Shown piece after piece: positions 1-64,000 of a DNA stretch of 64,000 nt. The notes beneath the pieces were generated by a model. It saw only the letters and a list, made by a program, of their open reading frames with translations, was not told where the DNA came from and did no database searches. How positions within the stretch are numbered: position 1 is the stretch's first letter; every line of letters begins with the position of its first letter. Source of the DNA: Crambe crambe (taxonomy: Eukaryota > Porifera > Demospongiae > Poecilosclerida > Crambeidae); NCBI GenBank assembly GCA_963924555.1, contig OZ004587.1:6588075-6652074 (forward strand). Direction: 5' to 3'. Position numbers and translations under genes: made by a program.

Positions 1-31
<31 letters not shown>

Positions 32-42
32 CCTCTCCCTCC

Positions 43-118
<76 letters not shown>
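1..118. repeat. (CT)n microsatellite at window edge
   Basis: Almost pure CT dinucleotide with a few CCCT interruptions. It runs off the left edge of the window, so its true length is unknown. Confidence 0.97.
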
Positions 119-120
<2 letters not shown>

Positions 121-598
121 GATACTAGCTCTCCCCCTCCTAAGATATTGCTGTACATGATATTCAACAGGACTATAATAATTTAGGTTTTTGAAAGAAT
201 TGAATTTCTAATGGTTGGCAGCTTGTGTACGTATTTCTCACTCCACACTAATATAGTTGACACCTCCACATTCTGAAATGCAAACAGGCATAATTATGCA
301 AGGTGTGTCTAACTTGAACTTTGTACCTCATAATGAATTACAAGGCTATATATGTATGTAGCACTGCTAGTAAGATTCCACAGTGACAGTGGAAACTTCT
401 ATAGTGAACACTTTGAGACCAGCTAAGTTATTTTTTCCTAAATAGAAAGGTTTCCAGGGAGGTGTTGTTTTTTTTTTTGTACTGCTGTCCCGAAATAGAG
501 AGTTTACTAAGAGAGGTTTCACAGTACAAGGCTGTACCAAGAGAGCAAAAAGTGTGGGAAATGTCCCTAATAGGAAAGTATTTCATACTGAATCTAGG

Positions 599-757
599 TA
601 GGGCTAGGGCTAGGGCTAGGGCTAGGGCTAGAGTTCACTAAGAGAGGTTCCATTGTACAAGGCTGTAGAGGATGCCACAACTAAGAGAGTGGGAAATGTC
701 CCTAATAGGGCTATTTCATCAATCTAGGGCTAGGGCTAGGGGTAGGGGTAGGGGTTA
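599..757. repeat. TAGGGC telomere-like hexamer runs
   Basis: Two short runs of the hexamer TAGGGC lie at about 599-631 and 721-757; the second drifts into GGGGTA. They resemble a variant of the metazoan telomere repeat TTAGGG but are interstitial and short. Confidence 0.75.
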
Positions 758-884
758 GAGTTCACAAAGAGAGGTTCCACTGTACAAGGCTGTAGAGGAT
801 TCCACAACTAAGAGAGCAAGAAGAGTGGAAAAAATGTCCTTCATAGATATTATTGTTGTTGTTGTTTTTAATATTGTATCCTGA

Positions 885-1048
<164 letters not shown>

Positions 1049-1429
1049 ACTAGTGGTTCCACAGTACAAAACTGTAGCACTGCTAACAGCATTGATATGC
1101 TCAGAGAGAGAAGAAATGTAGCAAGCAAATGTAGATGTAGTCACATGAAATAGGAGCAGTGTTTGTGTCCAAGTTGTGTTGTACCAGACAAGACAAGTAC
1201 ACTACAGAACCAAGCCATAAAAGGATTGGAGCCATAATTTATGACACTTAAGTTTAAAATTATACATTCACTAAGGTCTTTTTCATTCTTTATAACTGGT
1301 ACAACTTTGGGTGATCAGCTCTCTGCTGGCGTTTTAGATATGAAATTTGGTCAAGAATTGAGAAAATTAGAGAATGATCAAGGGATCAAGTAGCTCACCT
1401 GTAGAAAATTATGATTGGACCCACTATTA

Positions 1430-1660
1430 AGCCATAGAATACTGTGATTAGATCTGCATTAACCCATAGAATACTATGATTGGACCTATACAATGCTATG
1501 ATTGGACCTATAGGATACTATGATTGGATCTATAGGATACTATGATTGGACCTATAGGATACTATGATTGGACCTATAGGATACTATGATTGGACCTATA
1601 GGCTATAGAATACTATGATTGGACCAGCATTAATACTATAATTGGACCAGCATTAAAAAT
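1430..1660. repeat. Tandem array of ~21-bp units
   Basis: About ten imperfect repeats of a unit close to 'actatgattggacctatagg', with a few longer spaced copies at both ends. Confidence 0.85.
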
Positions 1661-2492
1661 CATCGAGAGATTAATTTTTTTAAAGTTTAGTTTATCAACC
1701 CACAAGGGAATGGTTTGTTTATTATTGCTTCACCTGGTTCCCAAATTTGATAACAGGCAGGGCAAATCAAAAATTGTGAGTAAAATTTAATCGAAACAAA
1801 AACTAATGAAATGGACTTGCCCATAAAGAAGGTCCGTCTCACATATCAATGGTGTTTGGCCTAGTTTCCTAACATTTCAACTGGAATCTACCATGTGTAA
1901 GTGGGTGGAGCATTCCCGGTCTATGAAAGGTACCTTTTACGCACAGGAACCATCATGAACTAATGCATAGCTTCAGGCATTGAGGGACAAAAGTCAGATA
2001 TACAATGCACTCCTGGCAGCAAACAGTTGTATATGTGATCTAACTCAAGCCCTTAAAAAAACAACAACCCACCCTCTCCTTATGAAAAAATGAATAGGCC
2101 GGGTAGGTATGGGTTGTTGTATTCTCAAGGGGGTATAAAGTTCATTTGTGATTAATGGACTTGTTAAAAAAGCAATAATTTTGAAGAGAAGACTTATTCA
2201 TAATTATCATAGGTCAGGATGGCATAAAGTATCAACATTATAAAACAAACATGGTGTTAAGATTTATTTTATCGAGCGAGTACCATGATTCCGTATGCCG
2301 AGTGGGGATTTAACCGTTATAATATTATGCTAACCCCATTTAGTGTAATAAAGTCACTATTAAAGGATAATGGCAAAGCTAGATGCTGTATTACATAACA
2401 CAGGCTCTATTGGATAACCACAATTGCGTTCAAGAGTGAAAGCTTACCACAATGACACCTCTGCACCAACGCTTAGCTAAAGGTCCACTTAC

Positions 2493-2738
2493 TTTCATGA
2501 GATTGAGCGTCCGAACCAAGTCCTCTTGCACGACCATCAGTTGCTCGTAAGCATTCTTCTTCACAGAGTCCTCGTCCTCCTCCTGCATGGCCTTGATACG
2601 CCTCTGCCGCTCCTCTTCGATCGCTGTCTTCATCATCTTGTTGGCCATGCTGCGCATCAGCTCCTGGTGCATAGACTCCTTCGCTTCCTGAGCCTGGGGG
2701 CTGAGCGGTACTTCACTGTTCTCTGTTGTCGCAGCCAT
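2493..2738 (-). CDS. First coding exon of an unrecognised small helical protein
   Basis: The exon encodes 82 residues from an ATG at 2738 to a consensus GTAAGT donor beginning at 2492, ending in phase 0. The product starts MAATTENSEVPLSP and continues as a highly charged, probably alpha-helical segment rich in Glu, Arg, Lys and Met (for example RSMANKMMKTAIEEERQRR). I do not recognise the family. The ATG lies 270 bp downstream of the dUTPase stop on the same strand, so it is a separate gene in a compact block. Reading through the donor adds only 20 residues before a stop, so splicing is more likely. Later exons, at lower coordinates, were not found. Confidence 0.6.
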
Positions 2739-3007
2739 GGTTGGTACTTTCAGAGCTCAGAACACGAAATAAAAACTGCTTCTTTCCTGACAGAAGAAAA
2801 AACCAAAGGAATTTTTATCTACTGCCTTATTAACAGACCGAGTTATGCGCATGCTCAGTAAAATTCATTTGACAGCTCCACCCAAATTCATTGATTTTTG
2901 CTACATACTGTACAGAGAATACATCCTTTGGGTGGTAATTTTATGTTCTGTGTGACAGCTGTTAATTTAAAAACTGGATGGCTAGTTGAAATAGTGGTGC
3001 TGATGTG

Positions 3008-5684
3008 TTATCTTCCAGTAGAGCCAAACCCACCACTTCCTCTATCAGACGAAGGAAGTTCCTATAGAGAAGGAGGAGGGAAAGAGGTAGTTAATTCTTG
3101 ACCTTTAACCTTTAATTCATGCATAGAGGGAGAGAGCTTGTTAGCAAATCTGACTCATACAATTGTCTGTCAAATCATTGTTATTTGATTAGACAGCAGC
3201 CTACAGAGTAACTATCACTGGCACCAGTACCCTTGGGCCTATCTCTAGAACTGCCTACTGGCACCACAGTGCCCCTCCAGAATGGCTTACAGAGTAACCA
3301 TCACTGCCCTTGGGCCTATCTCCGTAACTGGCACCAGTGCCGTTTCACTAGCCAGTATAGGTGCTGTTGAGACAAAGAGGTGGTCATCATTATAGGTTCT
3401 GTTGAGACATGCCTTATAAATTACACCTTGCTTTAAGTTAGTCGTTTATAAGATAACATTTAAGACAGTAATGGAGCTTAGAAGCCCCTGCTATTAAAAA
3501 TATGGTGCTGTTTATCCTCCAAAATGCAATGTTTATCTGTCGGTCTCATAACAAAACCAATTTTTACAGGTTAGGGTTGTAAAATCAGCAGTTAAGATAA
3601 TCTGTAAGTGAGGTGTTAATATATTATGCATCCACTGGGTGCCTTTGAGCAAGTTGTTTCAGGTTAGGCATGCTAAATTAGCAACATTCTAGTTTCATTA
3701 TCATGTTCAGAATAATGAGCTGGCTCTCAGAACATTCTGCCAGAGGAGACCTGTTTCTATAATGATCACAATCTGGATAGAGACTCAGAGGTGGTCTTAT
3801 TTGAGTAATGGATGCAGTGCAACCTGTCTATAGTGACCACCTGGTCAACTTTGATTGGACCCATAGGTGCATTATCCAATGACCTCTCTAATAAGAACAC
3901 CTTGATAGAACCCATAGGTGGTCAGGTTTCACTACATCCATTATCCATAATCTCTCTAATAAAGACCAGCTTTATGAATGGTTGCTATGACTCAGCATGT
4001 ACCTCGACCTCCTCAATAGGAGGAGTGAAAATCCTCTCCAGGACAAGTTGAGCAATGCGGTCACCTTTCTTGACCTCGTAGTCCTCACCAGAGAGGTTGA
4101 ACAAAACCACTCCCACATTTCCTCTGTAGTCACGATCAATCACGCCAGCTGAATCACAACCAAAAACAGTTCCTTCTCAATCAATAACCAATATTTAAAC
4201 AACTAGAGTGGACCTCTGATAAAAGGACACTCTGAAAGAGGAAAAACCTTTGCACAATATACAAAATAACAGGAAAACCACTTTACAAAAGACAAAAGGC
4301 TGGGTCCCAAGCGTGTCTATTATTCCGAGGTTCCACTGTACTAGAGTGGAACCTTGACTAAATGACACTCTGAAAGAGGAAAAACCTTTGTATATAATGC
4401 ACTCTATACAAAATAACCTCCAAAAAGAGGAAAACCAGACAAAAGGATGGGTCCCAAATGTGTCCATCATTCGGACTGTACACTCTGTACCTCCAAAAGA
4501 GGACAACCTCTCTACAAAGGACAAAAGGATGGGTCCCAAGTGTTTCCATTATTCAGACTGTACACTCTGTACCTCCAAAAGAAGACAACCTCTCTACAAA
4601 TGACAAAAGGATGGGTCCCAAGTGTTTCCATTATTCAGACTGTACACTGTATACCTCCAAAAGAAGACAACCTCTCTACAAAGGACAAAAGGATGGGTCC
4701 CAAGTGTTTCCATTATTCAGAGGTTCCACTGTATACTCTATATAAAAGAGGAGAACTTCTCTACAAAGGACGAAATATTGGGTCCCAAGTGTGTCCATTA
4801 TTTGACCTTGACATAGGATGACTGTTGGTGCTACAGACCATACAACCTTAACTAATTGCTGTTTAACTAATACATAGAATTATACCTCCAACATCAATGT
4901 GGTGCTTCCATGACAAACTTGATCTTGGAGCTGGATAGAAAAATAAAGAAAAAAAAACAAGTAACAACAACAACAACGACAACAACAACAAGAGAGAGAG
5001 TGTGGTATATAGGGGAGGGAGGGAGGATTAGGGAGGAAGAGAGGGAAGGCTGTAGAGAGGGGAGGGGCAGTAGAAGGATGGGGAGGCGAGGGGGGAGGGG
5101 CTCTAGGGAGGGAGGCAAAGAGCAGGGAGGGAAGAATAGAGTAGGGGAAGGGCTGCTGTGCAAGGAGGGAAGTACCTACCTACTCTGCCATAGCAACCTT
5201 CTGGTAGAGCCACAGCTACGTCTGTCTTTACCAGAGCCTTGCCCATTCTACCAATCACGATATCGTAAGCACTGGAGTGGAGAAAATGTACCTGAGCTGA
5301 GCAGATGCAATTTAATAGGCCACAGTACACAATGGCGTTTGTTAATAGAGCTACCCTTTATCAACAATACTTTCATGGCCCGCCCGAAGGCTAGTCCAGA
5401 GGGTAAAGGGTCGGCCCACAGCTTAACTTGCAGTACATGCATGTAGTGCAGTGCAGCTTGGCCGCGCCTGTCAGCCCGCAGGCTTATTAGCTAGCTAGCT
5501 ACCTGTAGAGGTCATATCCTGCTGCAAGACTGGAGCCTCTAGTCGGAATGGTGGCGTTTTCAGATAGCTTCTTCACCTTGAGGCCTGGCATACTCACTTC
5601 CACCGCCTCTCCTTCACTCCCGAACTTAAATTTCTTGCTGGTGAACTCGGGTTGTTCACCGTTAGTTGCCATGACCAGAGACAT
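3008..5684 (-). CDS. DUT: Deoxyuridine triphosphatase (dUTPase), five exons
   Basis: Hydrolyses dUTP to dUMP and pyrophosphate, keeping uracil out of DNA and supplying dTMP synthesis; the family works as a homotrimer. Exons on the minus strand: 5503-5684, 5180-5271, 4886-4930, 4003-4148 and 3008-3061, with all phases compatible. Diagnostic family motifs appear in order: AAGYDLYSAYD (motif 1), [14 protein letters not shown] (motif 2), [20 protein letters not shown] (motif 3, with the catalytic Asp region), [15 protein letters not shown] (motif 4), and the Gly-rich C-terminal [11 protein letters not shown] lid (motif 5). I chose the start [14 protein letters not shown] at 5684. The frame is open upstream to an ATG at 5840 through an Ala-Pro-rich stretch, which could encode a mitochondrial leader isoform, as in animals with nuclear and mitochondrial forms. 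Identity is very secure; the exact N-terminus is not. Confidence 0.95.
3062..4002. other. dUTPase intron 4
   Basis: About 940 bp without coding signal. It contains short diverged repeats of the 'gtgcagtgcaacctgtctatagtgaccacct' kind that are also scattered through other introns of the window, and poorly preserved duplications around 3190-3340 (cagagtaac(t/c)atcactg). Confidence 0.6.
4200..4830. repeat. Tandem array of ~90-bp units in dUTPase intron 3
   Basis: About six units built on 'ctctctacaaaggacaaaag', 'gatgggtcccaagtgt' and 'cattattcagactgtac'. A diverged single unit recurs near 8940-9050 and its reverse complement near 22160-22370, so the unit belongs to a dispersed family. The open frames over it are repeat artefacts. 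Confidence 0.85.
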
Positions 5685-6202
5685 TGCTGGAGCTGGAGCT
5701 GGAGCTGGAGTTGGAGTTCTTTTCAAATTTCGGAGAGAGAGAAGAGTGAAACTTGCAACTTTACCGCGCAAAATCCCCGCCGGCGCCATACCCGCACCAA
5801 GTGATTTGTGGTTTTCATGCCCCCCCTCCCCCGCCCCCAATTAGAAAATTATTTCTATGGGTGATCATGGTGATGGAACATTGAAAGCTGAAAGTAGTCC
5901 AGCGATTGTGTTGCATCTGTGATATGGAATATTTTACTCAGACTAGATCTACTGGGCCCATTTAAGGTTTAATTATACAAACTCCGAATGCAATTATGTA
6001 CTAACACCATCACTACTTTTCAGTCTTTACTGCTTTAATGCACAAATGCACAAAGGGGCTGTCCCTATTAATTAGAGCTCTACACGCATGCGCTCTACCT
6101 AGCTAGCTAGCTAGTAATAATCGCTCGCGCGATAAAATCTGCAAAAAAAGCTAGGGGGCATTTCATAGTTCTCAGCTGCATGCATGCACCGGGCAGGCAG
6201 AC

Positions 6203-9072
6203 ATGAAGCGTTTAGCCTACTTTCTACTGACTTCTGTCCTGCTACTGAAGCTGGTAAGTCCTCAGTAAGCTTACAATAACCGAGTCTAAGCTTAGCAGGT
6301 CGGCCTAGCCATATTAACCCCCTTCCTTTGATATAGATTTCTGCAGTTTGCTCTTCTTATGCATCTCTGACGGTGAGTCTGAACGTAACCACGCAGCCCC
6401 TGAAGACCAATGGCAGCTTCTGCGCAGTATACAACCCTTCCTTCACTAAATCCCTACCAACTGGAAACCCACCAGACCGTAACCAATACCATGTTGCTTT
6501 CTACCCGAACACATCTGAAATTTATAACCCGATGGGTTGCTCTCTTCTTCCAAATGATTTCACTCAAAATCACTCTCTGGTAGTGGATAGAGGTAACTGC
6601 ACTTACTACAGGAAAGCATTGGTGGCTCAGAAGGTCAACGCTTCTCTCTTGGTTGTGGTTTATAATGACACGACCGTTGACTCTGTGCCAAGTTTGAATC
6701 CAGAAGACCCTGATGATCCTGCCATTACGATACCTGTGCTACTCGTAGATAATGGCAGTGGAGAAGAATTGAAGGTACGTATCAGAGAGTACGATAGTGG
6801 TCTCTAAGTAGGGATGGCACGGATTGCCCCATTGGACTACTTAGTATTTTCTTTCATATTTAATGTGCAGTCTTAGGCAGTATAATAATTCTGTTATGTA
6901 ATCTGCCTGTAATAACTAGCACAGCTTCCCTGAAATGAACTTAACTTTGTCTAGACACTTTTATGTGTCCCATTCAGGATGTGCATTAGTTCCTCCTTGA
7001 AATCGGATACCACTAATTTTCTGTGTTCCACTGCAATGTAGATATGCTGTTGATTCACCACACTTCTCTAATCTGGACACTTTTCTGTGTCTCGTTGCAT
7101 TAATTATTAAGTATGGATGCAGTGGACTCTCCAATATGGCGACTGTACTGTTTTCCCTTTCTAATAGGCATCCAAAGTCCGTTATAATTATAACACAGCC
7201 TTGCAGCTTGGAGAAGAATTGAGCTTGTTTCCCACTGCAATGTAGATATACATTGATTCACCACACCTCTCTAATCAGGACACTTTTATGTCCCATTGCA
7301 GTTATTACTGTGAGGACACCCTTTAATCAGGACACTATTGCAATAATTATTGAAATGAGGACACCCCTTTAATCAGGACACTATTGCAATAATTATTACT
7401 GTGAGGACACCCCTTTAATCAGGACACTTTTTATGTCTCATTGCAGTTATTCCCTTTAATCAGGACACTATTGGAATAATTATTACTGTGAGGACACCCC
7501 TTTAATCAAGACACGTTTATGTCTCATTGCAATAATTATTAGTGCAGTGGAGTGTACTAGCAGGGCTCACTATAACAGTCATTTTCCGGTCAATTCCTTC
7601 ATTTATCTGGTCATTTTCAGCCTTTGTCCGACCAATTTTTCTATTATATTGCATTTAAAACTGGTATTAGATGATCATGTCAGGACAATAATAGAGTGTT
7701 ACTGTGAGCCCCGATGTAGACATTGTTTACAGTTTTCGACGCAACATTTGTATATTGAATATTAGTCAACAGTACCTTCCTTCCTTAGCAGAATGTCTAC
7801 ACATGATTAGAAAACTTGACAGTTTGCTTTATGCAGGTGCAGTGGATTGCAACATGAAATCCAGAACACCAAACCAAAATTATTCTTAAGTAGCCCAACT
7901 CTAAAGCCACAATTAAGTCCTTTGAAAGGAGACTATGTGACTTCATGTTGCAATCCACTGTAGCATTCATTATCGATCTCATGACTTGTACATTCGTATG
8001 CATGCCATATCAGTGGGAAATTTTTCTCATGAATTTCGAGATTCGATTCTGCTTCCATTTTTGTCAACCTTACCCCACCAAAAATGTTCAATTTGTACGA
8101 AATGACTCGGTGTGTCTTGCATTCTTATCTAATTGTTTACCGTCTAACATTTAATTAGAGCAGGGGTATGTTTGGCCCAGGCAGGGGCTGTGGTGGTGAT
8201 CGATTTTGGTCGAACAAACCCTTACCATTCCCAGCTGTGGGAGTCATTGATTGAAATTGTTCCACTTTCAGTGCAACTAGTGTGGCATAGAGATCTTTAG
8301 GGGACAACCATAATACCAGACATTGTACTGCAGTAGAGTGTATTCTAGGTCAATACCATACCAACATGTTTTCTTTTTGTGGTCTATGCGTGGCCATTGT
8401 TATGACAGCACTAAAACAAGCCTATCTCTGTGGTTTCAAGCCTGAGATGGGCTTGGTTGATTGGCAGGAACTGTTTCTGTGTGACGTACTACTTTCAAGC
8501 ACCCTATGTATCTGATAGGGCTTGGTTGATTGACAGGTTTGTTTCTGTGACTACTTTCATTCTGCCAGCTGGTTTACATAGGGAAGTTTGTGTATCTGGT
8601 TGATTAGCAGGAAGTGGAGGGTCTGTTACGTTCATTCTGCTGGCTGGTAAGGGAGTTTCCTATATCCTGTTTATCTGATAGGGCTTGGTTGATGTGCAGG
8701 GAGTGGAGTCTGTGTGACTGACATTATGTTTATGTACTTTCATTCTGCCAGCTGCTTAGAGTGTTTTCCTTGATCCTGAACAATAGCAACATATAATTCA
8801 GACCATAAGGGTAAGGGAGTTCCTTATGTACATACATCAAAAGGTTGTTTTTTTTTATCTAACCATGTCAAAGTTGTTCGAAACTCCATGCCTCAATGTA
8901 CACTCTTAGTAGTATATTATATCAGTGAAACTGCTAATAAAGGACAAATGAAAGAGGACAAACCTCTCAACAAAGGACGATCTGTCTGTCTAAATAACCT
9001 CCAAGGGACAAAGGGATGGGTCCAAAGTGTGTCCATTATTAAGAGGTTCCAAGGTTCCAATATTTTCCCCCT

Positions 9073-9148
<76 letters not shown>

Positions 9149-12100
9149 ATAAGGAATTGAGCTGGTGAGTGTACTGACTTTAAAAACTGATTGCTAACTG
9201 ATCGTTTTCAATGGCTGATCATTTTCATAAATGTTACAGAGTAACCAAATTTGGAAATGTTATAATGAAATTTTTTATAAATGACAAATTTGAATTCGTT
9301 TCCATGGGAAAGAAATCTGCACTGAGAAAACTCTCGTGGTTGTATTGAATAACACACTAATTGATCGAATTCACTTTCCGTGTGTTTTTTAACTTCATTC
9401 ATTCCAGAGTTGGATGGATTCGTCACCAGTGTACCTCTCGGCCTATATCCCCACTTCCCCTCCTGTGGACCCCAGTTCTGTCGTCCTGTTCCTCATAGCT
9501 GTGGGCACTGTTGCAATGGCTTCCTTCCTGGCTAACACTCCTTTCCAGTTCCTCAGGTAATGAGTACGAGGAGCTTTGTTCATTATCAGAGAGTTATTGG
9601 TAGTCTTTTCAGGGCTCACAATAACAGTCGGTCACAGGTCAATTTGTCCTGTCATTGTCTGACCAATTTTTCTATTATAGCTAAACTGCTATTAGAAGGA
9701 AACAAGGGTGGAGATGAAGGACAGAAATATTAATCTTTGTGTGTTCTGTATATCCAGCCAACAATCCCTACATATACGTACATTACTACACTATAATCTG
9801 AAGCTACCCGACGTATATGTAGGGATTGTTGGCTGGATATACAGAACAAAGATTGATCCCATTTCCATCCTTTTTTATTTTTATTTTTTATTTTATTATT
9901 ATTTTGAGCAATGTATATAATCATATCTGGAGTGTTTCTGTGAGCCCTACAAAAGCCTCTACACTGAAGATAATGTAGTCTCACCACTGATTATTATAGC
10001 TAAACTTGAGGATTGCCAAGACCACCTGTTATTTGTTATTAAAGCTGGACAGCGGAGGTATTCAATGCCGGATGTATGCACAAACCCACTGCCTTTTTTG
10101 TGGCTTAAATTGTGGTATATAAATAGTGGTTCATTGGTTATTATGAGTGGCCGGGAACACAGCCTTACTCCAGACAACTATGAGGCTCTCTTCTGTTGAG
10201 CCTACAAAACTCTCTTCTGTTGAGCTCAACAGCAAAATAGTCCTGCGAGTTCTCAATAGCAAGATAGTCTTGCAAGCTTAACAGCAGATAATCTTGCAGT
10301 TGCCTGTAATAAGGATGTGTTGTCCCCCCAACTCATTTTTTTTTTTTGCGGTGGGTTTCTTCTCTTATGTGTGAACAGACTTGGGGACCCAAGCCCTTTT
10401 ATCCTTTATAAAGAGCTTGTCCTCGTTATGTGTAAAATGTATGAAATACTATAGATGTTTATTAGTGAAAGGTTTGTCCTCTTTCAAAGTATCCTTTATC
10501 ACTGAAAATGGAAAACAAGATGCTGCACACCAGATGCCCTGCAGCAGATCACCCTGCAGTTACCTGTAAATAAGATTTTATTAATCCCAGCCAAGCCTAC
10601 CAAATGTGATGGGTTTGGTCCAAATGTGAAGGTGTTTGTCGCCAGCATGTCAGCGAGTGGTAGGGCAGGGAATTATTCCTACACTGGGGTATTGGTTGCC
10701 GGGCAAATTTTGCATGTGGATTCCAATGGAGTGATTTCCATTCTGGCCACTGTGGCCCCTTAACATCTTTAATATTTTGCAAGATAATACCACTTTTCCC
10801 AAATACTATCACAAATATCGGTGCCCTGTACAGGTATGGGTTGCTCTTGCGTCGAGGAATGGAACATTTTTCCACGAGCAGAGAGGAAAGCAAGAACAAG
10901 ACGCTCTCTGTAGTCCTGACAGTCCTTGGAGTGATCGTCATGGTGACTGCTACCTGTGTGTTGCTGCTGCTTCTCTATTTCTTCTACAATCCCATGGGTA
11001 AGACCCTGTCTAATCAGTGAAACCTGTCTAATATATCATACCACTCTATTGGGAGACCACCTCTCTATATCTATAAGAACACTCCACCATGTCCCAACAG
11101 CACCTATTCCAGCTGCAGTGAAACCTGTCTAATCAGACCACCCTGTAATGAGACCACCTCTCTATTAAGGCCACTCCACCATGTCCCAACAACACCTATT
11201 CCAGCTGCAGTGAAACCTGTCTAATCAGACCACCCTGTAATGAGACCACCTCTCTATTAAGGCCACTCCACCATGTCCCAACAGCACCTATTCCAGCTGC
11301 AGTGAAACCTGTCTAATCAGACCACCCTGTAATGAGACCACCTCTCTATTAAGGCCACTCCACCATGTCCCAACAACACCTATTCCAGCTGCAGTGAAAC
11401 CTGTCTAATCAGACCACCCTGTAATGAGACCACCTCTCTATTAAGGCCACTCCACCATGTCCCAACAGCACCTATTCCAGCTGCAGTGAAACCTGTCTAA
11501 TCAGACCACCCTGTAATGAGACCACCTCTCTATTAAGGCCACTCCACCATGTCCCAACAACACCTATTCCAGCTGCAGTGAAACCTGTCTAATCAGACCA
11601 CCCTGTAATGAGACCACCTCTCTATTAAGGCCACTCCACCATGTCCCAACAGCACCTATTCCAGCTGCAGTGAAACCTGTCTTAATCAGATCACCCTGTA
11701 ATGAGACCACCTCTCTATTAAGACCACTCCACCATGTCCCAACAGCACCTATTCCAGCTGCAGTGAAACCTGTATAATCAGACCACCCTGTAATGAGACC
11801 ACCTCTCTATTAAGACCACTCCACCATGTCCCCAACAGCACCTATTCCAGCTACAGTGAAACCTGTAGAATGAGACCACCTCTCCACCATGTCCAAACAA
11901 CATGAGAAGTTCCACTGATCCAATAAAGTGTGCACTATTAATACGCAGGTGTATCCAGAGCTAGCCAATGCTCTAACTCGTTTAGCCTAGAGTGTTAATA
12001 TCTGATCATTGAGGGTTTAATTGCTGTTGTTGGCAAAATGTTGCACTGTACTGAGAAATGAATCTCACAGCTGCAAGGCAACTTGAGATGTTCAGATTCA

Positions 12101-15100
12101 TCAGTATTTGACTGAAAATACTGAAATTTGTGATGTAAATTAGCATTACTTTTAAAATACTGAAAATGGGATTGGAAGCACCATACACTGTATTCATTGT
12201 ACTTTGAAAAATTCTTCTTTTTAGTTTACATTGTGTTGGGACTTTACTGCATTGCTTCCATATTTGGACTCTACAACTTGCTCTCTCCCTTTGTGGCTTT
12301 GATTCCTCTCAGCGATAAGTGCAGGTAAGCAGCAGGACTGACCAGTTTCAATTGTCCAGGGAAAACTGTAGCTTAATTGTCGGTTTCCTGTTGATCTGAC
12401 ACTTTGTAGCAGGTGTTTGAAATCATGCAATGCAGTGCTATTTCAATAATGTCAGTTCAAGTATAATTTGGCCCGAATGCACACCACAATGGCACATTAC
12501 AAGCTAGTGATTAATTGAAGACAAATTGGAATTATTGTTTTTAGATCAATGACTTGCAGGGAAGTCTTTATGTTTTTGGTGTCGGGCATTTTTCCTGGCA
12601 CGAGTACTTCATTATAGCAAGTCTTATGTTTAGTGTGCCATTATGCTGTCAGTCTGACGTGAATACTAGTAATTGAAAGAAGTATTTCCAATTAAATCTT
12701 AGTGCTATGCCATCAAATATTCGTTATCATGATTGACGAGTGATCCAAAATTCATTTCCCCAAAAATCCAATTATTCCGTCTACAGGTTACCTCCAAATA
12801 AAATCCCCATCCTCTGCTACCGACCAAACCCCCTTTTCTTCATCACCGTGCTCTTCAGTGTGGGGGTCGTCATCTGGTGGGTGGTGGAACGCCACTCAGT
12901 ATATGCTTGGATACTCCAGGATATTCTAGGATTTGCCTTCATAGCGATGCTGCTGTCGCGTCTGAAGTTCTTAAAGGCCTGGGTGGTGGCAGTGCTAATG
13001 ATTCTGCTCTTTTTCTACGATATTTTTATGGTCTTCATCACTCCCTATTTCACCAATGTGAGTTGAACACCTGAAAATAACAGGCAGAAATAACAGCCTG
13101 TTGGTGCTTGAGGGTATACACACTAAGGGTTTCTTAAGTCCATATAAGGAAGGTAGTGAGCTTTTCAATCTCCAGGATATAATGACTGTTATTACAACGA
13201 CATGTGTGACAGTGGAGGGTAGAAATCAAACTTTTATTCACGCTTTCTACTTTGCAGAAAATTTCATATTGTAAAGTATCAGTCACGACAAAAGTAATTT
13301 TAACTGAAACGTGAATAACATTTGATTTTCTACCCTCGACTGTCTCATGTATAATTTATAATTAATGATTATGTGCTGTGCACACAGTCCTATGTAGCTG
13401 TTATTTGGGATATTGGTATGTCCTTTCAAATTTCTGAGTGCTGAATGACATGTCTTGCATGCATGTACAGTGTAAAAGGCATGCGTCATTTTGTTGCTGT
13501 GTACATGCATGTTGTAGGATGGAATCAGTGTGATGGAGAAAGCAGCCACAGGTCCAGATGGGAGTGTGCACGAACTCTTACCTGTCGTCTTCCTGGTTCC
13601 TAAATTTAACCACCTCTCCACACTTGACTCCTTGTGTTCAGGTATATGATTATAACCACACCCCTTTTAACATTGTAGAGAGATAAGAGGCATGTCATTA
13701 CCAAGTTGCAAAATCTCTGTATTGTGATTAAGATGCAGTGGAATCTGATCTCTCTCTCTCTCTCTCTCAAGAAGCACCTCCCTATTAAGGACATTTTACC
13801 AAATATTACTGCTAATACAAATTGAACCTCTTTAAAGTGGAACCTGTCTATCAAGAAAATAGCTCGTCCTAAAATCTCCACTATATACCAATGTACCTTT
13901 GAAGAGAAGATGCCTTCTGCTGTTAACATGTACACGATGTATTTAGATGCAAAGGAGGTCGAAGTACGAAAGAGGCAGGGGGGGGGAGGAGAAGGGTAGT
14001 TCAACATAATTTCCATTCTTGATCTTGTCCAGAAGATAAAAGAGAAAATGTAATGGTACAAATAGGGTCACATGTTGAATTACATGTAACATACATGCAT
14101 ATATACATATCTAACATGTAATTTACATACAGTGCCTTTCAGAGATCATGCAACTTGGTAAAAACAAAAAAACCATCTGTAGATCATAACGTGTACAATA
14201 CTGGTATGCCAGGGATGATAATAACTCAAGTACTTTGCAACAGATTACATCAAGACGAGACCGGCTAGCTTGCTTGGGTATGGAGATGTCGGGATACCGG
14301 GTCTCATGGTGACACTCTGCTTAAAGTTCGATCTGTACTTCAGGAGGGGAAAGTGCTTCAAGATTTATTATGCCACCAGCACTATAGGTACAGTACATCT
14401 ATTGTGCAGTTCAAATTGTCAATGGTTTTTTGAAAAATTAAAGCTCAAGGAATTACACTATTTTTGCCAAAATCATTTAAAAAGTTTAACCCATGCATGC
14501 ATTATACAATTTCTGTGTGACACAACTGTATCAGGGCTCACAATAACAGTCGGTCACAGGACATTTTCCAGTCAATTTGTCTGGTCATTTTCTGCCTCTG
14601 TCTGACCAATTTGTTCTATCATAGCTCTACATTTAAAACTGCTATTAGGTAATCATGTCCAGACAATAATAGAGTGTTACTGTGAGCCCTGGTACTACTT
14701 ATGGTTCTCTTCCTTTTCGACAGCTTACATAGTTGGTCTGGTGGCTACCTACGTTGCCCTGGCATTCATGCAGACAGCGCAACCAGCCTTGCTCTATTTA
14801 GTGCCCACCACACTGGGTTCCGTGGCCATCCTGTCCCTCATTCGGAGGGAGTTTATGCTCTTCTTCACCAATAAACCACAGAGATCAATTAAGGTACTGA
14901 ATAGACACCAAATTCTAGATTATTTGCTATTATCTGCTGTAACTTTCTCAATTCTTGACCAAATTTTGCATTTAAAACACCAAGGTAACAGAGAGCTGGT
15001 CACCCCACTCCATGAGTTGGTTTTTGACAAAATTTTGGTTAAGAATTGATAGTAGTTATAATGAATGATCAACAGATCAAGTGACATTGATAAGTGTTAA

Positions 15101-15323
15101 AGTGTACTGTTTGTCGGAGGGTATTTCCACTGTATAATTCCTTCAGAGCGAGTCGTCTGTTGACAATGGAGACAGGTCATCGGCTACAGGTCAAAGGTCG
15201 AACAACATTGAAGTGGAGGTAGAGTCAGATGTGGAAACGGACAATGAGAACCAACACGTTGCACACAATGAAAAACAGGCACTCATCAGTGAAGATAGCG
15301 ATCATACATCTCCACATATTTAG
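6203..15323 (+). CDS. SPPL2: Signal peptide peptidase-like 2 (SPPL2-type) intramembrane aspartyl protease
   Basis: Cleaves type II membrane proteins or their stubs inside the bilayer of the endosomal/lysosomal or secretory system. Exons: 6203-6253, 6337-6774, 9408-9556, 10834-10997, 12225-12324, 12787-13057, 13518-13641, 14244-14387, 14724-14893 and 15147-15323. Phases match throughout and give 595 residues, close to vertebrate SPPL2 length. The order is signal peptide (MKRLAYFLLTSVLLLKL), a lumenal protease-associated domain with several N-glycosylation sequons, then the multi-pass core. Catalytic motifs are intact: FFYDIFMVF (YD Asp), LLGYGDVGIPG (GxGD Asp) and QPALLYLVP (PALL motif). The acidic cytosolic tail ends SDHTSPHI. 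The N-terminal PA domain and tail favour SPPL2 over SPP or SPPL3. Introns 2, 4 and 8 are crowded with repeats. A divergently oriented gene (dUTPase) starts about 520 bp upstream. Confidence 0.95.
7060..7545. repeat. Degenerate tandem repeat in SPPL2 intron 2
   Basis: Several copies of a roughly 60-bp unit based on 'gaggacacccctttaatc' and 'aggacactattgcaataatt' follow one another. Some copies are truncated. Confidence 0.75.
7563..7717. mobile_element. MITE with GGGCTCAC termini, copy 1
   Basis: Starts 'gggctcactataacagtc' and ends 'gagtgttactgtgagccc', which are imperfect inverted termini. Two related copies lie at 9609-9950 and 14533-14692 in the same gene. No coding capacity, so a non-autonomous DNA transposon is likely. 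Confidence 0.75.
9075..9144. repeat. (CT)n microsatellite in SPPL2 intron 2
   Basis: About 70 bp of CT dinucleotide, immediately 3' of a copy of the ~90-bp dispersed unit that also forms the array in the dUTPase intron. Confidence 0.95.
9609..9950. mobile_element. GGGCTCAC MITE copy 2 carrying a nested foldback element
   Basis: The outer element begins 'agggctcacaataacagtc' and ends 'gtttctgtgagccctac'. Inside it (about 9700-9880) is a foldback whose arms contain 'tccagccaacaatcccta' and its reverse complement. That same foldback forms the core of the large array at 54.8-57.7 kb, so the foldback jumped into a pre-existing MITE. Confidence 0.8.
11010..11905. repeat. 92-bp tandem array in SPPL2 intron 4
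   Basis: About nine units of 92 bp containing 'cagctgcagtgaaacctg', 'accaccctgtaatgagacca' and 'ccactccaccatgtcccaac'. Successive units alternate between CAACAGCACC and CAACAACACC over most of the array, giving a 184-bp higher-order period. Related sequence lies at 16210-16420 and 21715-22005 (reverse complement) and 25690-26180. Confidence 0.92.
14533..14692. mobile_element. GGGCTCAC MITE copy 3 in SPPL2 intron 8
   Basis: Begins 'agggctcacaataacagtc' and ends 'gagtgttactgtgagccct'. This is the best-preserved copy of the family in the window and has no inner insertion. Confidence 0.8.
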
Positions 15324-16037
15324 TTCAGTTTTTGATGTTTTAATTAAAGAGAGTATTGTATTATCATCAATAGCATTACTTGGTTTTATATTCATAATTA
15401 TTTCAAGTCACACTATAATTATTGTTTTAGACTAATTATATGTGTCAAAACCATGTACTGTACCAGAGGGGTATATAAAAACTTTGTTACAAGTGTGAGC
15501 CATAAATATTTCCTGCTATTCTCTGATAGGTGCAGGCCATGGTGAGGGGGAGGGAGATGTGCCCCCTCCCACGCAGAGTGAAGCCCCAAAAAAAATGCTT
15601 AAATCCTAAAAGAATACTTAGGTATTTTGTTGTCCTGAAATTGGCAATATCAAGCTGTTTGGAGGGGAAGCTTCCCCCTCCTTAGATGAAACCCTGCTTT
15701 GTGGTTACAGCATGAGCTTCCCCTCCCAAGGTGAAATTCCTAGATGAAACCCTGATATAGGGGTCCATCAAAGCCAAGTTTACTGTAGGACCACTTAAAA
15801 GTGTGACCTCTGCTTCTCCCTCTCTTGGTTTCAAAATAATTTTATGAACTCAGGTGTTCAGTTGCGTATTCAACCTATACCCCTCGCGTGTGGTAAAGGG
15901 TATCGTTGGCAAAAGTCGATAATAGTTGGAAAGTAACGATTTTTGGCATAGCATGATTGTACATACATAATCCATGAAGATAGTGAAGGCCAAACAAAAA
16001 TATCATGTGCTGGAAGAAGTGGAGGGAAGTTATATTT
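15324..16037. other. Intergenic interval between convergent SPPL2 and LSM7
   Basis: No exon found. This 3'-to-3' interval presumably contains both 3' UTRs. Around 15530-15760 there are short repeated patches of 'gcttcccctcc' and 'gatgaaaccctg'. Confidence 0.6.
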
Positions 16038-17091
16038 TTATATAGCTTCTTGCTGAATGAAAGGATTGGCAATTTGTTCCATGCTGTCGGCAGGACAGAT
16101 TAGTACCACTGTGGTCCCCCTGCATACCACCAACCCAAGACTCCGGGTCTCATCTGTGATCTTAAAGGGATCTTCTGGATCTGTCACAAGATATATGAAA
16201 AATACTTCAGTGTAACTAGAATAGGTGCTGTTGGGACATAGTGGAGTGGTCTTAATAGAGGTGGTCTCATTACAGGGTGGTCAGGTTTCACTGTAGCTGG
16301 AATAGGTGCTGTTGGGACATGGTGGAGTGGTCTGTGGTCTCCTGATTAGACAGGTTTCACTGTAGTTGGAATAGGTGCTGTTGGGACATGGTGGAGTGGC
16401 CTTAGTCTCATAACAGAGTGGTTATAAGACATAATGAAATGTCTTGCAGCAAGAATCAGTAAAGGTGGGGGTGTGATCAGTAAATGGGTAAAGGGTTGAC
16501 CATAAGGCCAAACCAATTAAATTTTCCTGTTTCTCATCACAAAATACAATGCTGCATGTGATCGATCTGTATGTAGCTGGATATATTTAATAGGTAGCCA
16601 CCCCAGCTAATGTGTGTGAGCAAATTATTTGAGCAGCTGCCACAATTTCTCACGATGAGTAGACTGTAACAACAAAGATTAAAGCTTTTTTTTTTAAATC
16701 AATGAGGGAGCTGATGAGAGAAATTTAATCAGTTTGGCCTAAAGGGTAGACCGTACCATGTACCAGGCTACACGCGTGCCTATACTTACCCTGCATGTGC
16801 TCTATACAGCCATCAATTACCAAGTTAAGTAGAGGATCATACCCCTTCAATGTGCCTGTAGCTGGAAGACAGGATTATGAAATTGATTTCAAGGTTACAT
16901 GAACTTTTTGTACGATACCTTCTCTGCCTCCTTGGAATTTTACACGAATTTTCTTGTCTAGGTACTTTCCCAATTCAGCACTCAGGAGTGTCTCCTTCTT
17001 CTGTTTTTTCTCCGGAGGAGGGACCTTGAAAGTAACATGTACATATGATACATCAGATACACGATTTGCTATCATCACTCACTGCAGCCAT
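16038..17091 (-). CDS. LSM7: LSM7, U6 snRNA-associated Sm-like protein
   Basis: Subunit of the LSM1-7 (mRNA decapping, cytoplasm) and LSM2-8 (U6 snRNA, nucleus) heptameric rings. Exons: 17083-17091 (only nine bases, MAA), 16919-17024, 16790-16861 and 16038-16180, all in phase. The Sm1 motif includes YLDKKIRVKFQGGREATGTL and GYDPLLNLVIDG; Sm2 is the LGLVVCRGTTVVLICP region; the tail is NPFIQQEAI. Length and order match LSM7 of other animals. The nine-base first exon is inferred from the ATGGCTGCA|GTGAGT donor; the following intron is 58 bp and ends TTTCAAG. Alternatively translation could begin at an internal ATG upstream of VPPPEKKQKK. The start codon lies 266 bp from the divergent small gene, so a shared promoter is likely. 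Intron 3 contains reverse-complement copies of the 92-bp repeat. Confidence 0.94.
16205..16425. repeat. Reverse-complement copies of the 92-bp repeat in LSM7 intron 3
   Basis: Two to three units containing 'gctggaataggtgctgttgg' and 'gacatggtggagtgg', the complement of the SPPL2 intron 4 array. Confidence 0.85.
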
Positions 17092-17357
17092 GGCTTCGTG
17101 TTATTCCATTTGATGCGCACCAACTGCGTTATCATTATTAACGCACACCAACAGCGTTAGTACGCATGTGCACTCTCCACGTCGGAATGTGCGCACGCGC
17201 GCGCATGCCGCGCCGAAGATCAGTAGCGAATCTTTTTGCAAGAAAGTCGTCGTGGAGTACTAGACGGTCTAATCATCACATCCTACTAGCTATAGTGAGG
17301 CAGAATATAGTCTTATAATATTATGCATGCTAACTTTCACTCTACACTTCTTATTAG
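17092..17357. promoter_or_regulatory. Probable bidirectional promoter, LSM7 / two-repeat protein
   Basis: Only 266 bp separate two divergent start codons. The stretch includes a GC-rich alternating CG patch (gcgcacgcgcgcgcatg near 17190) in an otherwise AT-rich region, as expected for an open housekeeping promoter. I see no clear TATA box. The role is inferred from the arrangement. Confidence 0.5.
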
Positions 17358-17561
17358 ATGTCCAGCGGTGGTGGAAAGTATACTGGCACTGGAACCAAGG
17401 CTGACTTGGACAACCATGCTAATCAGTGCAATCCAAACAATAAAGAGTATAAAGGCTATGAGGAGAAGTACTCTGGTATTGGAACGAAGGTTGACTTGGA
17501 CAACCATGCCAATCAGCAGAATCCCAATCACCAGCAATACAAGCCAAAAGGTGGAAAATAA
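17358..17561 (+). CDS. 67-aa protein with two tandem ~30-residue repeats
   Basis: A short intact frame from ATG to TAA with two internal repeats: KYTGTGTKADLDNHANQ... and KYSGIGTKVDLDNHANQ..., each followed by NPN and a Tyr/Lys-rich tail. It is very hydrophilic, with no signal peptide or membrane segment. The near-identical repeats show purifying selection on KY(T/S)G(T/I)GTK(A/V)DLDNHANQ. I do not know an assigned function. ATTAG directly precedes the ATG, so a 5' UTR intron ending there is possible. AATAAA at about 17668 is a good polyadenylation signal. It is head-to-head with LSM7. Confidence 0.8.
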   Translation: MSSGGGKYTGTGTKADLDNHANQCNPNNKEYKGYEEKYSGIGTKVDLDNHANQQNPNHQQYKPKGGK

Positions 17562-18389
17562 CATTGTTTCAGTTAGACTTTGAGCAATTCAAATTATATA
17601 ATGTAGTGAGCTTTAATCACTTTGTGAGACTTGTAGCTAGTTGTGTGTTGTTCATGTGTTAAGTATAATAAATGCTATGTAGAGCTGTTTTTCTGAGTTG
17701 TCTGAATGAATTTATTCATGGCTGTTATGAATCAATGGACCATTCCACTAGAATGGAATACAGAAAGGGGGGACTAAGGGTGTGCGTGTGCTTGCGTGCA
17801 CTTAAAATTCGAAGCAGCTGTACAATTAGCAGTGGAGAGATTTTTTAAACCCAAAACAGACACACACATGGATCTCTCCTATCCAAAATTCCTGTGCATG
17901 TGCATTTATATATAGGGATCTCCTAATTGTGTGGCAAAAAACATAGGCCACTTCACCTGAACACAGAAGTAGTAATACACATTTCCAAATCGAGTGGCAC
18001 TTCTGCTGCTATTAAACTTCTCCATTCCTCGTGCTGGATGACTATTATCATTATGGTGGGCAAGATGGTTTGCATATGTAAGTATCCAGTGAAAATGGAT
18101 GAATTTTCAAATATAAATGGCTGAGATATCGCAGGATATAGAGAAAAGATGCCCCCAGGAGTGAATGATGACGAAACGGATGCACCTGAAGTGAAGGGCA
18201 TGTATGGGAATAGGCTGAGTGGGTGAAGGATAGGTACCCCCGGGAGTTATTTGTTTCCTCCTCACACACAAACAATAGCATTCCAGCATCATTCCACCGA
18301 TTAACTAACAGTATGATTACTATGACTAGTGCATAGTTAGTGTCTGAAATACTGTATATACATAAAATAGTTTTTTTTTGTTGTTTCCT
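17562..18389. other. Interval between convergent small gene and MICOS13-like gene
   Basis: Contains the AATAAA near 17668 that ends the two-repeat gene. The rest is AT-rich with a TG/AC-rich patch near 17775-17860. No exon recognised. Confidence 0.6.
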
Positions 18390-19442
18390 TTATGGGTTTT
18401 GAAATGTGTGTTTGACCCAAGTTTTGGCCTTAGAAGTCACTTGTTGGAGCCCACTGCCATCAATACTCATGAGATAATTGCACACTCTTCTGACACCCGA
18501 GTTCCATGTCCTCACTAAAGAGGCCATGTAAGATTCCTTTTCTGCTGCTGCTGATGGTGATGGTGACGATGATGATGATGATGGCACAAGTGACATTCCT
18601 GAGCTTCTGCTGCTGCTTGAAGTCTGTACAAAAGAGAGAATACCATTGATAAAACAGTTGGAAAGAATAGTCAAATACAGTGCAATGTGGACACACTTGG
18701 AAGCCAGAGGTTGTGCACTATTTTAATACTTTTAAATTGTTGTCTTGTTGAGAGGTTTGTCCTGTTTCAGAGTGAGGTGAGGGGGGTACCTCCAAATTCA
18801 TAAATGCACCACTTAAAAGTCGGAGCTTATGATAACAGCCTGCTGGCCAATATTGGCATATATTTGTTTGTCAGGACAAAAGTACTGGTTAAAACACAGA
18901 CTGATGCAATGTCCAGTTAAATAGCTATTAGGACAAAACTATACTTCGTGGGGACATCATGTCCAGTCAATATCAATTTCTTATCATAAGCATTGCGTGT
19001 CATAGTGACACTATGGAGCTAAACCCCCCTTTTGTCTGCTAGACATTTTAAAGGTTTCAGATGCCCCCTTAATTAATCTGATGGCACTATAATAGCAAAA
19101 ATACAAAGTAAACCAGGCAGTTGCAAATGGAATTCTGAATGATTTCGGAAACTGCAGAGATTTCACCACCCAAAAGCTCTCTCTAGTTTATTGTCTGCTA
19201 GTCACAGCACACACCACATAGCATGGGTAGTGCTAGTCTATATGCTTTACCATCATTTTCTTATAGGAAGCAGGATACTGAATCTCTTTTTGCATAGACT
19301 CCTTCAATCTGTCGAGTTTTTCTCGGCTTTTGGAAGAGTCTGACCAGATACCAGACTGCACAGTCCCATAACCCACCCCGCCAGCCACACCAACCCGAAT
19401 AGCTAGGGGAATAAGCTTCCCATACTTCAGCAAGGCTGCCAT
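18390..19442 (-). CDS. MICOS13: MICOS13/QIL1-like mitochondrial cristae protein, two exons
   Basis: Probable MICOS subunit that stabilises crista junctions at the inner mitochondrial membrane. Exons: 19251-19442 (64 aa) and 18390-18623 (77 aa), both phase 0, giving 141 residues against about 118 in mammals. Near the N-terminus is a short hydrophobic Gly-rich segment, IPLAIRVGVAGGVGYGTVQSG, as in the MIC13 transmembrane region. The C-terminal exon has the conserved-looking VRTWNSGVRRVCNYL followed by an amphipathic WVKH end, where the vertebrate protein has a similar Trp-Asn motif. A Ser-rich low-complexity insert (SSSSSSPSPSAAA) explains the extra length. Identity rests on motif similarity and topology, so it is probable rather than certain. 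The start lies 155 bp from the divergent 928-aa gene. Confidence 0.7.
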
Positions 19443-19597
19443 AATTATGTGATCCTTATCACCAGGTGATAAACATGAACCTTGAACTTTGTACCGTAAT
19501 AGAGGTCAAATTATGTTGATGACGTTTTGTTGGTGTGCTTTATGTAGAATTTGTTTATTTGTCTTATCTTACAACGTCTTCTTGTCAATTTTGAGTC
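19443..19597. promoter_or_regulatory. Probable bidirectional promoter, MICOS13-like / 928-aa gene
   Basis: Only 155 bp separate the two divergent ATGs, so they must share regulatory sequence. No TATA box or recognisable operator is obvious. Function is inferred from spacing. Confidence 0.5.
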
Positions 19598-27081
<7,484 letters not shown>

Positions 27082-27300
27082 TAGCAGACCTTTTATTCAC
27101 AATTCCGTGTTGAATTAAAAATTCCTATGTAGCTTGGGGGCGCGCGCTCTTGGGCTGTGGGGGCGTGTGCGCATGCGTAGCTAGCTAGCTAGCTAGAGAA
27201 TTAGGGGGTGGATCTCTGTGAAATAAAAAGCAACCAGTTGAGTTTCCGCGTAAAACATCACTGTTTCTCCTCTAATACCCGGCCAGACAAACTGTACGCC

Positions 27301-29572
27301 ATGCCAGTGAGTATGGAGCAGTGGAGGGCCAGTGTGGGCCTGAACAATGCTGCACGTTCTCGTGCTTCAGTGAAGCACTGCAGTGATAGTGTCTCCCCCG
27401 ACCACATTCTGGAAGAATTCCTACTCTCACTAATAGGTTAGTACAAGCTGGCTAGGTATTACAAGACATGTAACCATTAACCAATCTTTTCTTTTCTGTT
27501 ATTTTTTATTTTTTTAATCCTCTTCTGGTTGCCAGGCCAGTCCTGGTGGACCTTCAGCCTGTTCTAACTGCCTCATCTTCTCTCTATGTTTTCTTAAACA
27601 TCATCCTGTGCTGTTGCTGTAAATCATATAATAATAATAATAATAATAACTAAGTTTGCCTACAAGAATGAACTAAAATACCAGTAGCTAGCTATTACAG
27701 TAATAATCTATACACATAGTGTATGTGTGCCTGCATTAGGATTACATCACCAACTAGACCCCACCACCCCTGATAGAGCACTGTCTGTCTGTCTGTTTAT
27801 ATGCTCTATTCCAGACATGATACACTAAAGTTTCATAGCTTTTTTGATTGGAAGTCAAGATTGATGTAGCTAGTTAATAGCTATAGGGCCTCTAGTACAT
27901 GCTAGTACTTGATAGACAATCCTTTACAAAATTGACAAGTCCTACCCAATGCATGATTGACTGTACACACTTTTGATATCATCATAATCATGGGTCTCCC
28001 ATTTCTTTCAGATGGTAGCAATTTCTCTACAACTCAAGCCCGTGGAGTTTGCAGTAAACAGAGGATACTGAAAGGACTTGGTGTGTACTTGTTTGTTGCC
28101 TTCTCTATCACCATTATATGCTGTCTACTACACTGTGCTGGGGATGTCGAGACCAACCCTGGTCCAGGAAGTCAGTCAAGTAGTTATGGCTATGCTCTGC
28201 ATGCAATATCAGTAGAAACAATACAATTTCAGTAGTATTTTAATTATGATTCATAGTTGAATTGATTTCGTCTAATTTTGCTGCCATTCAAAATCGTCTG
28301 TGGGAAGCGAGGACCAATTGGTTAATGTTTGGACTCCAACTAAAGCTCCACATTAGCAGCCTGCAAGTTTTACGATCCAAATATAATGACCCAGATGTGT
28401 GCTTCACCGATATGTTGGTGAAGTGGTTGGATGGATGTGGGGGTGAGATCTCATGGAAAGCTGTTGTGTCTGCTCTGATCAAGCCCACCGTGGGATTTAA
28501 GAGCTTAGCTGAGAAAATAGTAATGGAGGAAGAAGTCTTCCTTGATGGTAAGTATGATCTACACTATAAAAAACAACAACAAAAAAAATGCTGTCTACAG
28601 TCCCGGCAACGGGATCGGTTCGTTCAGGCCACCAGTCCTGGCACCGGGATTCTTCACAGATTCAGACTGGTCCCAGCACCAGGACACTTAGAAAATTTTT
28701 CAAAGATTGAAAAAGAAAAAAAGTCCAACGCAGGAATCAAACCCGAGTCCACACATTCAATAGCACGCAGCACTAACCAATGGGCTACAGTGGCAACGCT
28801 GCAAAATGCCCTATGAAAGCGATATTTATACTTCTAACTTCAAACTTTTTGGTTGCCTTAGGGAGCCCTTTGGGCCTGCACTGCAAGCTGGGCGACTAGC
28901 CTTGGAGTAACAACAGTGTGTGAATAGTACGTCCCATACACCTAACGCTCGCTGCCTTGCTCCCTTGCAGGAGCCTTGGAGTCACAACAGTGCGTGAATA
29001 GTATGTCCCATACACCTAACGCTCGCTGCACTCGCTCCCTTGCAGGAGCCATTATAATACATATAGGCCAGAAGCTGGCCTATATGTATTATATATTTGC
29101 CGGGACTGGTGGCCTGAACGGAGATCCCGTTGCCGGGACTGTAGACACAGTGAAAAAAAAATGTGTAAAAACAACCCATTTTAGGTTATCTGAGCTGTAA
29201 ATGTGTAAAAACAACCCATTTTAGGTTATCTGAGTTGTAAATGTGTAAAAGCAACCCATTTTAGGTTATCTGAGTTGTAAATGTGTAAAAGCAACCCATT
29301 TTTAGGTTAGCTATCTGAGTTGCAAACCCATTTTTAGGTTGTCTGAGTTGCAAATTGCAACTCAGATAACCTAAAATGGGTTGTTTTTTTACGATTTTGT
29401 TTTTACAGTGTACTGATAGATAACATAATGCATAATCTTGCTCACAATGTAACCCAGACCCAGTTACCTAACTAGCTGCAGTGATTTCTGCAAGCAATCA
29501 CAATTTTGTCTTGTAACTCTACCCACAGCCCCATTAACAGCAAGGCACACTAGTTTGAGGCCACAAATTATG

Positions 29573-29671
<99 letters not shown>

Positions 29672-32600
29672 GCCCCTCCTATTAAAGTTATAATTTCTGA
29701 GGGCAACCCCTCAAACCCCTCAGTGGAGGAGAAATACCGCCTCTCCTGCACAGTCTCAGGTGCTGAAGATTTCAGTCCTACCATCACATACTGCTGGAGT
29801 CACAATGGAGTAGTGCTGGTTGAGTCCTCAGACAGCACTCTCTCTTTCCCTTCTCTCTCTCTGTCCCATGGTGGTCAATACACTTGCCAAATCAACCTCA
29901 CCTCCCCTTTCCTCAAGGACACCATCACTGCCACTAGCAACACTCACAACATCTTTCTCAAAGGTAAGTATACATATCAACTGCATTTCATTGAAGACGA
30001 GAGATGTTGCAGGTTGTCCTGTGACTCCTTCCTCACATCCAATGGACTCCAGCTCACCTCCATCTACCATGGAAGGTCCCACACCTTCTTTGGAAGAAGT
30101 TTCAAAAGGTATGCCTAATTTTTCTTGATCATATAGAACACGATTGCGAGTGAAGTAAACCACTAGGGGGTCGAATAAGAGGGCACTCAGTGGCATAGGA
30201 ACCATGGAGGCTCCAGGGGCTACAGCCCTTATACCCATGGGAGCTCCTATAGGCTAGAGCCCCCATCAATCACTCACACACAAGTGGTTATCCTTATAGC
30301 TAGCTGGATAAGCGTTATTTAATCACAACATGACACATGCACATGGCCAAGCAGCTAATATATCAAAACAAGTTAATTTTTTCCCCTCCAGTCCAGAATT
30401 GTCACATTTGTAGTACAAAACTCTCGTAAGCAGCAATATTTATTAATAATACTGTGAGGGTAAGTAGATGTGGTTACGCAAATTTTTTTCTGGAGCCCCA
30501 CTCTGGTGCTATTGTAAATATTGATGAGAATTATATTATAATTTCCTCATAATGATGATGGTATTTAATAATTTGACAGAATCTCGAAATAAAATTATTT
30601 TAATAAATTATTTTAATAATGTGTGTGCGTTGCGCATGCGTGCTGTGTACAGCTAGCTATTCTATTTAGCATGGAGTTCTCCAGTTGTGTGAGGGGCCAT
30701 CAAAAAAGTGGACTCCAGTTCTTGAAGAATTAGAGTATACATAGAAGAGAGATTGACGACAGTAGCGATCCTTATGCTGTTCTTAAGACGGTTGGTCACA
30801 TCCTTCGAGCCGCTTGTTCTCTCTTTCTTTACAATGATGGATCTTCAATTTGCTGCGCTATCACAGGTTCAAGGTGCTACTCCTCTGATTTACCCCAGGG
30901 AGGCCTAGCAAGCTTTAAATCCTCAAGGGATAGAGCTACACACATCTTTATCAGGCAGGACTGGATTCAGGACTGGATAATCCGATTCTACTTCTTCGGT
31001 AGAATATACTTCAGTAAGTAGCATGGCAGCTGCACGCAATATGCGCATGCCTCGTACCCAGGCCCGCTTTTTTCGCGGGGGGCGGGGGTAGATTAAACAA
31101 TGTGCGGAGAAATTTACTGAAATATTTACGGAAAAATTAGCGCATGCGCAAACAGTCTGTGTTCACAGTTCAAAGTGTTCACAGATGACTTTGCATGTCC
31201 TGTGTGCGGGCACAAGTACGGCAGGAGCAACCTTCCTGCGGACCACATCACCAAGGTTCACCTCGGCTGCGAACTCAAGCACCTGCTGCACCTTCTCACA
31301 ACTCCTTGCGAGGAAACCTTTGAAAAGGCACTATCACTTAGAACAATATTGCACACAACTCTATAGCAAGTTATTGTATCATGTCACATCATAAGCCTGG
31401 TTATTTCATATTATGTTCTCTCTGTATGTATCCCTTGCGGGCTTTACAATGAAATTTTGAATTTTGAATTGTACCAGGCCAGGCCCTCTCCTTTCTTCGT
31501 GGGAGGGGCCTGGGGACGAGGCTAGTTCCAGACCTTATCCACATCAGTGAAATAAACAGACGCAACAAGAACAGCACTAGCCAAGCTTATGGTTAAAAAT
31601 AAAAGGTAAGTAAGCAGCGACTCTTCTCGTCTAACCAGTTAGTAGCGACACAAACAAATAACTTCTTAGTCTCGCGGGCCAGACCTTTCTGCGGACGGAA
31701 GGGGAGGGGGAAGGGGGAAGGGTCTGGTAACTATTGATAGGTTTTCGTGGACCTCCGGAATGTTATAGTCACATGATAATCAGATAATTACACAAGACCT
31801 AGCGCGCGCTCGCGCTCAGCTCAGAGAGATTGCAATCATGGAGCGGACTGACTACTACAACTATTGAACTGGAGGATGTCCTTCTCAGTTTGTCAAACAC
31901 AGAAACAGAAAATGTTTCATGATCTCTTCTTGCTTTTCACGAAGACTAGAATAGCCTATTTCATTTGTCGCATCTTGTATAGCATAACATTTTTTAATCT
32001 CTTTCTCCTCATGACAGCGTGATCGATAGTTTGCCACGTGAACTTTAGACGGTCCATCTGATAATCTCGTGACAGCAACACCCATTTTTAAAAATCTGAA
32101 ATCTGATTGGTTCCGCCAAGATTCTGATCTGGCGGAGGTCTAGTCACGCGAGCCAGCCGTATTTTTCACGCGCGAAAAGGGGGAGGGGGAAAGGAAGAAA
32201 AATACGTCTGGTCAGACTGGCCAGATTTTTGTGAACTCCGCCAGAATCTTGGCGGAGCCAATCAGATCAAAGTAGTCACGTGATGTTCAATAAATCATGT
32301 GACATGATGACGTTTGCTACTTTTTCTAGCTCGCGCGTGAAAATGAACCGAAGCAGAAGAGAAGAGAAGCCACAGTGCAGTGAAGAGGAGGTAGGCGCAG
32401 CTATGGAGGAAGAAAACCAAAGGTGCATCATAGCCAGTTTTTGCAAGTGGCCGAAGTGATGTCTTCGCTAGCATGCCTACTGGCAGTGGCAAATCACTTT
32501 GTAACTGTATTTTTTGACTAACATGTTATAGTCCATTGCCATAATCATAGCTATATCTACGCACCAAATTCAAATTAGTCATGTGATTTATAATGTGACT

Positions 32601-35600
32601 TGACCGCGCGATTAAAATTAATTGCATTCCTTTTGTTCACAAAATCCTGGCGAGTCTGACCAGCCATAGACTATATAGGTTCCTACATGGACTGGAAACG
32701 CCTATTAAATTAATATTAACAAGCACTTCCGGTCGTGTGATATCCGTGTTGCGCCTATTGCGCTGCAGCTGTATCTCCATGAACAGGAAAGATCACTTTA
32801 GTGGTTAACCGTACAAGCTTGTAAGTGGCTATGAAGAGGCTGAACTCTGCCAGGGAGACTATACTACAAGATGCCAAGACCCTGGGATTATTATCAGAGC
32901 AAAACTCGAGTTAAAGTGTGCTCTAGCAGTTAAAATTGCATATAAATACTTTGTGTAATTTTATCTCCTGAAGTAGTTCTATCATCCATAGTTAATGTGG
33001 TTGAGGACTTGAAGTACATGTTAGTAAATTATTTTAAAAGATACATATCAACTTTCTACTACATTGTTACTAACTACTACACCTTTCTTTGTCAAATAGT
33101 ATACCTGCTTTGTGTAATTTTCTAGGACCAAGTTTAACCTATCCAGCTCATACTGTAATATAGGCAGTTCATATAAAGTTTGCAGTGTTGCATGGTATTG
33201 TTTTTATCCATTTGGGGTACATATTTGGTTGTAGAAATTCACTAGACAGTTAATTAATTGATGGAAACAGCCGGCCCAGAATACAATATCCGGTAAGTAT
33301 TACTATAAATATACGGAACACCGCAAGGCGGATGTAATTAATCATTTCCAGTCCATTCTGGAACCTCTATAGTCTATGGACCAGCCTAGTGGAGGTCCAC
33401 GATAACCTGTCAATAGTTACCAGTCCCTTCCTTCTCCCTCCCCTTCCGTCCGCAGAAAGGTCTGGCCCGCGAGACTAATAACTTTTCTCATAAACAGCTT
33501 GCACAGAACGCTTCTGGGAGTGAGGTAAGTTGAATCTAGCGCAGAAAGACTAGGCGATTTTTTAATTTGGGAATGGTTTCCGGGGTTAAAGGTCACCAGG
33601 TCGCGCATGCTCGAAAATCTCTGATGTCATTGCCAGATTCCAGCAACTTTTGTTTTGAAGTCTAGTAAGCTCAGCATTGACTTATCGGCACCTCCTTCAT
33701 CTGTTTATGGTCTCTGTTTGCAGGTAAAACTTGGAACTTGATGGTGTCAGACTTCTTAGCAACAGGTCAAAGGTCATAACTCTAGCCGTGCCAATCAAGT
33801 TCCAAGCTTCACCTGCAAACAGAAGGCTTTTGAAACCATAAACAGATAAACGAGGTGCCAAGAAGTTAATGCTGAGCTTACTAGACTTCAAGACAAAGTT
33901 ACAGGAATCTGGCATCAGAGATTTTCTGAGCATTGGTGACACGTGGCCGACCTTTGACCCAAGAAACCATTCAAGTTTGTCTTCAAAAAGACCTGCATGT
34001 GCCTCGGCACTGGTAGAATAATTACGAGGTAGTCTGTGGAAGCATTTTTTCAGTGGTCAGGCCAAAAGACGACTTTACTTGTCACATTGCACTAAAAGAC
34101 CTTTCAAATATCTCTGACTAGACCGATCTGAGTGGAAAGAGCGCTCGTTTTCCCGAATTTTCTCTTAGGAAATCTAAAATTCTGAGGCTAATGGGGTGCT
34201 ACATCCGCGATATCAGCTAGTCTCGCGGGCCTACCCTTTACCAACCCAAGGGAAGGGAAAGGGTCTGGTCAAACTCGCATGAGGGTTTCGTTCTACTGGT
34301 CCAGGAATTTCTTGGACCGATAATTAATTCAGTGTAAAATAACCTCAAAGCTATGAATAATGTTAAGAATAAATTAGCGTGTAAGTTTAGTCATTTGGAC
34401 ATAAACCAGCGATCAATCGAGAACGAGCTGCCGGAGAGAGCAGTTGCTGGCTCTAGTTACTAAGCCATAAGAAGTTGCATGGAGCTAGCTAGTTGGGTCG
34501 GCTGTGAGACTACACAGCAGCTACTGTGCCTTTGGAAAGCCAAGCAGAGATCGTGCTTGTGCTCGAGCTGTGAGTGCTAGCTGAATCCATGGCATCAGGG
34601 CCTGATCAAGCTCAGAAGTGACGCAGAGTGACGCACGCAAATCATTAGCACTTTCTATTTTTGCTGAGTATGCAGAACGAAATGCTCATGCGAGTTTGAC
34701 CAGACCCTTTCCCTTCTCTTGGGTTGGTAAAGGGTCGGCCCGTAAGACTAGATATCAGCATAGATTGTATAGACTACGTAACCGGGATTGGAAACGCAAT
34801 ATAAATTGCCAGGCCACTCCTTATTACGCATGCCCGCATTAATTAATGCAACATGAAAAAGACAATAATCAAATTTGGGGTATTAAGTGTGCAGCCATTG
34901 ATCCTGGTGATTTCTTTCAGGTTCTTCTTCACCTCTGCACCTTCTTATTCTCTTCCCGAACTATGAGTGAAGATTTGAAGCCTCCCTATCTGTTGATCAT
35001 CCCTGAGGACTATAATATTAAAAATTAATGTACTCTAATCGTTGAGCTTTTTCTTGGCAAGGGAATGCATACATTTGGAAAGCATAGGTGGAGGGCATGA
35101 AGGAATAACTTATAAATTGGGGTCACTAGAAACAACTTCACTTTCTCAAAAAAGGTACGCAAAGACACACCTAGCAAATGTGAACTATTGGCTGAAACTC
35201 TTGTATACATGCAAAGTTCACTACATTTTAGGTATGAGGGCATGAAGTAGAGTGTATACTAAACAAGTTGAATATTTACTCTTTCATGTAAGGGGATACA
35301 GGTACACAAAGCCAAAACAGGCTAAAACAGGCTAGTATGGGTGTCCTAGCAGCAAAAAATTTGCTTTTTTCATGAGTAAGGTTGTGAAGTTACTAGCTAT
35401 GCTATGGACTTACTTCTGAACTTCGAGAGGTCGATTCCTCCACGTTTGGCTTCTTCAGCTCTTCCACGCACCGCAATACGGATTGTACCGCGCAGGTTGT
35501 ATTGTTGCTATGGGGCGTTTCCAATCCCGGTTACGTAGTCTATACAATCTATGATATCAGCAGCTAGCTGGCCATTAGGAGCATGCACGATTGATCGACG

Positions 35601-38600
35601 ACCACGACCAACCACGCCCACCTGATAGAAAATCTGGTCCGGCTTTCCTGTTGCCAGCTAGCCTGTCTCTTCACGATTAGACTGCTGTCTCTGCTGTTAC
35701 TGTTCTTTGCTTTCTGCCATGTAGTCGATGTTCCACTGGCGTAGGAACAGGGGGGGCCACAGGGGCCAGGGCCCACCTATTATTTTCAGACAGGGGGCAG
35801 GGCCCCCCTTATTATTGATTGCATATAATAAAAGTGAAATCTACAAAGGGGAAGTAGATAAACTGATTAGATTATACTTGACATTTTCAGTCACTTCAGC
35901 CACAGCAGAACGCTCTTTTTCGTCCCTTCATCAAATGAAAACTTAGCTATAAGAAACACTATGACTGAATGTCAATTGAACAACTATATACACGAAGAAT
36001 ATTGTAAACCAATGAAGAATTAGTCTCGTACCCAGGCCCGCTTTTTTCGCGGGGCGGTGGAAAAGCGAAGGGCTCCACCGCCCCGCGATAAAAGCGGGCC
36101 TGGGCACGAGGCTAATGGCTAATGAAGAATAAACTACTTTGGAGTTTGATTTTTACTTAGGTGGCCCCCCTATTCAAAACCATCTTCCTACACCGCTGTG
36201 TTCTCTGGTGCTCTTGGCTTTCCTGTAGCCTTGCTAATCGTGCCAAATGTACACTAGCTACCTTGTTGAAATGTTCACTTGTTGATCACGAATTCGCCTA
36301 GACTTCCGTCTCTGTTGTTTATGTCCGTTACTTTCTCGCTGTCTGAACCTCTCTCTTGGTCCATTCACGCTTGAATAACAGCTAGTTGTTTGACCTATCT
36401 ACACGTGCAAAGATTGCATGGGTGTTACATGAACGCACAGGTGTGCTACTATTACGACGTATGTACCACCGCCGACAAAGACTAGTCTCGCGCAGGCGCT
36501 GGGCTAGACTCTCACACACAGAATATACTAGAGATGCTCATATAGCATTTATTGGGCGAGCAAGCAGCCAGTGGTCATTTCAATGTACTCCTCACTCACT
36601 TATGATTATACGTATAGCCTCTTTGTTTTCGATATCTATTCAGGTTGTTAACTGACTTGGTGCATTCCCAGTTAGCATCAGAGTGTTGTATTGTCTGAAC
36701 CCAGGCTACAGGATGAGGACCCCGGAATGCATGGTAGCACTCCTGTTCAGACTCAGTGGCTAGTCTCTCATTATTATGAGCCCTCATTTGCTCTAATCTG
36801 GCAGCTCTGTGTTCTGCTGACTCTGTCTTCTTCTGGCTCTCATTTGCTCTGCTCTTGCAGCCTTATCTTCTGCTGACTCTGTACATTCCCTCCTCCTGGC
36901 TCTATCTCTCGCATTTCTTTTGGCTAGTCTTGTTTTTCTCTGTTCCTTTGACTCTGTTCTCCTTCTAGCTCTGTCTCTTTCATTTGTTTTATGAAGTCTC
37001 ACTCTTCTTTGCTCGTCAGTTTCTAGAGAGTATTCTGGGGCCGTCCTTTGGTTCTATGGGTTCTATAATACTCGCTACAATAGTGTTTCAACTTCAAGTT
37101 TAGCGAAAATGATTGCATAAAAGTTATTAGACCATGTACCAACGTTGCTTAGTAGCTATTTCATGTAGAGGAATATGAATAGCACACTTACTTCAATAGC
37201 TGAAGCAGATTCTTTCAGATCCATTTTATTAGCAAGGAGCAGAATGGGTATATCTCTATGTTTAATATCTGGGTGAGAGGTAGATTATGGTTATTGAATG
37301 AGAACCTTAATTAAGCTTATATGCATGCATACCGGCATGTTCAAGTAGTTTGTTTTTTTTTTGTTTTTTGTTGTTTTTTGTTGTTTTTTTGGAAAAGTCA
37401 AGAGATTTTTTCATTAAACGAGTCAAAATGAAATGAGCAAAGGATACATGTAAGAGTTTATTCAGCAAAGGGTCCCTCTTCTGTATGAGGGGAGAGTCGT
37501 GATTCAGCTATTGCTCAGTCGATAGGTGGTGACTTTACAGCTTTGCCTGCAGAGGAGTGTGATCCATGAATTGCTTGAATTGTTGATCATAAAAGTGAGA
37601 ATGAAAGCATGCAGCAGAGCCAACACATTGTGGGGCTATAGGCTTAATAGGGAGGCTAGACGTTTGTAAGTTGAGGTTGCACTGCGTCCTAAGCCACCTG
37701 TGCAGGACATCACAATTGGCGAAAAGGAGGCATGCTTTATTCCCAAAATTCTTTGCTCATACTCTCTCTTTTTCTCGTTCTCGTGTCTACGGTAGCATGT
37801 TGTGAGGTTGCCATGTCGGTTGGAAGGAGCGAAAGGGTTGAAGACTCTAATGTCCATATAAGGTTTCTCGAATCTACCTCCCCATAGTCCGTTGGTGGCC
37901 ACGTCCAAACGTGCCCCATCTTGTGAGTTTGCAGTAGCTCCAGACAGCTGTTCGCCAGACAGTGGCTGTAAATGAGGTTCAATGGTTACCTCATTACAGA
38001 CTTCAGATAAAAGATTAGCTGTAAGGTCTCTAATCTCATTATGGCGCAGTGAAGGAATCTGCCTTTTGGGCATGATAGAGTATGCTCTATGGAGAACTGG
38101 CGCCCACAGTCGCATTTTTCTGGTAGTCTTGTTGGTTGCCAGCCATAACGTAGGCTAAATGCATCCCGGAAGGCACTCTTGTGTAGGGTAAAACCGAATT
38201 CGGAGATCAGTAGAGCTGTTAGCCAGCTCGAGGCCCCCTTTTCCTTGGCTAGAGTCATTGAATATTGAAGGGCACTAGATATGGAGGACTGGAGCTTATT
38301 TGCAGACTCTGTTTCGGCTTGGCGTCTCTCACTAGAGATTTCAGCTTTAGCATTGTGTTGGTCTTCCCATGTTTCATACGGAATTTCTGGAATCTTCTCT
38401 GTGATCAGGGTCTTCAAGGGTCCAGAGATTTTCATGGAGGCTGAGAACTCTTGTGGAGCACGTTAAACTGGGTCCTTTAAGCCAAGACCACCCAGACGTG
38501 GTGGCAGGGCCAATAGGTCTCATTCGGAATTATTGGGGGGTGGTCTTTCTGTGAAAGCTGGGATAAACTTTGTATGTATGGTTTGTTCCAGGGGTTGCAC

Positions 38601-41600
38601 AAGGTCTTGGATATCAGGGATGGTTCAAAAGAGATAGGTCCATTTGTTTGTTAGGCCACGAGTGAAGGCGGCGTAAGCAGCGTGAGGTTGTGTGGTTGCG
38701 AATTGGGATAGCTTTTCCAGTTCACTGCACCATTTAGTAACCTTGTCGATGACAAATTGCCGTATGAAGCCAGGGGGGCCAAGAGCAGAACCCAGATGAG
38801 GTCTTCCTTCTGTGGTAATGTTAACACCTGTGTCACTGAAGGTGGATCTTGCTTCATTACTATGTTGTGGTTTTGTTATAAGCCAAGTCTTTGAAGGATT
38901 GACATGATATCCATATTTGGGGCCAGGTCTTTCCACCAAGAGTACAGATTGGTAATGCTCCCTGAGGCTGAGGCATCATCTGCATACCACGATTGAAGGA
39001 TAGATTTTGGTAGTCTCCTTATGAGGGGGATTGTGGCCAGCCCATACAGCGGCATTGCTAGGGGGTCTCCCTGTGTAGTTCCTTCCTGAGATGGAAGGAC
39101 TACATCACCAGTGAAGAGGTCTGAGTTGGATCGGTAAAAGTTGATGCACATAGTAGCCAAGGAGGGGCATAGTTGTCTGACATTGTGGAGGGCAACTTTT
39201 CTGTTAAGTGAGTTGACGTTTGTTCCATCAACAAGGAGAACAGCCTCTGTATCGTTACTCTCAAATGATGCATGGACCACAGCCTCAACTCCAGCTGGCT
39301 GCCCTGCACATAACTGTAAGGATCCTGCAACATCCTGTATATCAGCACTGGTCACGGATAAGATGGTCTTGGCTATGATGCGGCGAACTGTCTCACATAT
39401 TCCAATTGGCCTTACTCCAGGGTTTTTGTCTAATGCTATCAGACGACAAGCTAAAAGGGTGCTAGGCCGACTGGATCAGCACAAGAGGTAGCAAGACGTC
39501 TGGCCATCAGAGCCAATGCGTGGCATAAGTCATCTGAGGCTTGAAGGAAGTGCCTATCTTTCTCCAGCCCTTGGCATCCATCCCTGAGGGACCGGCAGAC
39601 TACAGAAAGACAGAACAGTCTAGAGCTAGCTGCTGACTCAGCTCTCAAAATTACGATATGTAATGTTTCTTACAATTTTTGTGTAACGGACGTGCCTGAA
39701 AGTATAGCTGAAAGTATAGCAAATCCCCCCGAATTGGGGGGATGGAGCACATGCGCATGCAACTCATACCAGGCCCTTCACTTTTCCATGATCCACCGCC
39801 CCGCGAAAAAAGCGGGTCTAGGTACGAGGCTAGCGTACTATTGTGAACTTAATTAAACTGAACAACTTTTCGACGGCTTTATTTTTGGCGATATGATGCT
39901 TAAACCACCGAAGCATCAAATTAAAATCTTCGTCAATATCTCCTGGTATATCGTCGTACATATGTTCTTCCAGTTCCATGTCTGTCCTTTAATTATAATA
40001 CGGTGACGTCATCGGCTAAAGCTTCACTCACCACAATGCTTTGTATTTCCCTAGTATTGAACTTATAGTGGATTTTTAAAGAGCAAGTGAAGTGTTAACT
40101 ATTATAACTGTTATAGCCTACAATTGACTTGGTTAGGCATTGCCGACCCTTTTATTGGTGGGTGGGGGAAGGGAAAGGGTTTGGTGTCGTTAGCATCAAC
40201 AAACGACTTGTGCTAGCTGAAGGAATTTGCATTACATCATTAAGCTATACAGTGGCACATGATAAAATAATAAAAGTGCGCAAACATTGCGAAAACATGG
40301 TCTATGCAACCGAGATGGCTACTTCAGACTTGTGCCTGGCTTGTGGCAAATCAGCTGTAAAGAAGGACATACTGCAATCTGATTGGGGCGCAACTATTGT
40401 TGCACCAGCACAAGTCGTTGATGCTAACGACACCAGACCCTTTCCCTTCCTCCACCCACCAATAAAAGGAAGGTAAAGGGTCGGCAATGCCAGACTACAA
40501 TTGACCATCATTAATGATAGATAGATTAAAATTTCAACATCACCAGGAGGCTTGCTTCTTGCTGCATGTCTCCCTAACTGCTAATTTGTTTTGTGAGTTG
40601 GATTTGTTCTCTGTGATTTGTTCTCTGTGGAATGTGTAGTAATATTGTTCCACACAATTATTGTTCATGGAGTTTATAATTTATGGTTTGTGTATGTTAG
40701 TCATCAAAACTCTGAAATCTTCCTTTGAACTTCTTCTCCACTCTATAAACATAGTTTACTCTTATTATGACATGGTTTCTCTAATAAGAGTAAACTATGT
40801 TTATAGAGTGGAGAAGAAGTTCAAGGGAAGACTTCAGAGTTTTGATGACCAACATACACAAACCATAAATTTTGCATCATAAACTCCATGAACAATATTG
40901 TGTGGAACATTATTATTACACATTCCACAGAGATTTAATTGCTAACTCTACAACCTGTTATTGCAGATCTTAAAAAAACCATTCAACAGCAAACACAAGA
41001 CCTTGAAGACGAATTTAATGGCATCTCCATTCAGACGTATGATAAAATAAAGGAGAAAGATATTGACGTCGATCGATTCAAAGCTCGCCTCGTGACATTA
41101 CCATTTAAGTACAAAGAGGAACATAAGGAATTTTTTGAGCAAATGTCAAAAGAATTGGATGGTGAGTCCACCATTATTTGCATTTGGCGAAAACTTAGTG
41201 ACTACTGGAACTTTATGAATTATACACTATTGGAAAATTTAATTCATAACATCGGAGACCGAACTCTGAAACAGAATATGAACAGTTATCTGAGTTCATT
41301 GAAATTCTTTAAACGAAACACTCGACTATGTGACTTTGCTGAACATTGTCCAGCAGTCGAAAGCAGACCTAGCGAAGCGGATCTGAAGGAATTTGTACTC
41401 CACCTGAAGTTAGACTGGGAGACATGCACTTTGGAGCAACTAGAAGAGTTGAAAGGTCACATCATCCGCAAGTTCCTCCTCCCCTCCTTTACCCTCATCT
41501 TGAAGAAAGTATCACCTGGCAGTTTGATAGTCACATGGTTGCTACCTGCTCAGATTGCCTCCACTTTAGTGCAGGACCTGGAGAACACTGACAATAAAGG

Positions 41601-44600
41601 ATTCTTCAAGGAACACAAAATCGAATCCATGACCATTGATGGTAAAGAATACAAATATTCAAGTATTCCAAAGTATGCAGCCTTCCTGAAGGACACCTAT
41701 TCCACCATGGAGGGCAAGAATCTCGCTGCTTTCAAACTGGCAAAGATAGCGAAGGAGGAGATTGATCGGAGTGAAATGGACAGCTTCACTAAGAGTACGA
41801 TCAGGGGAGACAAAGATGATGTCATCTACGAGAAATACCCTATGACAGAAGATGAAGTAGCTCTGGCCATGTCTGAAACTAAACGGAAGAAACCACGATT
41901 AGTTCTGATTGAAGGAGCTCCGGGTGTGGGCAAGACCACATTCAGTGAACAATTCTGTTTCAAGTGGTCTCAGGGCCAATGTCTAAATGACCGCACCCTA
42001 CTGGTCCTCCTTCCCTTACGCGACAACAGAGTGAAGTCAGCCAAAAGTATCTCTGACCTCTTCCTCCACCCTCAGCTCCAGGGGGCCATAACACAGGAAG
42101 TGGAGAGCAGCCAAGGAGAGGGTGTAGTCCTGTGGCTGGAAGCCTGGGATGAACTGGAACAAAAAATGAGGGAAGAATCTTCAATATTTCTTGATTTAGT
42201 ACATGGTCGCAAGCTACCCAAAGCTACCATAATCATAACCAGCCGACCATGGGCAACAAAGACAATCGTTAAGAGCACTTCAATCCAAGTGGACCAGCAT
42301 ATCGAACTTGTCACAACTCCTACTTTAGAGTTAGGACGAGTATTGAGAGAAGAGAGGGTTCATCCTGACATCCGTGACAAATTTTTGGACCATGTGAACT
42401 TTTATCCAGCAATGAAGGCAGCCATGTACACTCCTGTGACTGCCAACATAGTGACAGATGTGTTCCAATGGAGCCAAGAAATGGAGTCAACCCCTCCAAC
42501 CACTGTTACCCAACTCTACGCAGCATATACATGCAAATTGCTGATGCAGCACTATAATGCACATGGCAAACAGTCCTGGAAGATTGGATCTCTTGAGGAC
42601 CTCCCTCCAGATGTGCATCAACAGCTGCTGGCCCTAAGCAAACTGGCTTGGGAAGGAATCATGAAGCAACAACTGACTTTCAGCAGTGCTGATATCGGTG
42701 GAGTTACTCTGGGATTGATGGAATCAGTGAAAGAGCTATATCGTGGACAAGATGCCGAGCTCTCCTACCACTTCATCCATCTGATGCTTCAAGAGTTCCT
42801 AGCTGCCTACCACATTACACAGTTGCCTCTCCACACACAACAGCAGCTAATAAGAGAACATGTCAAAGTAGGTCACCTGAGCGTGGTGATGAAATTCTAT
42901 TTCGGTCTCTCTAAGTCTAATACCTTCACTTCAGAAATGGTTCGAGAGCAGATCTCAGATCGTGGAAGTGCAGCTGCCTATCACTGGATGTATGAAGCTG
43001 GTGATACTGAGGCAGTTTCTAATCTGCTTGCATTTGGTCGGTCATTGTATGTGGAATCAACTTATGAATGGAATCCTCTTGACTACTATGTATTTGGTCA
43101 TTGTATTGCACATTCTCGATGCAAGTGGAACTTGAACTTTAGGGCTTCACTCATGGGAAGAGAAGGAATGGAAATGTTCAGCAAAGGAATGATGAACATG
43201 CCAGAGAGAGAAGTACCTTGGGAAGGAGATATAGAAACTGCTGCTTTCAGTTTCAATAATCTTGATTTTGACAGTATTGAACATTTTAAAAATATCCCTC
43301 ATCCCATACTCAAGAAGCTTATTGCACTGGATTTATATGCCAATAAACTCGATAATACTTGTTTGAACAATCTGTCTAAAGCCATACCTTTTCTGACAAG
43401 TTTAAAGGAACTGATCTTGACATTTAATTTCAGCATTGGTAAAGGTGGAGCTGTGAAGCTTATTAAGACTTTATCTCGAAATAAGACTCCACTGAAAAAA
43501 CTACATCTTGATCACACAAAGATTGGTGAAGAAGATTGTGCAAGTCTCACAGACCTCATTGCTAACAGTGAATTGGAGGAGCTGAATATTGGTTTTAATA
43601 GTCTCTCCTCCAACAGTGTAGCTTCCATAATGAAAGATCTCCTACAGAACAGCACCATCATAAAACTTGACATGTGTTACTCACATTTTTCAGAAGACAA
43701 CTGGAAGTCGTTGTCATCCCAACTACAGAGGTCAGAGTGCGTGCTGCAAGATTTGATCATCGCTGGGTGTGGCATTACAAGTGAAGGAGCAGTGCAACTG
43801 GTAGCAGGTCTAGCCACCAATAAATCACTCATCAAACTCGTACTTTGTGAGAACCCATGTGAAGCAGCTTTGGTTGGTGATGCACTTAAAACAAATTCAG
43901 TGTTAAAGGACCTTGATATTGCCAGGTGTAATATCACAAGTGAGGGAGCAGAGTTACTAGCAGATGGTCTAGCTACCAATAAATCACTCACCAATCTAGA
44001 TCTATCTTGGAACCCGATAGGAGACTTTGGAGCAGTGTTACTAGCAGACAGTCTAACTACCAATAAATCACTCACCAATCTAAATTTATCTGGGGACCTG
44101 ATAGGAGACTTTGGAGCAGCTTCCATTGGTGATGCACTTAAAATAAATTCAGTGTTAATGCACCTCGATATAACAAGGTGTGATATCACAAGTGAGGGAG
44201 CAGTGTCACTAGCAGACGGTCTAGCTACCAATAAATCACTCACCAATCTAAATCTATCTGGGAACCCAATAGAACACATTGGAGCAGTGTTAATAGCAGA
44301 CGCTCTAGCTACCAATAAATCACTCACCAATCTAAATCTATCTGGGAACCCGATAGGAGACAATGGAGCGGTTTCCATTGGTGATGCACTCAAAACTAAC
44401 TCGGTGTTAATGGTCATCGATATTAGTGACTGCAAAATAACATCTCAAGGATGCATCCAAATTGCTGAAGGACTATCAAACAATTCCACTCTACAAATAT
44501 TACAGATGTCAGGCAATGAAATTGGAGTGGATGGAGCTAAGGCGATAAGTGCAATGCTGGAGAAGAACACGTCACTACAGGAACTACATCTATGTAGAGA

Positions 44601-44721
44601 TAACTCAATCGAAGGAGTGGATATGATACTATCAAGTCTACAGAGCAACACAAGTTTAACAACACTCTCGTTACCAGAGAGATACGAACGACCAGCAGAC
44701 CCCAGAGTGAGGTGGATGTGA
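27301..44721 (+). CDS. NLR-1: leader-2A-Death-Ig-NACHT-LRR immune receptor
   Basis: Six coding exons with matching phases: 27301-27436, 28012-28170, 28257-28547, 29673-29963, 30013-30108 and 40967-44721 (1575 codons plus stop). Exon 1 encodes a 45-aa hydrophilic start, [20 protein letters not shown]. Exon 2 encodes a basic patch (SKQRILKG), a hydrophobic segment ([17 protein letters not shown]) and the 2A-like GDVETNPGP. Exon 3 is a Death-like fold, exon 4 an Ig-like domain, exon 5 a Pro/Ser linker, and exon 6 the NACHT ATPase plus LRRs. Skipping at Gly-Pro would give a 96-aa leader and a 1479-aa receptor starting with Pro. NLRs of this class are cytosolic sensors that oligomerise through NACHT and signal through Death domains. 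Intron 5 is 10.9 kb and full of mobile DNA. Splicing is predicted from sequence only. Confidence 0.82.
28012..28170 (+). other. 2A-like ribosome-skipping motif of NLR-1
   Basis: The exon encodes ...[15 protein letters not shown]. The motif D-V-E-T-N-P-G|P fits the 2A consensus D(V/I)ExNPGP, in which the ribosome fails to form the Gly-Pro bond and then resumes. The Gly codon is 28161-28163 and the Pro codon begins at 28164. The preceding hydrophobic helix could act as a signal or anchor sequence. Related motifs occur in NLR-2 and NLR-3. Confidence 0.88.
28257..28547 (+). other. Death-like domain exon of NLR-1
   Basis: Encodes about 97 residues with a six-helix Death-type pattern: [16 protein letters not shown], a central [20 protein letters not shown], and [15 protein letters not shown]. 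The spaced Trp residues and the 'ML..W' and 'W..V..AL' patterns are typical of Death domains at the N-terminus of sponge NLRs. The exon in NLR-2 (48450-48743) is similar but diverges in its middle. Confidence 0.75.
28588..29150. mobile_element. Inverted-repeat element in NLR-1 intron 3
   Basis: The left end 'gtctacagtcccggcaacgg' is mirrored by 'cgttgccgggactgtagaca' near 29125-29150, and 'caggccaccagtcc' by 'ggactggtggcctg'. Inside are a tRNA-derived SINE-like segment and two tandem ~73-bp units ('cccatacacctaacgctcgc') at about 28910-29050. NLR-2 lacks the whole block, so it was inserted after the duplication or lost from NLR-2. Confidence 0.75.
28723..28806 (-). ncRNA. tRNA-derived SINE-like segment
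   Basis: On the minus strand an A box TAGCCCATTGG (28777-28787) and a B box GGTTTGATTCC (28733-28743) are spaced as in a tRNA gene. The B box differs from the GGTTCGANTCC consensus at one position. The surrounding arms do not fold into a clean cloverleaf, so a SINE head or decayed tRNA pseudogene is more likely than a functional tRNA. Confidence 0.6.
29155..29412. repeat. 43-bp tandem repeats closing into an inverted arm
   Basis: About four units of 'aaaacaacccattttaggtt' plus 'atctgagttgtaaatgtg' are followed by their reverse complement ('aactcagataacctaaaatg'), so the tract can fold back on itself. It ends with GTTTTTACAGTG, mirroring CACTG-type sequence at its start. Confidence 0.8.
29573..29672. 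repeat. (CT)n tract forming the acceptor of the NLR-1 Ig exon
   Basis: About 98 bp of CT run straight into TCTAG at 29668-29672. In NLR-2 the same acceptor has only about 10 bp of CT followed by 'ccttcatttatag', so the tract expanded in NLR-1 or shrank in NLR-2. Confidence 0.93.
29673..29963 (+). other. Immunoglobulin-like domain exon of NLR-1
   Basis: Encodes a single Ig fold of about 97 residues: strand B Cys in YRLSCTVSG, the strand C Trp in [13 protein letters not shown], and strand F Cys in [13 protein letters not shown]. Spacing fits an I/V-type domain. Exon phases are 1-1, the usual phase of shuffled Ig exons. An Ig domain inside an NLR is unusual, since most Ig domains are extracellular. 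NLR-2 carries the same exon at 48975-49256, three codons shorter. Confidence 0.85.
30183..30280. mobile_element. hAT-like terminus relic shared by both NLR genes
   Basis: 'cactcagtggcataggaacc' followed by 'gctccaggggctacagc' resembles the CAGTGGCGTAGGAA end of hAT elements (compare 35732). The same relic lies at about 49482-49580 in NLR-2, so this insertion predates the NLR duplication. Confidence 0.6.
30734..31021 (+). pseudogene. HIRAN-like coding fragment
   Basis: Open for 96 codons without an ATG. It contains [37 protein letters not shown] and SDLPQGGL, which resembles the HIRAN-type motif (D-P-Y-A-V ... V-G-H ... ) seen in many uncharacterised cnidarian and sponge proteins. Lack of a start codon and its position inside the inserted block point to a gene fragment. 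Confidence 0.4.
31160..31475 (+). mobile_element. Possible LINE 3' fragment with short zinc-finger-like frame
   Basis: A 63-codon frame (31175-31366) has CPVCGHKYG and paired His but not a clean C2H2 finger. It is followed by 'gcgggctttacaatgaaatt' and a TTTTGAA-type short tandem tail, which resembles the 3' end of CR1/L2-like LINEs. Confidence 0.35.
31666..33480. mobile_element. 1.8-kb element with ~85-bp terminal inverted repeats
   Basis: The left terminus 'tagtctcgcgggccagacct' is mirrored at 33455-33480 by 'ggtctggcccgcgagacta'. The inner arms also match, including 'cggacggaaggggaggggg' and its complement and 'gtggacctcc' and its complement. Flanking ATAACTTC/ATAACTTT look like an 8-bp target duplication with one change, suggesting a hAT-like non-autonomous transposon. 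No transposase frame found inside. Confidence 0.75.
33610..33935. repeat. Foldback (long inverted repeat)
   Basis: The arm 33615-33740 (tctctgatgtcattgccagattcc ... tgcaggt) is mirrored at about 33805-33925 (acctgcaaacag ... ggaatctggcatcagagatt). Arms are imperfect, around a spacer of about 60-80 bp. Confidence 0.8.
34217..34750. mobile_element. MITE with 8-bp target duplication GATATCAG
   Basis: The terminus 'ctagtctcgcgggcctaccc' is mirrored by 'gggtcggcccgtaagacta'. Inner arms share 'aagggaaagggtctggtcaaactcgcatg' in inverted form. GATATCAG flanks both sides (34209-34216 and 34751-34758), a clear 8-bp duplication as expected for hAT-type transposition. Confidence 0.85.
34758..35551. mobile_element. 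Second inverted-repeat element abutting the first
   Basis: The left arm 'catagattgtatagactacg' plus 'taaccgggattggaaacgc' is mirrored at 35513-35551. GATATCAG recurs just after the right end (35552-35559). The two elements therefore form a chain of GATATCAG-bounded blocks. No coding frame recognised. Confidence 0.75.
35732..36196 (+). pseudogene. hAT transposase C-terminal relic in a non-autonomous element
   Basis: Encodes [20 protein letters not shown] followed by FSSLHQMKT, the hATC dimerisation signature. A stop then a frame change leads to [15 protein letters not shown], so the gene is broken. Element ends 'actggcgtaggaac' and its imperfect complement 'cttcctacaccgctg' form the terminal inverted repeat. 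A hairpin MITE is nested inside at 36021. Confidence 0.7.
36021..36116. mobile_element. Near-perfect hairpin MITE
   Basis: About 96 bp in which 'tcgtacccaggcccgctttt' and the rest of the arm pair with 'aaaagcgggcctgggcacga' around a short loop (ggtggaaaagcgaagggctccacc). Half copies lie at 31050-31090 and 39768-39832, and a related one at 31474-31530. Confidence 0.85.
36596..37050 (-). pseudogene. Arg-rich repeated frame, Helitron-like protein relic
   Basis: The minus-strand frame reads [20 protein letters not shown], then repeated [18 protein letters not shown] and [18 protein letters not shown] motifs, a stop, and further in-register pieces ([17 protein letters not shown]). Such Arg/Glu/Ser repeats resemble N-terminal regions of Helitron-type helicase proteins in marine invertebrates. 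Broken; function is a guess from composition and repeat pattern. Confidence 0.4.
37192..37393 (-). pseudogene. ARL6-like GTPase exon fragments, one interrupted by a poly(A)-like tract
   Basis: The minus-strand exon 37192-37268 encodes [18 protein letters not shown], containing the G4 motif NKMD, and ends at a GTAAGT donor. It matches the [20 protein letters not shown] region of ARL6 (BBS3). The preceding exon tail KLLEHA, ending at 37333 with a GTATGC donor in the matching phase, is cut off at about 37352 by an A-rich tract (37352-37393). No other ARL6 exon was found, so this is a captured fragment or a gene broken by retroelement insertion. Confidence 0.65.
37394..39660 (-). mobile_element. 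Broken non-LTR retroelement with C-terminal restriction-like endonuclease
   Basis: Minus-strand pieces in order: [19 protein letters not shown], an RT core with [40 protein letters not shown] and the catalytic [12 protein letters not shown], a thumb region, a CxC...H...C zinc-binding motif ([20 protein letters not shown]), and an endonuclease core, [20 protein letters not shown] followed by MDIRVFNP. This order (RT, zinc knuckle, PD-(D/E)XK-type endonuclease) characterises the R2/NeSL-like branch of LINEs. At least four frame changes or stops separate the pieces, so it is dead. An A-rich tract at its 3' side (37352-37393) looks like the poly(A) tail. Confidence 0.8.
39830..39979 (-). CDS. 49-codon acidic orphan frame
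   Basis: Starts [18 protein letters not shown] and continues [20 protein letters not shown] before stopping after FTIVR. A TGACGTCA (CRE-like) palindrome lies about 30 bp upstream of the ATG. I do not recognise it. It sits at the edge of the inserted block, so it may be a stray exon or a chance frame. Confidence 0.25.
   Translation of the reverse strand: MELEEHMYDDIPGDIDEDFNLMLRWFKHHIAKNKAVEKLFSLIKFTIVR
40129..40494. mobile_element. MITE with CTACAATTGAC target duplication
   Basis: Inverted ends 'ggcattgccgaccctt' and 'aagggtcggcaatgcc'; inner arms share 'gtcgttagcatcaac' and 'gttgatgctaacgac'. CTACAATTGAC flanks both sides (40118-40128 and 40495-40505). NLR-2 has the uninterrupted site, so the insertion is specific to NLR-1. 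Confidence 0.82.
40618..40932. repeat. Large palindrome immediately upstream of the NLR-1 NACHT exon
   Basis: The left arm (gtggaatgtgtag ... ctctataaacatagtttactc) is mirrored almost base for base by the right arm (gagtaaactatgtttatagag ... attccacagag), with a loop of about 25 bp near 40767. NLR-2 has only the right arm (about 49800-49960). The palindrome ends 35 bp before the exon 6 acceptor. Confidence 0.88.
40967..44721 (+). other. NACHT-LRR exon of NLR-1
   Basis: A single 3755-nt exon encodes a helical linker ([15 protein letters not shown]), the NACHT P-loop [12 protein letters not shown] (about 41908-41943), the Walker-B-like [11 protein letters not shown], the sensor IIITSRPWA, a helical region, and from about 43300 a series of ~28-residue ribonuclease-inhibitor type LRRs such as [19 protein letters not shown]. 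The exon is 111 residues longer than in NLR-2, nearly all through extra LRRs. It ends PADPRVRWM. Confidence 0.92.
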
Positions 44722-45980
44722 GTTACAGTACAACATATAATATTATGTGTGTAGTGAGAGTCCATGAGTGTGTAATATGTCATGGGGGAATTAATATTTT
44801 GTAAAGCTTAACAATCTACACAATGTTATAGTGTGTGCTCCATTTCAAAGGAACCTTTCTCTAGTAAGCCTGGGTTCAAGGTACAGTAATAAGCCTGGGT
44901 TCAAGGGTACAATAATAAGCCTGGGTTCAAGGCCACAGTATTAAGCTGCTATTACCAAGTGTACTCTTACCTGTAATCAGGGGTGTATCCACAGAATTTG
45001 AATGGCCCGGTGTGCCTGTGTGTGGGCCACTTTATCCTTCACCCACATAGATTCGATAAAGCTATGCTAGTGTAACCATGATTCTTGAAGGTCATGGTGC
45101 TTCATTTACACATCATCACTTAGCTAACTCTGCAGGCATGGGATAGAATAATAAAAGTGGTCCGGTGAGAACCAGACCAACCGGAGTGGTGGATATACCC
45201 CTGGTAATACAGTATACTTACTATTACTTCATTATGTCCTGGAATTGCAACTAAACTACGTCATTCATAGCATCTGAACTCCATTGGCTAAGAAAACTAA
45301 TTGACTAATTGACAGACCAAATAAGCCGCAATTGCAGTTTTCTCCATTCAATTAGCTGTACAGTCAACATTTACATGGTGACTTTGATTTTCACAGATCT
45401 AAAGAAGCCTAAAGTTTACCTGACGAGCTTCAACCATTAATTTTGTTGGGGGAAAAAAAAAAAAAAAAGAAAGAAAGAAAGAAAGAAGAAAAAACAGAGA
45501 AAGAAAGTAACTACTAGTTTGCTTGCCACTACACATCTTATAAATAATTTTCACCTTTTTGTATAATTTTTGTATTATTGAACACTTTGCTCTTCGTATA
45601 ATTGAACACTTTGCTCACTTTGTATCTTTCACTTTGTATCTTTTAGCTACACATAAAAAGTTTTATATATCATTGCATTAGACTTATCAACCCTGCAGGA
45701 TGTTAATCTTGGGAGGTGTGGTTGTAGGTCTCCCATGCATTTTGTCAAACAGGAAGTACTGCACTGCAGGCACAGCAATCTATTTAACTAAGGCCCTCCC
45801 TCCTCAAATTTTGATGCCTCCCCAAGAATAAGTTCAAATAATATTATTTTTAGCTACTAACATTTAATACCTCCCTCCCTCCTCAATTTGTTGATGGTTT
45901 TCACCTGAGAAACAAAGAATTAAATTACCATGGCCTAAAATTCTACTTCCACATCATCACTCTCTCTCTCTTCTTGTACG
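44722..45980. other. 3' flank of NLR-1 and intergenic sequence
   Basis: The first ~600 bp match the sequence after the NLR-2 array (57710-58010), so they belong to the duplicated unit. It includes three copies of 'aataagcctgggttcaagg' (44875-44940). A poly(A)/(GAAA)n tract lies at about 45450-45490. No coding exon seen. Confidence 0.75.
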
Positions 45981-45985
45981 CACTA

Positions 45986-46095
45986 TGTCTGTCAGTATGG
46001 AACCTGAACAATTTTTGTGCAGCTTCAATGAAGTGCTGCAGAGTCCCTCTCTCAACCACAGAATTCAGTATTCTCACTGCTATAGTTGAGTACCA
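45986..46095 (+). pseudogene. Decayed first exon of NLR-2
   Basis: 'atgtctgtcagtatgga' and 'cctgaacaat', then 'gcttcaatgaagtgctgcag', align with NLR-1 exon 1. A deletion of roughly 20 bases has removed the GGAGGGCCAG region and shifted the frame, and the donor GT is now TT (AATAG|GT versus TATAG|TT). This exon cannot serve as the NLR-1-type start. Confidence 0.7.
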
Positions 46096-48206
46096 AGTAG
46101 ATAGATCGCTATTCTACTTACACTACAGGCTGACTTTATTAGTTACTACAACTATGATCTACCATCCTTCAACCAATACTGAAGTGATCATGGTACATCA
46201 ATCTCATTAACTATAAGTATCTTATATATTTATTCTAGAAAGCTATAGGTCTAAACCCTGATGGCCACAACACATTTCTCTCAATGCACATTGCATTATG
46301 GTATTTACTTGTGGCATATAAATAATATATGTGGCTGATGTTACATCAGTGGATGGTGTGTGTGATTATAACTGATCCCATCCCAACGGGAGGACCCCAC
46401 ATCTGTATGAAGTAAAGATCATTAGACTCTGAAATAAGCTAACCTTCACTGTACATGAACATTCAGGGCTATATGCTAGCCTTCTCACCTGGCTACCCTT
46501 TACCAGCCTGAGGGAAGAAGGGGCCTGTAGTATGCAGCAGTCTCAGGGATCATACAACTTGGGCAGTAGCACAAACCGGCATTGTACATGTGCAGTATTT
46601 GAGTTGAGCTACTTCACATGCAGCAGTAGCTGTCCACCACGTAATTTTTTACCCTTAAAATACTCCACTAAGGAAGTTCACTACTGGAAGTAAAAATGAG
46701 TTACATAAAAGTGTCACCCAAGCAAAAAAATAAAATCTCATTCATTATACTTGTAGTCCATGCCAAGTCTTCAGCTGCAGCTGCAGCTGTATCCACCATA
46801 TCCGAATCACTGAAAGTGTCCATAACTATTGAATAAACTGTGATTTTGATATAGCCACATTCAGTGAAAAGTCAGAACCATGTGGTGATACATGGGAAAT
46901 GTTTTACTTCTTTAGCTGCCCATAATTTGGCAGTGAGTATTTAACTTTTTTAATTTACCCATAGCTACCAACCTAAAAATGCCAGTGAATAAACTGTGAT
47001 TTTGATATAGCCACATTCAGTGAAAAGTCAGAACCATGTGGTGATACATGGGAAATGTTTTACTTCTTTAGCTGCCCATAATTTGGCAGTGAGTATTTAA
47101 CTTTTTTAATTTACCCATAGCTACCAACCTAAAAATGCCAGAAAGGAGAAACAAACAAAACAAACTAAAGAGAGTATGTGTCTATCTGTGTGTGTGTGTG
47201 GCCACTATTGCTGAAGTCTACAATACTGCACACTAATACAGTCCACATGGAGCTACTGTCCTTTAGCTGCATGGTGATTTGGTTTGATGAGTCTTGACAT
47301 TGTAAAAGAAGAAAGAAAAACATTAATTGACTAGCTACTCATTTTGACTCGTTTTTTGTATCTTTTTTGTTGTTTGTTTGTTTATTATTATTCTTTGGTT
47401 TTGAAACTGCGCATCCGCTGAAAATACCAGCTTTAAGCAGTGGGGGGGCAGAGGTGTATGTAGAAAATTATAGAGTGTGTTAGCACTCGTCACTGTTACT
47501 ACAAAGAAAAAAAGATACACAATAAAGTGTTCATAATAATGTGATAGTGGCTACTTGATCTTACAGTGCAAAACATTAAAAGTTAAGGCTTGTAAAGTTT
47601 ATAAGCTACTGTACATACATGAGATGTAAAATTCAAGTACATGAACTTATTATTTTGGATAATGAAGATACATGTATGTAGCTAGAGATTAAATTTTGTA
47701 CATGATCATGCCCACTTTGTCTAGCTACTTTTTCCCCCCAAGGGCAACTAAATTTATGCTGCACAATTTGTGCATTTTATTGCAAGCAGAATGGGAGAAT
47801 CAAGAAAAGTTCTCGATTAATGTCTACAGTTATTCATTTATACATGCACATAGTGAATTCAATGTGAGTCGTCAACATCAAATAGTGATATGTAAAGTGG
47901 TGTCCTGCTGGCCTCACTGCACTATATCTGTCTTTTCTTTGGAACATGATTTCTCATTGAGTTATAAGGTATATTCCGAAAAGCGTGGTAAACTCAACTT
48001 CTCAGGCTTATGAGCTCTGTTTTATTCTGCTCATTATGAAGTCAGAGGTCTCAGTATAAATATTCAAACCATTAAGATCGAATCACCCCATTTCATGTGA
48101 TACACTGTACTAGTAATACGTACTTATGATTACCCTTTACCATGTTGAAAATCCTTTACCAAATTGACACACCTCCATTAATTTGTCTTCCTTTTTCCCT
48201 TAACAG
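46096..48206. other. Decayed intron 1 / intergenic sequence upstream of NLR-2 exon 2
   Basis: No intact exon recognised. It contains a 156-bp direct duplication (46831-46986 and 46987-47140, with 'aactgtgattttgatatagc'), a short TG run near 47190, and AT-rich filler. The NLR-2 promoter must lie here or upstream if the gene is expressed. Confidence 0.65.
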
Positions 48207-48359
48207 ACACTTCCTGTATGACCCAAACCCCTGGAGGTTGCAGTAAACAAAGGATATTGAAAGGACTTGGTGTGTACTTGTTTGTGGCCTTCTCTATCAC
48301 CATTATATGCTGTCTACTACACTGTGCTGGGGACATCGAGACCAACCCTGGTCCAGGAA
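48207..48359 (+). other. 2A-like motif of NLR-2
   Basis: Encodes LLHCAGDIETNPGPG. It differs from NLR-1 by Val to Ile, an allowed change in the D(V/I)ExNPGP consensus. Conservation of the motif during the drift of flanking exon 1 suggests selection. Confidence 0.87.
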
Positions 48360-51300
48360 GTCAGTCAAATAGTTATGGCTATGCTTTGCATGCAATATCA
48401 GTGGAAACAATACAATTTCAGTAATAATTATTTTAATTATGATTCATAGTTGAATTGATTTCGTCCAATTTTGCCGACATTCAAAATCGTCTGTGGGAAG
48501 CAAGGACCAAGTGGTTCACCTTTGGACTCCAGCTACGTCTCTCAATTGACATCCTGCAAGTGTTGGGGGCCAACTATCGTGATGACCAGGATAAGTGCTT
48601 CACTTTCATGTTGGTAGAGTGGTTGAATGGATGTGGGGGTGAGATCTCATGGAAAGCTGTTGTGTCCGCTCTGATCAAGCCCACTGTGGGATTTAAGAGC
48701 TTAGCTGAGAAAATAGTAAAGGAGGAAAAAGTCTTCCTTGATGGTAAGTTAGTATAATCTACAGTACTGATATCTGATGTAGCTAACATAATGGTTTTTC
48801 TATCTGTCTATGACCCAGTTGCTAACTAGCTGCAGTGATTTCTTGTAGAATGCTACCATAACTTTGTCTTGTAGTTCTGGCCACATTAATGGTCATGTAG
48901 CCCCTTAACAGCAAGGCACACTAAACAATGTAGATTAAGGCTATGACCAGACTCTCTCTCTCCTTCATTTATAGCCCCTCCAATCAAAGTGGTGATTACT
49001 GGGGGCAACCCCTCAGTGGAGGAGAAATACTGCCTTTCCTGCACTGTCTCAGGTGCTGAAGATTTCAGTCCTACCATCACATACTGCTGGAGTCATAATG
49101 GAGTAGTGCTGGTTGAGTCCTCAGACAGCACTCTCTCTTTCCCTTCTCTCTCTCTGTCCCATGCTGGTCAGTACACTTGCCAAATCAACCTCACCTCCCC
49201 TTTCCTCAAGAACACCATCACTGCCACTAGCAACACTCACAACATCTTTCTCAAAGGTAAGTATATATATATATCCACTGCATTTCATTGAAGATGAGAG
49301 AAAAAATGAATGTTGCAGGTTGTCCTGTGACTCCTTCCTCACATCCAATGGACTCCAGCTCACCTCCATCTACCATAGAAGGTCCCACACCTCCTTTAGA
49401 AGAAGCTTCAAAAGGTATGCCCAATAGAATAGTACATGATTGCAAGTGAAGCGAACCACTAGGGGGTTGAATAAGAGGTCGCTCAGTGGCATAGGAACCA
49501 TGGGGGCTCCAGGGGCTACAGCACTCATAAAATTATACCCATGGGGGCTCCTATAGGCTGGAACCCCCATAAAATTTAAGGCCGAACTATTGATCAACCA
49601 CGAGTGGTTATAGCTAGCTAGTGGAAAATCGTTATTTACATGCACATGGTCAGCGTATTTCCCTAGTATTGAACACATAGTGGATTAATAAGAGCAAGTT
49701 AAATGTTACAGTTGTTAGCTATAGCCGATTGCAGTATAAAAATTACAACATCATCAGGAGGCTTGCTTCGTGTTGAGTTGGACTTGTTTATAATCAGAGA
49801 ACCATGTAATAATAAGAGTGAACTATGTATTATAGCTAGAGTGAAGACAGTTTTGATGACCAAAATACACAAACCTTCTAAGATCAATTTTTGCATCATC
49901 AACTCCATTAACAATGATACTGTGTGGGACAATGATAATTATTATTACACATTCCACTGAGATTTAATTGCTAACTCTACAACCTGTTATTGCAGATCTT
50001 AAAAAAACCATTCAACAGCAAACACAAGACCTTGAAGACGAATTTAATGACATCTCCATTCAGGCGTATGATAAAATAAAGGAGAAAGATATCGACGTCG
50101 ATCGATTCAAAGCTCGCCTCATGACATTACCATTTAAGTACAAAGAGGAACATAAGGAATTTTTTGAGCAAATGTCAAAAGAATTGGATGGTGAGTCTAC
50201 CATTAATTGCATTTGGCGAAAACTTAGTGAGTACTGGAACTTTATGAACTATACACTATTGGAAAATTTAATTCATAACATCGGAGACCGAACTCTGAAG
50301 CAGAATATGAAGAGTTATCTTAGTTCATTGGAAACTTTTCGACGTAACACTCGACTATGTGACTTTGCTGAACATTGTCCAGCAGTCGAAAGCAGACCTA
50401 GCGAAGCGGATCTGAAGGAATTTGTACTCCACCTGAAGTTAGACTGGGAGACATGCACTTTGGAGCAACTAGAAGAGTTGAAAGGTCACATCATCCGCAA
50501 GTTCCTCCTCCCCTCCTTTGCCCTCATCTTGAAGAAAGTATCACATGGCAGTTTGATAGTCACATGGTTGCTGCCTGCTCAGATCGCCTCCACTTTAGTG
50601 CAGGACCTGGAGAACACTGACAATAAAGGATTCTTCAAGGAACACAAATTCGAATGCATGACCATCAATGGTAAAGAATACAAATATTCGAGTATTCCAA
50701 AGTATGCAGCCTTCCTGAAGGACACCTATTCCACCATGGAGGGCAAGAACCTCACCGCATTCAAACTGGCAAAGATAATGGAGGGAATGAGTTATAGGAG
50801 TGAAATGGACAGCTTCACTAAGAGTACGATCAGGGGAGACAAAGATGATGTCATCTACAATAAATACCCTATGACAGAAGATGAAGTTGCTCAGGCCACG
50901 TGGAAGGAACCACGACTAGTTTTGATCGAAGGAGCTCCGGGTGTGGGCAAGACCACATTCAGTGAACAATTCTGTTTCAAGTGGTCTCAGGGCCAGCGTC
51001 TAAATGACTACACCCTACTGGTCCTCCTTCCCCTACGAGACAACAGAATGAAGTCAGCCAAAAGTATCTCTGACCTCTTCCACCACCCTCAGCTCCAGGG
51101 GGCCATAACACAGGAAGTGGAGAGCAGCCAAGGAGAGGGTGTAGTCCTGTGGCTAGAAGCCTGGGATGAACTGGAACAAAAAATGAGGGAAGAATCTTCA
51201 ATATTTCTTGATTTAGTACATGGTCGCAAGCTACCCAAAGCTACCATAATCATAACCAGCCGACCATGGGCAACAAAGCCAATCGTTGAGAGCACTTCAA

Positions 51301-53417
51301 TCCAATTGGACCAGCATATCAAACTTATCACGACTCCAACTCTAGAGTTAAGACGAGTATTGAGAGAAAAGAGGGTTCATTCTGACATCCATAACAAATT
51401 TTTGGACCATGTGAACTTTTATCCAGTAATGAAAGCAGCCATGCACACTCCTGTGACTGCCAACATAGTGACAGATGTGTTCCAGTGGAGCCAGGAAATG
51501 GAGTCAACCCCCCCAACCACCGTTACCCGACTCTACACAGCTTATACATGCAATCTGCTGATGCAGCACTTTTCAGGCCATAATGCACACGGCATACAGT
51601 CCTGGAAGATTGGATCTCTTGAGGACCTCCCTCCAGATGTGCATCAGCAGCTGCTGGCCCTAAGCAAACTGGCTTGGGAAGGAATCATGAAGCAACAGCT
51701 GACTTTCAGCAGTGGTGATATCGGTGGAGTGACTCTAGGACTGATGGAATCAGTGAAAGAGCTCTATCGTAGACAGGATGCTGAACACTCCTACCACTTC
51801 ATCCATCTGACGCTTCAAGAGTTCCTAGCTGCCTACCACATCACACAGTTGCCTCTCCACACACAACAGCAGCTAATAAGAGAACATGTCAAAGTAGGTC
51901 ACCTGAGCGTGGTGATGAAATTCTATTTCGGTCTCTCTAAGTTTAATACCTTCACTTCAGAAATGGTTCGAGAGCATATCTCAGATGATGAAAGTGCAGC
52001 TGCCTATCACTGGATGTATGAAGCTGGTGATACTGAGGCAGTTTCTAATCTGCTTGCATTTGGTCGGTCATTGCATGTGACATCATCTTATGAATGGAAT
52101 CCTCTTGACTACTATGTTTTGGGTCATTGTATTGCACATTCTCAATGCAAGTGGAGTTTGGACTTTAAGCATTCATTCATGGGAAGAGAGGGAATGGAAA
52201 TGCTCAGCAAAGGGATGATGAACATACCAGAGAGAGAAGCACCTTGGGAAGGAGAAATAAAAGCTTCTGATTTCACTCGTAATGACCTTGATTTTGACAG
52301 TATTGAACATTTTATAAATATCCCTCATCCCATACTTGAGAAGCTTATTTCACTGAAATTTGATTCCAATAAACTCGATAATACTTGTTTGAACAATCTG
52401 TCCAAAGTCATACCTTTTCTGACAAGTTTAAAGGAGCTCATCTTGTCGAGGAATTCCAGCATTGGTGATGGTGGAGCTGTGAAGCTTATTAAGACTTTAT
52501 CTCAATATAAGACTCCACTGAAAAGACTACATCTTTATTCCACAAATATTGGTGAAGAAGATTGTGCAAGTCTCACAGACCTCATTGCTAACAGTGAATT
52601 AGAGGAACTGAATGTTAGATATAATGATCTCTCCTCCAACAGTGTAACTTCCATAATGAAAGGTCTCCTACAGAACACCATCACAAAACTTCGCATGAGA
52701 GACTCATGTTTTTCAGAAGACAACTGGAAGTCATTGTCCTCCCAACTACAGAAGTCAGAGTGTATGCTGCAAGATTTGGACATCGCTGAGTGTGGCATTA
52801 CAAGTGAGGGAGCAGTGCAACTGGCAGCTGGTCTAGCCACCAATAAATCACTCACCAAAGTCACACTTGATGGGAACCCATGTGAAGCAGCTTTGGTTGG
52901 TGATGCACTTAAAACAAACTCAGTGTTAAGGTACCTCGATATTGCCACATGTGACATCAGAAGTGAGGGAGCAGTGTTACTAGCAGACGGTCTAGCTACC
53001 AATAAATCACTCATCAATCTCTTTCTATATGGGAACCCGATAGGAGACATTGGAGCAGCTTCCATTGGTGATGCACTCAAAACTAACTCAGTGTTAATGG
53101 GCATAGATATTAGTGACTGTAAAATAACATCTCAAGGATGCATCCACATTGCTGAAGGACTATCAAACAATTCCACTCTACAGAGATTACTGATGTCAGG
53201 CAATGAAATTGGAGTGGATGGAGCTAAGGCGATAAGTGCAATGCTGGAGAAGAACATGTCGCTACAGAAACTGTATCTAAATGGAGATAACTCAATCGAG
53301 GAAGGAGTGGATGTAATATTATCAAGTCTACAGAGGAACAGCAGTTTAACAACACTCTGGCTATCAACAAGATACAGACGACCAGCAGACCCTAGAGTTG
53401 AGTGGATTCGATTATAA
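48207..53417 (+). CDS. NLR-2: short leader-2A-Death-Ig-NACHT-LRR receptor
   Basis: Exons in phase: 48207-48359, 48450-48743, 48975-49256, 49319-49414 and 49996-53417. An in-frame ATG at 48218 gives 1411 residues: [16 protein letters not shown], the hydrophobic helix [17 protein letters not shown], and 2A-like GDIETNPGP (Gly codon 48350-48352), leaving a 45-aa leader and a 1366-aa receptor beginning with Pro. Domain order equals NLR-1. The P-loop GAPGVGKTT lies at 50931-50957; Walker B WLEAWDEL and ITSRPWA are intact. Fewer LRRs than NLR-1. No stop or frameshift occurs in 4.2 kb of coding sequence although exon 1 has decayed, so the ORF appears maintained. Whether translation starts at 48218 or at an unseen upstream exon is unknown. 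Confidence 0.78.
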
Positions 53418-53426
53418 GGTGAGTTA

Positions 53427-54413
53427 TCAGAGAGTGCGGTAGCACTCTCTATGTAGGGATGACTCGGACGGCCGCGCGCGCCGCCTATAGACTAATACTA
53501 AAGTGAAATTCTAGTTCTCCCACTTAGACCTAACAAAAGCTACTGTGAATGATTATCCAGCCTACTAGAGCCTACTACAATGTGCAGACCAAGTTTCAGG
53601 ACCAGGGAGCTTACCGTTTCAGAAATACGGCAAGCAGGTAAATCGCTATATTCTTCTTCTTCTCTATTATTATTATCAGAGAGTGCGGTAGCACTCTCTA
53701 TGTAGGGATGACTCGGACGGCCGCGCGCGCCGCCTATAGACTAATACAAAAGTGAAATTCCAGTTCCCCCACTTAGACCTAACAAAAGCTACTGTGAATG
53801 ATTATCCAGCCTACTAGAGCCTACTACAATGTGCAGACCAAGTTTCAGGACCAGGGAGCTTACCGTTTCAGAAATACGGCAAGCAGGTAAATCGCTATAT
53901 TCTTCTTCTTCTCTATTATTATCAGAGAGTGCGGTAGCACTCTCTATGTAGGGATGACTCGGACGGCCGCGCGCGCCGCCTATAGACTAATACAAAAGTG
54001 AAATTCCAGTTCCCCCACTTAGACCTAACAAAAGCTACTGTGAATGATTATCCAGCCTACTAGAGCCTACTACAATGTGCAGACCAAGTTTCAGGACCAG
54101 GGAGCTTACCGTTTCAGAAATACGGCAAGCAGGTAAATCGCTATATTCTTCTTCTTCTCTATTATTATCAGAGAGTGCGGTAGCACTCTCTATGTAGGGA
54201 TGACTCGGACGGCCGCGCGCGCCGCCTATAGACTAATACTAAAGTGAAATTCTAGTTCTCCCACTTAGACCTAACAAAAGCTACTGTGAATGATTATCCA
54301 GCCTACTAGAGCCTACTACAATGTGCAGACCAAGTTTCAGGACCAGGGAGCTTACCGTTTCAGAAATACGGCAAGCAGGTAAATCGCTATATTCTTCTTC
54401 TTCTCTATTATTA
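53427..54413. repeat. Four tandem ~246-bp units after NLR-2
   Basis: Units start at 53427, 53676, 53922 and 54168 with TCAGAGAGTGCGGTAGCACT, contain a GC-rich 'cggccgcgcgcgccgcc' patch, and end in (TTC)n(TTA)n. Units 2 and 3 share variants (AAAAGTG, CCAGTTCC) against units 1 and 4 (TAAAGTG, CTAGTTCT). Confidence 0.93.
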
Positions 54414-57400
54414 TTATTATTATTATTATTCTTCTTCTTAGACAACCATATCTCTCGAACCACTCAAGCTACAGCCATGATTTCTGGACAAATCCACTCC
54501 AAATTCTACCAACTACGATCTTTTCTACTCGTTGATCCTCGAAAGAGTCGATGAAAAAGGAGACACTATGGAGCACAGCACTCGACTAATTCAATTAGGA
54601 AGCCATCTTTTCTATAATACGCATGCGCATGTATTTGAATATCCAATTATTCGAAATCATAATATTACTCAGCTGTCTCTAGCTAGCTAGCTAGCTCTAG
54701 CTGATGATAGACTACTGTATCGATTCGGGGATTTAGATTCACCACGGTAGACTCTATTTCAGTATCTTCGACCTCCAAGTATGGCTCAACAACACAACAC
54801 CTTGACTCGATAAATGATTGGGCTGGTATGCTATTGGAGAACTTCTTTCATCTGTCCCTGCATACACATAGAAGAATGAACTCTAATCATAGCTAAAACC
54901 ATAAAAGAGAGGAAAAAAGACCAGGAACAAGTAAGGGAAAAAGCATTTCGTGAAATGAAAAAAAGATGTAGGGATGACCACTGCTCAAAAAAGTAAGGAA
55001 ACAAGAAGGATGGAAATGGGATCAATCTTTGTTCTGTATATCCAGCCAACAATCCCTACATATACGTCAGGTAACTTCAGATTATAGTGTAGTAATGTGT
55101 GTATATGTAGGGATTGTTGGCTGGATATACAGAACAAAGATTGATCCCATTTCCATCCTTCTTGTTTCCTTACTTTTTTGAGCAGTGGTCATCCCTACAT
55201 CTTTTTTTCATTTCACGAAATGCTTTTTCCCTTATTATTATTATTCTTCTTCTTATTATTCTTCTTAGACAACCATATCTCTCGAACCACTCAAGCTACA
55301 GCTATGATTTCTGGACAAATCCACTCCAAATTCTACGAACTACGATCTTTTCTACTCGTTGATCCTCGAAAGAGTCGATGAAAAAGGAGACACTAAGGAG
55401 CACAGCACTCGACTAATTCAATTAAGAAGCCATCTTTTCTATAATACGCATGCGCATGTATTTGATATCCAATTATTCGAAATTATAATATTATTCAGCT
55501 GCCTCTAGCTAGCTAGCTAGGTATAGGTATATGTAGCTAGAATAGTGATGATGATGATAGACTACTGTATCGACTCGGGGATTTAGATTCAACAAGGTAG
55601 ACTCTATTTCAGCATCTTTTACCTCCACCTTGACTCGTTGATAGTGATTGGGCTGGTATGCTATTGGAGAACTATTCTTCTTTCATCTGTCCCTGCATAC
55701 ACATAGAAGAATGAACTCTATACATAGCTAAAACCATAAAAGAGAGGAAAAAAAGACCAGGAACAAGTAAGGGAAAAAGCATTTCGTGAAATGAAAAAAG
55801 ATGTAGGGATGACCACTGCACAAAAAAGTAAGGAAACAAGAAGGATGGAATCTTTGTTCTGTATATCCAGCCAACAATCCCTACATGTACGTACATTACT
55901 ACACTATAATCTGAAGTTACCCGACGTATATGTAGGGATTGTTGGCTGGATATACAGAACAAAGATTCCATCCTTCTTGTTTCCTTACTTTTTTGTGCAG
56001 TGGTCATCCCTACATCTTTTTTCATTTCACGAAATGCTTTTTCCCTTACTTGTTATTATTATTCTTCTTCTTATTATTCTTCTTAGACAACCATATCTCT
56101 CGAACCACTCAAGCTACAGCTATGATTTCTGGACAAATCCACTCCAAATTCTACGAACTACGATCTTTTCTACTCGTTGATCCTCGAAAGAGTCGATGAA
56201 AAAGGAGACACTAAGGAGCACAGCACTCGACTAATTCAATTAAGAAGCCATCTTTTCTATAATACGCATGCGCATGTATTTGATATCCAATTATTCGAAA
56301 TTATAATATTATTCAGCTGCCTCTAGCTAGCTAGCTAGGTATAGGTATATGTAGCTAGAATAGTGATGATGATGATAGACTACTGTATCGACTCGGGGAT
56401 TTAGATTCAACAAGGTAGACTCTATTTCAGCATCTTTTACCTCCACCTTGACTCGTTGATAGTGATTGGGCTGGTATGCTATTGGAGAACTATTCTTCTT
56501 TCATCTGTCCCTGCATACACATAGAAGAATGAACTCTATACATAGCTAAAACCATAAAAGAGAGGAAAAAAAGACCAGGAACAAGTAAGGGAAAAAGCAT
56601 TTCGTGAAATGAAAAAAGATGTAGGGATGACCACTGCACAAAAAAGTAAGGAAACAAGAAGGATGGAATCTTTGTTCTGTATATCCAGCCAACAATCCCT
56701 ACATGTACGTACATTACTACACTATAATCTGAAGTTACCCGACGTATATGTAGGGATTGTTGGCTGGATATACAGAACAAAGATTCCATCCTTCTTGTTT
56801 CCTTACTTTTTTGTGCAGTGGTCATCCCTACATCTTTTTTCATTTCACGAAATGCTTTTTCCCTTACTTGTTATTATTATTATTATTATTCTTCTTCTTC
56901 TTAGACAACCATATCTCTCGAACCACTCAAGCTACAGCCATGATTTCTGGACAAATCCACTCCAAATTCTACCAACTACGATCTTTTCTACTCGTTGATC
57001 CTCGAAAGAGTCGATGAAAAAGGAGACACTATGGAGCACAGCACTCGACTAATTCAATTAGGAAGCCATCTTTTCTATAATACGCATGCGCATGTATTTG
57101 AATATCCAATTATTCGAAATCATAATATTACTCAGCTGTCTCTAGCTAGCTAGCTAGCTCTAGATAATGATGATGATAGACTACTGTATCGATTCGGGGA
57201 TTTAGATTCACCACGGTAGACTCTATTTCAGCATCTTCGACCTCCAAGTATGGCTCAACAACACAACACCTTGACTCGATAAATGATTGGGCTGGTATGC
57301 TATTGGAGAACTTCTTTCATCTGTCCCTGCATACACATAGAAGAATGAACTCTAATCATAGCTAAAACCATAAAAGAGAGGAAAAAAGACCAGGAACAAG

Positions 57401-57715
57401 TAAGGGAAAAAGCATTTCGTGAAATGAAAAAAAGATGTAGGGATGACCACTGCTCAAAAAAGTAAGGAAACAAGAAGGATGGAAATGGGATCAATCTTTG
57501 TTCTGTATATCCAGCCAACAATCCCTACATATACGTCAGGTAACTTCAGATTATAGTGTAGTAATGTGTGTATATGTAGGGATTGTTGGGTGGATATACA
57601 GAACAAAGATTGATCCCATTTCCATCCTTCTTGTTTCCTTACTTTTTTGAGCAGTGGTCATCCCTACATCTTTTTTTCATTTCACGAAATGCTTTTTCCC
57701 TTACTTGTATAATAT
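54414..57715. repeat. Four ~820-bp units each containing a ~330-bp foldback
   Basis: Each unit has a unique-type part (from 'gacaaccatatctctcgaac', near 54440, 55267, 56093 and 56905) and a foldback part (54900-55235, 55760-56050, 56578-56868, 57385-57708) whose arms run from 'acaagtaagggaaaaagc' to its complement. Units 2 and 3 are nearly identical, as are units 1 and 4. All open frames here read through the palindromes. A related foldback lies at 9700-9880. Confidence 0.93.
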
Positions 57716-58850
57716 TATGTCCGTAGTGAGAATCCATGAGTGTGTGATATGTCATGGGGGAATTAATATTTTGTAAAGCTTAGTTCAAAGGAACCTTTCT
57801 CATGTATTCTACACTCAACAGTAATAAGCCTGGGTTCAAGGCTACAGTATTAAGCAGATTCTACCAAGTGTACTCTTACCTGTACTACAGTATACATGTG
57901 GCCTTACCTACTGTTATTTCATTATCATGTGTTACAGGTCCTGGAATTGCAACTCAACTACGTCACTAATTGCACATGAACTCCATTGGCTAAGACAAGC
58001 AGAAACAAAGCAAGGAAAATTAACCAATTGGCTTTACCACTACCCCATATTATCACAACTTAACATACACTTCCACCTTACACTAATTTATCACCTAAAT
58101 GGATTTTTTTTGTGTGTAGAAAATATTTTTTGTCACTAGAGTTCTAGTTCTTCAGATTCAGCCAGCCATGTCTATTGGTCTCCATGATAGGTAGGCATGG
58201 CTGGACTCCAACTATATTATCATAGTACTCCCACACAGCAACAGATTATTAAAGTTCGATCTTTTGTTGCAAGGAAAACTGAAAAGCTTGGTTTGCCATG
58301 CCATGTTTCTGTGTTGAGTGAATCTGAACAGTTATCTGAGCTAGCTTAGCCTATAGAAAGAGAGAACTTAATCTATTTCACTGGATGTTATAGCAAGAAG
58401 TTAACAACTTACAATAATTTTCATGGGATGAAAAAAAATTCTTTGGCTATGAGAACAAGGACACCGAAGAAAGGAATTCTAGTTTTATATTGCCTACAAC
58501 CTTTGACCTGCCATCAATGCTCTCATTTTTATAAACCACAAAAATTATACCTATGAAAAATTTCAGCACCAGTTATTAGACTTATGAAGTCAAACATCTT
58601 TATTTTAACTATAATTTTTTTTACAAGAATGATTAAAAATAATAATTATAAAGTTACTAAAAGTTCATAATCAAACCCAAAAAATTATGTACAGTAATAA
58701 TTTAAAATATGATAATCTTCATTAGCATAATTATAACTTACAACTATCATGTATAGCTAAATAAAACTAAATCTTACGGCTATTTATAGTTACATGGTGT
58801 TCTTAATATAGTAACAATTACAAGTAAAGTATCACTAGTACTCATATAGT
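57716..58850. other. Displaced 3' flank of NLR-2 and intergenic AT-rich DNA
   Basis: 'tccatgagtgtgtgatatgt' and 'aattaatattttgtaaagct' match the sequence directly after the NLR-1 stop (44735-44810), and 'ggaattgcaactcaactacg' matches 45240. The array therefore split the original 3' flank. From about 58010 to 58850 the sequence is AT-rich with no exon recognised. Confidence 0.8.
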
Positions 58851-58853
58851 TAA

Positions 58854-61665
58854 CTATATGTGAGCATGCTTTCTATGAGGGATATCCTTAAATATGTTAT
58901 GTGTACTCAATTCATTGGCAACCATATTGTGATCCTTAAAAGCATTTACTGGATTACTCAGACCAGACGCAGTAGAAACATCATTCTCTAAATCAAATTG
59001 ATCCAAAACTGGCACAACAGTGCCCAAAGCTTTTCCCACTCTCACTATTGCACCTTCAGTCTTGTTAGCTCCCAAGCATTTAATGCACTCCTTTACCACA
59101 CGGTTTAGATGTTCCATATGGAGATCTGCAGCAATATTTTTTCCTGTACGGCCATGAACATTTATAAATTGTCCCCATAGTAACTCAGTTTTGTGCCTTG
59201 GCGATAGAATGTAATCATGCTGATATAGCATTCTCAATACTTCATTGGCATAGTTCGTACGCCCACTACTATAAAATATTGAAAGTAGGTACCTCCAACA
59301 TCGTAAGACTCTTTTCCCATCCCCTTCCTTGATGGCATCAGAATATTCTAAGTAAAAGCAACCCAAGCTTAGGATTTCAATGGCATATCCTCTCTTTTTG
59401 TCTTCAGAAGGCTTAGGGACATCATAAAATGAAAAATTTACATATTTTTCTACAAAGAGTATGGGATGAAGTTTAGCTTTGGAGATGCTAATCACTTCTG
59501 AGTTTTCCAAAGTATAAGGCTCCTTGTAGCACTTTGCTGGAACGTACTTATGTACTTTTGTCATGATATCAACCATGCCATCTGTTGTTTTCATTTTAAA
59601 GTATGATACCAAGAGGAACCTAAAATTAATCAAAAGGATAAATAATACAAAACATAATAATTATTATAACATACCACATCTGATTTCTTTGACATTTCCT
59701 TAGTATATTGATGAGGTATGTGCCATTGCACTACATCTGAAAAACTGAAATTTAAAGAGTCAAAGTGGTTAACCAAGATACGGGAAATAAGAATAGCCAT
59801 ATTTTGTTGAAGTGCATGATCATCCTCAGTGGTGGGTAGAAGTGATAAAGCACATGCTTTGTGACTCAAATGACATGGTGGCGGAGGAGGTGTATGAAGT
59901 TGTTCACTTGTATCAATTCGGTTAGATACAGCAAAGAAGTGAAAATAATGCAGTAAATCCTAACCTCATATACCTGGGTTTTATTGACTTGTCAATATTG
60001 TCGCCCACTATTGAATAGCTTCGTAAATTTGAGTTGGGCATGGCACTTCCTCCCTGTGTTGTAGCAAGTGCTACAACTGGATCTGAACGGATAATGTGGT
60101 CACCAGAATCTGGCATCATCTCTTCTTCTTCTTCACTATCGATATCACCATTTGACTCATCACTGCTTGTTATAGGGGAGAATGGCGGAGTACTGATGTC
60201 ACTGGAACAATGTCCATCTGATTCAAACTCGTTACTGGAAACATCAGATTCTGATTCTTCTGATGGTAAAACCATGGCAGGTTGGTCTTCCTGTAATTAC
60301 GCTATAGCTAGCTAATGACATTATGAAAGGTATAATTATAAAAACCTGCTGTGAATTTGAACTCTCCATGCTTCGAAGCAAACAGTCCCTCCACTCCAGT
60401 ACTCTAGCATCATAGTTTATTCCAAGCTGGTCAATCAAGCAAAGTACTGACTGATGTGACATACAGAAATTCAATTTTTGCAGACGAGTGTAGACCTAGT
60501 AAAGTCGTAATTCCATAAGTCAATTATCATGCACAGTGAAATTACCTGCTTTGATGTGTGTCCTGAATAAAGAATAACAGAGAGTATCCTCTAACTAGGC
60601 TCATTTTTTGATATCGGTGCTTCAATAGTATAGAGACACATACACTACTGCATTCCTGTTAGCTTTTGCTCTCCTTGTCCTGGTTGAAGCATACAGAATA
60701 TGCAAAAGAACTGGAGCATGAACAGTGAGTTCAGCCAGAATTATGTCCCAAGAGAAACTTTTCATAACATCACTGTCCTGACTTTGCAGCACTGAACTGA
60801 CAGAATTTGAAATCATTGTTTTCATCTCTCTCCGTATGACAATTCCTAACTGATTGATAATGCACTTCCTAGTTGTAGGGTCTTTAAAGCACTCCCTTGC
60901 CATGGAAACTCTGCTCCCCCTAGCCACTGCTTTGCCGATATATTTCCTACTTGGTGCTAATACAAAAGTTTTCGGCTGTTTATATCCGATGTGAACCTGC
61001 ATTAATGATCTAGGTAGGTGCAAAGAACTACTTGCTAGACTAGGGAGGAGATTTATTTTTATAGTGTAATTTTGCATACCCCAACGTCTGGAGAATGAGT
61101 AGGAGACGGGTATGAAGTGCTTGCACTGATGGAAGATTGAAGCCTCATTCGCTTTGGTTGCCCTGAAGGTATCTTATCAATAGCTTTAGCTAAATTCGCC
61201 TCTATTTTCTCCTTGAGAGCAATGTACCTTTCATAGGTAGAGAAGCACCCTCTACACATAAACCCAGGGACCACACTCACATCCACTAAAGATTTCCAAA
61301 GTGAGAGCACATGCTTGGATTTTGGAACATCAAGGAGCCTTCTGTCATACTTTTTTTCTATATCTGAGCCACAACCATAGCAGATAGCTATACATCTTTG
61401 CACTGCAGCAGCATATAACCACGTGTTGTTCTTATTACTTACCGCAATTACGCAGCATGACCACAAGCTGACCATAATGGAAATTCCAATCTGACAACTC
61501 GTATGTTACCAGACTCTCCCCTCGCGCTTCGCACTCGGGGTGTGGCTGGCTACGCCAGACTAGCCCACGCCCATATGCCATCAGGCAGAGTCCAAAAAAC
61601 ATGACGCGCGCGCGTCGTGTGCAGTGGATGTATAACCACGCCCATATTACGAGCTCCTCCCACAC
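58854..61665 (-). pseudogene. DUF6589-family gene, apparently decayed
   Basis: Pieces on the minus strand: an N-terminal exon (61443-61665) ending LVVMLRNC; exon 61080-61402 with CYGCGS and CRGC zinc-binding pairs; a segment from 60996 (VHIGYKQPKTFVLAPSRK); one with SVLCLIDQLGINYDARVLEW; an acidic Ser-rich part leading to YSIVGDNIDKSIKPR; then LHYFHFFAVSNRID; and the C-terminal core with SSGRTNYANEVLRML and ADLHMEHLNRVVKECIK, the hallmark of DUF6589 proteins. This family is widespread and multi-copy in cnidarians and sponges and is suspected to be transposon-derived. Two single-base frame breaks (near 59950-59970, after KPRYM, and near 59597, where one extra T precedes KMKTTDGM) suggest a recent pseudogene. 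Sequencing error is the alternative. Confidence 0.7.
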
Positions 61666-61673
61666 ATGTAGAT

Positions 61674-61998
61674 CAACAAACTTGCTTGGTTTTGTAAATT
61701 AGAAAGAGTCCAGTACATGTACTGATAGAAGCTATTAACTAGCTAACTAAATCGGAGCTAGCTAGCTTAACCCATCGAGCAAAATCTTTCAGCGGAATCT
61801 TTCCGAGAAAGAGAGAGGTAGCGTATTGTCACAGGTGAGGTGGGACATCATTTTAGCCTAGATAAAAAAAGTTGACAGTGGCTTCAACTTCCCCATGAGA
61901 TTTAGTGTGGTGTTTTGATGTGGGAAGAAAAGATGCCAGCCACTGAAGAGGTGAATTCACCATGGCCTTGTTTTCTTGCACAGATTCTGTCAGTAGTC
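61674..61998. promoter_or_regulatory. Interval between DUF6589 gene and NLR-3 start
   Basis: About 330 bp between divergent genes. AGCTAGCT-rich patches lie at 61735-61770. The frame of NLR-3 exon 1 is open upstream to an ATG at 61915 through a TTGCACAG|ATTCTG acceptor-like site, so a 5' leader intron ending at about 61980 is possible. Confidence 0.35.
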
Positions 61999-62628
61999 AT
62001 GCCGGTCAGTATGGAGCAGTGGAGGGCCAGTGTTGGCCTGAATAATGCTTCCCGTTCTCGTGCTTTGATCACCATCTCCCCAAACCACATTCTAGAAAAG
62101 ATCCTACTCTCACAAATAGGTTGGTACAGTCTCTTTTTGTCTGATGTGAGCAGCTAGTTTATCCATACAGTCTATACCTTTATAAAAGTATGAATGCATG
62201 AATCATGGTTGGAAAGATTATATCAAACATCAGAAAACTTAAAATTGAACAATATCTAGATAATGCATACAAGTGAAGCTATAGTGAGCTACCTGATTAC
62301 TTATGATATTCATAGTAGGTTCAATAACTTAATGCTTCCACTGATGTATCTATAAGGGTGTTATGTAACTTATTATTTTGTCTACTTTCTGGGTTAAGAT
62401 GAAAAATTTTGATCTTTGTTTTATTATGTACTATAATTTTGCTTGTTTGCTGCCTTTTATATCATTTATTTATTTCTTCTCCCCCAGGTGGTTCAGCTAG
62501 TAAAGGCTGTAGTAAACAAAGGATAATGAAAGGATTGGGATTGTTGGTGTTTGTGGCCTTCTCTGTCAGTATTGTGGCCTGTATACTTCATTGTTCAGGA
62601 GACATAGAAGTCAACCCTGGTCCGGAGT
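61999..62628 (+). CDS. NLR-3 (partial): first two exons with 2A-like motif
   Basis: Exon 1 (61999-62119) encodes [20 protein letters not shown] and ends in the same phase as NLR-1 exon 1. Exon 2 (62488-62628) encodes CSKQRIMKGLGLLVFVAFSV, a hydrophobic helix, and GDIEVNPGPE with a GTAAGT donor. The Gly codon is 62619-62621, giving an 85-aa leader. Exon 1 identity to NLR-1 is high, while exon 2 is more diverged. No Death, Ig or NACHT exon was found before 64000; the next exons probably lie beyond the window, past an inserted element. Confidence 0.75.
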
Positions 62629-62679
62629 GTAAGTACTGTTAGTATATAAACCAAGTTAACTGTCATGTTCACCATGATA

Positions 62680-63650
62680 TTAGGGAAAATTTCGTTGGTT
62701 CGAATTTTTGCTTTTTTGTCAGCACTGAGGCAATAAATTTTCTCACTATGTTATTATTAGGGACTGGCACATTATGCTTTTTTGCTTCCCTATTATTCTA
62801 TTCTTTAATTCCAGCTGTATAAAGTCATTATTCTTTTTTTACTGACCTATTATTCTTCAATTATGCTCGTACCTGATGTCATAATTATGTATTGAAAGAC
62901 GACGTAAATAGCTATTTACTATCTCATGCGCTAGCTAGTGTAGGCACACATGATAAAGATCAACCATGGAGTTCACTTTCGATAGCCTATTATGCCAGCA
63001 TTATGCTTCCTGCTTTGATAGACCTATTATTCCCAAAACTATGCTGGCAGAATGTGACATGATAGCTAATAATGTTACAGAACCTCCCACCTGGACCAGT
63101 TTGGCTGCAGCCCTGGAAGAAACAGGTCACAATGCTAACAAACTGCATTGGACGTTTCATTTGTAGTATGCCACAAAAATCGTGGCAGACATGTGCAGAA
63201 ACAGCGTGGGAATTTTTAAATGTCACGTGTGCGCATGTATCATGTTTGGCATTACTAGTCATTAGAGCTTAGACCCAGCTAGTTACATACTAGCTAGCTA
63301 TTTATGGTAGCTATTATCATGGAGGTCTTCATAGAATCTGATGTGAAGATACCAGACATCTGAGAAAGTTGGCAACCCCACAAATCATTTTGCTGAAGCA
63401 ATAATGAAAAAAGTTGGTCATAATACCCTCCATGGAAGATATCCTACACAGAGGAGGATCTATAGACTTCTATATTACCAGCGAGCTAGTTAGCAGCTGC
63501 TAGGGTGCACATGTGGTATATTGCACACACGCGATGGTATTCGCATTATTAATAATGTTTGCGGTATAAGAATTTATTTTCGTTCATCAGGGGTAGTCAA
63601 CGAAAGTAATGAAATTAAACGACCAACGAAAAATTCCCTTTATATGGTAT
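62680..63650. mobile_element. Probable inverted-repeat element in NLR-3 intron 2
   Basis: 'agggaaaatttcgttggttc' at 62682 is mirrored by 'gaccaacgaaaaattccct' at about 63620-63640, giving termini of about 20 bp. The 66-codon frame at 62966-63166 lies inside. No transposase signature seen. Confidence 0.55.
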
Positions 63651-64000
63651 TAGCTAGTTCAAATTGCATAGAATGATAGGGTGGGAGAAGTGATCAAATT
63701 CACACACTCAATCATATGTAGCCCACTCTGTCGGCAGTCGGCCAAATTAATAATTTTGACAAAGGAGTAGTTTTAGCCAAAAAAATTTTTCTGTATAAAT
63801 CAAATCCTTCTTGATGAAGTTTTAGACCTATAGAGGCTTGAGCTAAAGCTATGTAACTTGCTAGTCATCGTGAAAGCTTCGTGCATGGAGAATCCAATAG
63901 CTGAGAGTCATGCCAGACTAAGGTAGGCTTTCCAGCTAATACCCTTGAAAATGTGCTACCTTCGGTACCTTGTTGCTCTTTTCTGGACTTTAGTTGGTGC
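63651..64000. other. Right edge, no feature recognised
   Basis: AT-rich sequence, presumably the continuing NLR-3 intron. I see no exon or repeat of note. Confidence 0.5.

Follow-up and report, generated by a model that had tools for sequence, protein, structure and literature searches.

The question raised by this locus is whether three neighboring NLR genes of the sponge Crambe crambe each encode two proteins, a leader and a receptor, separated by ribosome skipping at a 2A-like (StopGo) motif. In the window, that is, the whole stretch of 64,000 nucleotides analyzed, the pattern scan found in-frame DxExNPGP motifs at 28143, 48332 and 62601, all on the plus strand. Together with the gene models, this confirmed what had been noticed from the letters alone, namely, D(V/I)E(T/V)NPGP in frame, in a separate exon and behind a hydrophobic helix in three adjacent genes. 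All three sites (3/3) also conform to (D/G/C/N)(V/I)ExNPGP, used here as the definition of a StopGo/2A core. The region of interest runs from 27301, the start codon in the first exon of gene 1, to 62628, the last base of the 2A exon of gene 3, and contains the following features.

27301..27436, plus strand: gene 1 exon 0, leader N-terminus, phase-1 donor (homology and gene model)
28012..28170, plus strand: gene 1 exon 1, hydrophobic helix and 2A motif, phase 1 on both sides (gene model)
28143..28166, plus strand: 2A core DVETNPGP of gene 1 (pattern scan)
28257..28547, plus strand: gene 1 exon 2, Death-type domain (tblastn to the gene 2 exon, family profile and fold; no Pfam match)
29673..29963, plus strand: gene 1 exon 3, Ig domain (Ig_2, E 1.5e-8)
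30013..30108, plus strand: gene 1 exon 4, linker (gene model)
40967..44721, plus strand: gene 1 exon 5, NACHT-LRR and stop codon (NACHT, E 3.3e-13; LRR_6, E 6.7e-34)
48207..48359, plus strand: gene 2 helix-2A exon, acceptor at 48207 and in-frame ATG at 48218 (gene model)
48332..48355, plus strand: 2A core DIETNPGP of gene 2 (pattern scan)
48450..48743, plus strand: gene 2 Death-type exon (gene model; AlphaFold2 pLDDT 95.1, top PDB folds are Death domains; no Pfam match)
48975..49256, plus strand: gene 2 Ig exon (gene model; homologous to the gene 1 Ig exon)
49319..49414, plus strand: gene 2 linker exon (gene model)
49996..53417, plus strand: gene 2 NACHT-LRR exon and stop codon (NACHT, E 6.9e-13; LRR_6, E 4.1e-19)
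61999..62119, plus strand: gene 3 exon 0, leader N-terminus (homology and gene model)
62488..62628, plus strand: gene 3 exon 1, helix and 2A motif (gene model)
62601..62624, plus strand: 2A core DIEVNPGP of gene 3 (pattern scan)

Gene 1 was modeled with 6 exons (1575 aa) and gene 2 with 5 exons (1411 aa), both to the stop codon, so the sequence-only reading was right in calling two of the receptors complete. All internal introns are phase 1, and by the predicted models and splice phases, the 2A motif shares its reading frame with the coding sequence before and after it. Pfam found NACHT followed by C-terminal LRRs in both genes, and the proposed order Death-Ig-NACHT-LRR holds, with NACHT, LRR and the gene 1 Ig domain called by Pfam, the gene 2 Ig domain by homology to it and the Death domain by family profile and fold. 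Pfam itself called no Death domain in genes 1 and 2; it matches 15 of the 31 members of the Death-type family at E ≤ 0.1 and misses the window member. However, a profile of the 31 Death-type exons retrieved THOC1 (E 3.7e-7), FADD, RIPK1 and PIDD, and the gene 2 exon matched the fold of 2of5_H with probability 1.00 and a TM score of 0.66, albeit at an E value of 0.013. Profile and fold argue that genes 1 and 2 carry an N-terminal Death-fold domain.

In gene 1, 10.9 kb lie between the NACHT-LRR exon and the preceding one; the reverse transcriptase-like frames noticed there by eye gave no Pfam match, and one of them gave none against PHROGs. The start of gene 2 (ATG 48218, within the 2A exon) is less certain, since exon 0 has no match upstream; an alternative donor with a 29-base intron was rejected because it would hit a stop. 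Gene 3 extends past the window into locus L077, in which Death and Ig exons were modeled, followed by a NACHT frame that was recognized because it is almost identical to those of genes 1 and 2.

A chance origin of the motif was ruled out. The 23-base DxExNPGP pattern was matched in 0 of 100 shuffles against three sites observed (the 11-base NPGP pattern is less telling alone, as three sites also occurred in 1 of 100 shuffles), and the 143-Mb home genome holds 210 DxExNPGP sites compared to 1 for the reversed pattern. By a count made by eye on the site lists, 207 of the 210 read D(V/I)E, and 147 are grouped in 11 arrays of at least five sites each. The extent first proposed, a cluster of three genes, stands for those genes but was too small: with 210 sites, 12 clusters among the leaders read and several types of receptor, the feature is genome-wide.

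The best 19-residue Kyte-Doolittle means of the leaders of genes 1, 2 and 3 are 2.42, 2.42 and 2.65, and the receptor halves do not exceed 1.44 (for gene 3, in the part modeled). Counted to the end of the 2A motif, the leaders are 96 (gene 1), 85 (gene 3) and, if translation starts at ATG 48218, 45 (gene 2) residues long, and the helix in the window leaders stops 11 residues short of the Gly in NPG. Of the two fates first suggested for the leader, membrane directed or secreted, membrane insertion is favored by the sequence, and secretion appears less likely because the helix lies near the leader C-terminus in genes 1 and 3. Not every leader can be membrane inserted, since some families are weakly hydrophobic (0.81 in the C5/C8 type and 0.49 in L070). 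The genome contains 34 places homologous to exon 0 of gene 1, and in 27 of these a 2A site follows within 6 kb. Each of the 49 distinct leader ends has [ASC]G before the core, and nearly all the hexapeptides are L-rich (the weakest is SIALSG in L070). L-rich hexapeptides ending in [ASC]G (motifs 2/6) have been described for StopGo sites with p12=D, together with a preference for S at p15 (Li et al. 2026, PMC12846837; here and below, published systems are compared through excerpts of the papers cited). In the sponge leaders, p15 is mostly T, L or V, with S in one of the 49.

Of 68 distinct sites examined, 66 have a phase-1 donor as the best one behind the motif, two of the 66 (L031 and L033) having poor scores, and 43 of the 45 Death-like exons in the loci examined have a phase-1 acceptor. 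A Death-like frame follows the 2A motif in 47 of 73 site records. In four loci (L015, L016, L018 and L019), the leader of the window type precedes the alternative Death subtype, which gene 3 also carries; this points to module exchange. Leaders of the C5 "KT" type showed no Death-like frame in the flanks examined, but four of the sites at C5:9.0 Mb have a Pfam Death match 132 to 136 bases downstream. The downstream parts vary among the loci examined (Death-type domains, Ig, NACHT, NB-ARC and ankyrin), with NB-ARC, ankyrin and Ig each seen behind 2A in single loci, and four of ten downstream frames gave no Pfam match (L030, L040, L062 and one of L066). The 2A leader as a universal feature of NLRs was rejected: a site lies within 20 kb upstream in 6 of the best-scoring 103 of 232 NACHT candidates and within 5 kb in 4 of the best-scoring 150 of 965 Pfam Death candidates, lists that do not measure the share of 2A among all receptor genes.

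Leader homologs were searched without the 2A motif in the query, and 92 of the 97 found retained the strict motif (67/69 and 25/28); the other five speak against the reading preferred below. Internal stops occur in 0 of the 69 and 2 of the 28 leader frames. As the sequence-only reading had proposed, the leader is conserved: an excess of synonymous changes (P = 0.0011, 0.00059, 1.1e-6 and 0.00057) indicates that four leader families are under purifying selection. Against this stands a dN/dS of about 0.58 in two families, from ungapped, partly misaligned comparisons. Motif, frame, splice phase, selection and copy number are direct readings of the DNA.

The exact core, the [ASC]G hexapeptide, in-frame phase-1 splicing and selection on the leader support a putative 2A/StopGo site located after a conserved leader and before an NLR, as originally suggested. 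What we say of skipping, of product fates and of product ratio we infer from the sequence. The reading that we prefer, with a probability of about 0.73, is an exchangeable phase-1 leader-plus-2A cassette that would be split off during translation and leave a cytosolic receptor. The gene opening would comprise an optional hydrophilic N-terminal exon and then the symmetric helix-2A exon, spliced onto a receptor body whose first domain, in most of the loci read, would be of the Death type. The ribosome would halt at Asn-Pro-Gly, free the leader and restart at Pro, and one mRNA would give a leader (45 to 96 aa in the window genes) plus a receptor with an N-terminal Pro. Because the helix of genes 1 and 3 ends 11 residues before the release point, it would still be inside the exit tunnel when the leader is released; the freed leader would then act as a tail-anchored protein, with the receptor remaining in the cytosol. 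When skipping fails, the same helix would serve as a type II signal anchor, taking a minor share of the receptor into the secretory pathway.

That share might instead be large and regulated, placing the receptor both in the cytosol and at the ER or cell surface, as proposed for the sea urchin NLR 2A. In that system, about 15% of a wild-type reporter and 44% of an inactive mutant were found in the medium (Roulston et al., PMC4981915), while an Ig domain like that of the window receptors occurs in a sea cucumber Ig-NACHT protein reported on the cell membrane (PMC8699970), and NLR models with transmembrane segments are reported in one sponge study (PMC12909245). However, the canonical cores and hexapeptides predict efficient skipping, and in several leader families no helix is long enough to span a membrane; we regard functional dual targeting as unlikely, at about one chance in four.

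The 2A exon is symmetric, both flanking introns being phase 1, and its omission would therefore cause no frame shift, a point against the cassette reading. Alternative splicing could act as a switch, inclusion of the helix-2A exon giving the split product and its skipping a receptor with an exon 0 extension. We consider this improbable, as exclusion as the main state conflicts with the motif kept in most homologs and with codon selection on the leader. The relative conservation of the 2A exon does not decide this point: in the 13 copies that share one Death subtype, identity is 97.8% in the 2A exon, 94.0% in the next intron and 95.9% at the Death exon start. By codon position, an earlier comparison of 15 copies has 8, 2 and 7 variable columns, and the third position does not clearly stand out. 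Gene conversion within tandem arrays could inflate the similarity, a further point against the cassette reading. An argument from the 2A exon as the most strongly conserved region of the gene was dropped, since its basis (97.5% versus 85.0% at the Death start) came from 15 mixed copies, two of which carry another Death subtype.

Non-LTR retrotransposons with 2A motifs are known (PMC4981915), and one of them could have donated its 2A start region as a functionless relic. This is very hard to reconcile with the grouping of most sites in arrays, with the Death-like frames that follow many of them and with leaders under selection; behind the 2A motif, genes 1 and 2 encode Death-Ig-NACHT-LRR and no in-frame reverse transcriptase or endonuclease. 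A dead exon or relic was ruled out by stop-free frames, the kept motif and purifying selection. Equally implausible is a leader that is merely a 5' untranslated or upstream-frame region with translation beginning in the Death exon, for although start codons were not located for several leader families, the codons are under purifying selection, none of 69 leader frames has a stop and the frame is kept across introns.

Returning to the split-off cassette, a tentative extension, which we think somewhat less probable than its opposite, is that the 2A leader works as a general exon-shuffling adaptor and that, in part of the family, the skip decides the fate of the helix. A new 5' exon with its promoter could join any phase-1 receptor body and, because the leader removes itself co-translationally, would leave no extension on the Death domain. 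Such an adaptor would have been used about two hundred times in one animal genome, across several receptor classes. After skipping, the helix would serve a separate leader as its tail anchor; after read-through, it would act as signal anchor for the entire receptor. With the many natural variants of the leader, one could test directly how 2A sequence relates to skipping efficiency and localization.

The kind of arrangement is already known from sea urchin NLRs, for which a 2A sequence causes skipping in cells as well as in vitro (Roulston et al. 2016, PMC4981915); what is new against the literature examined is the scale, the variety and the exon design. SpNLR2A of Strongylocentrotus purpuratus is similar in placing a 2A core on the N-terminal side of NLRs, in its signal-sequence character and in forming a large family within one marine invertebrate. 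It is, however, described as a 26-aa N-terminal sequence, whereas the window leaders have 45 to 96 aa with an internal helix, and the hydrophobic 2A is not at the extreme N-terminus but ends at residues 96, 85 and, in gene 2, 45. There are also an extra exon (genes 1 and 3), 12 leader clusters and a symmetric phase-1 exon, the exon design of SpNLR genes being outside this comparison. With RNA virus StopGo/2A sites (PMC12846837), the sponge sites share the D(V/I)ExNPGP core, the hexapeptide ending in [ASC]G and p12=D, but they are cellular and predicted to be spliced, with mostly T, L or V rather than S at p15. Cellular use of StopGo was called rare in that 2026 structural survey, and 210 sites, 147 of them in arrays, would rank among the heaviest such uses in the literature examined. 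The 2A-bearing non-LTR retrotransposons (PMC4981915) also bring the motif into a cellular genome, as RT-encoding elements rather than multi-exon receptor genes. AjNLRC4 of the sea cucumber (PMC8699970) combines Ig and NACHT in a single protein but, according to its description, has two transmembrane segments and no LRR. Among sponges, the NLRD (DEATH-NACHT-LRR) genes of Dysidea avara (PMC12909245) have the same order of Death, NACHT and LRR in clustered copies; in the window genes, an Ig exon and the 2A leader come in addition, and the terms "NPGP" and "2A-like" are absent from the main text of that paper. It notes transmembrane segments in NLR models, and such "membrane-bound" sponge receptors could be reread, the N-terminal segment perhaps belonging to a leader that does not remain attached to the receptor.

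The sequence-only reading had placed D(V/I)E(T/V)NPGP, in an exon of its own and after a hydrophobic helix, in three neighbouring genes, with the NLR complete in two of them, and this is what we found. The motifs lie at 28143, 48332 and 62601 on the + strand (no matches in 100 shuffles). Homology at the protein level, splice signals and comparison of paralogs allowed genes 1 and 2 to be modelled in full, and all internal introns of both predicted models are phase 1.

27301-27436, 28012-28170, 28257-28547, 29673-29963, 30013-30108 and 40967-44721, + strand: exons of gene 1, predicted model of 1575 aa
48218-48359, 48450-48743, 48975-49256, 49319-49414 and 49996-53417, + strand: exons of gene 2, predicted model of 1411 aa
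From 61999, + strand: gene 3, predicted partial model that exits the window past the 2A exon

The Death and Ig exons and the NACHT frame of gene 3 are found in the 4.4 kb adjoining the window (locus L077). The window also contains long (CT)n simple repeats at 23983-24474 and directly before 29673, one of which ends at the splice acceptor of the gene 1 Ig exon, as well as broken reverse-transcriptase-like frames (37639-39475, - strand) in the 10.9-kb intron of gene 1, recognised by eye and giving no Pfam matches. A DUF6589 frame (58857-59660, - strand, E of 1e-23) lies between genes 2 and 3, and a PA domain frame (E of 1.7e-8) at 6337-6804 on the + strand.

The leader has 96 residues in gene 1 and 85 in gene 3, its N-terminus being encoded in both by a separate first exon. 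No such exon was found upstream of gene 2, where the start codon would be an ATG within the 2A exon, for a leader of 45 residues. The leader helix has a mean hydropathy of 2.4 to 2.65 and ends 11 residues before the Gly of NPG, and in the receptor halves downstream (partial for gene 3) all 19-residue hydropathy windows are at or below 1.44. The Death-Ig-NACHT-LRR receptor proposed earlier was borne out in genes 1 and 2, which encode a Death-type domain, Ig, a linker, NACHT and LRR, in that order. Pfam did not recognise the Death domain of these two genes and matched 15 of 31 related exons individually (E up to 0.1); a profile built from the 31 hit THOC1, FADD, RIPK1 and PIDD in their Death domains (best E, 3.7e-7). 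When the gene 2 exon was modelled with AlphaFold2 (pLDDT, 95.1), the top PDB matches were also Death domains, with a probability of 1.00 and a TM of 0.66 for 2of5_H at weak E values (best, 0.013).

The pattern GAYNNNGARNNNAAYCCNGGNCC occurs 210 times in the 143.1-Mb home genome (G000; the window is C10:6588075-6652074), and the reversed pattern once. By eye, 207 of the 210 sites read D(V/I)E. The others are DME (C5:9085034) and two isolated sites, DEEENPGP (G000:C14:6590077) and DEEINPGP (C18:6412595), which may be chance matches, given that the reversed control has one as well. The sites are distributed over 16 contigs in 48 groups (gaps of <250 kb), and 11 of the groups, each with at least five sites, account for 147. 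One regular array (G000:C8:604279-1089206, - strand) comprises 15 strict sites on the same strand, spaced 21 to 51 kb apart, and its leader, read in L063, is at least 95 residues long and contains two hydrophobic segments as well as a stretch rich in cysteine (CSCTMCTNH). When the genome was searched with leader sequence alone, leaving the motif out of the query, the 95-residue C5/C8-type leader gave 69 matches, none with an internal stop codon, and the strict motif followed in 67. With the 29-residue leader of the window type there were 28 matches, of which two contain an internal stop and 25 are followed by the motif; the separate first leader exon had 34, and 27 of these have a 2A site no more than 6 kb downstream.

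Leader ends were taken from 73 site records, two of which (L029 and L044) represent one site. Compared without gaps at 40% identity over positions outside the core, the 49 distinct 40-residue ends fell into 12 clusters; in all 49, A, S or C followed by G precedes the core, and nearly all carry an L-rich hexapeptide (LLILAG, LLHCAG, LLLLSG, etc.). Distinct synonymous and nonsynonymous substitutions stood at 13:11, 6:1, 40.7:48.3 and 7:1 in four leader families, a synonymous excess over the expected 22 to 27% (p of 0.0011 to 1.1e-6). Pairwise dN/dS was 0.24, 0.27 and 0.025 in three families and about 0.58 in two further ones (ungapped, partly misaligned comparisons), and the two C9-type copies compared had zero amino-acid changes. 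From these patterns, the leaders look functional. Plain identity is a weaker argument for this than first thought. Among 15 of the 23 aligned window-type copies, identity was 97.5% in the 2A exon, 74.7% in the 100 bases before it, 87.6% in the next intron and 85.0% at the Death exon start (97.8, 77.7, 94.0 and 95.9%, respectively, minus two copies with the other Death subtype), and variable columns numbered 8, 2 and 7 at codon positions 1, 2 and 3, position 3 not being the most variable. Gene conversion may contribute to the similarity of the copies.

After NPGP, the best-scoring donor was phase 1 at 66 of the 68 distinct sites read (one phase 0, one none). L031 and L033 (C1:3.55 and 3.71 Mb) have poor phase-1 donors, with GC where sister copies use GT, and are possible GC-AG introns. 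The best acceptor was phase 1 in 43 of 45 Death-like exons at the loci read, including those of L025 and L027, both without a strict 2A; in the remaining two (L020 and L021), the automatic choice fell on an AG that precedes the AG homologous to that of the other exons. On its upstream side, the window-type 2A exon likewise has a phase-1 boundary (modelled in genes 1 and 3); the exon is therefore symmetric, and moving or skipping it would, in principle, preserve the reading frame. At L015, L016, L018 and L019, the gene 3 Death subtype is preceded, at an equally short distance, by a leader of the window type, which we read as a direct sign of exchange.

Of the 73 site records, 47 show a Death-like frame after the 2A, as judged with a profile from 13 seeds (window, L077 and 2A loci read). 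One of the 47 is a weak match in L024 (gene 3), the actual Death exon being in L077, and 22 of the 26 records lacking the frame have a flank of just about 1.5 kb. On the same strand, farther downstream, individual loci contain NACHT (L071, L074), NB-ARC plus TPR (L075), ankyrin repeats (L064, L066, L067) or Ig (L031); Pfam gave no match for 4 of 10 downstream frames submitted, and the profile search found no Death-like frame in L064 or L031. From order and strand, we infer that these domain frames are part of the same genes as the 2A leaders. In L057 (C5:6.04 Mb), one 2A leader is followed by two consecutive Death-like frames. The 2A leader is not a general receptor feature, since a 2A site was present within 20 kb upstream in 6 of 103 scored NACHT places and within 5 kb in 4 of 150 scored Death places.

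At established 2A elements, translation halts at NPG, the product is freed and translation resumes at the proline, as described in passages of Roulston et al. 2016 (PMC4981915) and Li et al. 2026 (PMC12846837). Here, the leader would most likely be translated and freed at NPG, and the ribosome would then resume at the proline to make the receptor. The ribosome exit tunnel holds about 30 to 40 residues, so that the gene 1 and gene 3 helices would still be hidden at leader release. The freed leader would probably insert into membranes afterwards, in a tail-anchored-like manner, while the receptor would remain cytosolic; only in read-through products, still joined to the receptor, would the helix be exposed to the targeting machinery. 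Weak hydrophobicity in several leader families argues that the common role is the split itself, membrane targeting being an extra property of some leaders. Because the split removes everything upstream, the cassette might allow new first exons to be joined to receptor bodies with the Death domain unaltered.

No leader-2A-receptor architecture in sponges was seen among the best-ranked titles and abstract starts of the open-access literature. Rao et al. 2025 reportedly scanned cellular proteomes, and we do not claim that the sponge architecture is absent from earlier publications. The main text of a paper on Dysidea avara NLRs (PMC12909245) contains neither "NPGP" nor "2A-like". The principle is already known from sea urchin NLRs, for which the sequence-only reading had named 2A-like motifs with signal activity: passages of Roulston et al. 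2016 (PMC4981915) place 2A-like sequences on about 35% (85/241) of the NLR proteins and, elsewhere, a 26-aa element in 14 of 87 NCBI entries, and demonstrate skipping as well as signal activity in one such sequence. Li et al. 2026 (PMC12846837) cite this case in a passage that otherwise terms cellular StopGo rare. As described there, L-rich upstream motifs 2 and 6 finish with (A/S/C)G before p12 and accompany p12=D and p15=S, and mutation of characteristic residues of motifs 1, 3, 4 and 6 left almost no activity in nearly every case. The leaders of this genome differ from that description at p15, which is mostly T, L or V instead of the S found with L-rich motifs.
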